Assembly (NCBI GenBank): GCA_947034885.2
Contig: OX344749.2
Span: 7,455,501-7,519,500 of the forward strand
Origin: Thuidium tamariscinum
Taxonomy: Eukaryota > Streptophyta > Bryopsida > Hypnales > Thuidiaceae
Length of the DNA stretch: 64,000 nucleotides
Direction of reading: 5' to 3'
Shown piece by piece: positions 1 through 64,000 of the stretch (the stretch's first letter is position 1; each line of letters opens with the position of its first letter). Position numbers and translations under genes: made by a program. The notes under the pieces were generated by a model. That model did not search any database. It worked only from the letters and a program-made list of their open reading frames with translations, and was not told the DNA's origin.

Positions 1-1610
1 TGGGTCGCCTGGACGAGCTCGTGAACGTGTGGGTGAAGCAGGTGAGCCGCAACAAGGGCCTGAACGACGAGGTGGTGCGCGAGGCGCGGTGCAAGATCTT
101 CACGTTCGGTTCGTACCGTCTGGGCGTGCACGGTCCGGGCGCGGACATCGACACGCTGTGCGTGGGTCCGCGTTACGTGACGCGCGAGGAGGACTTCTTC
201 GTGGAGCTGCACGAGCTTTTGTCTCGGACGGACGGCGTGACGGAGCTGCACACGGTGCCGGACGCGCATGTGCCCGTGATGAGCTTCGAGTTTAGCGGCA
301 TCCCGATCGACCTTTTGTACGCGCGTCTGCCTGTGTGGGTGGTTCCGGAGGAGCTTGACATTTTGCAGGACAGCATTTTGCAGAATGTGGACGAGCAGAG
401 CGTGCGGAGCCTGAATGGTTGCCGCGTGACGGACCGCATATTGCGTCTGGTGCCGAACATGGAGCACTTCCGGACCACGCTGAGGTACGTGAAGCTGTGG
501 GCCAAGAGGCGCGGGGTTTATTCCAATGTGATCGGTTTTCTGGGAGGTGTTAACTGGGCTTTGCTTGTGGCTCGCATTTGCCAATTATACCCTAACGCAG
601 TTCCGAGCGTGCTGTTGTCGAGGTTCTTCCGTGTTTACAAGCAGTGGCGGTGGCCTAACCCCGTGATGCTGTGTGAGATCGAGGAGGGTTCGCTGGGTCT
701 TCCCGTTTGGGATCCTCGGAAGAACCCCCGCGACCGGTCGCACCTGATGCCGATCATCACGCCGACGTACCCTTGCCAGAACTCGAGCTTCAACGTGTCC
801 TGCAGCACGCTGCGCGTGATGACGGAGGAGTTCAAGCGCGGTGACGGCGTGTGCGACTCTTTGGACGCGAAGGCCGCGGACTGGTCGAAGCTGTTCGCGG
901 CGTTCCCATTTTTCGAGAGCTACAAGAACTATTTGCAGATCGACATCTGGGCGGGCGACGAGGAGGAGATGCGCATCTGGAAGGGTTGGGTGGAGTCTCG
1001 TCTGCGTCAGCTGATTTTGAAGGTGGAGAAGGACACGCAGGGTTTGCTGCAGTGCCACCCGCACCCGAACGGTTTCCACGACGCGAGCAAGAAGTCTCCG
1101 GTTTGCTCCTTTTTCGTGGCGCTGCAGCGCAAGCAGGGCACGCAGACGCCTTCTGCGCCGTTCGACATGGTGCACACGATCGCGGAGTTCAAGCATTCCG
1201 TGTTCCTGTACATGCTTTGGAAGCCTAGCATGCGCCTGCACGTTTCGCACGTGAAGCCGAAGCAGATTCCGGCATACGTGTTTCCCGACGGCGTCCGTCC
1301 GGTGCGGGCTCCGCGCGCGGCGAGCTTGGGCGGTCGGGTTCGTTCGGGTTCGGGTCCGGTTCCGGGTTCCGGAGCAGGGTTGGTTCCCGTTGCGGTCTTG
1401 GAGAGCGTGCCGGCGGTGGACTCCCCTGAGGCGAGCGCGAGGGCTGCCGTTGTCGGTACGCCCCCGAGCGAGGTGAAGGTTTCCGCCGCGAGCGAGGAGG
1501 CTGAGCTTTCTGTGCCCGAGGCGAGCAAGCGCGCCGCCGAGAACGTGCTTCTGGGTCCCGGTCCTGTTTCTTTGAAAAGGGTAAGGGTGGAGCTTCGTTC
1601 GGAGAGTTGA
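1..1610 (+). CDS. PAPS: Poly(A) polymerase, left copy (5' end cut by window edge)
   Basis: Canonical nuclear poly(A) polymerase, which adds the poly(A) tail to cleaved pre-mRNA. The reading frame enters from the window edge: positions 3-5 are codon 57 by comparison with the complete copy at 34088-35863, and the stop is TGA at 1608-1610. The visible part has the nucleotidyltransferase signature FGSYRLG followed by ADIDTLCVGP (two metal-binding Asp) and the third Asp in GIPIDLLYARL. The conserved central and RNA-binding domain follows, for example GFLGGVNWALLVARICQLYP and YPCQNSSFNVS. The last ~120 residues are a low-complexity Gly/Pro/Ala/Ser/Glu tail ending KRVRVELRSES. There is no intron. 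The translation is identical to the right-hand copy over the whole shared length. The gene lies on the left arm of the large inverted repeat and points inwards. The family call is firm; whether this copy is transcribed cannot be seen. Confidence 0.95.
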   Translation, partial: GRLDELVNVWVKQVSRNKGLNDEVVREARCKIFTFGSYRLGVHGPGADIDTLCVGPRYVTREEDFFVELHELLSRTDGVTELHTVPDAHVPVMSFEFSGIPIDLLYARLPVWVVPEELDILQDSILQNVDEQSVRSLNGCRVTDRILRLVPNMEHFRTTLRYVKLWAKRRGVYSNVIGFLGGVNWALLVARICQLYPNAVPSVLLSRFFRVYKQWRWPNPVMLCEIEEGSLGLPVWDPRKNPRDRSHLMPIITPTYPCQNSSFNVSCSTLRVMTEEFKRGDGVCDSLDAKAADWSKLFAAFPFFESYKNYLQIDIWAGDEEEMRIWKGWVESRLRQLILKVEKDTQGLLQCHPHPNGFHDASKKSPVCSFFVALQRKQGTQTPSAPFDMVHTIAEFKHSVFLYMLWKPSMRLHVSHVKPKQIPAYVFPDGVRPVRAPRAASLGGRVRSGSGPVPGSGAGLVPVAVLESVPAVDSPEASARAAVVGTPPSEVKVSAASEEAELSVPEASKRAAENVLLGPGPVSLKRVRVELRSES

Positions 1611-2316
1611 GGTGGCGTTTGGGATTTGTATTGTAATTTGGAGGCGTTCGACCCTGTGATTCCCCCGCCCGGAGGAGAGGCCCCAGGAGAGGAGAGGAGG
1701 GGAGATGCACGAGGACTACATTCCATGTGATTCTGTGAATAGAGCGCATTGCGTTAGCGGCCTTTATTGGAGGGAATGGGGAGGGTCGCGGGTGGGGCGA
1801 TCCCGGCGGGTGGGGTGTCGGATGCGCTACAGCATTGCCGATGATAGGGTAGGGTAGGGTAGGATGTTTCTGCCGGGACATTGTGTGATATGGTAATCCT
1901 TCGGCGCAGCTCTGTTTTCTGTCGGAAGCGGTAGTCGGAGAGCGCTGGTTTTTTTTCTTTTTTTTCTTGGAACAGTTTTTAGGTTTCCCATATCACCCCA
2001 TGTCCCGGGAGAGCTGGTTTAAAAGGAACTACGGTGCCGACACGGCTGGGAAGACCGGAGCCCGAGAGCGCTGCCGTTCCCTCCTGTGCATTTCAGGTGA
2101 GCCGAGCGCCAGGAGTGTTGGTGGTGGTCAGGGCCGGCACCAGAAAATACAAAAAGAGTAGGGCGAAAGGAGAGTGCGAGTGTCTTAGTCTTTTTACAGT
2201 ACATTAGGTTTCGTGTATGATAATTTTTTTTTTGGGAAGTGTGTTCTTTGTGATCCTGACCAGATGTTTGTCGACTGACTGTGCATTGCTGGGTTCGTCC
2301 AGCGCCTCTTAATTTT

Positions 2317-2322
2317 AATAAA
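2317..2322 (+). promoter_or_regulatory. Putative poly(A) signal of left PAP copy
   Basis: A canonical AATAAA lies about 700 bp after the stop codon, just before a GT/T-rich stretch (2340-2420). That arrangement fits a plant cleavage and polyadenylation site. It is also present at the mirror position in the other arm. Inferred from motif and position only. Confidence 0.4.
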
Positions 2323-3889
2323 GTTCCACGTATATTCACCTGATGTTGTGTTTGTTTGCTTTGAGGCTTTGTTGTTTCTGTTGTGTCATTTTGAGTTTGA
2401 AGTGTATTTTTTGGACTTTGTTTTCGATTGTAGCTTCCCCTGTCTTCGGTTTTTGTTGAGTGTTCAGAAAGCATTGTTTGTCGCTTTTTACAGGTGAGTA
2501 TTTTTTGTGTTGTTGTGCACTGTTCGATGTCTGCTTTGTGTGATAGGCTGTGAAGTGTTGCGTTTTTGTTGCGTGACAAATGCATGGTTTCTGCATTGCA
2601 TTGCATTTGTGGTATTGGCTTGTGTTTCTTACTTTCATGGGGCTGCGTGGGGCTGCGTCTGTTTGTGCGTTCCTGGTCATCGCTTGTTATGTTTTGTGTG
2701 TATCTGTTCTTGGATAGTATTGTGCAGTATTCGGCCGATTTTGAGCTTTTGGAGTTTTTATTTCTGAAAGTTGATCTGTTTTGTTTCAAAAAGGAAAAGA
2801 AAAGAAGTTGAGTGTTGTATTCGAATGCCTCATGCCGAAAGGGACTCTGACCTACCCGGAAACGACGGGGCAATGATTGTGTTGAAAGTCTTAAGAGTCT
2901 GCACCTTGTAAGTCCTATCTTTGCACTGACTGTATAAGTCAGAGCATTTCATTTTTGAGGATATTTCTTTTAGTAGAAGTCAACTTACAGAGTTTTCGCC
3001 TTTTTTACCTTTTTTCCGTGGAATTTGATATTATTGGGAGTACCTGAAGTTAGAGAAAGTGAGGAAACTTTGAATCGAAAATTTTCCTGAAGAGATTTGA
3101 AATTCTGAGCACAGGTGTACATTATAGTTATGGAAATTTAAGTGTAATTGTAAACCAGCGGATGTTGTGTTTACTAATTACAGTTGTGCTTACAGACATT
3201 ATATTTGAAACTACAATATGACTAGATTTGAATTTAATGGCTTTAGACTTTCGAGTTGAGTGGGATTTAGACTTGGTTATTTCATTTTGTTAGTCGGTTA
3301 ACCTGTACAAGTCCTGTTATCTCTATTATAGACCTGTAGGGATGAAATGGATTTTGGATTGGCTCCTTCATTCTCAATTGTGGTTGTGAATTTTTAGAGC
3401 TTCACTTTAAGATAGAAATTCACATTAGGTCTTTGGAAATGTAATTTTAATTGAATCGATGCCATGCAGCAAAAGCTATGTCATCCTGGGAACAAAATGA
3501 ACGTGGAATGCCAGCTCCTACAGTTTTATCCTTGCTTTATATTTGATCAAAAATGCCATTTCCAATGCCAAGAGCAAAGAAATTAAAAATAGTACTTTAT
3601 TTTGGCATATCTAGTCCTAGGAACTTGTAGTTGAGATTAATGCATTCAAAAGCCAATGAATAAATAATGTTTTTGGCATGATAGCAAACTAGTTTATAAC
3701 ACTTTGAATCCTCTTAGAATTTTCTTATCATGAAGATTGAGTTTGAGCTTATAGGAAAATTAAAAGTTTAAAAAATAACATGATTTTCATTTTTCACCTC
3801 TAAAGGACCACAACTTTCTTTATCTAGAAAAACACTTAAGACTACCATTTCTATATCAAAGAGTAAAATAATTTTTGAACTCTTTTTTA

Positions 3890-4700
3890 CATATCTAACA
3901 AGAGAATCTTACAACTAACTAGTATGAGAGTCTGGAAAAAAAATTAGAAATTTGGATAGCATAGATTGCAACATCTCTGCATTTAAAGTGAAAAAATTAA
4001 GTTTTTCAAAACATTGTGCAATTGGATTATTTGATTTTGAACCTTCTTAACTATATTTTTCTGCACTATAGATTTTTTATCTTTAAATATTGTGATGTAT
4101 AGTTGAGTTGAGAGTCTAGGAAAAAAAAATACAAAAAAACTTAATTTTTATTCTTTAAAAAATTGTTGAATAGAAGTAGGTACAAGATAGAAGGAAAATC
4201 TAAATTATTAATATCTCTAAGATGGAATTAAAATTCACTAATTCTAATGGTGAGATTTTCTAGGAAAAAAAATAGACCATGTGGAATTTTTTTTTTAAAT
4301 TGTAAAAGTTGCATTCAAAATTGAATCCTACAAGTTATTTTTTCTAGAAGATGATCTAATTGCCCAAAAAACAAGATTGTCTATAACTTTCTCATAACAA
4401 TTCCAAATGTATTGAATCAAAGCTTTTTATGTAGAAAAAATAATAATTTGTAAGAATTTTTTTTTAATTCGTAAAATTCAAATTTATATATTTTTTTGTT
4501 GCCCAGTTTTCCATGTTTTGAGCTTATTTGGGCATAACTTTTGTTCTTGGGCCCCAATTGAAAAAAAAATTATATTCCTATCAAGGTAATCAATTTTTCT
4601 ATCTTCAAAAAAAAGTTTCATTCCTCCCATTTTTTTCATTTGAGATGTGCAATCAAAATAAAGGATTATTATAATTACCTTGGTTAAATTTTAGACATGG
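3890..4700 (+). repeat. Dispersed repeat A, copy 1
   Basis: Roughly 0.8 kb that recurs inverted at about 56250-57110. Shared landmarks in order are TTGAACCTTCTTAA / rc of GAAGGTTCAA, GTTGAGAGTCTAG / rc CTAGACTCTCAAC, AATCCTACAAGTTATTTT / rc of AATAACTTGTAGGATTAA, and GAGCTTATTTGGGCATAA / rc of TTATGCCCAAATAAG. No ORF and no clear termini were found, so the element class is unknown. The copies are well diverged, implying an old insertion. Confidence 0.65.
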
Positions 4701-5299
4701 CTTGAAAGTAAATTAGCATCATTATAATAGATTTAGGATCTGAATATATATTTAAAGGTAGAAAAAAAATAAAGATTTTTTTTTTTGAATTTATACAATT
4801 ATAGCCTTACCATGAAAAAATGAAATTTTTTTAGATATACTTCTATTATGTGGTAAATGGTGTATTTATTGAATAAATTTGTAAATAGCATCTCAGGTGG
4901 AATCCAATGTTTGTTGTATCTAAATATGATAATTGGTATATAAAAATAATCAGTAATTATGATGAAGTCATTAGAGGATGAAGAATGAAATAAAGTGGGT
5001 GATGGCACATGCCTTAGACTTAAATACTTGCACTTCTAGATTTTGATATTTGCCAAGTCTTAGAGTTGCTTAACCAATGCTCCCTTGTTGTAAATTTGAA
5101 TATGAACTTAGAATGTTTTGAATATGCAAATGGGCTTAGGATTTTTCTTTTTTCAAAAGCAAGCTCATGCTTTAGGAATTGAGACTACGAAGAAAATTTG
5201 GTATGTATAATTGCATAGAGTATTTTGAATTTAGGTTTAATCCCTAAAGCCCTAAATTGTGTTTTTTTGGCAACATAGCGATTTCAAGCAGTTCATTAT

Positions 5300-6100
5300 A
5301 AATGGAGTTTTCATTTTTTTCTTTGAAATTTTCACACAACATATGCCCACGGAATAGCTTTATGTCCCAACAATTTTCATAACTTTTGACTATATAATTA
5401 AAAAGTTATAGCATGATATGTTGTTTTCTTTATTCAACAAGCAGTCTGGACAGCTAAAAAAACTTTTTTATTAAATGTTTTTTTAAAGAAATAAAAACTT
5501 GAAATTGGTTTATTATATTTACATAGATGTGTAAAGATTTGAATCATTCCATTTTGATTAATAAGTCAAAAGTTATGAGGAGTTTTAGTTTGGTGTACTT
5601 TACAAGTGTTATATAATCTCTACTCTACAAAAAAGTTTGAAGTCCTTTGTTTAATTCAATTTTTAATATTTTTATAAAAAAATTAAAACATTGGGTGAAG
5701 ATTTTTTATTAAAATATTACAACCATTGGAATTGGCATTTTTCATTTCCATAGATAAATTGTTCACAATTTAGTATTTTGAATCATTTTCTACGTCTTTC
5801 TACTTACTATTTTTTTCTTATATGTTGTACAATTCCAATTGATTTGAAATTTTTTGAGCATGTAGCCAACTTGCAGTGAAGGATGAATTCAAAGAGGAAC
5901 CACCATTTTGATTTTTTTTCCATACAAATATGACCTTGTAAAGGAGCTGCCTGGATTTTCGCAGGGACAAGAAAAGGATTTTTGTCAATTCAAATGCTAA
6001 TATTTGCAATCTACACAGTGAAAATTTCTGAAGGTTTTTCCTCATACTTTCAAACCACCTTACTTCAAGATCCTATGGTTTCATGTGTCAAAATTTTTTT
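5300..6100 (+). repeat. Dispersed repeat B, copy 1
   Basis: About 0.8 kb that recurs inverted at about 25800-26700. Landmarks are GAAATTTTCACACAA / rc TTGCGTGAAAATTTC, TTTTCATAACTTTT / rc AAAAGTTATGAAAA, the poly-T block ending near 5930 followed by a CATACAAATATGA-like segment, and a TTTGAATTG-like segment near 5990. Peptide-like frames occur in both copies but are not conserved, so this is most likely a non-coding transposon relic. Confidence 0.6.
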
Positions 6101-7239
6101 TTCTAAAATTTTGTACTTGTATTAGAAATTGCAGTTTTAGAGCGTTTTTGGTGATTAAAACTAGTTTGTATTTGAAACCAATTACAATTTGAAAATACTT
6201 AGTTTTTGAATCTACTTTTGGTTTCAAAATACTTTATCTTTTCAACTAGGTGCTTGAATTGCCCACTTCTTATTTTGTATATCATTTTCAATATGTACAC
6301 TTTTAAAAGATCAATTTACCTTTGACCCTCCCTCCCGAAAGTCTTTTAAAAAAAGTTTTTCTCTATTTATAATGAATATAAGGTACATGAAACAAGAATT
6401 TAGAAATTTATATCATTATATCCCTATAAGAATTTGTTTTGCTCATATCCAACGAAATCCAAATTTCAAAAAGTTTCACAAAAAATTTAACTCATGGGAA
6501 CCTACACAAAATCTATTTTGCTCTATGACAAGACAATGATTGGTATTATAAAGGTTGATCTTAAACATGCTTCTACTTAAGAATTTGTTAAAGAGTGAAA
6601 ATCAAGTGAGTGTATTTTGAATTTTTTCACCATGCTATCAACTCAATTCTTGTAATATAATTTGTTCAAGTAAACTTTGTTTTATAAGACCATTACTAGT
6701 GACACTACATTATTAGAAATATGTTTTGGTGTAATGATCAAGCATTTTTCAAAGTCAATTGAGCTTTTTGCTTTGCTAGAGAAGTGGCAAGAGGAAAGTA
6801 CTTGATTCATTTTTGGATCAAGTATTGAGTTGTTTTAGAGGTTTATTTGAGGTGTCAAAAGACCATGGGCATATTTTTCTTGGTGAGCTTTAAGTCTTGT
6901 ATGAGTAAGAGGTGATTCAAGATCATTGCACCACATTTTAGGATCACCTAATGTAGATGAATAGGTAGAAATCAAAGGTGCAGACCATTAAGAAGGGATT
7001 TCAGTAAACTAGTTTGAAAAAGGGGCATTATGAAGATTGAGATTTGTAGGTGCTATGGATATCCATGGACTATTGGTTCAATGAACAAGCACCTTTGATT
7101 TCTTTTTCACCTTATTACCTCATATATGAATGGTATCCTATTTTATTGATGGCCATGAAATAAGAGGTTGACACCATGGTAGTTAATATTGATGATCTGA
7201 GTACAAGGGCACATACACACGAGACGTTAAACTTGTCCT

Positions 7240-7480
7240 ACAAAGTGGGACTAGTCGGTTGGATTTATCCCAGGGGTAAACGTTGAATTTTTTTATTTTT
7301 TTTACAAATTTTTTTTTACAAATTTTAAATTCATATTTATAATTAAAGACCCCAAATTAGTTTTTTTGGAGGGGTCTAGAACATATCCAAAAACATAGCA
7401 CAAAAATAGTTTTTTTTAACTTTTATCCTTAGGTAATATGAGTTTTATCTTGCTGGCCCCACTTTGTGGGACGGATTTAA
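7240..7480 (-). repeat. SINE-like repeat, copy 1 (candidate)
   Basis: Similar in reverse complement to 42590-42905. Shared blocks are the GGATTTATC...AGGGG segment, a long A/T block, then AGACCCCAAATTA...GGGGTCTAGAACATATCC and a GGCCCCAC segment. Read on the minus strand it begins with a B-box-like TTAAATCC and a downstream GGGGCCAGCA block. A tRNA-derived SINE is possible but the A box is not convincing here. Confidence 0.35.
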
Positions 7481-7619
7481 TGTCCTGCCCACATAAATAA
7501 ACATATGAGACATTATTTGTCACACATCAATGGTTAAATTGATGCTCGTTGATCTCATACTTCAACTAGGCTATAATATATAACAAGTATTGAGTAAGCA
7601 ACACCATATTTAGAAGTTG

Positions 7620-7900
7620 ACAATGAGATCATCCAACTTTGAAAGTTACACAAGAACTGAAGTGAAATACATTCTATGCCATGACTTACTACCTTGCAAA
7701 TTCAAATTTACATTCAATTTCAAGTTTCATCTATAATATTGGAATCTTTTGCAATTTGTCTAGTGACCTGCAAGAGAAGATTGAAAAAAAAAATATGACT
7801 TTATTTGACTGTTTTCTGTGCCTTCATTGTTTGGATTCAATGAACAAGGAGTATCACCATTTAGTTACAACCTGGGCAATTAATTCTGAGAATTTCTAAA
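7620..7900 (+). pseudogene. Possible Copia-type gag remnant
   Basis: A 72-codon frame (7681-7899) contains LQEKIEKKNMTLFDCFLCLH followed by a YHHLVTTW segment. This resembles the UBN2 / gag-polypeptide pattern of Ty1/Copia retrotransposons (an 'E/D-KIxDED...L-x-SLP-x-SYEHLVTT' layout). The typical SLP motif is not intact, and no protease, integrase or reverse transcriptase was found nearby. I offer this as a decayed fragment with low certainty; chance similarity in an AT-rich frame is the alternative. Confidence 0.3.
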
Positions 7901-8460
7901 TGAGATAGAAAAGTTTAGGATGAGGTTTCGAATGAAAAAATATATTTTTGGAAATTGGGTAGGAAAATGAAATGTCGACTTTTTGACCAATTTTTCTTGG
8001 TGTATGTTGGAAAATTAACAATTTAAAATCCTTTTTCCCAGTGGATAGCCGACTAGACACATGTTTTCTAGAATTTTTTTAATTTCTATGTGTATAGTAT
8101 TTTATTGTACCAATTATTCTTCATAATTTCATTTACTAGCTTTTACGATTTTGTTTATTAACTACATTTACCAAGAGTAAATTAAGTATTTGTAAGGTGC
8201 CTTAATTTTGAAGCTATGATGGTTTGGATAGACACCTACTCCTTCTTCCTTATTGGACTTTTTTTATTTTACAGAAATGAAGTAGAATGATATTGCAAAA
8301 TGAAAAGTATTGCTTATTGGATTTTTGAATTATGTGAAGTAAGTCTAGTGCATAAAGGGCAATAGTGGGATGACACTATTAATGAATAGAGTGAAATCAA
8401 GCTTGTCATTGGTAGAAAATTAACTAACTTGATTATGGTGAGTGATCCTTTATAACTTTG

Positions 8461-9060
8461 TTAACCCTTAACTCCTAAATGCCCAAGGAGTTTTTTGAGT
8501 TTCTACAAGTTTGCTCTAAATTGAACAAAAAGTCAACATTTCAGTAATTTTTTTTCAAATTTTAATAACACTTATAGATTGAAGGTTATAACGTTTGATC
8601 ATGAGGGTGTTCAAATTGCAAAAGTGATTTGAAGTCTTCCAATCTTCTTTTGACATGTCAAATTTGAAAAGTTGATCACCAAAATAATATGAGCTTAAAG
8701 AGCCTAATATGGATAATCCCAATCAATTTGTAGCTTCTCAAAATCTACACCACATATTTTAAAATTGAATTTCAGTGTGATTTTTTCTCGAAGAACTAGT
8801 ATATTTGAGGTTCATTTCCAAGTGCCTTCAAGACTAGAGAAAATCAAGATTGCAATGAATATCCTTGCACAAATTCTTAAATCGAAATTTTTTGTTGATC
8901 ATTTTAAAAATCTTATTTTTGATGCTAAAACTAGACTTCAAAAAGAACTTTTCAAAAATATTTACTACAAAAAATAGCAACTTGAGAGAAACAAATTTTT
9001 TTTGAACCAACTTGATTCACAAAGTTAAGAAAATTTTGTGAATAAAAATTGACAATGGCA
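8461..9060 (+). repeat. TTAACCC-family element, copy 1 (3' end unclear)
   Basis: The copy starts TTAACCCTTAACTCCTAAATG and is similar in reverse complement to 30046-30698 (TTTGCTCTAAATTGAAC and GATTGCAATGAATATCC are shared landmarks) and to 61660-62027 in the same direction. Other family members are flanked on both sides by TTAA with CCC-starting terminal inverted repeats, which is piggyBac-like. Here the right end is not clear, so this may be a truncated copy. Confidence 0.55.
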
Positions 9061-10481
9061 ACAATGCTATTGGGAGGAAAATGAAGCTATTGGAAATGGA
9101 CTGGGAATTTTTCTACCTTTTGGCACACTTCTGGACAAATTTCAAAAAATCGAGGTAGGTCAAAATATGTAGGAAATCCATTGGTTGGCATACGGAACTT
9201 TCCAAATTGTGTTTGGATTAATTGAAAAATTTAATCCAAAGGAATTCAATTAGTCTAGGTCTCTAGGATGGTAAGTTGTATCCTATTGGTATTAAATAAG
9301 TTGACTTTTATGAGGCAAAAGGAGGATCGTATTATCAGAACATGAAAATTAAACTTGAACTTTGAAAAACATCTATTATGAATTCAAATATTGAATATAT
9401 TTTGGTAAATTGGTATCTTATGAAAATTAGAAATAAGATTGAAACCAAATAATCACTTAATTAAAAAATCCATTTAGGAATGAAAACTTAGGGTCTAGGA
9501 TTTAGGGTTTTAGGAGAACCCTAAAACCTAAACCCTAAACCCATAAATGGAAACTTGAGTCGTGGTGTCATCAAAATATGACATTCTGATATTTCTATTA
9601 TTTTTAGAGAGCATCATTTGGGTGAATAAGGTCTTCTCATGCATTTCAAAATCTTGAAGGCAAGGTTTTGAAGGACCATCATGGAAATGCAACAATTCTC
9701 ATACCAATTGCCGGAGTCATAGTGCAAGATTTCTAACATGCGTGCAAACTTCTCAATCTAGATTGTTTTTACCAACAAATTTTGGGGGGGGCAAAATTTC
9801 ACACCAAAGCAATACTCTAAAAATGGTTCCAAAAATAGTATAGGAAATTCAATGAAAAAATATGAGAGAATTGCTAAATACTACAAGTCTAGTGCATTCA
9901 TATCTCTTATCAACAAAGACAAAAGGGGTCACATTGCCCAGGTAAGTGATGGGTAAATTAACACCAATGCCACCAAGTGATAATTACAAAGGTTTCAGTC
10001 ATGAAGAGCCACGCCATAGTTTAGGATTTTGCCTTTCTACCTTCTTTTAAAACCAATTGCCTCACTTTCGAATCCTACCTTATTTTTAGCCTTATTTTTT
10101 GAAGGATTGTTCCTTTGGTGATACCAAAAGAGGGCATGATCGTTCCTACAACCCCAAGTATAGTGCAGTAGCTCTCTTGTATTCTTGGTTCAATTCAATT
10201 CTGAACTCCAACACTCTACTACTTAGAAGAAGTTTTATTTCAAAATTGCTTTAAATAGTTCAATATTGTTGTACACTTATTGCCCTACAAAGTAGTAGCT
10301 AGCGAGTGTTTTAACTTTTATTGTTCTTTAATCCTCACAATACTCCTTTTCTTTAGTAGCTTGAGACTGTTGAGACTTGAGAGTGATGGAGGTGCAATGA
10401 GAGTGCACTAGGCAAAAACAAAGTGAAAGAGTGGTGGAAGTCCTTATTTTTGAAAGTAGCTCTATTGATCTCAAAAACCGC
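9061..10481. other. Gene-free spacer
   Basis: AT-rich sequence without a recognisable gene. The only structured item is the telomere-like palindrome at 9488-9542. Confidence 0.5.
9488..9542. repeat. Telomere-like palindrome (TTTAGGG / CCCTAAA)
   Basis: Degenerate plant telomere units in opposite orientations face each other: a GGATTTAGGGTTTTAGG block, a 5-base loop, then CCTAAAACCTAAACCCTAAA. The head-to-head order could be a short interstitial telomeric repeat or a simple palindrome. It is too short to be a telomere. Confidence 0.6.
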
Positions 10482-10741
10482 ATTAGGGGGGATTTGAGGG
10501 AAGGGAGTGTCGTTTTAGGCTTATTCCCCACATTGCTCCTGAAATAGATTAAAAAAATGTCAATCTGTTATCAGGCAATAATTTAAAAAAAATTAGGGAT
10601 CTAAAAATGTGAAAAAAGCCAATTTAAAAAAAATTAATATGGACCGGTCTCAGCTACATCACATTCCTACCACTGTGTAGTTCCCTCATTCCCCATAGTC
10701 TAGGAACTCGTAGTCTTGTTTTGGCCTCAATCTCTCCTAAT
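10482..10741. mobile_element. Tourist-like (PIF/Harbinger-type) MITE, copy 1
   Basis: A 260-bp element begins ATTAGGGGGGATTTGAGGG and ends CCTCAATCTCTCCTAAT, giving imperfect terminal inverted repeats. A second copy of exactly the same length is at 40520-40779, and a third is split at 57186-57279 / 60518-60700. Ends starting with a run of G and a 3-bp TAA-like target duplication fit non-autonomous PIF/Harbinger elements. Here the left flank reads TAG rather than TAA, probably through mutation. No coding capacity. Confidence 0.6.
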
Positions 10742-13578
10742 GGAAGCTATAGGGAAACGTATTCTTTGTCACCTCCTCTTTCATTTGTGATCTCTGGTGT
10801 GTACATTGTAAGTAGTCCAATCTCTTTTACTTATTTTTGAATCTTGGCATCTTATGTGCAATTATTAATTGGGTTGAGTTTTCAAAAACAATGGTGCCAT
10901 TATGTGAGCATGAAAGTGCAAGCATGTGAGCCTTGAGCATATATATAAGTATGTATCATGCAACCATTGAAGGTATTTATAACATGAATACCTATAATAT
11001 AGATGCTTATAGCAAATATACATTATTAACATAGAAGGTTACTATAATATAGACACTTATATGATAGGTGTATAGTCTTTTAGGTTAATAGACTCACACT
11101 TTTATGCTCACATAATAGCAATTTACTTTTCAAAAACAATATTTTCAATTCTAATAATGTAAGTGAATGCTAACAATCTTATTGTGTAGCCAATTCTACT
11201 TCTCACCTTATATTCTACCTTTTTTCTTTTAGGATCTGAGAGCATTGTAGAATTCTAATAGGCCTCACACAATGGCACCCAAGCTACCAATGTAGGTTCC
11301 TACATTTACATAGCAAGAATTCTTGATTTCAAGTCAAGGCCAACTCCCTACACAAGATTTTGAGAATGTTGAGAAAGCAAGGGCAATAGCTCATGAGACC
11401 TCCCAAAGCAATACTCCAAGCTCTTCTAAGCCACCGTCAACACATTTGGTACAAGGATCTATTGTTGCATTTACAATACCTTCATATCTACTATTAAGTA
11501 TAAGTACTATAAAGGTTTCAACAGATACACTAGAGCTTATTGCAAATTCATTAAGCGCAAGCAATGGAGGCACAACAATGGTATTGGTATACAAAGTGGT
11601 TCATATTTTGCAAGACATTAAATCAAGCCTTTGTGATTTTTTGGTTCAAAATTATTGGTGTTGTCTTTAGTGCAAAATCCACCCCTTTGGCTTGATTGTC
11701 ATTGCCTTTTGGAGTGTGCATTGTGACTATTGTCACCTTTTCTAAGTTGTTATGTCAAAGTCTACATAGAATATGCAAGTTCTTTATGAATCCTTATCTA
11801 TTTGTTACTTTACTTTCTTGTGTATTTCTAGCTTGTCAATTAGCCCTAATTAATTATTTTTCTCTCAATCACTTCAATTTCCAAGCATTTAGCTATACTT
11901 TAAAAGTGGTATTGTTGCATTTTTGTTTTCATTTGCTACATTATTGGAATTTGGTATGTTTGTTGTTTTCAAAATTTATAGCCTTCTAAATTTGTTGCAA
12001 TTGTATTACACTCTTAATTTATTTAGAGCATGCAAGATTGTTCTATTTATTTCCCTCATTTAAGTGAATAATTATTGTAGATATTGTTGGTGGTGTATAC
12101 TTGTGGTTTTAGAGAGGTATTGGAAGTTAGGTGGTAACTTCATAAAGATTCAAGAGTTGAAACAAATTACAAAGTTCATAAAATGGATAGAGCATAGAAG
12201 CAAATCAAGATGGTACTTGTCAACAATGAACTTCCAATTTACAAAGCTATGATTTGGAAAGAAAGAATGAAAATAAAAAGATGAAAAACTCTAAAGAGAT
12301 ATTGGCACTAGTACCGCATTGTGGAACCTCACTAAGCTTTGGAAATCTCTTGAAAACCTTTCATATCAATAATAATGCATTCATGTGGACTTAAAAAAAT
12401 TTCATTGAGATTTGAAGACTTTAAAATCTAAACGGAGTAGCTTGCTACATTAATTTTCCATCTAGGTGATGACAAAGGATGTTTCAAATATGTGCATGCC
12501 CTTCATCTTGTGCTTTATCTTTGGACTCAATCATACTTTGTAGTCAATTAAGAAGTCAAATAAATAGTAAGTTTCTATATACTAGACTTGATCTTAGTTG
12601 TAGTTTGAATCTTACTTCCATTTTATCAGTGCCATATTTTTTTAGTTAATGTTGTTCAATTCTTGTATTCATAACTTTCTTCTTTCAATGGTATTAATTT
12701 GGAATTTCACATTCCGACTGGAAACTTGATTGTTTACTTGTGTGAGTTGTGTCTCTTAGTTTGTTGACCATGATTTACATTTTTAATTGTCTTACTCAAT
12801 TAATTGAGAGATCAAATTATGTTGTTTCCTTGTTTGCTTCAATTGGATATTTCATCTTTGTAAGGTATACTAGGTTTTTGTTAATGATATTAGTGAGGTA
12901 AGTTAGGATTTTTGTTGAGGATGCGTCAAACTCACAGTTGCCAATTTGCCATGTATGTGAATTGGCTTACTAGAATGTTGTTGAAAAAGCCATCAAGCAT
13001 GGCTATTGATTTTAGCTTTAGTTTTTTTTCAATGAGTTATTGAATTTCCAACAAATTCTAATTCCCTCACATGAAGTACAATGTATTCTATCAATCATCA
13101 AACAAAGATAAATTGGATGAGCTCTTGTCATTTCAATGAGCTTAGAAAATTTCTCACCTAATTTCATGTTAAAGTATAGTATAGAAGAGTGATAGAAGTT
13201 GTCATCATAGTTTACATTCATTCAAGTATCCATTATCTAATGATTTTGTGGTTTCATATGCTTTGGCAAACGACATACATGGTGTAGATCATTTTTTCAA
13301 GATGATTCATTCTATACAAATTGTTGCCTTTGCATTGAATTTTAATTTAATATATAATGGTTGCCTCATGAAATCATGAATATTGTCAATTCTCTTGCTC
13401 AAAATGGTTGAATTCAAAATTTTGCAAATGGATTGGAATCTTCATTAGTCATTTAATTGGTGTCATGACTATTCTCACAACAACTTTTTGATGTCCATCC
13501 TATCTAATCATATTTTTTTATGTTGGTTGGGAGTCTTACACATTTTCACTTCATTTAAATTATTGCAAGAAGGAATAC
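10742..13578. other. Gene-free spacer with short unassigned ORFs
   Basis: No gene recognised. The longest frame, 11323-11670 (115 codons, plus), has a Ser/Thr-rich start and a hydrophobic tail, and I cannot assign it. It could be decayed transposon N-terminal sequence since a transposase pseudogene follows at 13579. Base composition is that of the AT-rich background. Confidence 0.45.
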
Positions 13579-14863
13579 CAAGAAAGTTGGACTTTAAAGC
13601 ACCCATGGTATAAACAAGATCCAAAATGAGCTAGAAATTATGAAAAAGTGAAGTGCATCATATACTCTTGTGTTTCTTGACACAATTACCTTTTAGATGC
13701 TATAAGGAATAACTTAAGAAAGTATGAAGGATGGACAAATAGAGTGACAAACTAAAATTGGGCAAAAAAAAAGGGAGAGTCTTAGATGAATATTGAATCA
13801 AAGCACAAGAAGGCAAAAATTCTTTATGTTGGTTTACCAGTGTCTAATATTCTCACAACAATTGTATCCGGGGCTCCTCCAAAACAAAAGATGTTCAAAT
13901 GGTTGTAACTTTTTACTTGCTCTCTTTGGGCTGGCCAATGACAAAATATGAACAGATGAGTGTTCTTCTCAAGCAACTTTGTTGTTTGAAATCACCAGTG
14001 AAGCATTGGCCGGATTCATCTGGTTGGCAATTTGTAGAGAGCATGTACAATGTGGTGCAAAAACAAACGAAAGAAGTGGTGAGTGGAGCCAACTATTTTT
14101 CCCTAAGTTGTGATGAAGTCACCACAATTGAAAACCTATCATGGATTTCTATACATGTGTATGTGCTCATTGACTAGGGAAGGGTGCCATTGCTCTTGAC
14201 TTTGGAAAGATTGATTAATGGTGCAACAACATGTGAAATAACTCAAGTCATAGTGAGGTCCATCAATCATCATGGTGGATTAAACAAACAAGAGTTTCGA
14301 GAAAAGTTCCTTTGTTTTGTGTTGGATTGGGCATTTGTCTTGGAGTAAAAACGGATCAGAGTCAATGTACAACTCCAAGGGCTCCATATTGTATTGGCAT
14401 GCATTGTGTTGCACATTGGACAAACTTAGTAGTGGAGATTTTATCAGATTTTCAAATGATTTCCACAATTGAGAAGCTCCTAAAGAAATTGTATTCTTAC
14501 TTTAGTAAGAGCCCCAAGAGACATTTGGAGTTGTAAAAGCTATCACAACTACTCAATTCAAAGGGTGGTTAAATTTTGAATAATGTAAAAACTCGTCGGA
14601 TTTTAATGTTGTCTCTTCTTAGGCAAGTCCTTTCAAAGTACTGGATGCTACTCATACTACTCATAAAGATGTATGGAGACTCATTTGTGAAGTTGACCAT
14701 CAAAGGAGCTTGTGACAATTTCAATTGCTTAGCTCATGTCAAAACCTTATTGTGGTTGACTACTTTGTTGCTGTTCTTACAAATTATAAAAAAACTTGAT
14801 TGTTTTTGCTTTGTTGTCAAATGTGTATATCTGCGACTTTACTATGGTAGTGACTATTTCTAA
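13579..14863 (+). pseudogene. hAT-type transposase pseudogene, N-terminal and central part
   Basis: Broken transposase-like protein. A first frame starts with a zinc-finger-like segment (SWTLKHPWYK, then KVKCIIYS) interrupted by several stops. From 13899 a clean stretch reads WPMTKYEQMSVLLKQL, KHWPDSSGW and SLSCDEVTTIENLSWISIHVY, the core of a plant hAT-like family. After the TAG at 14175 the same frame continues (RVPLLLTLERLINGATT, HHGGLNKQEF). Around 14330 it shifts to another frame with GVKTDQS and GMHCVAHWTNLVVEILSDF, then SKSPKRHLEL, a stop, and NVKTRRILML. Several stops and at least one frameshift make it non-functional. The matching C-terminal domain is 4 kb downstream (18778-18930), so the gene was split by later insertions. 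The subfamily call rests on recalled motifs, not a search. Confidence 0.8.
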
Positions 14864-15119
14864 ACAAGACATTCATGCAACCTACTCATAGGTGATGAAA
14901 CAACTTTTAAGTGTGATGCATTTTCTCAATTCAATTCTATTTTTGAAATGAACAATGATCATGTGAAGCTACAAATCTACAATGGCAGCTAGACTTGAAT
15001 GATGGTGAATGATGGTCACATTTGAATGCTACATACTTCAATGCCTTCTCAAGGACACATGAATTTGTTACACATGACCTATGGGAAGTAGTCAAATTTG
15101 AAGTGAAGGGTGATAGCAA

Positions 15120-15870
15120 GAAATACTTGTCCTTTTTTTTTGTCCCCTTGACCTTTACCATGTAGTTTTTTGCTCATAACTTTTTCATCTTTTGTTTGTT
15201 TGATTTGAAATTTAGAATGAAGGTGCACACAAAAGTTTTACATATTGTGTAATTTTTCAATTTCTTAAAAATTATTTTACTATTTTAAAATTACCCCCAA
15301 TTGGGTGTCTACTTTGGCCATTTGGGGGGGGGGGGGGGGGGTGTAGTCCTATTTTTGACCCAAAAAAGCAAATTTTGAGCTGAAAATTGGCATGCATGGT
15401 CGTCTAGTATAGTTTCACAATACGTAAGAATATTTTTTGAAAATATTAAACTTTCCAACTTCCACATGTGCTCAAAGTGCACTACCAAGGTACACTTGTA
15501 CAAAACACAAAATATTTTTTTTGAAGATGAAATTTATAGGAGAAGAATCAACTTTAATTTAGGAAAAATGGAGTTTTGAATTTTATTTTTAAAATTTTAT
15601 TTACTATTTTTAAATAATCAAAGAAAAAAATGTTTATTTTCATTGTATTTTCCATTGTCCTTTTTTGTGCATAACTTTAAGAGGTAAATTTTCTTAGGTC
15701 TGAATTTTAAGAAACATAATATTCTCATTTTTCTTCAAATTATACATATTTTATTTTATTTAAAAAAAATTATTCCCAAAGTCACAAGACTCATGGAAAT
15801 AGGCCATTTTGAGACAAAACCGGTAAGTGTTTCTTGCAACGACCTTGAAGGCATATGTTAAAGGTAAGTA
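15120..15870 (+). repeat. Dispersed repeat C, copy 1
   Basis: Matches 44740-45480 in reverse complement. Shared blocks are a CTTGTCCTTTTTTTTTGTCC run, ATTTGGGTGTCTACTTTGGCC-like sequence leading into a G tract, TAGTCCTATTTTTGACCC, and near the far end AAGTGTTTCTTGCAA. It includes 18 consecutive G at 15326-15343. Both copies keep the minus-strand peptide FWVKNRT...PPKWPK followed by a stop, which may just reflect DNA similarity. Element class unknown. Confidence 0.65.
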
Positions 15871-17421
15871 CTTTCTTTTAGTTTCCTATATTTTGGTGGA
15901 TTTGACATTGCTTGGTTTTCAATTTGATTATTTTCTTAAATATGCATTTCTTTGACATTGAAATTTTCAATTTCTTGTTTCTTTTCATGTTTTAGTTGGT
16001 TTGCCTTTTCAAATTTAAATTATTTTATGGACTTGTAGACTTAGAATTGATATTTTTTCATTTGAATTATATTTTTTGGACTTGTCATTTGGTATTTGTA
16101 ATGTAAACTCTTACTATTTGACAAAGACCAAGGCAAATAGTATATGGGGGTAATTCCACAAGGAAAGGCAAATAAATCTATCATATTGTAATTAAGGTTG
16201 CTTATTTTGTACTTTTGATGCTTATCTACAACATTTTGATTGCTAATTCTGAAAATAAATAATAAAACCTACACTCAAGTCAATTTTTCCCCGTCCATTA
16301 CCAATGCTACTATAAGACACAATGGATGTTGTCCTAGTCCTATAAAGTAGTTGGTTTGTGCCAAATATTCTTATCAAATCATCTTATATTGGTCAATTTG
16401 TTTATCAAAATGCATGAACTATTAACTTAATCAATATGCCAAGGTCTATACTTTGAAATACGATTAAACTTTTAGGAAAATAATTCCTTAATTATTTCCA
16501 AATTTATATTATTCTAGTCTAGGTTGTGCTATATTATTAACCTATTTGCTAATTTTAAATGAAAATATCAAATCCCTAAGTTCTATCAATTTTTCAATTT
16601 GCAAAGCATGAAGAGTTTGAAAATTTATTTGGTTTATTTGATCTTAATCTTTTTGCCAACCAACCACTTCATCTTTCTTTTATCAACTGGGTTTTCTTTG
16701 AAGCATCTTCAATTTAGTCAATTTGCCTTGAATACAGTCCTAACATTGTATAACTAATTGACTTATTACAATCTATTTGTTTGACAAATGAATCTCTTTA
16801 CAACAACCAATTGATTGAATACTCTCAAATGCTAGTGATTTGATTTATAGATTTTTCACAATTTAAATTATTTATCCTCAATTTCTATTTTCTTTTACAC
16901 ACAACAATTAATCACTCACAAATTTTTATTTATACTCCATTATTTGAATTTAGAAATTGACCTTTAAGATTCAATCAATTCTAACCAAGAAAATAATATC
17001 AATCAATTAAATTGATTTTCGTCAATGAATTCATTTATAAAATGAATTGTGTTTTAATTACACAAACAAATTCACATAGTCAAACTCTCAATTAGAGAAT
17101 TCTCTCAACTTGCACATACACAAGCAATTCGTTCATACATGCGGTCAAATGATTATGAAAAATTAATTAATATGCTTATAAAAACTTATAGTCAATTGGT
17201 TTCTTCTAAATATTAATCTCAAATTTTACACTCAATAGAAATTTGGCTACCTGCCAAGCTGTTAATTTTACAATAAAATTATAACTTTAGTCAATTAGCT
17301 CATATACATAAAGATACCCTCCTACTCAATTGGGTACTTCAACTGAACATATACTTAGTTACTCACTCGTCAATTTGCATTCAAAGACTCAAATCAATTT
17401 GACCAAATATCACTACTAAAT

Positions 17422-17423
<2 letters not shown>

Positions 17424-17484
<61 letters not shown>
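17424..17484. repeat. (AT)n microsatellite
   Basis: About 30 uninterrupted AT dinucleotides, likely length-polymorphic. Confidence 0.97.
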
Positions 17485-17486
<2 letters not shown>

Positions 17487-18777
17487 CTTGAGATGACCTC
17501 CCAATCAAGCAATTAGACAAAATTGAGATACTACTAAGAGAGAGAGCTACTACACCTCATTGACATATGTTCCCAAAAAGAAAAAAGAAGAATTGAAAAT
17601 GTATATCTTTCCATTCCAAACTTCCAAACTATCTACTTGGCCCACTTCAAATCTTAGTCTATTAGCCCTTTTCATATCTTCTACATGTCTCTTAGTCTTA
17701 GATACCAAGTATTTGGCTATTTGACATACTATCAAGAAAAAATAGAGTACTTTTAACACCCTATTTGCACAAGCAAAACCAAATAAGCAAAAAGTTTGAA
17801 AAATCTAAAGTCTACAATATTGTTGGTCTCACTTATTAATAACTAAGTTATTTGGATTTTGGACTTGTAGAATTGTTTCTAAAATTTAATATTTTTTGCC
17901 TTTATTCTTTTGAATTGTTGGACTACATGAAGGCATAATATTGAATTGATTGTATGTACCAAATTCACCTTGCTTGACATAGCTAATGTTAAATTTTTGT
18001 AATTGTTGGCCCTTGTAGTTGTTGGAGATTGATCTATGTCTGTATTTTATATTATGTAGAGGCATCAACAAAAATTATAATGTAGTTATCCAACCAATTT
18101 CCACCAAATCACATATTGGATGCTCTATGCATTGTATATCCATAGTTTTAGCTTGCAGATGTAAATGAGAGACAACTACAACACCATCTTGGTGCATGTT
18201 ATCAAGAATGTCTTTGGTCAATTTAAAGAAATGGAAGTAGAAGTTGAGGAGTGGGAGAAGACTCATGAGTTGATATTACTAAGAGTCTTAGATAAGCAAC
18301 TCAAATGTTTTCAAATTGTCATGGTCAACAATAGCTTGCATGCAATGCTTGCAATAGACCTCTACACTCACTCAATGACAAAGCTATGGCACAATTTGAC
18401 CTTATCTCCAATGCTACTTGGAGTTTTTCCAAAAAAATTTAAGCTTACTAAAATAGCTATGATCATGGTATAAATCAATTGTATTCTTCATTTCATTTCA
18501 TATGAATTTCAGTTTCTTATTTGTTTTGGTTGTATGTTGCTTACAATTTTACTCTCGTAACATCTTTGCTTTCAATTTAGGTTATATTCAAATTTGCCAT
18601 TTTGGAGTTGCATTGCAATTTGGTTTGTAAAGTAAGATTTGTATCTAACTAACTTACATGTTTGAGCATGGCTTATATATTGTTAGTTTGAACCAATAGG
18701 TTTAATTCTTTTTGTCAACTAAGAATTTTTATTTTTTTAAAGAACCTAACATGCTGCCCCTTTGCTTGATTATGCAA

Positions 18778-18930
18778 GTCTTAAGAAGCGTGGAAGATGA
18801 ACAAACATTTAGCAATGTTTTGTTTCTCTAAAGTAAGATTCAAAATCGTTTGACCAATCATTTGTCTTTGTGTGCGATTATGTTTGCTCTAAAACACTTT
18901 ACAATTCATGGTTGGAGACTTGCTAAGTCC
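18778..18930 (+). pseudogene. hAT dimerisation domain fragment (C-terminal part of the split transposase)
   Basis: One frame reads LRSVEDEQTFSNVLFL, a stop, then SKIQNRLTNHLSLCVIMF, matching the C-terminal hAT dimerisation pattern (S-x-E-R/E-x-FS ... NRL). One in-frame stop disables it. Orientation and order agree with the transposase pseudogene at 13579-14863. I infer both are parts of one old element separated by about 3.9 kb of inserted repeats. Confidence 0.7.
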
Positions 18931-18971
18931 AAGAGGGGTAGATACTAGGAAAATCTTTGAATGTTGTGGGC

Positions 18972-19174
18972 TGACATGAGTTCTTCCAATCATCAACTAC
19001 ATCAATCTTTATAGGCAAACTTGGTTTTATTTGGTATTGTTAGCTTTTTTTGGTTTTAGAATAGGTTATATCATGACATGAGTTCTTCCAATCATCAACT
19101 ACATCAATCTTTATAGGCAAACTTGGTTTTATTTGGTATTGTTAGCTTTTTTGGTTTTAGAACAGGTTATATCA
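18972..19174 (+). repeat. 102-bp tandem duplication, two units
   Basis: The unit beginning TGACATGAGTTCTTCC occurs at 18972 and again at 19074. The two differ by one T in a homopolymer and one substitution (ATAGG versus ACAGG), so the duplication is recent. It abuts the 3' side of the hAT relic. Confidence 0.92.
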
Positions 19175-20374
19175 TGCAAACACTAAACATCTAGTAGGTT
19201 TTATGATCTTGTTGCTATAGTGTTTTATAAACACTTGAACTTTTCATTTCTTAAGTTGGTTATAGCTCATCTAGATGCTTGAATTTTGGTGAGTTTGCTT
19301 CTGTATAGGGTTGAAAATTTGGTAAATTTCTCTTTAGCATATTTAAATTTATCATGCATGGCAAACTCAAGCTGGTTGCTTTAAACTCGTTAATCGTTAA
19401 TCTCAAAAGAACGTACAGTTTAGGTAAAAGAATCGTTGTCAAGCAGCCTAAAAAAGTGTGAACAATATTGACAGTTGCAGGTATGAATACATACTCACTT
19501 ACCTAGCGATTTTGAATTTTTAAAAATTGAATTCGGTGCACTCTAAAAAATATGAAAAAAAAACACGCTGGTTTTCACGGTCTTCAAAATTCCATGCTTG
19601 GAGTAACTAATTTTGGCTCCTCTGGGATCTAAGGAGAGAACAGAGCCAGGTCAGGGTCGTATGGAAGAGGCACTTGAAGCAGACACACGAACTGAAATTC
19701 AGTCAAATTCTGAAACCAGTAGACAGTAGAATAGGCTGTAGGAATTCAAACGATTAATCGTTAATTGACAAGATACCGATGAAGGCCAAGCAGTACGATT
19801 GACAGACTGAATTTCGCCTCCATTCAAGCATCAGAGGAATGCTCCAAAGGCAAGCTTGTCCTTTTCAGCCTAAAACATATCAGGCATCACAGCTCAGGAA
19901 TCGTAGAAACCACATGATCATTAGACATAGGTAGAGGAAGTGGTAAAATGTATAATTTCATAAACTACAGAATGCTGAAAGCCACCGGCAAATCTTACTC
20001 AGACTCTAGCTCCGTGAGGGTCCCAGACAAAATAACTAAGGTCTTCCCGAGACTGTGTACGTCGACTCTGCAAATACCCCCCTTTGTGCTGCATTTTCCC
20101 GGTTAATTTCTGATGCCAGTCAGGTGCAGATACTCCCATACCAGGAGTCGATGATTGAGCGCCCTCGCGATCACAGGAGGAGCCATTGAACACCATGGAA
20201 CCGAAAACTGGATTATGAAGGCCGTGCACATCAGGAACTGGACTATGTGGCATCTTAGTACCATCACCTCCTGCATGGTCCAATCCCCTTCCAGGTTAAA
20301 GTTCCAATAAAAAAAAAGAGGAAGTTCACAAATACACTCAATAAACGGAACACCTAATCTCAACGCCAAACTTT
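19175..20374 (-). other. 3' flank of the apyrase gene
   Basis: No gene. GC content rises towards the apyrase stop codon (from about 19600), consistent with a 3' untranslated region on the minus strand. Two minus-strand frames (88 and 94 codons) just after the stop have no recognisable domain and are probably UTR sequence. The exact poly(A) site is not evident. Confidence 0.4.
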
Positions 20375-22438
20375 TTAAAAAAAAAGGCAGGTATCGAAAG
20401 AGGTTGAAAGTTTAGTGAGGGACAGATCCTGCTCACCCCGTCCAAAGCCATTTGTTGTGAGGCTGCTCAGACGCCCATGGGCCCTTAATGAAAACTGTGA
20501 CCAGTGAGGACCCCCTGGGCTGGTGTTCAGAGAACTGAATCTGGGCAAATAAGAGCCGCGTCGTGGCCGCAGTGTTCTAAAAAGATAGCGGGTAACCACA
20601 ACGAGAATGAAAAACAACAAGAGAAGCAGTGAGATTGAGACAAAATTTCGAGTGGTGGTGAAATCTGCTAGTGACGCCTTCCCCGATTCAGCTTGAACCG
20701 GGATTAGAGCACCAGCTTCCCACAAGGCAGCCCCTAGAGTCCACGCAAAGTCGCCTGAGCCAATTTTTACTTGATCATCACGAAGGTGCAAGCCTTGTCG
20801 AAGCAAGGCAGCAACATAAGGGGCTCGAAAGCAGTACTGGTCAATACTGGGCTGAGCAACCACTTTCGCTTGCGCATCTTTCCACTTCAGCTCACAGAAC
20901 TTCTGTCCCTTCTTCAGCAGCTTGCCAAGAGGGGCATCACCTTTTAGTCCAAAGAATTTATACACAACAAAAAATCCCGCAAGTCCATAAAATTTACCCT
21001 CGGGAGATGGTTGGTATTTCCCAAGAGAACATTTAGACGGAGAAGAACACGTCTCCGTGAGTGAGACATTGACGACCTCTTCCACAAGCGCCTGACAAGC
21101 CTTCCAATTCGAAGATCCTATCAACTCCACCTGAGCAACTCGGGCTCCCAAGCTATCGCTTTGACTTCCAAATGCCAGAGGTGGCAGCATACAATGTGTG
21201 GAGCACACAAAGGGCTTTCTGTAGTCTTTATGGAGACACGGGTGCTGTACTTCGACCAGTCCATTTGTGGTTACCACAACTCCCTTGGACCAAGGAGTTT
21301 GAGGCCGCAGCAGCTGTGACACAGACTTCTCAAATGCGTCGTTCAAGCCAAACCCAGCATGGGAAACTGCATAGAGATGGTGATCTACAGTTCCAACACT
21401 TACATTCACACCGAACTGTTGCGCAACATCTTCAGGCTCAAATGTTACTTGCAATGACGAACCTCCAAGATCCAAGGTCCCTATATTTGGTAGTTTTGGC
21501 GTGTGACCTAGTAGACCAAGATTGTAGTTGAGAGCTATCCAGCCGTAGTAAGCTTCCTCTACTCCAGTCAAGACTTTCACCCACTTCCGTTTGCACGAAA
21601 AAGGGGATTTTCCCAGCACCAAGAATGCGCTGTCGAGAATTGACTCACTCTGGGTACGTGGCAACCTTCGCAGCCCAGCAGTAGCCAAGAGAAATAGCCG
21701 CGTAGATCCACGTGCATAAGGTGGTATCTGATTCTCTGCCCAGCCCAGAAGAGGCTGAAGAGCGTGCTGTACAGCTGTCTCATTATTCAACATTTTGTCT
21801 AATCCAGGTTCCGTCTCCACGCGTTTATACGCCCGCTGCTGCCCTGGAACTCTATACCAAGGCGCACTGTCATCACGACTGTAGGTCGGTTTCACCATCA
21901 CAGGAAGAGAGTCCTTTGGTGAATGAGCCCATGCGTACACGTGAACCCGGGTACCCGTACTACCTCCATCAATCACTACTGCATACTGAAGTGCCTCTGT
22001 TTTCCAATACGACTTTCCCAACAGAAACCCTAGGTAAAGTAACAGTATTGCCAGTATGAGAAATCCAATGGCTGCTTTCCATCGATCCCACAAGTGAGGA
22101 TTGGATGGCAAACTCCCAGGGGCCGCATTCCCGCCATTGCTGAGCTTGCTATACTTGGGCACTCGTGGAGGAAAGCCTTCTCTAATCAGCTGCAATAGGG
22201 GGAGCTTGGGTGGATTTGGCACATTGCTCGCTCCATCAGGAAAACGTTCAGCAGAGGGATCGAACTTCGCATATGTTGAAAATACAGGAACGGAATATGA
22301 GCTTCGCAGGCTCGCAGCATCTCGCCCATATTGCCCAGGGGATGCGCTCGAGAAATTTACTGGCAAGGGACACCTTGGGGGCTGTGAGAAGGATGATGCT
22401 GGTGGAACGCTGCCACTATTCCTACTTCCTATGGCCAT
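20375..22438 (-). CDS. APY7: Apyrase (GDA1/CD39 nucleoside phosphatase), APY7-like
   Basis: Single-exon gene of 687 aa. GDA1/CD39 enzymes hydrolyse NTPs and NDPs to NMP plus phosphate, usually in the Golgi/ER lumen or outside the cell. All five apyrase conserved regions are visible: VVIDGGSTGTRVHVYAW (154-170), LLATAGLRRLP (250-260), VLTGVEEAYYGWIALNYNLG (289-308), GTLDLGGSSLQVTF (320-333) and IGSGDFAWTLGAALWEAG (559-576). A hydrophobic anchor lies at 121-141 after a ~120-residue Ser/Pro-rich N-terminus, and a second at about 598-618 precedes a basic cytosolic tail. Two membrane anchors and the long C-terminal extension match the plant APY7 class rather than APY1/2, which have one anchor and are about 470 aa. 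The start is the first ATG of the long frame. Intact and probably functional. Confidence 0.93.
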   Translation of the reverse strand: MAIGSRNSGSVPPASSFSQPPRCPLPVNFSSASPGQYGRDAASLRSSYSVPVFSTYAKFDPSAERFPDGASNVPNPPKLPLLQLIREGFPPRVPKYSKLSNGGNAAPGSLPSNPHLWDRWKAAIGFLILAILLLYLGFLLGKSYWKTEALQYAVVIDGGSTGTRVHVYAWAHSPKDSLPVMVKPTYSRDDSAPWYRVPGQQRAYKRVETEPGLDKMLNNETAVQHALQPLLGWAENQIPPYARGSTRLFLLATAGLRRLPRTQSESILDSAFLVLGKSPFSCKRKWVKVLTGVEEAYYGWIALNYNLGLLGHTPKLPNIGTLDLGGSSLQVTFEPEDVAQQFGVNVSVGTVDHHLYAVSHAGFGLNDAFEKSVSQLLRPQTPWSKGVVVTTNGLVEVQHPCLHKDYRKPFVCSTHCMLPPLAFGSQSDSLGARVAQVELIGSSNWKACQALVEEVVNVSLTETCSSPSKCSLGKYQPSPEGKFYGLAGFFVVYKFFGLKGDAPLGKLLKKGQKFCELKWKDAQAKVVAQPSIDQYCFRAPYVAALLRQGLHLRDDQVKIGSGDFAWTLGAALWEAGALIPVQAESGKASLADFTTTRNFVSISLLLLLFFILVVVTRYLFRTLRPRRGSYLPRFSSLNTSPGGPHWSQFSLRAHGRLSSLTTNGFGRGEQDLSLTKLSTSFDTCLFF

Positions 22439-24950
22439 AGCAATCTCAAATTAAAATTGAGGATGTTTGAATAACATATATCCCATGCCCAGGATAAGCC
22501 CATTGCCTGCACCACCCCACCGTTGTAACAACTGCTCCTGGGAATTCTACCACCGGTGCCTTCAGATCGGAACGACTTTCTCTGGAATTGCCAAAGACTG
22601 GTTGACCAAAATGCGACAAGGAATGTCCTTGTCGAAGAACAAGAGCCGGAAATCAAATCCTGAAACACAGTTGATGGCCGCAAAAGAACTCAGTCGTTAC
22701 TGCCGATGCCCATCGGAGTAAACAGAGGGAGCTTTAAATATACCGTTATCCCAACATTATGATAACTCCGCTCAATCTTCCAAGTAATGAGAAGTCCCGC
22801 CAAGCGGTCACGAAAGCTAATGTGTCCAAGATACCAGTAAGATATTTTGAAGACCAAGAAGCAGTCAGGCTTGCAGCATGTTCGTAACCAATCACTTGGT
22901 CCAAAATCTATGAAAGACTCCACTGCCGCGAGATCCAAATGGAAACAACTCGCTATCCAAACGAACCCAACTTCAAGAAAGAATAAATAAGCAATCAGTG
23001 CTCATTTCTTGGATCTTGTAAATGGTTTACAGGGAATGGTGCAGGTGGTCTGTGTGAACTGTCGTGAAGAACGGACCTAATCTCTTGCAGCATCAACGAA
23101 CTGCACAGACCAGTACATCAGTCAATCTAAGAATAATAAGTTTCCATTTCTTGCTACCATCGCAATGGGCTTTGAATGCACAGGATAAACATGTAATCTG
23201 TACACAAGTACGTGCAACGAATGCGAAAACTGATTAAGCCTCCGTGCAACGGCCAATTCTATGTCCACAACCTTCATAAGTAATAGATCTTTGAAGAAGT
23301 ACCAAGTACAAAACTGAATTCAGAGTAGACACCATTCCTCTCGCTTTACTAAGCAAAAAACGCACAACAGGTCAGAAATACCTTCGAGTTGCGTTATCAA
23401 GGTGTGAATCGAGTGCCACAATCACCGATGGCATCTGCTCCAAAAGCTGCAACAAAAAGTGCTGTCGGTCAGCACCAGTCCCTTCGGGAACGCACTCCTG
23501 TCGGTCAAGATGCTATAACACACTGAAGCTCTCTTAGAAGTACATGTCCGGAAAGAAAATTGTTTCTCAAGAGTATGAATGTCAAGAGGGCTACAAGTTC
23601 CATTCCGCTGAGAGAACACAATAATCCCCCCAAAAAAATTGCGAGGTAAACAATTCAAGACAAGTCCTTACCTCGCCTGTGGATTTGACGTTCGGAATTT
23701 TCAGAGAAAGGTGCTTCGGCAACTTCGCTACAGCCTGACAGTGCACAAGCCGTGTTAGAACGCGACCCACAAGAGTAGAATCAGCATCCAAATTTGTAAC
23801 ACCTCAACACGGACTTCGTCAATTGGACAACTCGAGTGACCGACCACTAAAAATTCATCAATCCAAACGCTTGTGCGCACATTTGAGGGACCCCAAAAGC
23901 GCCGCTGGCACTCGAGGCACTGGCGATCGACATTGCACCCAAACTGAATGTAGAACACAAGCTGCTGCCAGCAACAGTGTTACGAGCAATTACAAAACCT
24001 GGCAGGGAAATGGACCACTCAACAACTTCTCAAGGAAAAAGCCACGATTTTTCGTCGTGGTCACGGTCGTCACAAATAATTCAAAATTTGACATAAAGTG
24101 ACACGTGTCATCGTGTTATTGACCGGAGTCTCTTAAAAGATGGTGTGGAAATCCTATGTCGGCAGCAAAGACCGTTTAGGGTACCGTTCAAAGATTACAC
24201 CTCACGACACCATCGGTACTGTATAACTCCCAAGAGTAATCACCCCCCTACAACAAACAAGCGAAAATGGACTGCACTTGAAAAAGATCGACCTCCACAA
24301 ATTCAATTACTCTAGAGAAAAGAAACCCAACTCTTCACGCTCAAGAACCTCCGCCTAATCGCAGACCGTCCTTATAATCCCCCACTCCCTCAAAAACAAC
24401 TAACGACAAATTAGGGTTCCTCAAGAAACACCGGCAGGGGCAACGCAAAATGGAAGTAGAAAAAAAAGGCGACGGACCACGCAGTGATCGGAATTGCGAA
24501 GAAGTTGGAGCGACTGCAGAATGCAGGTGGAGAGTTTCTGAGTGGAAAGAGCTTTGAGCGCCGTGCTGCCCTGTGTATCGGTTACCGGCACTACTCCAGC
24601 CATCAGCTCCGTCACTGCCAAGTCTCAGGAAATACGTAACTCTTTCTGGTTGCAATGGATCTTCTGGAATTCGCAAGAAATAGAGGTCACGCTTTTCGGA
24701 ATGCAGTAATCCGAAATCAGGTCGTAATCGCTGGCAAGAGCAACAAGCCCGCGAACCAGGGAAGGGGCAAGTAACACAGACGGAGAGACGAACTGGGAGA
24801 GAAGACCATGTGCTCCCCAGGCGCGGGCCTCTGCCGAGGAGTGACGTGGACCTCCATTATTTTCTTAGCTCTTGTGTAGTCTAGTCTACCTTGGCCCGGA
24901 AGTCGTTGAAAGTGCACACGGCTTGTGCAGTGTAGGACATCAAAGTGGAA
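22439..24950 (-). promoter_or_regulatory. 5' flank / leader of the apyrase gene
   Basis: A higher-GC block compared with the AT-rich background, with no convincing coding frame on either strand. It probably contains the untranslated leader, possibly with a leader intron, and the promoter for the apyrase on the minus strand. An upstream ATG frame (22683-22429, 84 codons) would overlap the apyrase start if unspliced. A palindromic G-box is at 24099-24110. Composition falls back to AT-rich near 24950. Confidence 0.45.
24099..24110. promoter_or_regulatory. Palindromic G-box
   Basis: TGACACGTGTCA is a perfect 12-bp palindrome around the CACGTG core, a high-affinity bZIP/bHLH site in plants. It lies about 1.7 kb upstream of the apyrase start. 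Function inferred from motif only. Confidence 0.4.
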
Positions 24951-27524
24951 GTTGGAATAAAAATAGTGAAAGTTGAAATTAGAATAGAATTTTAATAAGT
25001 TGGAGGTAAGTATTGAATTCTATTTGTTTTTCTTGAATTAGAGATTTGGAGTACAAGATACACTACTGAATGCAAGTTGGGTAGACAAATCATTGAATTT
25101 TGATCAGAATCGTATCATTCATTCATAATATTACTTAAAAATAGTATTCTTCATTCAAACATTGGTGAATTTGATGTTTCTTAAAGGTTCTTTCTTTTTA
25201 GGTTTTTTGGTAGTATAAAAAGAACTATCCCACATTACAAAAATAATAGTTAGATTTTGGCAATAATTTTCTATAATTCTACTATCTATAGACAAGGTTT
25301 CTGTCAGATTATAAGATAAAAAGGTTTTAAATGGCATTTCAAGGTCAAGAGTAAATAAACGTGATTGGTATTTTGGCTTTGTAGATGATTGCATGTCTAA
25401 AAGAGTATACTATATGAAATATTTGTCGGTATAGTCCATTCGAGCTTCTATTACATGGGAGCTATGTAGATAAAAAAAATTGGATTTCTTAAGGGCTATA
25501 TTTACCTAAATTTCAAAATTTTGACTATTTTGTATACCATATACTTTGTTTAAAAAAAATTGTTGTTGTTTTCAAATACCCTATGTTCGTTACAAATACA
25601 TAAAAGCAACAAATATTTTTATAAACTTAATGGAGTCGCAATGAAATTCATCATTGAAAATTGCACATTTAAAAAATGATGTACAAAACAAGATGAGTGA
25701 AGTTTAGAATCTCATTGCAAAGATTAAGTGCTTGCAAATATAAAATACATTGAAGCACTAAATACTTCCAAATTGAAAGTGGTTCCAAGAAAAAACTAAT
25801 TTAACCACAAAGTATTTAACCCTCTAAAGTTCTCTGACTATATTTTAACCAAAAATGCTTCAAAAATGCTTTAAAATTGCCACTTCTTGTACAAGTATCA
25901 AACTTTTGAAAAATAATATTTTTGACACATGCAATTGTAAGATGTTTTAGTACACTAGTTTGAAAAGATGTGAATTTTTTTTTTGAGATTTCTACCACAT
26001 GTACTACAAGATATTAGTGTTTGAATTGAGCAAAATCCTATTTTTGATCCTACAAAAAAATAGGCAATTACACTTTACAAGCTCACATTTGTATGAAATA
26101 ATGTCTATGTTGTTGATGCTTCTTTGGATTCATTTTTCATGGCAAATTGCCTATATGCTTGATGATTTTAAATCATTTGGAATCCTACAGCATATAGGAA
26201 AAAATTAGTAAATAGAAAGAAATAGTGAATGATTTAAATTATTAAATTGTAAAGAATTTATTTTTGGAACTGAAAAATGCCAAACCCAATTGTTGTAATA
26301 TTGTAATTAAGAATTTGCATCCAACAATTTATTTATTTTTGAAAACTTAAAATTGAATTGAATAAAGAACTTCAAAGTTTATTTATATTTTCAAAGTATT
26401 GATTCTATAATTGTTTACAAACAAAAAATCCTCATAACTTTTGACTCATTAATCAAAATGGAATGATTTAAAACTTTCCACATGTATATAAATCTAGAAA
26501 ATCAATTTCAAATTTTTGTTTCTATATAAGAAGTGATTTTTTCAAATTTGCTTAGACTATCTGGATTGAGAAAGAAACAACAAATCATGCAATAATCTTA
26601 TAACCACATAATGAAAAGTTATGAAAATTATTGGATCTTAGAGATATTCTTTGTCTTCATATTGCGTGAAAATTTCAAAGAAAAATAATAAAATCTCTAG
26701 TCCTATGTACCTACCCAAAATTTCTATATTGTCAAAAAATGTAGCTTGGTCCTTTAGAGGTTAAAACACTAAACACATGAAGATAAGTACAATGTTCAAA
26801 AGTAAATAGAAATAAATAGAGATAAGAATTTAGGGTGGAGATGCATTGTGCAACAAGGAATGCATGTGTTCCAAAACACACACCAAAGCATTTACAATAA
26901 TGACAAAAACTAAATGTTGCAGAGTTAAACAAGCATCTTTGAATAGAAATGCCTTATAAATAATAGAATGCATATAAGGTAACTCATCCTATGACAAGTA
27001 CAACTCTAAACAAGTCTAATGTAGTCTCATCTTATAGGTTGAGTTACCTTATGTCTTATAAAACTCAACACAAAGCATTTGTAAAATACTTCAAAAACTA
27101 AAGGTTGTAAATATATCAAAGAATTTCGATTCAAGGATCAAAAAATGCAAAAAGAAAATTTAACTAAGACATAGAACTTTAAGGCTACAAATCCAATAGG
27201 GTTAATAGAAACCAACAACCTTATACATGCTTCATTTTTTTGTTCATCTTGAAGGCTCCATTAATACAATAGTCATCTAGCACACATTGCATCCACCCTT
27301 GGATACTTCTCTCGCAATTTTGTTACTTCTAATACTACAAATAAGGATTTAGATTTTTTTTTCTTAGCAAGGCTATTGTAGAGTTAATGAAAAAATAAAT
27401 TTCATTATTATACCCCACCTTCACTATGTATAAATACCCTAAACACATTATGATGATGCAAAATTATTTCCAAGTCATGTCTAAAATTAAGGATCGAGAT
27501 AACTATGATAATCCTTCATTTGAT
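24951..27524. other. Gene-free AT-rich spacer
   Basis: No recognisable gene; open frames are short. Contains dispersed repeat B copy 2 (25800-26700). Confidence 0.55.
25800..26700 (-). repeat. Dispersed repeat B, copy 2
   Basis: Reverse-complement partner of 5300-6100, with landmarks given there. Diverged by substitutions and small indels; no termini or coding sequence recognised. Confidence 0.6.
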
Positions 27525-28928
27525 TGTATAGTGGGGTACCAATCAAAATGTCGTTTTTAAATTTGCAGTGAGAAAATTTTTAGTATTGCCAACTTTGAAA
27601 GCCTCTCGAGAGCTCAAAAATTAGTATTTTATCATGAAATTTTTACCATAGCATTATATTTAATTTAATTATATGTATGACAAATTTCAAGTCCAAAAGA
27701 CTCACCAAAAAAAAGTTATTCAAAATCTACCAACATGGATAGTGGTGAGAAACATTTCACTACTTTCAACTTTGACACCTTCCTAAGGATTGAGTTTTTT
27801 TTCTTTTGCCATGAAATTTTTGTCATGAAACAATCTCTATGTTTTTAATATGCATAAAAAATTTCAAGGTAAAATAATTTTTTTTAAAGAAGATATTTGA
27901 AATCTCTGAACAGATGTAGTTTTGAGAACATTTTCACAATTGCCAACTTTGACACCCTCCCAAGGGCTGAAAAATTGGTTTCTTACCATGAATTTTTTTT
28001 TGTGGAGTCATCTCTATGTTGATGATATGTTCTTCAAATTTCAAGTTCAAATGAATTACCAAAAAAAAGATATATAAAATCTCCCAACATATCTAGTTGT
28101 GAGGAGGAGTTTTTGAGCCCTTAGTATAGTGTTATTTTGTGGAGCAAAGTTTGACACGAATGTAAAAACTCAACCTCACAATTACACATGTTGAGAGATT
28201 TTGAATATCTTTTTTTGGGTAAGTCTTTTGAACTTGAAATTTAAAACATGTATTATCAACATACAGTTAATCTTATTCAAAAAAATTCATTTTAAATAGA
28301 TAAATTTTTAGCCCTTGGGAGGGTGTCAAAGTTGGCAATAGTGAAACTTTTCTCACAATTACATGTTGGGAGATTTTGTATATCTTTTTTTTGGTAGTTC
28401 ATTTGAACTTGAAATTTGAAGAACATATCATCAACATAGAGATGACTCCACAAAAAAAAATTCATGGTAAGAAACCAATTTTTCAGCCCTTGGGAGGGTG
28501 TCAAAGTTGGCAATTGTGAAAATGTTCTCAAAACTACATCTGTTCAGAGATTTCAAATATCTTCTTTAAAAAAAATTATTTTACCTTGAAATTTTTTATG
28601 CATATTAAAAACATAGAGATTGTTTCATGACAAAAATTTCATGGCAAAAGAAAAAAAACTCAATCCTTAGGAAGGTGTCAAAGTTGAAAGTAGTGAAATG
28701 TTTCTCACCACTACCCATGTTAGTAGATTTTGAATAACTTTTTTTTGGTGAGTCTTTTGGACTTGAAATTTGTCATACATATAATTAAATTAAAGATGAT
28801 GCTATGGTAAGAATTTCGTGATAAAATACTAATTTTTGAGCTCTCGGGAAGCTTTCAAAGTTGACAATACTAAAAAATTTCTCACTGCAAATTTAAAAAC
28901 GACATTTTGATTGGTACCCCACTGTACA
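27525..28928. repeat. 1.4-kb inverted repeat built of ~177-bp units
   Basis: Left end TGTATAGTGGGGTACC mirrors right end GGTACCCCACTGTACA. Between them the landmark CAACTTTGACACC (or its complement GGTGTCAAAGTTG) recurs near 27590, 27768 and 27945 in one direction and near 28325, 28498, 28675 and 28853 in the other, at 173-178-bp spacing. The structure is thus a tandem array of about 3-4 units that has been inverted on itself, centred near 28130-28300. No ORF. A transcript would fold into a long hairpin. Confidence 0.85.
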
Positions 28929-30045
28929 TGAACAAAGTAAAATGGGAGTGCTTTCTCCAAGTTGTATATTGGAAGAGCATTGAAGATAGCCTTATTTACA
29001 ACATTGATGCAATGTTGACCAAACTCATTTGAAAATTCCTTTTTCATCCAACTTTAAGTTACATGGTATGTCTTTCCTTTGATCTTCTATAAGTAAGTTC
29101 ATTCAATAATCAATGAAGTACATGATACCACTTTTAATAATTTGAACCTCAAATTCTATTTTATAATCAACTTGAATATTAAAAGTATAGCATAAGATTT
29201 ATGGAAATTTCTAGTAGGTTTGAGATCATAGAGCATCTTGATTGTTGAGTATTTAGGTTACACAAATGGTCACTATGTATATATAATCTAAAAGAGCATC
29301 ATATAGCCTAGAGGTGCAATTGAATAGTTGAATTTTAGTAAATTCTCACATAACTTGTTGGCTTTGGAAGTGAAGTGCCATTTATAAATGCTAGTAGTAG
29401 AACAATAGCAATGTGCATAAGGGGTAGCCAATTATTGTAAGGACTTCTAGTGATTAAAGAGTGTTCATAACATTTTATGATAGAAGATATTTTAAATCAA
29501 AAACAAAATTTTAATTTGGAAGTCACAAAAATTGATAAAGATTAATTGGATATCAACTAAATACACTATTAGGAAGCTCTCCAAACCTCATTTTGTTGCC
29601 TTTAAAATCCAATATAGGAATTACCAAAGATTCAAAGTAAAATTTAAATTTCTTGTTTGCCTCAATCTTGTATACTATTCACAATTTGAAGTACTTTCTT
29701 TCTATATTAGCTTTATAATGTGGACTTGCTAAATGCAAGTGATGATTGAAGTTTTATGTAGATTGTTGTTTTCTATAATTTTGAATGGAATACTCCTATC
29801 CATCATAACGTAAATAGGGATTGAAATAGATTGTCAAGGTCATAGTTGATGTCTACTACATATACTTGCTCATGACCTAGGTCAAATTTCATTGACTTGC
29901 AATGTTTCAATTCACTATATTAATTTTTGTTAGGCTCTTTGAAACAAGGGTCACAAAACATGCTATATTAGCGATAATGGAGACTTGCATATCAACCAAC
30001 TACATTAAATGCTAAAAGATCTATCTTTTGAAGCAATGTTTGATT
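28929..30045. other. Gene-free AT-rich spacer
   Basis: Nothing recognised beyond short AT-driven frames. Confidence 0.5.
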
Positions 30046-30698
30046 TTAACCTCTAAATGCTTGAGTCACCAAAATTTGGTGTTAGCAAAACTTTGAAGTT
30101 AAATAAAACCTAACCAAGTTGCCATTTTTAGTAGTTTATATTTTTGAAAGCTTCTTCTTGAAGTTTAATTTTAGTATTAGAAATTTGATTTGGAAAATGA
30201 ATGATATTCATTTTTCAATTCAAGATTTTGTGCAAGGATACCCATTGCAATCTTGACTTTCTATAGTATTGAGAGCTCTTGAAAATGAGCCTCAAATGCA
30301 CTAGATCTTGGAGAAAAAATCACATTCAAAATTCATTTATGAAAATTGTAGAATAGATTTTGAGAAGCCATAAATTGATTGGAGTTATGCATGTTAGGCC
30401 CTTTTACCTCATACTTTTTTGGTCACCAAATTTACACTTTGACTTGTGAAAAGATGATAGAAAGACTTTACATCACTTTTGCACTTTTAACACTTCCATA
30501 GTTAAACAATATAATCTTTCACTTTGTAAGTCATATTGTTGTATTTTCTTTTCCTATGTGATCTAGTTATATCTAGTTTGAATTTGTATGGTTACAATTC
30601 CAAATAAATTGGTACAACTTATCAAAATGTTGGCATTTTGTTCAATTTAGAGCAAATTCCAAGAAGCTCAAAACAAGCCTTAGGCATTTAGGGGTTAA
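30046..30698 (-). mobile_element. TTAA-flanked, piggyBac-like non-autonomous element, copy 2
   Basis: A 653-bp element runs from TTAACCTCTAAATGCTTGAG to its inverted end CCTTAGGCATTTAGGGGTTAA. TTAA stands at both borders, and the inverted ends after TTAA read CC(T/C)CTAAATGC. TTAA duplication with CCC/CCY-starting ends is the hallmark of piggyBac elements. Related copies are at 8461, 54986, 61142 and 61660. No transposase frame. Confidence 0.6.
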
Positions 30699-31659
30699 TT
30701 ACAAGGTAACATTATTTGGCTAAACAATAGAGAAATGCATCCTTTCGTAACCAACATTGCATTCACTAATACAACTCCCCCATAGACTAAAATGGTTTTG
30801 TGTTAAATTTATATTAAAGCTAATACAAATTGGGTGAAAAATATGATAGAATAGTAATTCAAATCATTTCAACCTACAATGGATTTGTATTAGTGATTGG
30901 CTAGAATTGCAAAAGAATTACAATGATAAATATGCAAGTATTAAAGAATTTGTAAGTATAAAGAGCTTAGAACATCTCTACTCCAATGTCTTAGGCCATG
31001 CCATTAGGCTTGCAACATGTTGCACTTACAATTGTTAGGGGAAACCAAAATTTGCAATGCTAGACATTTAGATCCATTGTGATTGTAAGAGTGGACCAAC
31101 AATCCAAAATAGTCAACTTCCACCTTGCTACAATTGACTAGGATAGAGTCCCATTGACTTCAACTTCACTTGGTGGCACTATTGTATATTTCCACCATCT
31201 AGTGTGCAAGTGATTATTTGTTCATTGCAAAAGGTTGAGGCATTTTCAAAGAAACTTATATCTAGAGGATTCACAAAACATGATAACTTAGTGATGAAGA
31301 TGATGGCTAGAATAGTGCAAATGTCCAATATGTACGTCAAGGTAGTACTATAAGAGGTACACAAAATAGTAAAATCAAATCGCTTTAACATAAAGGTTGT
31401 CATACATAAAAAAAAGTCACTTTATAAGCCACTTAAATCAATAAATAATTTTAAAAAATATGCATGGAGGTTCATGATTCTTAATTACAAAAATATCTCA
31501 TTCAAAATGAGAGCATTCTAGTACAATAACCACCATATTTCTACAATATCAAATATCGATCAAGAAACTAATGTAGGGCAAGCTAACTTCACTATTTTGT
31601 AGAGCAACTCCTTAGTACGTAGTATGGTGTAGCTTTTGCTTCAATTTTATCAAATATTT
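30699..31659. other. Gene-free AT-rich spacer
   Basis: No gene or clear element recognised between the TTAA-flanked element and the inner edge of the right inverted-repeat arm. Confidence 0.45.
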
Positions 31660-34600
31660 GTGAAGAGAATCAAGAGATGTAGCTTTTGCTTCAAGGAATG
31701 GATTAAAATAAAATCACATTTCTAAAGACCTCATGTGACTAAATATTTTAAGATGAGGTTTTAAAAATTCACAACCACAATTCAACATGTAGAGTCATCC
31801 AAAATCCATTTTGTCTGACTTATATAGGTTAACCGAATTACCAACTAACAAAATGAAAATAACTAAATCTAAATTCCACTCTACTCAAAATTCTAAAGCC
31901 ATTGAAAATCACATTTTGACGTATCATAATTTCTACTAGAATGTTTATGAGCACATTAGTAAGTATTGAATACAATATCCCAATTTACAATTACAATTGT
32001 GTACCTTGCCTTTTGAGTGGATAGTAAGGGATCACTTCCACCCAAAAGATAGAGCCAAAAAAAAGGAAATATTTTTATTATCCCTTAGAACACCCCTGGA
32101 TTTAATCAATTAATTAATTAAAATTAATTACCCCCTAAGGCTCCCCTTCCACCCCTCTTTATAATTTCAGAAACCAATTCATAAGACAATCAATATGGGA
32201 TATTGATTGTACCCCATATACCCTTTCATATCAATATGTATATTCGTATTTGTATTCCCTCCAATATCCATATCCATATCTGCTTTTATATTTGTCTTCA
32301 ATTATATATTGTATCTATACAATATTCATACCATATCTTTACTCTACAATATGTCTACAATATCCATACTTGGTATCATATACATATCATATACATACAA
32401 TATGAGTATTCATATTCTAAATTTGTATTTGAATGGGGGAGCATTCTTTTCAATTTGAAATCAATGGCTTATGATTGGGGGAGGGGTGGGAATTGGCCAG
32501 GAATGGCAGCATCTTTTCAGGGGACAGGTACACTTCAATGTTATAAAACCACAATGCATGCCTGCGCTCAGATTTTCAAATTTCTTCAAGCAAAATTTCG
32601 ATACTAAGTTTCCTCACTTTCTCTAACTTCAGGTTCTCACAATAATATAAACATTCAGAGAAAAAACCAAACGTAAAATCTCTGTAAGTTGACTTCTACG
32701 AAAAGAAACATCCTCAAAAATGAAATGCTCTCACTTATACAGTCAGTGCAAAGATAGGACTCCCACGGTGCAGACTCTAAGACTTTCAACACAATCATTG
32801 CCCCGTCGTTTCCGGGTAGGTCAGAGTCCCTTTCGGCATGAGGCATCCGAAAGCAGATATGACTTCGGATACAACACCCACGCACCCAGCAGCCTTCAGA
32901 AATAAAATCTCCAAAAGCTCAAACTCAGCTCAATGCCGACATGCCTGACAACCAAGGCAACAACATGAAATTCCACAATACTATCCAAATACAGATACAC
33001 ACAAAGCACACAAGACACAAAAAAACGAGGACCACGGACACAAAAACAAACGCAGCCCCATGAAAGTAAGAAACACAAGCCAATACCACAAATGCAATGC
33101 AATGCAGAAACCATGCATTTGTCACGCAACAAAAACGCAACACTTCACAGCCTATCACACAAAGCAGACATCGAACAGTGCACAACAACACAAAAAATAC
33201 TCACCTGTAAAAAGCGACAAACAATGCTTTCTGAACACTCAACAAAAACCGAAGACAGGGGAAGCTACAATCGAAAACAAAGTCCAAAAAATACACTTCA
33301 AACTCAAAATGACACAACAGAAACAACAAAGCCTCAAAGCAAACAAACACAACATCAGGTGAATATACGTGGAACTTTATTAAAATTAAGAGGCGCTGGA
33401 CGAACCCAGCAATGCACAGTCAGTCGACAAACATCTGGTCAGGATCACAAAGAACACACTTCCCAAAAAAAAAATTATCATACACGAAACCTAATGTACT
33501 GTAAAAAGACTAAGACACTCGCACTCTCCTTTCGCCCTACTCTTTTTGTATTTTCTGGTGCCGGCCCTGACCACCACCAACACTCCTGGCGCTCGGCTCA
33601 CCTGAAATGCACAGGAGGGAACGGCAGCGCTCTCGGGCTCCGGTCTTCCCAGCCGTGTCGGCACCGTAGTTCCTTTTAAACCAGCTCTCCCGGGACATGG
33701 GGTGATATGGGAAACCTAAAAACTGTTCCAAGAAAAAAAAGAAAAAAAACCAGCGCTCTCCGACTACCGCTTCCGACAGAAAACAGAGCTGCGCCGAAGG
33801 ATTACCATATCACACAATGTCCCGGCAGAAACATCCTACCCTACCCTACCCTATCATCGGCAATGCTGTAGCGCATCCGACACCCCACCCGCCGGGATCG
33901 CCCCACCCGCGACCCTCCCCATTCCCTCCAATAAAGGCCGCTAACGCAATGCGCTCTATTCACAGAATCACATGGAATGTAGTCCTCGTGCATCTCCCCT
34001 CCTCTCCTCTCCTGGGGCCTCTCCTCCGGGCGGGGGAATCACAGGGTCGAACGCCTCCAAATTACAATACAAATCCCAAACGCCACCTCAACTCTCCGAA
34101 CGAAGCTCCACCCTTACCCTTTTCAAAGAAACAGGACCGGGACCCAGAAGCACGTTCTCGGCGGCGCGCTTGCTCGCCTCGGGCACAGAAAGCTCAGCCT
34201 CCTCGCTCGCGGCGGAAACCTTCACCTCGCTCGGGGGCGTACCGACAACGGCAGCCCTCGCGCTCGCCTCAGGGGAGTCCACCGCCGGCACGCTCTCCAA
34301 GACCGCAACGGGAACCAACCCTGCTCCGGAACCCGGAACCGGACCCGAACCCGAACGAACCCGACCGCCCAAGCTCGCCGCGCGCGGAGCCCGCACCGGA
34401 CGGACGCCGTCGGGAAACACGTATGCCGGAATCTGCTTCGGCTTCACGTGCGAAACGTGCAGGCGCATGCTAGGCTTCCAAAGCATGTACAGGAACACGG
34501 AATGCTTGAACTCCGCGATCGTGTGCACCATGTCGAACGGCGCAGAAGGCGTCTGCGTGCCCTGCTTGCGCTGCAGCGCCACGAAAAAGGAGCAAACCGG

Positions 34601-35697
34601 AGACTTCTTGCTCGCGTCGTGGAAACCGTTCGGGTGCGGGTGGCACTGCAGCAAACCCTGCGTGTCCTTCTCCACCTTCAAAATCAGCTGACGCAGACGA
34701 GACTCCACCCAACCCTTCCAGATGCGCATCTCCTCCTCGTCGCCCGCCCAGATGTCGATCTGCAAATAGTTCTTGTAGCTCTCGAAAAATGGGAACGCCG
34801 CGAACAGCTTCGACCAGTCCGCGGCCTTCGCGTCCAAAGAGTCGCACACGCCGTCACCGCGCTTGAACTCCTCCGTCATCACGCGCAGCGTGCTGCAGGA
34901 CACGTTGAAGCTCGAGTTCTGGCAAGGGTACGTCGGCGTGATGATCGGCATCAGGTGCGACCGGTCGCGGGGGTTCTTCCGAGGATCCCAAACGGGAAGA
35001 CCCAGCGAACCCTCCTCGATCTCACACAGCATCACGGGGTTAGGCCACCGCCACTGCTTGTAAACACGGAAGAACCTCGACAACAGCACGCTCGGAACTG
35101 CGTTAGGGTATAATTGGCAAATGCGAGCCACAAGCAAAGCCCAGTTAACACCTCCCAGAAAACCGATCACATTGGAATAAACCCCGCGCCTCTTGGCCCA
35201 CAGCTTCACGTACCTCAGCGTGGTCCGGAAGTGCTCCATGTTCGGCACCAGACGCAATATGCGGTCCGTCACGCGGCAACCATTCAGGCTCCGCACGCTC
35301 TGCTCGTCCACATTCTGCAAAATGCTGTCCTGCAAAATGTCAAGCTCCTCCGGAACCACCCACACAGGCAGACGCGCGTACAAAAGGTCGATCGGGATGC
35401 CGCTAAACTCGAAGCTCATCACGGGCACATGCGCGTCCGGCACCGTGTGCAGCTCCGTCACGCCGTCCGTCCGAGACAAAAGCTCGTGCAGCTCCACGAA
35501 GAAGTCCTCCTCGCGCGTCACGTAACGCGGACCCACGCACAGCGTGTCGATGTCCGCGCCCGGACCGTGCACGCCCAGACGGTACGAACCGAACGTGAAG
35601 ATCTTGCACCGCGCCTCGCGCACCACCTCGTCGTTCAGGCCCTTGTTGCGGCTCACCTGCTTCACCCACACGTTCACGAGCTCGTCCAGGCGACCCA
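31660..35697. repeat. Right arm of large inverted duplication
   Basis: Reverse complement of 1-3480. It matches base for base, where compared, from 35697 down to about 33058, then diverges. Relative to the left arm it carries about 0.5 kb of extra DNA at about 32005-32530. Similarity resumes at about 31660-32000. The mirror poly(A) signal is at 33376-33381. The arm may extend further right than 35697, but its partner would lie outside the window. Confidence 0.93.
33376..33381 (-). promoter_or_regulatory. Putative poly(A) signal of right PAP copy
   Basis: TTTATT on the plus strand, i.e. AATAAA in the gene direction, about 700 bp after the PAP stop. Exact mirror of the left-arm motif. Confidence 0.4.
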
Positions 35698-35863
35698 GCA
35701 CCTCCTCGCGACGCACCGACTCCTCGCGGCTGCCCTGCAGCGCCAGCGACGCCACGCACTCCTCGAGCTGCTTGGTGGCGGCGAAGTCCGCCTCGGTGGG
35801 ATCGGACGTGGAGATCGGCTCCGTCACGCCCAGGTAGCGAGGAGGCGGCCGCTGACCCTCCAT
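34088..35863 (-). CDS. PAPS: Poly(A) polymerase, right copy (complete, intronless)
   Basis: Complete 591-aa canonical poly(A) polymerase. The start is supported by the conserved N-terminus YLGVTEPISTSDPTEAD and by an in-frame TGA 33 bases upstream. The nucleotidyltransferase fold has G92-S93 (FGSYRLG) and the Mg-binding triad D104, D106 and D159. The central and RNA-binding domains are intact up to about residue 470 (LHVSHVKPKQIPAYVFPDG). The tail is low-complexity (repeated Gly-Ser-Gly-Pro, then Ala/Glu/Ser-rich) and ends in a small basic patch (KRVRVE). No classical bipartite nuclear signal is obvious, and the protein is shorter than the ~700-aa plant nuclear PAPs. There is no intron, unlike the multi-exon plant PAPS genes I know, and GC is far above the background, so a retrogene origin is plausible. 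The protein is identical to the left copy over the shared 529 residues. Confidence 0.96.
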   Translation of the reverse strand: MEGQRPPPRYLGVTEPISTSDPTEADFAATKQLEECVASLALQGSREESVRREEVLGRLDELVNVWVKQVSRNKGLNDEVVREARCKIFTFGSYRLGVHGPGADIDTLCVGPRYVTREEDFFVELHELLSRTDGVTELHTVPDAHVPVMSFEFSGIPIDLLYARLPVWVVPEELDILQDSILQNVDEQSVRSLNGCRVTDRILRLVPNMEHFRTTLRYVKLWAKRRGVYSNVIGFLGGVNWALLVARICQLYPNAVPSVLLSRFFRVYKQWRWPNPVMLCEIEEGSLGLPVWDPRKNPRDRSHLMPIITPTYPCQNSSFNVSCSTLRVMTEEFKRGDGVCDSLDAKAADWSKLFAAFPFFESYKNYLQIDIWAGDEEEMRIWKGWVESRLRQLILKVEKDTQGLLQCHPHPNGFHDASKKSPVCSFFVALQRKQGTQTPSAPFDMVHTIAEFKHSVFLYMLWKPSMRLHVSHVKPKQIPAYVFPDGVRPVRAPRAASLGGRVRSGSGPVPGSGAGLVPVAVLESVPAVDSPEASARAAVVGTPPSEVKVSAASEEAELSVPEASKRAAENVLLGPGPVSLKRVRVELRSES

Positions 35864-36230
35864 CCCGCCCCACCCCGCCCCGTCCCTCGCCGCTCACGCG
35901 GAGGGCATGCAAGCTCCAACCCTAACCCCGACCCCAACTCCAATCCCCAACGAAAGTCGCGCCTCCGACCAAGAATCAGACAGACCCACAAGAAATTCGA
36001 AACCCTAATTCAGCCAAAGTTTCTTCCGCGACGTCTTGGACGTCGCGTGGGCGATCCTCCTCCACTGTCGGGCGAGGGTGATGGCGATGGCGGGGGAGCC
36101 AGTGTGCTCCCTCCGTGGCCCTTGAACTCGCACGCAAACGACGACCTCCAGAGGGGGTCCTGGAGGAGCTGCTATTGTACAAATCGTTCAGTCTAGGCCA
36201 ATTTCGGCCTAGTCTGTTCAGTAGTAAGTA
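35864..36230 (-). promoter_or_regulatory. PAP leader/promoter with upstream ORFs
   Basis: GC-rich leader region upstream of the right PAP start. A 68-codon frame (36182-35976) lies wholly upstream. A second upstream ATG at 35912 opens a frame that overlaps the PAP start and continues for 169 codons in another phase. If the transcript starts upstream of these, both could reduce PAP translation. The transcription start is not known. Confidence 0.4.
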
Positions 36231-39200
36231 GTAACTAGGATTAGTATGTTATCCCCATCTTTGTATTACCGTCAGCTTTAAGTTTGTCGCATTTTTTGAA
36301 GGGAAAATTATGGGCCTTGTCCGTGTGAAGCTTTAAGGAAAGTTATGGAATACTTTATTGCTGAAATTAGTGCAGTACCTGTTTGAATGTTACATATGGT
36401 AGAATCACGTTTTGTTAATTGGTTGGATGATTATTATTTTTTGGATTTTGGTATGCACTAATTATGGTATTTGTGAATAATGTAGTTTTGAGTGTGCATT
36501 TATTTCACATTAGAAGCCTATATATTCATAATGGAATGTATTTTTACTAATTTATTATTAATTTATAGGATGGATGGTTATTAGAATTTTGTTGTGATAC
36601 TTGTGCATATTTGCATTATTAGAATCAATACCATCAAAATATCCATTATGAATCAACATTCTAATCTATAGTTGTGACCTTATATACTTTATATTTTGTT
36701 ATCTTTTACTTTGTATTTGATACTTTTTGTTTTTTATTTGCATAAGAACAAGTTTTATATAGTTTTGAAGACAAAGAAATAGATAGCTATATCATTACTA
36801 CATAAATATGCAAGAAATATTTTGCTTCCTTTATTAGAATAGAAACGGTTATTTTGAAGTTTGTATTTGTTTTTTGGTACTTCTATACTTTCATATATCA
36901 AAAGCACACGTAACTAGCTCTGATTGTGCAAGTCGGTCTATTCGAACGTGTTTCATCTACGAGCAGGATAATTTGATCATAATCACACAATATTCATCCA
37001 AGAAGGCAACAATTGCGAGACTTTTCATCCGTGGACAGAGTTGGTTACGTTGTGTAACTTTCTTGCCGCCTCCCAACGGCTTGAAGGTTACCTAATCCAT
37101 AGTCATTGAATCACCCTAGAAATGCTTATAAAACATTGCATACCAATTACTTTGTACCATATTTTAAAGGTTGAATCTTAAATATTGAAAGATAATGTAT
37201 ATTGTATGTTTGTGACATTATATGTGTGAGGTTATATCTATCTGTAAGCCAATAATTGCAAACTAATTATTTCGTGTGTGAATTAGGGTTAGTTTGAGGG
37301 TGTCTTTATTTTGATTTTAAATAAGAAGGAAACTTCATCTATAATTGCATTTAACCACCTATATCATTTATTCAACATTGTATAGCAATGTCAACTTAGA
37401 TAAAAGTCTATTTTGTGGCAACAATGTTAGCCTTTTTTAAATAATTGTATATGTATATTGTATATTTGTATACACTAGAGTCTTTTTTACTATATTGAAG
37501 TGAATTGCATTATACTCTAAATAAATGAATGAGAATTATTTTTTTTTGGTGTAACTTTGTACCTTTGAAAACACTAGACCTACAATCAACTACCCCAAAT
37601 TTAAAGGAGTTTGAGGGCTTGGAAGACTATGAGTTATCTTGAATTTCCGGATTATGGAAATTCACCACATCGATAGTTTAAAATGGTCAATAAACTCCTA
37701 TAAAAAATAATAATGATGATAATTATTTCTTATTTATTTTTAATTGTTTTTGAAATAATTTTTTCTAAAAAGAATATATTTAATCAATTTTAAGTTTTTA
37801 ATATTTTTTAGAATTTTAAAAAATAACTAGTTGTTAACGCTTGCTATGATACACATTTATCATTAAATTTTATAAGAATTTTTATGTATTAGATAGAATG
37901 TAAAACAAACATTTCAATAAATCTTTAGATAAAAATTACAAAAATATTTGTATAATTTTTTAATAAGTAAGCATATATTGAAAAGTAGAATAGGAATTTA
38001 TTAAATGATGAATGAAATATATGCAATGGTGAATACTGTAAAAGATATATAAACATTAATACGCATTAGAAATTTGATTCGATTGTTACAAACAATGGCA
38101 ACCCAAATTGAAAAATTGAAAAAAAAACTTGTAAATCTCAAAAACTTTGTAAACAACTTAATTGTTGTGAAATTTAAAATTGCTTCAGTTGAATAAATTC
38201 CTCAAACTTATCTAATAGTAGTTATAAAAAATTGAAATCATAAAAGCTCAAAGCTCATAAATGCACAAAATTACAGAACTATAAAGCCAAGAAAAGCAAT
38301 GGAATTGTCACCTCTATAATATCACTTTATGCATCCTCTTTAATATCACCTTTATTGCAACAACTACATTACTTCTTTGATATCACCCTTTGTAAAAAGT
38401 GATATTTCAAAGGTGATGTAAATTGCTATTTTATTTCTATAATATCACATTGTCTGAAAATACAGTTTCTATGTATGCATGATTGAAAATATTTTTACAA
38501 AATATTTATAATAATTATTTTAGAAACTTATTGAAATCATTAAATTGCATTCTATTCAAATATATCAAAGTTTTACTGATATGTGATACAGTGAATGCGT
38601 AGTATAGCAAGCACCAGCCCCTAGTATTAATGGTAGCATTTGTGATATTACACAGGGAGTTATGATTTTAGTAGTATGATCATCTGAAAATTCAAACCAA
38701 TCATGGTTGGTTTGTAGCATTGGAAATAATTGCAAAGAACAAGCCTAAAATAATATTTTGGAGGTCTCAAATTCCCTCTACTGACTAGTGTAATACACTT
38801 GGTGATACATTAACTTACTACCAATGAATTCAAGTGAGAAATACTACAAATTGTGAAAGTTAGTTGAGGATGGATGATGTGCAATTTGGCACACAAGTCA
38901 ATTAATCAATATGCAATTAACAATGGTGTGATTGCAACAAGTACTTGACTTGATTTGTATTTTAGTTTCCTCATAAGAGTGTTTTTTAGTTATAAATTTT
39001 GAGGCATACTACGAACTACGAAGCAATGTGAGATTCATCATCTAAATTAGACAAGAGTATTTTGCACCTTGCAATTTAAAAAATGAGTATTTTAGAATAT
39101 TTGATTACCTATGAGTAATTATCATGATTGTAAGATTGAGTTTGTTGTTCTAAAATATATTTTATTAGTTAGATATCCTAAACCCAAACTACAGCTATAA

Positions 39201-40519
39201 TTTTGAATTTGAAATCATTTGTTATGATTTATGTATATTAAAGACAAAAAAAAATTTTAACATTCTAAATCCTCATCTTGCACATGCAATCAAAATGTAC
39301 TTATTTTGTATTACCTTAAAGATCATATTGTTATTTGTCTTGAAATGTTGTTAATGAAGTAGTTATTTGTACTTTTAAATTATAATTTTCTTAAAATTAG
39401 GGCAATGATTCTTGAGTCAAAATTATTCACTCAATAATAACATTTGTAATACTCATTTGATAAGTTTTTAATCTTGTGAAATAACAAATATAACTCAAAT
39501 TTTATAGAATCTTGTAGGCATACCATTACTACAACTATTTGACTACTAAGATGAAATTGTTTGTTTTCAAATGATAACAAATTGTTCAACCATTCATAAG
39601 TAATTTTTATTTTTTTACATCATATTAAATTAAGATTTTAGAGCCTAGGTTTTTTAATAATACAATATTTAATATTATCATTTTGTTTGTTTGTTTTTTT
39701 GAACACATGGAGAACCATAATATTGATTTTTTAAATACCATCAGTCATGAAAACATATAATTCTATATAGTTTTTAATTGTAGTCTAAAATCAAAGTAAA
39801 TTGGTTGATGTTTTAATATGTTAAATATAATACACATCTTAAAGGTGTATTTTGGAAAATTTTTTATTGTAAGGTCTATTGTCAGAATGTTTGTGAATTG
39901 CTCAATGACATCTTTGTATTTGAAATTATAACAAGGTCAAATGTTCTTTTTCATTGTGAAAAATTTAGATGTAAGACTAAACATTTTTTCCACAAAACAT
40001 TGTCCATACATAATTTTTTATAATTTTCCATTGAGTTTCAAGATTGAAAAACTCAATCTATATACAATTCTGAATTGCTAAATTGAATCAAGGTTTTGGC
40101 TTACATACATTAAAGAATTGACCTGTGTATTTAGAAGATCAATCCTAATAGTGAATCTTTGAATTTATAAATTATAACATGATACTCGTTTATGTATTCA
40201 TAATGAACAATGGATTTTATCAAAACAACAAACTCTTTATCCCTTTATTCTTTATATTTATCAATGAAGTGAGTCCTTCACCTATATTTCCTCACAGTAA
40301 ATGGTTATTGGATTTTATTTTGGACCTTCTCATTAACATAAGACATTTCCATTTTGGTTGAATTTGGTAACTATTTTTTTTGGTTTAGTTTTAATTGATT
40401 ATTTTCCACTAACCCTACCCTACTACTATAATATATGAAAAATGATTTTTAAAGGATTGCCCAATCAATTGAACATATTTTGGGGGTCAAATCAACACAA
40501 TTTTGTTCCAAATACCTAC
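36231..40519. other. Gene-free AT-rich region
   Basis: More than 4 kb with no recognisable gene. A patch at 36895-37095 has clearly higher GC and a 73-codon plus-strand frame, but no domain is recognised. Around 37590-37680 is a short sequence resembling one end of the Tourist-like MITE. Confidence 0.5.
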
Positions 40520-40779
40520 ATTAAGGGGGATTTGAGGGCTCCTAAGGGCCATTTCAAGGTCTATTCCTGAAACTATTCAAGGAACTACTAGTTGCTATCA
40601 ACTACAAATTACCCCAAATTTATAAAAAAAAAATTGGGTTCTAAAATATGAAAAAAAGTTAATTTTTTTGGAATGACCTGGTATGGTCTCAATCACGATG
40701 GAATCCTATGTTTCTCGGTTATTGTGTTAGCAGATTGCAAAAACTTGCAATCTTCTGGAGCCCTCAAACCCCTCCTAAT
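40520..40779. mobile_element. Tourist-like (PIF/Harbinger-type) MITE, copy 2
   Basis: 260 bp. The 5' end is ATTAAGGGGGATTTGAGGG and the 3' end CCCTCAAACCCCTCCTAAT. TAA stands on both sides of the G/C-starting ends, fitting a 3-bp target duplication. Same length as the copy at 10482. Confidence 0.65.
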
Positions 40780-41583
40780 GATTTAAGTCATATCTTACAC
40801 TGCAATGGGGATGCTAAGTGTAGTCATGTGAATTTTCTAATTGTCTATTCGCTTTTTCTAGTGTAAATAGGAGTAGCTAATAGATTGTATTTCCATTGGA
40901 CGATGATAAATTGGCTAATAATTGGTATAAAAGGACAATTTTCAAGATTAGATATCAAATAGGCTAAATGAAAAGATTTGAAGTAGGGCAACTTAAATGA
41001 ATAGACATGTCTTTCTATTACTCCCACTTGACTTTAAGTCTAGTTGATTTTCTCTTTTCTCTCTTACGTATCCATTGCAATTAGAGTCATAGTTTTCTTG
41101 AGTCAACTTGTATATAGACAATGTTAATAAATATATATATAAAAAACAATTTGTGTGTTTTGTTGGTGTATTGTAATTTGTGTCAATTTACTAGTTTATA
41201 AGTGGTGAGCAGTGTAGCAAATTGTCAAGTAGTTTGTATAGGCGGTGCAATTAATTTATAGTATTGGCTTGTAGGTGGCGGGTCATCTTCTTATCAATTT
41301 GGTATACAATAGTGTGTTGTAGTTTAGGAATTGCTCGTCTATTTTTTTTTATAAGAAGCAAACACTCTAGTTACATTAAATTTGTAAGGGATTATTTGTC
41401 AAGTCATTCTATAGTGGGTGTAATAGTGAAATTAAATTGTCTACATGTCAAATTAATACCATTCAAATTTGTGTAGCTTTAATTATGTATAGCTTAAGCC
41501 ACAACTTGACACCTTTTGAGTCTTCCATGAGTGAAGAGTTCTAGGGGGTTGAAGAATTGAATTATATGAAAACTATACTACAC
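40780..41583. other. Gene-free spacer
   Basis: Nothing recognised. Confidence 0.45.
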
Positions 41584-41610
41584 TAAGGTAGGAGGTCTTT
41601 TAATGGAGCA

Positions 41611-41733
41611 GGCATTAAAATGGAGCACCTCCTTAAATGTACACATTTTGTACATGTTTCTTTTTCATAGCCTTCAACATGTACAAATTGTGTATATTAT
41701 TTTAGGAGGTGCTCCAATTTAGAGCCCTATGCC
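41611..41733. repeat. Short hairpin repeat
   Basis: Arms of about 46 bp: GGCATTAAAATGGAGCACCTCC...GTACATG mirrors CATGTACAAA...GGAGGTGCTCC...ATGCC, with a ~20-base loop. Likely a foldback fragment or MITE core. Confidence 0.75.
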
Positions 41734-41899
41734 ACTTCAACTTCAAAATTTTATAACTAATTTCACAAAGCTCAAAAAAATATGAAACAACTTAGGTTAG
41801 ATGTCAATTCTACCTGTCTTTCAAGAAAAATGTACTGAAAAAAATTTCTAGAAGTTTTACCTCCCTGAAATTCAGTTTTAGCAATTAGATGGTCCATTA

Positions 41900-42172
41900 A
41901 GGTAGGTACACCCAAAAGCGCCACTTATTCATAATGAGCCTAGTTCCTGCTATTAATTAGTTCAAATTTTTATGTAGTCTTGTTGGCAAGTGAAAGTATG
42001 TTCCAACGCACCAAAGAACGCAGGATTTGGATACCGTATGCAAAAGTTATTAACAACCAAAGTCAGTTTCTGAAAGTGCCATCTACAGTCTGTGAACATG
42101 ACTGATTTTGAAAATGTATACGCTCTACAGATGGCGCTTTTAGGAACATGGCACTTTTGGGTGTACCTACCT
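41900..42172. mobile_element. TA-flanked MITE, copy 1
   Basis: The 273-bp element has inverted ends AGGTAGGTACACCCAAAAG and CTTTTGGGTGTACCTACCT, next to TA (or TTAA) on both sides. A TA duplication suggests a Tc1/mariner (Stowaway-like) class; TTAA duplication would be the alternative. The internal sequence is conserved with the next copy and with 46331-46608. No ORF. Confidence 0.75.
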
Positions 42173-42174
42173 TA

Positions 42175-42446
42175 AGGTAGGTACACCCAAAAGCGCCAAT
42201 TTTTCATACTGTGCCTAGTTTATGTTATTATATTGTTCAGATTTTTTATAGTCTTGTTGGTGAGTGAAAGCATGTTCCAACGCACCAAAGAACAATGGAT
42301 TTGGATACCTTATGCAAAAGTTATTAACAATCAAAGTCTGTTTCTGAAAGCGCCATCTACAGTCTGGGTACATGACTGATTTTGAAAATGTATGCACGTT
42401 GTACAGGGCGCTTTAAGGTCAGGTGCCATTTTGGGTGTACCTACCT
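42175..42446. mobile_element. TA-flanked MITE, copy 2
   Basis: 272 bp, direct tandem neighbour of copy 1. The two share the single intervening TA, so one inserted exactly at the target duplication of the other. The ends are AGGTAGGTACACCC and GGGTGTACCTACCT. Confidence 0.75.
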
Positions 42447-42589
42447 TATAGGACCTCTTACCTTATGATACAAATTCCTCCCAAGAAGATGACCATGTTG
42501 TTGCATTCAAGACCCCGCAGTCACTTATCTTAGAATCTCTGTCTGTATCAATAATCTGAAAATATAAGTTAAAATGATTGTTACTGGCC

Positions 42590-42905
42590 CTCAAGGAGTC
42601 AGTACTGCAGTGGTCTGCCATGGAGGAAATCCTTATTTAAATCCTACCACGATCGCAAGGTGGCCCCAACAGGGTAAATTTTGGATTCTCCGGGGCATAA
42701 ATGAAAAAAAGCCCCCTATTTTGTGCCATGTGTAGGATATGTTCTACATCTCCCCAGAGTAAGTTGGGGTTTCTTGATTGCGAATGTGAATTCAGAATTT
42801 GCAAAAAAAATTATGTGCAAAGAATAAAAATTCATTGGTTTTCCCCTTAGATAAATCCTCATTGATGGTCCCACCTTCAATGGTAAGACTGATTCAATGT
42901 CCTAC
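42590..42905 (+). repeat. SINE-like repeat, copy 2 (candidate)
   Basis: The head contains ACTGCAGTGGTCTGCC, similar to a tRNA A box, and about 40 bases later TTTAAATCCTACCACG, a decayed B box. The GGTGGCCCCAACAGGG block and body shared with 7240-7480 follow in reverse orientation. Decayed tRNA-derived SINE is my best guess. Confidence 0.35.
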
Positions 42906-44468
42906 TCCTTTAGTTGCCTTTGCACTTTTTGCAAACTTGGATTTTTGACAAAACTTGCATAAGGTACATGTACCCATACTAACCGGCGCCCCATCAACGA
43001 TAAATAGGATATCCTATTTCCAACCAAGATTGGAATGGATTTCCATTTTCACCTTGAAATATGTGTCTTCATATTTTTTCAAGGTTTGGACCAATAAGTA
43101 GATGATACATAATTTAATACAAAAGTAGGAAGCTATGAATGGGATTGTAGTTCTTAAATGATCAGAATTGGATGACTCTATAGGAAAGGGCTTTAAAATT
43201 GAGTGGGCATTTTCAACCATCCAATAGGGGCTGTGAAATGGACACTTGAATTTTGGGAAAATGAATTGTGGATTATAATGGAGCTTGATAAGATTTGTTT
43301 TTATTTCTTCAATAAATGGTTTAAGAGCCACACTTGGTTCATTCCTAATTAGGTGGCTAGGTGTCTACTAATTTAATTCAAAATAAGAATTTGTTGTTCA
43401 ACTACCTTCTTACAAGTATTGAGAAATCTGAAATAATGCTTAATTCAAGCATTCATTTCAGATTTAGAAGGGGACACTTTTAGAAATCAATTCTATTGCT
43501 TTATACATGTTGCAATGCTAATTTTTGAACAAGGCCTAGTTTTTTCCAAACTATGCGTAGATGGGTTTTCAAGGGCCTATGATCACAAATAGGGACCTAT
43601 ACCAGATTGTGTTTGAAAATTCATAATTAATTCAATAATGCTTCAAAAAATATGAAACAACTTGTGTTAGATTCCTCATCTATTTCTCTATAACCAAAAA
43701 ATAAAATAAAACTATTTCCATCTCAAGAGATACATGAAAAAGGCACATCAACGCTTAAATGATCACTTTTTGAGCCTCTTACCGTAGATGTTGGCCATGG
43801 GTTAAGCCCAACTTTTGCCTTTCAAAATTCATAATAATTTAAATTTAAGAAATAAAAACACAACTTTTTTTGCAATCTCCATCATATCAGTCAATGCACC
43901 TCTGAAAATATTTGTTTTGCTAGACACTATCCTAAATCATGTTTAGATGTGCTTATTTTGTTGGTTATCCATATATCTACTTCCAGACAATAGTTTCTTG
44001 TAGAAGTTGAGTTTAAGTTAATTTATATTTCAATTTTTTTTTTTTTTTTGACAAAAGTGTATTCCAGAAATACTTTGTACTATAAGAATTTCCATCAACA
44101 AGAGAAGCTAAATTCTCACAAGATAAAGAACCTCTTGTTGCCATATCAAACTTGTAACCATGTCATTTGGTTTGGATACTTTACAACCATCACCGTTCAA
44201 CATATTGTACATGTTGGTCAATTTCATAAATAACTCAAGGAAATTTGGAAGATGTCAAAATTTTAAAATGATTTACTACTATATCTAAAAATTTGAAAAA
44301 ATAGTTGATGAGAAAAATTTGAAAAAGGAAGACATTTACACATGAATAGAAAGAATCAATTCAAAATTAGGAGTGTCTTCATGAAGTGCCAAAAATCACA
44401 AGAAAATTTCTATCTACTTGCTAAATTGTTGAAATGAGTAAAGTAAAATATTTTGACATGAACTTGCC
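42906..44468. other. Gene-free spacer
   Basis: AT-rich, no gene recognised. The longest frame is 105 codons (43331-43014, minus) without recognisable features. Confidence 0.5.
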
Positions 44469-44646
44469 AAAACAGCTAGTTTAGAATCATCTCGGACCAA
44501 GTTACTTTTTATTGCAATGTGAGCACAACCTTATCCAAAACAACTAGTTTAGAATCATCTCGGACCAAGTTACTTTTTATTGCAATGTGAGCACAACCTT
44601 ATCCAAAACAACTAGTTTAGAATCATCTCGGACCAAGTTACTTTAA
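44469..44646 (+). repeat. 68-bp tandem repeat, ~2.6 units
   Basis: AGAATCATCTCGGACCAAG occurs at 44483, 44551 and 44619, exactly 68 bp apart, with nearly identical intervening sequence. The unit contains ATTGCAATGTGAGCACAACC, which recurs inverted at about 45050-45078. Confidence 0.93.
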
Positions 44647-44739
44647 GTTTCAGCAACACTCCAAACTCCAAAACTTAATTTATATGATAATTTAAACTGC
44701 TCTTTGGGTATTTGCTTTGCAAATCGGTTACTCACTATA

Positions 44740-45480
44740 GTCCTTAGGTAATTGCAAGAAACACTTCATATTTTTGGCTCATAAATGCAATTGTAAGCCA
44801 CAAGACTAGTAGTACTATGCAATATTGGCAATACAACATGTTATCACTGCGCCTGCAAATCTTAATCGTTGATTTTGGATGCCTGCAAATCTGGACCGTC
44901 AGTTAGTACTATACAATCCTACAAACTACTACAAAGTACAATTGAGGCCACTAGTAGCAGAAAATAGCAAAAAAGGGGTTGTAGACCTTTTCATTTTCAA
45001 TAATTCAAAAAAAAATTCAAAAAATTCATTTTAAAAAATCCATTTTCTGGATAAGATTGTGCTCACATTGCAATAAAAAAATTCCTCTAAATTTTTTTTC
45101 TCTCTTCGTAGCCTTTGAGCAAAGGAAGGTCCCTTTAACCCCATATGTGCAAAAAACATGTTGCTATTTTCATAAAAACTCATTGTCAATCCTTGCAATA
45201 TTAGTAGACCTCCAACTTGTACAATTTGTAACTTCAAATTCAAATTTTTGGGTCAAAAATAGGACTAAAACCCCCCCCAAATGGCCAAAGTAGACACCCA
45301 ATCAGGGATAGTTTTAAAATAGTAAACTAATTTTTTTTATTCAACTTATGAAACTTTTTTGTGAACCTTCATTCCAGATTTCAAGCCAAACAAATAAAAG
45401 ATGAAAAAGTTACAAACAAAAAACTACTTATTTGAGGTCAAGGGGACAAAAAAAAAGGACAAGTGTTTCTTGAAATCACC
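44740..45480 (-). repeat. Dispersed repeat C, copy 2
   Basis: Reverse-complement partner of 15120-15870. Its C tract is only 9 long, against 18 G in the other copy. Confidence 0.65.
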
Positions 45481-46094
45481 CTTCTTGTCCTTTGATATTT
45501 TACTCAATCTTCCTTCATATAGAACATTACAACATATGATTGGAACACAAAACCACTATTTGTACTCACATCAAATATATTTCCTTAAAGAGCAACTCAT
45601 ATTCTCTCTAACCAAGTATTCACAAAAATTTCAAAATTCAAAACTAAGCAAGCAAAACTGCACTCAACAATGTCAACAATATAGTGATGAAATACGCACT
45701 TACTTTCTCTCACCTAGAAGAAAATTTGAAAATTACCAACCAAGCTCATTGATCCACTCTAGTAGAACAAAACATATACCACTTAAACAATACACAAACA
45801 CCAAAATATTTCGAAGACATTCTATTGAAACACATTATCTTAAGTAGGTAGTGTAAGCATACTTTCTAACAAACTAAAGTTTACAATATTGGCATCTCAC
45901 TCATGCAATTCCTAGGAACCTTTTGTAGGTCTTGAGACAAGTAGTCTTTTAATTCATACATATACACCAAATAATGTGGTTGACATTCTTTCTTCTTCTT
46001 CGACAACTTCCTCCTCAAAGTATTGAAGGTTGAGTCTTACCTTACTATTTGAATCCCATTGCTTTTCATTTTTTGAAATAGCCCTACAAGATGT
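45481..46094. other. Gene-free spacer
   Basis: A 148-codon plus-strand frame (45401-45847) overlaps repeat C and is Lys/Asn/Gln-rich with no domain. I regard it as chance. Confidence 0.45.
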
Positions 46095-46274
46095 CACTAC
46101 AAGAAAATGGGTTTTTTTAAGTAATGTCCTAAACATCATGTCTTTTCATGCGTCTTTTAAGTAAAATTTTACTGAAAAGACAATAAAATTTTACTTAAAA
46201 GACGCATGAAAAGACATTACTTAAAAGACATGATGTCTAGGACACTACTTAAAAGACCCCATTCTCTTGTAGTG
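46095..46274. mobile_element. CACTA-type MITE
   Basis: 180-bp near-perfect inverted repeat with ends CACTACAAGAAAATGGG and CCCATTCTCTTGTAGTG and a 3-bp target duplication TGT on both sides (46092-46094 and 46275-46277). CACTA ends plus a 3-bp duplication define the En/Spm (CMC) superfamily. No coding capacity; a transcript would fold into a hairpin. Confidence 0.92.
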
Positions 46275-46330
46275 TGTGGGGTGCATAAAGAAAGTCACAA
46301 GTGACAAAAAGTGTACCAACTTGGCTACTA

Positions 46331-46608
46331 AGATGGGTTCATCCAAAAGCACCACAAATTGATACTATGCCTAGGTACTACTATTAGGTTGTTCATATTT
46401 TCATATCTAGTCTTGTTGGCAAGTGAAAGCACATTCCAATGCACCAAAAAATGTAACATTTGGATACCATATGCAAAAGTTATTAAGGGTCAAAGTTTGT
46501 TTCTAAAAGCGCCATCTACTGTCTGTTTACTGCATACCTGATTTCAGAAATGCACACAAACTGTAGATGGCACTTTAAGGTCAGCTGTGCTTTTGGGTGT
46601 ACCCACAT
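46331..46608. mobile_element. TA-flanked MITE, copy 3 (diverged)
   Basis: Internal sequence matches the copies at 41900 and 42175, including a GTCTTGTTGGCAAGTGAAAG stretch and GCGCCATCTAC. The ends have decayed (AGATGGGTTCATCC and GGGTGTACCCACAT). An older insertion than the tandem pair. A shorter relic of the internal sequence occurs near 48640-48670. Confidence 0.65.
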
Positions 46609-46627
46609 TCAATCATTTTTTCTCTCT

Positions 46628-47760
46628 GATGAATGGAGTGGTTGAAGTCTGGATTTTTCGGAATGAAAAAGACGGGGTTCCCCATACCGGTAGCCAGTGT
46701 CTTAAACGCCATCAACGCCGGTAAGGATTGCCAACCCACAACGATCGTTGACAAGTTCAAGGCCTAAAATTGCGTTGGGCTGTAATCGGAACGGCGTCAG
46801 CCGATTCTCTCGAGTCCCGACTGAGGAGCCAGAGGAGCGAATTCCTCGAAAGTCCGGCCTCGCATCCATGCTATTCTCGCAATCCGGCAAACGCAACAAA
46901 CGAGAACTGGCGACTTATATATTAAACCCCAGGTTTCTGATTTGTTCGTGTTTAGTGTTAGCAATAGTTGGTTGTCAAATAGATCATGGCGCTAACTGAA
47001 ACATGGTGCAGGAATCTGCTCTACGACGACGGATTGAGGGACCAAAAATTCAACCCGGACTACCTGGCTCGGCGGATGTTTGCATTCCCATTTTAAGCTT
47101 CCCTCCCTCCCGGAGTCCCGGTTCTCAGGTTGTGATCGAGCTTGACTTCTTCAGTTCGCATCCTTGGCTGAAAATGGACAGGGAGAGATGGTAGTCCCGG
47201 AGCTTGAATCGTCCGTTTCTGTAGGAGCGGCAAATGATCGATGAGGGATTCGCACTTTCGCAGTCTCGCACCAGGCCACCAACTCCATGGCATGGCTGCA
47301 TGAGTGAAGCGTGGATCGGAGGTTCATCAGACTCGCAGACAGGGTCGGAACTTGCCTGGAATGGCGTGCATCGACATTTCTTTTACCGAATGAGCGGAGA
47401 CCGACTCCGTCGGTGGCTCTTGAGATCCGAGCCTTCAGTTTCTGTCAACAACTCTGACCGCCTGCTCGCCGGTTAGGAACAAAAGTTGCAAGTAAAAACG
47501 ACTCGTGGAGCACACAACTAGCTACAGTGAGAAGTGAGAAGGCGGGAGTGATGACACTTCTAAGTGGACCCGGTGGGTGGGGAGATATTGAGTAAGAAAA
47601 GCACACGTAATGATTCCCTTGAATTTCGCCCAATCTACACCAATCACCTCGTCCACCGATATTGGTGAAACTTGAGCTCCTGCTTCTCCGCTCACCGAGG
47701 CTAGCAACACAATTGGTGCACGTTGCTTGTCTTGTAGCACTTTTGCTACCGGCCTAGCTC
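46628..47760. other. Higher-GC island, unrecognised
   Basis: About 1.1 kb near 50% GC inside AT-rich DNA, similar in composition to the gene flanks here. Plus strand: a 44-codon frame from 46632 (contains GFPIPVASVLNAINAG, then a GGTAAGG donor-like site) and a 36-codon frame from 46986 (contains RNLLYDDGLRDQKFNPDYL). Minus strand: a 65-codon frame ending at 46702, preceded by TATATAAG. None matches a family I know. It may be a gene relic, a first exon or a promoter region. Confidence 0.35.
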
Positions 47761-47796
47761 ACATGGAAGTTGGGCATTAGCTAGAGCTAAATAATA

Positions 47797-47938
47797 GAGT
47801 TAATCGTAAAGTGTGTGCAATGGGGACCAAGAGTTGGAGTTAACGGACCACGATTTTGGTGCTCCAAGGAATTTCGTCATGGCTTTTTCCCAAACACTGG
47901 TTCTTGGTCTTGCATTGCTACCACTTTACAATTAACTC
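47797..47938. mobile_element. Stowaway-like MITE
   Basis: 142 bp with about 36-bp imperfect inverted ends (GAGTTAATCGTAAAGTGT near the left, CCACTTTACAATTAACTC at the right) and TA on both sides. Size, TA duplication and hairpin structure fit Tc1/mariner-type MITEs. Confidence 0.7.
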
Positions 47939-50640
47939 TAATGCATGATTAATAATGGGCCTAGTTTATACTTGGAGTTGGATTGAAGATTGGACCAAAC
48001 TCTCTAAGTTTGAACCATTGGGATCACTCAATTCTTTCAAATTTAGCCCAAGGGCTTTAAATTAGGGCTACACCAAAACTACAACTTGTCCTATGTGTCA
48101 TCTTAGGTGGCATAGTTTTAGCCCCCCAATTCCCTAACCCCAAAGAAAAAAAAAGGATAAGGTTATGGGTGGCCCAATTTCCCATCTAGGACTTGATTGG
48201 ACTCCTCCATTGGATTGTACAAATCTCTACCATCAATTTTTAAATTTATTTATTTTTCTCACAAACTCCTTCATTGTATTTCTTACCTATTTGCATTGAA
48301 GCAACTTAATATGTGTATTTCATGGAAGGGTGCATTCAATACTAGTGATCCCAATATCTGTTATAAAGCCATAAAGGTCTGTATTGTTGTGCCTTATCTT
48401 TAGGTTTTTTTTTGCGATTAGTTTTCTTTAGTGGACTAGTAATGCGAGACTCATTATTAATTTATCTTTATTTAATCATTTAGATTAATAATTAAAATTT
48501 AAAATTAACTTCAAATAGTAAATGAATTTTTAAAATATATTTTACTATTTGAAATAAATTTAATTGCCTGCTTATTAAAAGTTATTATAAATAGGGTGCT
48601 CATAATTCTTTATTTTAGTGTTGGTTTTGAAAGGAAGTTCATACACACCAAAGAACACAACATTTGGATATCGTATTATATTTAGATATGGTATAATATT
48701 TTTATTTCCAAAATAGTTTAGGCAATATGGCAATTTACTCCTCAAGTGACGAATGAAGGTATAATTGCTTTTTCAAGGAAGTTGAAATTTTTCAAACAAT
48801 TTTTAGTAAATTGTAGTAGGAGTGAAATTGAATTTGGCATCTACTCCATGTTGTTTCATATTTTTTAAACCTCTGTGTAAGTAGTTAGGAGATTTTGAAG
48901 TTAGTGTGTAGTATTCACTAAAAATAATCACCTCCTTCAATGTACATTGCTAGTACATTTGAGAAAGCAAAGTGAGTCATAATTACTTTTAGTGATCATG
49001 GGCATGTTTAGAGCAAATTATCATATGCATTTATTGGTTTACATTCTACCTTTCAATAGTCACCATTTTGCAAAGATAAGAAAATAGGGAATGTAATTCA
49101 ATATATATTCAATAAAAAAACCAAAATGCATAGTTTGTTTTTATTTGATTATGATTTGTTTTAAATTAGAAAAAAGAAGAAGGAAAAAGTTCCAAAAAAT
49201 TAAAACAAAAAACTCTTTTTTAGGGGATTCAAAGAATAAGAAGAGGAAGGAAAAGGTTCAAATAAAGTTTCAAAAAAACTATATTTTCCAATTGAAAAAA
49301 AAGGAAAAGAAATGAAAAGTATCAAAAAAAGGAAAATAAATTCTCTCTTCCATTTTTGCAATAGAAAAATAGGAATAAAAATAAAAAGATTACAAGAAAA
49401 TAAAAAGATTAAATTTTTTTTAAGAAATAAAATGTATAGGAAGAAAGAGGTAAAAGGAATAGAAACATAATGTACTTTTTTATTGAAGGAAAATAAGGAA
49501 GATAAAGAAAAAGATGCATGCTCTTTTTAAAAATATTTTTATTGAGCATTAAGAAAATCCAAATACATATGAACCAAAAATTAGACCCTATAATTTGGCC
49601 AAGACTAGAGTGTTGAATTGGGGTAAGATTGAGGGTTGAATTGAAGGCAAATCTCATCGGCCTTCTATTTTGCCCCTAGGGCTAATATAAACTAGGCCTC
49701 AATAGTTGTTTCGTAGTTTGTTTATATTCGCTGGCAATGCCAAAAGTGATAGACTATTGTTGAAAGTGAATAAACTCACAAAATGGATGAAACTTGTTAT
49801 ATACAACAAGAATCAAACTTGTTTTTTCATCCCAAATGATGTGTAGTCATTCACAAAAGCATCCTATCATTTGGAGGTTTTCTAATTTTTCTAATTTTTT
49901 TACTCTAAATGAAAATTTAAGAATTTATTGTAAGCATTCCTTTTGCAATTATTCTACTATAGTTTTTGATTGAATTTTTGCTCATACAAGAAATTTCAAT
50001 CGAATTCAAGATTCATAGTCAAAGAAAACATTGTATATGGAGGAATTATCAATTATCTTCCTAAATATATTAGTTATTACAAAAATTTATTGACTTCAAT
50101 CAATCATAAAAGGAATTAAAAATCCAACTATAATAGGTTCAATGTTGGAAGGCATTTCAATTAGATTATCAATAAGGAATCAAATGTGATCTCATACTTG
50201 AAATAGATTAATCTCCAATTTGATTTAAATTTTTTTAAATTTATGGTGTAATCACAAATGTCAATCATTTAAGCTATTCAAACAACAACAAACTTAACAA
50301 CAAAATCAAGTAAAGTTTGTAATAAGTCTTGAAAAAAAACAATATCTATTTTTCTTTAATTTTTATATCAAAATTCACCTTGCACTAAGTTAGTTTGCTA
50401 GTGAACTGATATGGGTGTGAGGTGTCTCTACCAAATCACTCCATATTTCTAAAATGTATATTATAAAAGAATGATTGAAAATCTCTTTTTGTTTTGAAAA
50501 CATTCTTCACACTCGATTTTAAAAGTCTAGGGGAGAAATGATTCCCACCACTTTTCTACCGTACTCTTTAAAAATATAACTTGGTGTCCCAGCAAAGGAA
50601 GGAATCTTCACTTAACTTCCAGTTGGAAAGATACTACTGC
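47939..50640. other. Gene-free AT-rich region
   Basis: No gene. 49150-49520 is strongly A-rich purine sequence (GAAAAA-type). 48600-48690 contains a relic of the TA-flanked MITE interior. From about 50640 GC rises into the leader of the next gene. Confidence 0.5.
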
Positions 50641-50900
50641 AATACTGTAGCCCGGCTCGGTTGCTTGAAGCATTGAATCTGCAGGCACAAATTCACCGAA
50701 GCTGAGGGCGAGGTTCGTGCCGACCCGGGGTGGGTTCGGGGGCCATCTTCTTCCTCTCGCTGGGAACGTCTCAGTCTTTTCTCTCTCCTCGTTGCTCGTG
50801 CATCACCTCTGCGCGAGCGAAGAGATCTTCTTTTGTAGCCGGGATTTAACTCATGAGACCGTATGCAGTCGTGGTTAAGTTTCTGTAGTAGATTTTCAAG
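50641..50900 (+). promoter_or_regulatory. Promoter/leader of the acidic-protein gene
   Basis: GC rises sharply just upstream of the ATG at 50901; CT-rich tracts (TCTTCTTCCTCTCG, TCTTTTCTCTCTCC) are typical of plant leaders. No ATG in this stretch opens a long frame. Confidence 0.4.
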
Positions 50901-53900
50901 ATGCCTTCAGGACCTAAGAAGAGGTCCGCTGCCCGGAGGCGAAGCATTGGAGCAAGTGGTGGAAAGAGGCTGTCTTTAGGTTGGAGCCCTGTCCTATTTC
51001 CCCCCCCTACTTGATTGATCGTATCTCGCGGGAGGGCTAAGTTTCCACAGCTGATTCATCTTAGGCTGGCGATGCTTTTTATGCTCTAGGTTTGTAGAGT
51101 TGCTGCGGAGGAATTGGTGTTAGGTTTGTGGAGTTTGGGGGAGTTTGTGCGATTGTTCTCGAGGAGAAAGGGCGGGATAGTTACAGGACTCTTGTAGTAG
51201 ATTCTCTAGCGTTGACGTTAAGGGTGTCTTAATTGCTTTCGGAACCTTGGCGATCGGGGTTGGGCTCCTTGGATAGTTTCGGTGGATTTGTTTGGTAACT
51301 TCGTAGGTTTTGTTAACTTTCCGAAGCGCATTGTTGCTTGCCTTTTGCGTCGATCTTGGTGGCGTGGGTGATGTCGCAGGGTGACATTGGTAGTGTTGCT
51401 TACTCTGTGTACATTTTTTTGGAGACTTTGGTGTTCCTTGAAGAGTTTGGCAGATCTCTTGGAGCAGATCTCTTGGCTTCTCTTACTTATATTTCTGAAG
51501 CATGGAATTTGTTATCTTCAAACCCCTCCCGGTTTTGAGTCGTGTTTTTGAATCTGGGTTGGCCTTGGCGGTAATCGCATGTGCTTTGGGTTATCCTCAA
51601 GGGTTACGCGAGACTATTTATAGTAACCCGGTGGGTGATGGTGGGAGAAAGAGTTCCCATGTCAGAGTCCGTTTCAATAATGGAGACTTTTGTCTAACAA
51701 GCATTTGTTTGCACAGACTTGGAGAGCCTGTCAGGTTCGCATGCATCGGATGAGGGAGGGACCAGCCCGAAGACCTCTGATGGGGCGAACAGACGACTGT
51801 CAGTGTCGACCGGAACAAGTGAGAGGCCAGGTGACTTTCACACGGAAGAGTGGGTGCGAGTCTCGGACTTTGATGTCGGGACGCCGACGTCTAATACCGC
51901 GAGGAGCGACATTGATGCCGCTGCTGAGGACAGTTATAGCGAGTCACGAGCGCAGGACAAGCTTGTAGATTGGGAGACTGTTTCCAGAGAGAATGCAGGG
52001 AACTCATCTTCGGCTGAGGACGTTGGCGAAGCTGAGAATGTGGTGGCGAAATATTCCTCTGGCTCTGGGCATGATCACGGACAAAAGCATGCTGATAAGG
52101 TGATCTCCGACTCTTCAGATAAGGAAGACGACGATGCTAAGAGTGTGAGTAGCAGAAGTGATGGAGGAAAAAGCTCTCACAGCAGCTCAAGCTCTAGTAG
52201 CAGCAGCAGTACTGTTCGAAGCTCAGCAGCATTTCCGAAGAAATCAGACGACGAGGAGAGGTCGAGTAGCACTGTGGTAGTCCCTCCACACGAAGACGAA
52301 AGTCAGGAAAGCAGCTATGCGGAAGTCACTTCTGTCGAAGCTCATGATGATGATTATCATGAGATTGGTGCGAATTTTCCTTCTCCTGGTTCGCAAAGAG
52401 TGCAGGGTAGTGCTATTGAACCGGTCTCATCATCGGACGAGCAAGAGGGAGAGAATGATGAGTCATTTGCTGGAGTTGAGAATCAAGACATGAGCTCCAC
52501 CATTGAACCTGTTTCTTCCGAAGAGGACGAGGAAGGGAAGTACAGACTCTTCTCCGATGTCTCTAATGTGCAGAATCTTCTTGAACAGGAGGAAGCTAGT
52601 GGTGATTTGCCAAGTCGTTATGATAGTTATGCAAGCTTTCTCGCAAGCCGTATGAACGAGACTGAATCCGAAACGCATGATTCATCAGAAGTTACTGATG
52701 CGAAGACCGAGACACCAGGGGTTTTGGAAGAGGAGCACCCGACTCGAGGACGATCGGAGATAGAGGAACACCAAGTGCCTGAAGCAAAAGAGGTCAGTCC
52801 TGAGGTGAAGGGAACCGAACAGCAGGTTTTTGAGGGGGTGAGACCTGAGATTCTCGCCTCAGATCAAAATCTCCAAGCAGGTGGGAGTAGTAGTGAAGAT
52901 TTTGCAGAGAGCATCGAACCCACTACACCAGAGAAGGCTTCAGAGAAGTCTGGCTCTGAGAACCCCTACAATTTTGAACGCTCTATCAGTGAGGAAGAGC
53001 TTGCTTTTGAGCCAGAGTATTCCACTCCTTCAGAGGGAAAACAGGAGGCTGCTCAGGATTCTTCTGAGAAATCGCCAAAGCTGCAAGACGTTGATGAGAA
53101 CATTGCTGAAGAGTTTCAGGACGCTCCCAGCTCCAGCAGTGGTGTACCCGAACCTGACCAACATGAGTTAAATCAGCTCCTTGAGATTGCGCATTCCAAG
53201 GAGATAGCTAAATTAGGGAAACAGGAGGAAAAGCTTGTCGCACAAGAGGAACAGGATTTGGGTAAGGGCGTTGTCGTTGAGCCTTTGGTTGAAGTTCTTT
53301 CTGCGACCGATGATCCCAAACCCTTGGAAGGAGGTGATGTGAAGGATCTTCAACCTGTGGTAGCTGAAGAAGCGCCTCTTTTAAATGATTCTCCCACTCC
53401 GGTTGTTCCAGAATTCCATTTTGAAGCGGAGCTGAAAGAAAAGGCTCCAGAGCTTTTCAGCAAAGAATCAGAAGATGAGTTACATGAGACTGAAGTTGCA
53501 GGAAAGGAGCGACAGATCTTGGAAGGCAAATTAAGCGAAGGGGATTCTTCCTCTTCTTCTTCCTCTTCTTCTCCTTTTTCTTCTCCACTTGATCACGAAC
53601 CTCAATTTAATGAATTGCCGACCAAAACTGAGGATGTGACTCTGGTGCCGCTCACTAGCCTTCCAGATTCTGAGATACCCCCAAACTCAGCCGAGGTTAC
53701 GAAGGACGTGGGAGTTACCTCTTTGGCAGACTATATTGAAGAAAGTAAAGAAATTTCGAGGTCTGCAGAGAAATCTGAGCAAGTCGCAATCGTACCACAT
53801 CGCAAAATCGAGGTTAGTTTTGTCGGTTTCTTCATGTAGATTCCATGTTGCTTCTCTGCATTCAAATTAGGCTTCGCTCAGAAAAGTGCTTCACCTTCCC

Positions 53901-54219
53901 CCCGTCTACTTTCCTCTCCAGTACCTCTACAAACGTTAAGTCAATGAACTCTTACTACCTGGTGCTATCTTCTGTCTTCATCCATACTGCTTAATCTCTG
54001 TACATGTTTGAAGGTGATACTTGGATGGTTAGGCAGAAATAATTCGGTGTTTATTACGTATCTTGTGACGCATGCCAGTCATCATCTATATTGTTGGATC
54101 CTCAGGAGCAGGAAAGGCCCAGCCGAACTTCCTCAGAGATCGGGGGATGTTGTGAGCCTGTGCAATGGTTATTTGGAAATTTCACGCGGTTGATTAATCC
54201 TCGATCCATCCGAAATTGA
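50901..54219 (+). CDS. Acidic serine-rich plant protein with basic MPSGxKKR N-terminus (three exons)
   Basis: Coding exons are inferred at 50901-50979, 51717-53812 and 54106-54219, total 762 aa. Intron 1 is GTTGGA...GCACAG (phase 1, joining to GAC) and intron 2 GTTAGT...CCTCAG (phase 0). Exon 1 encodes MPSGPKKRSAARRRSIG, a basic start that I recall from a plant-specific family of unknown function. Exon 2 encodes ~700 residues very rich in Ser, Glu and Asp, with Ser runs and repeated EPVSS-(S/E)-(D/E) motifs near residues 245-275. It is almost certainly disordered, and a conserved-looking VTSLADYIEESKE lies near its end. Exon 3 ends with GGCCEPVQWLFGN, like the C-terminal Cys-Cys motif of that family. 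Without splicing intron 2 the frame stops at 53839. Function is unknown. Exon 1 and exon 3 assignments rest on splice signals and recalled family ends. Confidence 0.78.
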
Positions 54220-54985
54220 AGAAATCCAGATTAAGCCGTCTACAGTAGAATGTGGATTTATCTAGTTTTGAGATTTTTGATGCAGTTGAGACCAGGTGGT
54301 TGGTGAAGCCAGTATCAGGATATGTCTGAGGATGCTGGGAGCCGGAGCCGGAGCCGGTATGCGCCCATCCAGCACTCACCGCAAATTTTCTATGAATGTG
54401 CAGATTTTTTTGTGTTCGGTCCGTGGTCTCCCTAATCTGATACTGTTTAGAGGAGGCATTGTCCTCTAGAATGGTTCCTTTGCAGCTGTATATTAGTGCT
54501 CTCTTATGGGCGAAGTGGAGGTTTACATGTTATTAGTATCTTTGAGGTAATCGTTACTATTGACTAGTTCTGTAGCGGCTTTCGGCTCAGTGGCTCTGAT
54601 ATATCAATGTATTTTTGAACGTATTGACTGTTGGCATCGACGTATTTCGTCGGGGTACAGTGATTAACAAGCTCGAACATTTGTTCTTGGAACCTTTTGG
54701 AATTCAAGATGTGGTTGCTCAGTTCTGCATTGTGATAGAGATTCTGTGCAGTTTTTTTTCCCAACATCACCCATTATGAGGTGTTCAATAGCCTATGCCA
54801 CAATTGGATTTGAGTCTCACTATGTATTCTTGTTGGTTATCCAAGAGTAAACATGGGCAGGTAATCAGGGGAGGCATGTGGTGACGTCGGTTGTGCCGTT
54901 GTGGTATTCAACCCTGGAAGGTCGACGCTGTGAGTTGATGAAGATCTTGAGGATGTCTTTCCATATATTTGCGTTGCTGAAAGCA
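54220..54985 (+). other. 3' flank of the acidic-protein gene
   Basis: Moderate-GC sequence with no further gene, probably 3' untranslated region and downstream DNA. A small GGAGCC tandem (about 54341-54357) is present. Confidence 0.4.
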
Positions 54986-55939
54986 TTAACCCCTAAATGC
55001 CCCAAGGGTCCAAAAGTGTCTTCACAGCCTAGAAGTCCAATTTAAAGTGCTGTAACTCTTGCAACCAGTGTCTAAATTCAAAAAAGCTTGTTGGGGAATC
55101 TGTGCTCATTTTTCTAGTATGTGGTAAATTTTCAGATTAATACAAGATATACTGATTTTGGGGCTTGTATCACCAAAATGCATTTAATGGCTGCAACTTT
55201 TGGCGCTTGTATCCCCTACATCCAATGCTTGTTATTAATATTCGTTTTTAATAAAATCTGTAGGGTTATGTTTCTCTAGAAGTCTATTTATTGTGGTAAA
55301 ATTTTCATGTCGATACAAGTTGTTATGAATGTTTGGAAGCAATTTGAAGTTCAAAAACTAGAACATTTTTGGATTACAGTGAATTTTGGTGGCTTGTTTC
55401 TTCTTCGTATAGTGTTTGTTTTTAGTAAAAAAAATTTTGAAAAGTTGTGCCTACTAGTCTAGTTTGTATGGTTCTAATTCCATACCAATCCAAGAAGTTC
55501 TGAAAGATTGAGAAGCATTTTAGTTGAAAGAAGTCTAGTCATATGTGTTTTTTGCAACTATTTTTTTTCATTTCAAAGCCATTTTGTGGATGCAATGAAT
55601 CAATTGAATGATATTTTCTTTCACCATTGTGCATGTATGTAGGTTTTGGAGCACTTTGTAGTTTAAAGTTTTTTCATTTGAGTGGGTTTAAAAATCAAAT
55701 TTGACCTCTAAATGTATTTTTAGGAAACTTTTATGGAATAGAGAGGTTTGATGACAAAGAATTCTTGTATGTAAGATAGAATTGCAATTGTTCATCTTTA
55801 GAATTTTGTGCAAAAAGGGGGAGGTCATGAACAATAGTGTGGTCTCCAATAAAGATTTTTGACCTTCTTAAAGTAGATGATTTGCATGGTTTCAAAAAGC
55901 ATGATTTCCATGGAGACTAGCTCGTGCTTATAGGGTTAA
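54986..55939 (+). mobile_element. TTAA-flanked, piggyBac-like element, longest copy
   Basis: Starts TTAACCCCTAAATGCCCC and ends TATAGGGTTAA, with TTAA at 54986-54989 and 55936-55939. The last ~90 bp (AAAGTAGATGAT...CATGATTTCCATGG) match the end of the short copy at 61142-61368, showing they are the same family. About 0.95 kb without a transposase frame. Confidence 0.6.
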
Positions 55940-57185
55940 GTAGTGATGACTATTTACAACAAAATGTTATCTCACCAAATTCAAGCCATTTTGACTAATT
56001 TTGATTTTTGCCTTGCTAAAGTTTGAAATAATGGTTGATAATTATAATGGTTGAAAATTAGTTGTTGTGAATATTATTGTATTTTATTTGAAACAAGATA
56101 CCAATCTCAGGATAAAATAGAATATGGTGCATAAAAGGATGCTTTAGACAGAGACAACCTGTGGTAAACCAATCTAACTATTGAGTCACTCATTGGGATT
56201 ATGTTTGACCATTGAATGGATCTCTTGTCAAGTTTTATTCTATATCATGAAATATAAGAACTTTAGTTTCATTCTTAAAGGACCATTGTCCCTTTGAGGA
56301 ATAAATTGGATTTTAGGCAAATACTGCTACAATCTCAATTTTGTCATGATTTTTTGAAACTTTTTTCTGAAGATACAAAAATTGATTAGCTTCATATGAA
56401 TATTATTTTTTTTCCAATTGGTACATGGGGGAACAAAAATTATGCCCAAATAAGTTCAAAACAAGGGAGAGCAAGCAACCAAATAAATTTCAAAATCTTC
56501 AATTTTTTTCCTAAAGTATTTGTTTACCTAGATTATTATTATTTTCCTATATAAAAAGCTATGACTTCTTTTATTTGAGTAGGTTATATAAAAGTTATAT
56601 ACAATCTTGTTTTTTAGGCAATCTAGACATCTTCTTGAAAAAATAACTTGTAGGATTAATTCATTTCTAAATGCAATATTTATAATATTTCAAAACAACA
56701 ACTATAGCATGGTTTGGTTTTCTTGTTAAAACAATCTTACTATAGGGATTAGAGCGTTTTGATTCCAACTTAGAGATAGAATAGAGTAATAATTTATTAC
56801 TTCGTTCTACCTTGTATTTGCTTATACTTGATAATATTATTAAGAATGAAAGTTAAGTTTTTTCGAATTTGTTTTTTATATCTAGACTCTCAACTCAATT
56901 TGCCATGATGAAGATTAAAATATCAAAACTTTGTTGTGTAAATAAATTAAATTTAGAAGGTTCAAGGTCAAATAATCTACTCTTACAATGTGCAAAATAA
57001 CTTGTTTACTTTAAATGCAAAAATCTCACAATTTGTGTGGTCAAAATTTCTGAAAATTTTCCCACACATTCTCATATTAGTTGAGTGTATGATCATATAG
57101 TTAGATGTCTAAAATAACTATGTTCAATTTTTTTGCCACTTTGCAATATACATGGTTATTTTAAGTTTTTTTTTTGCAAATCAGA
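55940..57185. other. Gene-free spacer with dispersed repeat A copy 2
   Basis: AT-rich; about 56250-57110 is the reverse-complement partner of 3890-4700. No gene. Confidence 0.5.
56250..57110 (-). repeat. Dispersed repeat A, copy 2
   Basis: Inverted copy of 3890-4700; landmarks are listed with that entry. Confidence 0.6.
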
Positions 57186-57502
57186 GGCATTACAAGAGAT
57201 TTGAGGGGTGTAAAAGACTATGAATTCCCGCAATCTGGGAACACAGTCAAGTACTAAATCACAGGAATCCAATATGGCACAGGGTTGTCATAGTGGATGG
57301 ACCTCCCGTCTGCCCGTCCGGTAGAGCTCTTGCCCGTCCAATGTGGTCAATACATAGGTGACTTTTTAAAAGGTAAAACAAAATCCACGTCAATTAACAT
57401 TCATGCCACCTGGAGACTATGGACGTGGACGCAAAAAAGGACGGGGACGCTAGGGCGCAAACCTTAAAAAACATGGCTGCGGACGCCAACTTCTTTCTGC
57501 TT

Positions 57503-57619
57503 TTGTGATTGGAGTTTTGGGAATTTGGGGGCACGTATTAAACCATTGAAAAGGTATTCAAAATATCTTTCCAATGGTATATTACACGCCCCCAAATTCT
57601 CAAAACTCCAATCGCAAAT
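57503..57619. repeat. Hairpin unit 1 in the foldback element
   Basis: TGATTGGAGTTTTGGGAATT mirrors AATTCTCAAAACTCCAATCG around a GGTATTCAAAATATC centre. Related units lie at 59543-59646 and 59990-60107. Confidence 0.8.
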
Positions 57620-59542
57620 TGAAAAACAAATCTGTTGCCAACATCCACAACGCAAGAAATCCGCAAGCGGACACGGACGTTAGGGCGCGGAAGCAAGGCT
57701 GGGCGTAGACGCTAGGGCGCAGACGCAAGGCCATGCATGGACGTCAAGGCGTCGATGTTGGCGGGACAACAAACTGCGCGGGTGTTTTTAAATGGCCTTG
57801 GCATTGGGATTCTTCCTCTTCAAACCCCCCCCCCCCCCTCTCCAAAAAAAAGGCCACATTCAATTATTGGCAACTCATTTGTGTACAGCTGACCAGATCT
57901 CCAAGTACATGGAGGTTAAATGAGCGCATTAAGAACTCTACCTACCAACTACAACTTGCACAAGGGTGGAGGCCTTTGAGAGCTAACTGCATTTCTCTCT
58001 CTTGTGGCCTAACTCCTCAAATCTTCTTTCTCACAAGACCTTGGATTCTTCATTCTTGAATTGAATCTTTGGGAGCTTGGAGGATAAAATAGTTGTTTTA
58101 TTTGTATTTTTTTTCCTCAATTTGATTGTTGAAGGCTTTGGGTGGGATTATTAGAGAGTGACGTAGCCCTTTCTATTTATTTGTACCGAAGCTTAGATAT
58201 GTAGGTTATTTTCTCACTTTCTCTTATAGTAGTTTCACTTAATTATTTATTGTGTAAATTCTAAAGAAGGGATTTAGTGAAGGGCGCGTCTTTCCCCATT
58301 TTTTTTTTAAGTAATTTGGATGAATGATTTTTTTCCCTTACCATTTCTTTATTTTACTTTAGAAAGTGTGAAGAATTAATTAATAATAGTGGAGGCCCTC
58401 GTTCTTCATTTAGGGCGGTGTACAATTAGGTTCCCCTAGGGATTGTTCATTTAGTTATTGAATGCATGAAGGAGGGATTTGGAAGGGAGGAGGAGGTGAC
58501 TTTGTTGTATTTCTTAGAATCTTGAAGTTGAGTTTTTACTTCTTGAGGAAATTTTTTCTTTTTTAGATGAATGTCTTAAAAAATGATACAATGGGGCCAT
58601 GGGGGCCAAGGGCACTTCCTCCCCATTTTTTTTCCATGTAGCATTTATATTGTTGAAGGGAATTTATAATTTAATTTTTGAATGATTGAATGAAGGGTTA
58701 ATCACACAATCTTATTATCTCAATCCTTGAAGGTCGCACTGGATGTAATTTTTCTTTCCAAATTTTCAAAGGAAAATCTTAGATACTTTTAAATAAAATT
58801 CAATACTTCTATTCCTTCTTCTCAATAAAATAAAATAAAATGTTGAACCTAGCTTGAACAAAAAACAACTTTTTTCACAACTGCAATAAAAAAGACCAAA
58901 CTTAAGTAAATCCAATATTTTTCATTTTAACCTATTCACACAACTAATTGTATATCTTGAATATGAAATAACCTTGATTTCTATTATACAAAGAAATAAA
59001 TTTAAATGAATAAAATGACTCCACTTTACTTCCATCCTTTTTATACTTACAATGAGATGTTGAACCAAGTTCAGGCAACGCATAACCTTTCACTCCATTC
59101 AAAAGAAATTTAAATGAATTCAATCCGTCCACTTCTTTTCCATTCCCACTCTTAATTGTTAAACCAAACTTCATCAAGAACAACCTTGACTTCTATTGTA
59201 GAAAAATAAAATAAAATAATTCAAGTGCCTCCCCTCTTGTTCCTTCTTTCCTATTCCAACAATAACTTGAACCAAACTAAACAAGAAATAACTTTCACCT
59301 CCAATGGACAAAAGTATAGAAGAAACCTGCACAGGCCTTTTCAATGGACTTGGGGCAATGAGATCTTCTTCTCCTTAAAATCAAGAAATTACTTTAATGT
59401 TGTCAGGTCATTTTTGTACTAGAGACCAAATCTACAAGTACATGATGGTCAAATGGCCACATTAAATACTTTACCTACCTCAATTTTCAAAGGAATTGAA
59501 GAAGGTAAATGGAAAAGAGTGGGAATGGAAAAGAAGTAGACG

Positions 59543-59646
59543 GATTGGAGTAATCTGGGGGTGTGTAATATACCATTGGAAAGGTATTTTGAATAACTTT
59601 TCAATGGTATATTATGCGCCCCCAGATTCCAAAAACTCCAATCACA
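59543..59646. repeat. Hairpin unit 2
   Basis: GATTGGAGTAATCTGGGGGT mirrors GCCCCCAGATTCCAAAAACT followed by CCAATC, with CCATTGGAAAGGTATT at the centre. Confidence 0.8.
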
Positions 59647-59711
59647 AAAGCAGAAAGAAGTTGACGTCTGCACCCTAATGTCCATGCCCTAACGTTTGCG
59701 CCCATCGTTGC

Positions 59712-59927
59712 CACTAGTAGAAACCCCCGTTTAATGTGACAAGGCCTAATTTTTCTTGACGGATTTTGCTAGGCATCAAAAGTAACAACCCATGTTTTTA
59801 TGTCAACAAAAACGTTCAACACAACGTCAATGCTGACATAAAAACACGGGTTGTTACTTTTGATGCCTAGCAAAATCCGTCAAGAAAAATTAGGCCTTGT
59901 AACATTAAACAGGGGTTTCTACTAGTG
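59712..59927. mobile_element. CACTA-type MITE nested in the foldback element
   Basis: 216 bp, with ends CACTAGTAGAAACCCC and GGGGTTTCTACTAGTG and target duplication TGC (59709-59711 and 59928-59930). The arms are about 90 bp and nearly perfect. Different sequence from the CACTA-type MITE at 46095, hence a separate subfamily. Confidence 0.92.
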
Positions 59928-59989
59928 TGCGTCCGCGCCCGCTTGTGGACTTTCTGCATAGTGGATTTTGGCAGTAGATTGTATTCCAA

Positions 59990-60107
59990 TTTGCGATTGG
60001 AGTTTGGAGAGTTTGGAGGCATTTAATATACCATTGGAAAGGTATTCAAAATACCTTTCCAATGGTGTATTACATGCGTCTAAATTCTCAGAACTCCAAT
60101 TGCTAAA
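59990..60107. repeat. Hairpin unit 3
   Basis: The centre CCATTGGAAAGGTAT / ATACCTTTCCAATGG is a perfect inverted repeat. The outer arms GCGATTGGAGTTTGG and AGAACTCCAATTGC are imperfect. Confidence 0.8.
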
Positions 60108-60700
60108 TTAGAAAAAAGTTGACATCCACACTTATGCTTTTTAAGGTCTATGCCCTAGCATCCCCGCCCTATTGCAAACCCGCATTAATGTTCACGCTTG
60201 TTCTTACCGTCCCCGCCCGGCCAGAAGACGTTCCCACTACGTTCACAACGTTCCCGCCCGTTCCGATCTTTGCTCGCATATTTGCGTTCATGTTGGCTAT
60301 TACTGTCCCCGCCCTAACGTCCGTGCCTTAGATCCAACGTGGAATGACACATTACGTAGTGGAGGTAAATCATAGTAACTTCTATTTGCCTTCGGAAATT
60401 TCAATGGTCTAGGAAATGGAAGCCACCCGGATCGTTTGTCCGTCCTGTCTGGTTCACTCCTCCACCCGTTCCATCCGATCACCTCTGCCCGTCCAATATG
60501 ACAACCTTAATATGGCAAGGGTAGTGCCATGAAAATAAATAAAAATTTGGACTTCTTTTTATAGTTCAGGACCCCAATTTTATTTATTTTTTAATTTATG
60601 GGGTGAAAATGCTAGCTTGACAACTCCCGACCATTTCCAGAATTGTTTTGGAAATAGTCCCGAAACAACCCTTTAGAAGCCTCATATTTCTTCTAATGCC

Positions 60701-61068
60701 TTGGTCCTTTGAAGATTGATTGAATTTTAAAAAAAATTCTAAATGTCAATACTTTATTTCAATTTATAAGTTTGACCAATAACCATAGCAAATGATTTTT
60801 TAGTTATAGAATGATATAGAAAGTTGATTTGGACTATGGTGCTTTTTGTCCCACAATATAATGTATAAATTTGGTCTAATTATAAGATCTTTAGTATTTA
60901 AAATGATTTTTCTTCACTTTTTCTTCAAAAATTTATGGTACTTATTTAGATCTTTGCAAATATCCAAAAATTTAATGAATTAAAGAAGGCATGTGATTTC
61001 TTTAGTGAAAATTAGAGTGGAATAATTGCCATCTAATTATATTGGAATGAAGATGAGAAATTAAAATT
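60701..61068. other. Gene-free spacer
   Basis: AT-rich, nothing recognised. Confidence 0.45.
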
Positions 61069-61436
61069 ATTAAAGCTTGACTACTTGATTTCAAGTAAAA
61101 TGTATTTTAGGGATGTATGGCTTACATGCCTTTGAAAATTATTAACCCTTAAACGTCGAAGAGGACGTTTTGCGTCCGTATAATGAGAGAGAATCTTCCC
61201 TTGTAGAATGGAAGTGCAACTATTGATCCTTGGTTTTAGGGGTGGAAAGGGGAAATCTTCTACAAGGCTTTGACTTCCAATGAATATATTTGGCTTTTCC
61301 AAAGTAGATGATGTCACATGGAATCAAAATGCATGATTTCCATGGTCACCAGTCCGTCGTTCAAGGGTTAAAGCTTGACTACTTGGTTTCAAGTAAAATG
61401 TATTTTAGGGATGCATGACTTACATGCCTTTGAAAT
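61069..61436 (+). repeat. 69-bp direct repeats flanking a short TTAA element
   Basis: A 69-bp sequence beginning TTAAAGCTTGACTACTTG occurs at 61069-61137 and again at 61368-61436 with only a few substitutions. The short TTAACCC-family element occupies the space between them. Confidence 0.88.
61142..61368 (+). mobile_element. TTAA-flanked, piggyBac-like mini-element
   Basis: About 226 bp. The inverted ends TTAACCCTTAAACG and CGTTCAAGGGTTAA include TTAA at both borders. The right part matches the end of the longer copy at 54986-55939, so this is an internally deleted derivative. Confidence 0.65.
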
Positions 61437-62400
61437 GAAGTTATGATAAAATTAAGCAACATTCTTTTGAAAGATAATTGCATGTATGTGTACATTGTAG
61501 TTTAAAACATCTTAATATAAACCAAATGCACTTACAAAGGAGTTTATAGACCTTCAACTTCAAATTGCAATAAAAAAAATATTAATCTTCGGGATTGCTT
61601 AAAGTTTCTATACAATAAGAAAAATAATAATAATAAAATTATATATATATATAATCTAAAATATGAGGTTAAAGGGCATTACATGTATAATCCCAATTAA
61701 TTTATGGCTTCTAAAAATCTACTTTGCAACTTTTTGAAATGAATTTTTATTCATTTTTCTGCCAAGCTCTTGTGTATTTGAAGCTCATTTTCAAAAGAAC
61801 CTCAACACTAAAAAATTGAAATTTGCAATGAACACAATTGCCAAAAATCTTGAATAGAAATAAAATTATCATTCATCTACAAAATATGATTTTTGATGCT
61901 AAAAATAAACTTTAAAAAGAATTAGTCGAAAGAAAAAAATACTAAAAATTGTAACTTGGTATGGTTTTATTTAACTTCAAAGTTTTGTTGACACTAGAAT
62001 TTGGTGTCTCAAGTATTTAGGGATTAAGGTGGGAGAACCTAAAATCATCAATATAAGCAATTTAGCATATTTCGAGGCATCTTTTTTTAAAAATAATATT
62101 TTGTGAGTGAAAATCATCAATATAAAAAAAGGATTTCTTAGATGTCATTTGTAGTTTCTATAATTTTTCAAAGTGTTGGTTGCCTAAACCAATGAAAACA
62201 TTTGGATGACACGTTCACCATGTTGTATGTGTAGGTCTATTTTGACAAGTTCATGTCGAAATATTTTACTTTTCTTAGTTCAACAAATGGACATGCACAT
62301 AGGAATTTTTTTGTTTTCAGCAATTTATGAGGACACTCCTAATTTTGAATTGAGTCTTTCTATTTTGCATACATGTGTTCTTTTTTCTAATTTTTCTCAA
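61437..62400. other. Gene-free spacer with TTAACCC-family fragment
   Basis: 61660-62027 resembles the elements at 8461 and 30046, ending in TATTTAGGGATTAA. Otherwise AT-rich, no gene. Confidence 0.45.
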
Positions 62401-62614
62401 AAATAAAATTTCAATAATTTTTTAAATTTCAACATCTTCCAAATTTTTTGAGCTATTTACAAAACTGACCTACATGTATGATAGTCTAAAGACATAATTG
62501 GGTGAATCTACAGACAAAGAATAGAAACAGGTGCGAGAATGGGTGTTTCTGCCTAAACTAAATTGTTGGCCAAATAAGATCCCTGAACGATTCTCAAAGT
62601 AACGAGAAAACCGA

Positions 62615-62620
62615 CACGTG
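62615..62620. promoter_or_regulatory. G-box / ABRE-like site in VPS26 promoter or leader
   Basis: CACGTG within ACACGTGGC, about 220 bp upstream of the VPS26 ATG. This is a common plant bZIP-binding element; function inferred from motif and position only. Confidence 0.4.
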
Positions 62621-62836
62621 GCTGGATGGATGAATGAAAGTGAGAGCCTTACGAACTGAACTGACGGACGGAAGCACTGCACAACGACTTCCCGTCAAGC
62701 GGAGAAGTCTGGTGCCTTCAGCATTTTCTCGCAGAAGTCCCCTTCGTGAATCATCTCATCGCTCGATCGATTGCAGGGACTCTGCTATCGATAGTCCTTG
62801 CTTTGCCGACTCATAGATTCGCAGCGATCAAGTGCA

Positions 62837-63978
62837 ATGGTAAGCTCTGATGTTTTCCGTTTTCTTAGGCGCTCTGTTGATTCTTAAGTTTTGAAACAAC
62901 TGTGTATTAATTGGGGCGTTTACTCGGGGTTTTAGGAACCCTAGTTCAGTGGTTATTTTGTGATCCAATTTGAACCTTCACTGAAGATCCATCTATGAAT
63001 TTATTTTTTGAGTTTTCTGTGGTATCAGTCGGGGTTTGAGAATTTTGCTGTTGTGGCCAATTGTCTGTCTTATTAGGCAGGGACTCCCCAAATCGCCATT
63101 ATTGGCGATGTGCATAGATTTTTTTATAAGGTTGATTAGTTTTTATTATTTACATTATTACATGTACTTGTTAGCAAATGAACGAGGATTCTGATGCGCC
63201 CAGGAATGCGTTGGATTCGCCGTGCAATAGTCATGGAGGTTTAAGGTTTTCTTGGTAGATGACCTGAAACTGACTGTCTAATAGATGTTTAGGTTCTTTG
63301 TATCCTGTTACAGTAGTGTATTGTGTCCGTTGTCTAAGATTTTAGGGTGGCGATTTTGTCACACTGGCGATTTTGAGTGTTCCTGAATTTAAGCGTTGCT
63401 GAATCTTCTGGGTGCGTGTGTATAGAATTATTTAATTGGGGCATTCGGGGCCCCGTGTACTGTATCTATTGATTTTGCCGACGCCGAGACACGCAAGCAA
63501 GCGAGTGTCAAGAAGGAGAACGGACAGACTGTCTTGGTGCCTTTGTTTCTAGGGCAAGAAAGCATTGCCGGCGAGGTTAATTGCTCTTTTTTTGACAACT
63601 TCGTCGTGCTGAAACTTTTGTTCTAGGCCTTTTGTTTTGTCGGTTTTCTTGCAGCTTTGTGATGGAATGTGTAGTTTGAACAGCTCTATGTGGTCGTCAT
63701 CTCATCTGATTCTCCGACTTTCATGCGAATTAATTCAGGTGCGAATTGACCCCATTCCTGGCAAGAAAGTTGAACACACGGGAGTGAAGATCGAGCTTCT
63801 AGGACAAATTGGTACTAATACTATCACTTTAACTTGTCAGCGCTGAATTCTAATGGGAGTACAAATCTAGTTACTCGTGTGATTTGTTTTGCTTAGTATT
63901 TGTAGCCTGATCTGTTTATTGAACGTTGTGCAGAGCTATACTTTGACAGGGGCAGTTTCTATGATTTTACATCTCTTG
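62837..63978 (+). CDS. VPS26: VPS26 retromer subunit, 5' part (gene continues beyond window)
   Basis: VPS26 is the arrestin-fold subunit of the retromer core, which recycles sorting receptors from endosomes. Coding exons visible are 62837-62839 (only the ATG), 63426-63575, 63739-63811 and 63934-63978; the gene runs off the right edge. Introns are GTAAGC...TATAG, GTTAAT...TTCAG and GTACTA...TGCAG, and a fourth begins GTGAGT at 63979. The joined frame gives M then NYLIGAFGAPCTVSIDFAD, KKENGQTVLVPLF, PGKKVEHTGVKIELLGQI and ELYFDRGSFYDFTSL, the highly conserved VPS26 N-terminus (about 90 residues seen of the usual ~300). All exon phases agree. The start is fixed by the conserved MNYL; the first intron sits directly after the ATG. 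A 60-codon upstream frame (62634-62816) lies in the presumed leader. Confidence 0.93.
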
Positions 63979-64000
63979 GTGAGTGGGCATCTGCTCCTTG

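Follow-up and report, generated by a model that had tools for sequence, protein, structure and literature searches.

Why should two copies of a gene on the inverted arms of an older duplication agree letter for letter, while the arms around them have diverged? The window, by which we mean the whole stretch of 64,000 nucleotides that was analysed, lies on contig C1 of a 363-Mb moss assembly comprising 19 contigs (window position x corresponds to C1:7455500+x). It was compared with itself together with 30 kb fetched on the left and 20 kb on the right, giving a region of 114 kb, and genome searches covered the full assembly with very common words being skipped. As an earlier note on this DNA had claimed, two poly(A) polymerase gene copies face each other on inverted arms about 28 kb apart, and both coding regions were found, each intronless and 591 amino acids in length, with the two proteins being identical. 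The left coding region (plus strand, 1–1610) begins to the left of the window, at −165 (C1:7455335), the right one occupies 34088–35863 on the minus strand, and a repeat-rich spacer of 28.2 kb (3479–31679, unstranded) separates the arms. The pair is predicted to encode a canonical nuclear-type poly(A) polymerase. The protein contains the Pfam domains PAP_NTPase, PAP_central and PAP_RNA-bind, the last with a match covering positions 2–60 only of the 181 in the profile, and it matches poly(A) polymerase alpha 1q78, which we take to be the bovine enzyme, with E 2.4e-140. Residues D104, D106 and D159, presumably the catalytic aspartates, align with aspartates of 1q78 and of 1f5a, and by comparison with Arabidopsis PAPS1 the protein looks plant-like.

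Positions 1–2648 equal the reverse complement of 33050–35697 with 0 differences. When the DNA outside the window is included, the left tract (plus strand) runs from −199 to 2648 (C1:7455301–7458148) and its mirror, the right tract (minus strand), from 33050 to 35897 (C1:7488550–7491397), and the two align without a gap and with 2848 of 2848 columns identical. This tract comprises 34 bp before the ATG at −165, the entire coding region and 1038 bp past the stop codon (1608–1610). The earlier note had reported no difference between the arms up to about 2640, which holds, with identity in fact reaching 2648 and crossing the left edge of the window. A three-segment fit places the tract edges at −199 and 2648 with a log-likelihood of −385, compared to −582 for one rate throughout, and a duplication of uniform age is thereby ruled out, as had been argued. 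The abrupt switch previously put at about 2645 is indeed a step, located at 2648/2649 (33050/33049 in the right arm), at which a 10-bp tandem repeat has two units in the left arm and one in the right. Counted inward from this edge in successive blocks of 50 aligned columns, the differences number 10, 7, 10, 0, 3, 3, 12, 5, 10, 17 and onward, so that divergence near the edge is uneven (0 to 17 per 50 columns) and follows no gradient.

Beyond the step the inner flank of the left arm (2649–3114, plus strand) aligns with 32561–33049 of the right arm (minus strand) at about 87% identity of aligned columns (55 of 430 sites differ, with 12 gap openings). The innermost alignable stretch, 3158–3478 on the plus strand and 31680–31984 on the minus strand, stands at 81% (56 of 292 sites, nine gap openings) and is partly dispersed repeat from about 3332 onward. 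These counts leave out left 3115–3157 and right 31985–32560, the latter being the site of a dispersed-repeat insertion present in the right arm only (about 31993–32530, plus strand; matches on ten contigs among the best 40 of 194 candidates). The arms can thus be aligned to 3478/31680 through many indels, as stated previously, but the 65–80% similarity then ascribed to them is too low. At the other end of the tract, a shoulder of 93 bp with three differences (−292 to −200 on the left, 35898–35990 on the minus strand on the right) is followed by a diverged outer flank of 168 bp (−460 to −293, partner of 35991–36130 on the minus strand) at 82% identity of aligned columns and with ten gap openings. 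Divergence is equal within error in the outer (21/118, 17.8%) and inner (111/722, 15.4%) flanks (Fisher p = 0.50), as is expected if both date from one duplication, and the two together contain 31 gap openings.

For both copies, homology and collinearity extend into the flanks on either side. The outer flank attains a local alignment score of 91.5, compared to maxima of 43.5 in 1000 base shuffles and 37.5 at 600 GC-rich sites in the rest of the 114 kb; beyond −460 there is one 50-bp match (E 0.004), which we left uncounted. A genome search with 2649–3480 returned 43 matches (the best 40 of 49 candidates being scored). Up to about 3331 the other arm is the sole match among these best 40 of 49 candidates, common words being skipped, and about 3332–3480 matches a dispersed repeat in the same search. 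By these alignments, the older inverted duplication is estimated to span about 3.9 kb or more. Within the spacer, 4650–4820 and 27357–27526 form an inverted match of 173 columns (72%) in mirror order, which is either an arm remnant or a repeat, and on account of which the true length of the arms may somewhat exceed about 3.9 kb. Other candidates for longer arms were rejected: 5236–6398, which mirrors 25563–26765 in the right order, belongs to a highly abundant repeat, about 920 bp in length, for which a first look at the genome gave 10,133 candidates (40 of them scored), and 3828–4620, 8564–8984 and 30046–30417 also have matches at places outside the arms.

The best reading of the tract is, in our view, interlocus gene conversion: an old inverted duplication would later have been homogenised by conversion of one copy by the other, a reading to which we assign a probability of about 0.83 on the basis of these sequence comparisons. 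The arm-to-arm conversion proposed in the earlier note gains support from the homologous flanks of one older divergence level that enclose the tract on either side (0/2848 within the tract compared to 21/118 and 111/722 outside, or 132/840 for the flanks combined, with the 3/93 of the shoulder in neither count). Selection on the protein is ruled out as the cause, since all 1072 non-coding tract sites are identical between the arms and the neighbouring non-coding DNA is 16% different; at the flank rate, 0 differences at these sites would arise by chance with a probability of about 10^-80, assuming independent sites. In the course of events that we envisage, an inverted duplication of at least about 3.9 kb would have set two convergent, intronless, nuclear-type poly(A) polymerase genes about 28 kb apart, and the copies would then have diverged for long, to the point that about 16% of aligned flank sites are now different, in addition to many indels. 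Homology-directed repair would subsequently have overwritten one copy from the other, leaving the 2848-bp identical tract, which takes in the complete coding region together with about 1 kb of 3′ flank. The coding core would have stayed more alike than the flanks, such that recombination could continue there, and dosage selection on an essential enzyme may favour copies that are alike.

A review (PMC3924818) reports the view that interlocus conversion takes place mainly between sequences more than 80% identical, a limit just above which the flanks lie. It estimates mean tract lengths at about 50 to several hundred bp for four yeast data sets, and at more than 1 kb for one other. One single event would be long compared to these means, and by the tract lengths given there the 2.85-kb tract is easier to explain by several events together than by a single one. 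Two further observations suggest that conversion happened more than once: the shoulder at 3% (3/93 compared to 0/2848 in the tract, Fisher p = 3e-5) and an identical island within the inner flank (2825–2905, plus strand), the 80 identical aligned columns of which contain one 1-bp gap and were reached in 1 of 20000 permutations. Shoulder and island could instead be conserved elements, the island thus being either an older conversion patch or such an element; as to a conserved RNA, no sequence in the window matches Rfam at gathering score, nor does any at 1600–3700 for E up to 1. If substitutions are assumed to accumulate at 5e-9 to 1e-8 per site per year, homogenisation would last have taken place less than about 53–105 ky ago judged by all tract sites, or less than 140–280 ky ago judged by the non-coding ones alone. 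Taking the flanks to be neutral, the same rate would make the duplication about 9–18 My old. Dating by the coding sequence would make the duplication seem more than 100 times too young. Large palindromes of the sex-chromosome type have arms that are near-identical over their whole length and a short spacer; the present locus departs from that pattern, with homogenisation limited to 2.85 of about 3.9 kb and a spacer of 28.2 kb.

An alternative that we consider unlikely is an assembly artefact, with gap-filling, polishing or consensus having written one copy into both arms, where the true copies differ or one of them is damaged. Fill-in of this kind would likewise yield perfect identity over 2848 bp, and contig C9 of the same assembly, which we will return to below, is exactly 24,900,000 bases long, a round number. 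Nevertheless, the surrounding 114 kb are free of N, each copy is embedded in its own diverged flank, and the three shoulder differences remain distinct between the arms. Moreover, self-comparison of the 114 kb reveals no other near-identical pair above 1 kb, with the other long near-identical match being a 781-bp palindromic element that recurs in the genome. The argument put forward earlier, that the diverged inner arms speak against a single mis-assembled locus, is sound as far as it goes; the narrower artefact, in which the gene of one arm is filled from reads of the other copy, escapes it.

Conversion by way of cDNA, in which mRNA from one copy was reverse-transcribed and the product recombined with the other copy, so that the transcribed unit alone was homogenised, strikes us as very unlikely. 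The tract roughly coincides with a transcription unit and its coding region is a single intronless open frame, as are both Physcomitrella genes according to PMC2778134, and intron loss through recombination with cDNA is discussed for Physcomitrella in PMC3729371. However, the tract extends about 330 bp beyond the AATAAA at 2317–2322, which is past the expected poly(A) site if this signal is used, and DNA-templated conversion requires no additional step. Another alternative is that the 2.85-kb gene segment was recently copied to a site where no older paralogue existed, the flank similarity being owed to chance or shared repeats. This would explain the sharp tract ends, as in any copied segment, but is likewise very unlikely. 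A newly inserted gene would not be framed left and right by homologous DNA of equal age, and here collinear flanks of that kind accompany both copies on either side, with the inner flank adjoining the tract matched only by the other arm (best 40 of 49 candidates) and the outer-flank homology far exceeding that of shuffles. Decay of the flanks by cytosine deamination following a recent duplication was likewise rejected, with transitions making up 60 of the 132 flank differences and being in no excess.

Whole-genome searches with the protein, with PF04928 and with PF20750 each returned the same three loci, namely the pair and a third poly(A) polymerase gene on contig C9 (C9:15763939–15765632, minus strand); no further genes were found by these frame searches, which ignore introns and could miss a gene of short exons. 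There is a weak match between the gene on C9 and the 5′ part of the pair. It has an apparent 221-bp intron, the reading through of which gives rise to nine apparent stops, and when spliced it presents an open frame of 530 codons with no internal stop. Its protein is 68% identical to that of the pair (352/515 amino acids), which makes it too remote to serve as an outgroup for telling donor from recipient, and pN/pS is 0.19/0.50. In place of D104 and D159 it has A and N, meaning that two of the three presumed catalytic aspartates are replaced. It looks like a protein that is maintained but lacks catalysis, possibly a conserved pseudo-enzyme, and in this way the locus draws attention to what may be a pseudo-enzyme related to an essential polymerase. 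If the C9 protein does lack catalysis, the pair is the only active source found, and the plant may have no other supply of active poly(A) polymerase. It is doubtful that all of the following hold together: that the pair is the only competent nuclear poly(A) polymerase source, that the C9 gene is a conserved pseudo-enzyme, and that the two copies repeatedly overwrite each other as whole transcription units. If true, this would mean that recombination keeps an essential enzyme as two interchangeable copies.

We regard the pair as a further, anatomically clear case of a known phenomenon and not as a new kind of system. Among comparable systems are the mammalian genes HSPA1A and HSPA1B, close neighbours with almost the same sequence, and the hsp70 genes of Drosophila, reportedly treated by Bettencourt and Feder in 2002; compared to these, the present case concerns a plant poly(A) polymerase, has arms that are 28 kb apart and is known from one genome. 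Conversion and purifying selection act jointly on intronless Hsp70 paralogues, as described in PMC5865164. For near-identical, tandemly arrayed genes in Physcomitrella, concerted evolution by gene conversion has been suggested (PMC3045890, citing Lang et al. 2008, and PMC3729371). These are likewise linked near-identical moss paralogues, but here the pair is inverted, the spacer is long and the tract edges are resolved within older flanks. The same papers invoke strong homologous recombination in mosses for concerted evolution and intron loss (PMC3045890, PMC3729371), and what the present locus offers is a clean natural case, in a moss, of a probable conversion tract whose two edges can be read within older flanking DNA. 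Plant PAPS1-type genes, including the two of Physcomitrella, belong to the same enzyme family, and the present genes are intronless like the Physcomitrella pair; according to PMC2778134, the Selaginella genes and all but two of the angiosperm genes studied share an intron set. The passages of that paper considered here make no mention of linkage or conversion of the Physcomitrella poly(A) polymerase pair, and 'gene conversion' and 'tandem' each have 0 occurrences in its main text. Within the partial texts covered by literature searches not directed at named species, no report of the inverted pair was found.

A number of other elements lie in and near the window. The spacer carries a GDA1/CD39 apyrase-like gene at 20375–22438 on the minus strand, a single open frame of 687 codons, and an acidic, serine-rich open frame of 706 codons at 51719–53839 has no Pfam match at E 0.001. 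An AT-rich foldback element occupies 27525–28928, its outer arms being about 97% alike over about 580 bp, and a 91% identical copy of it lies to the right of the window at C1:7522764–7524171. The 781-bp palindromic element is found about 2 kb to the left of the window (C1:7452690–7453470) and consists of identical 389-bp arms and a 3-bp centre. Among the nine full-length copies that we compared, this one differs from the eight others at 11–15 sites per arm and has 0 arm-to-arm differences, compared to 0–3 sites in the eight others, so that either its arms have been homogenised or it represents a separate subfamily.
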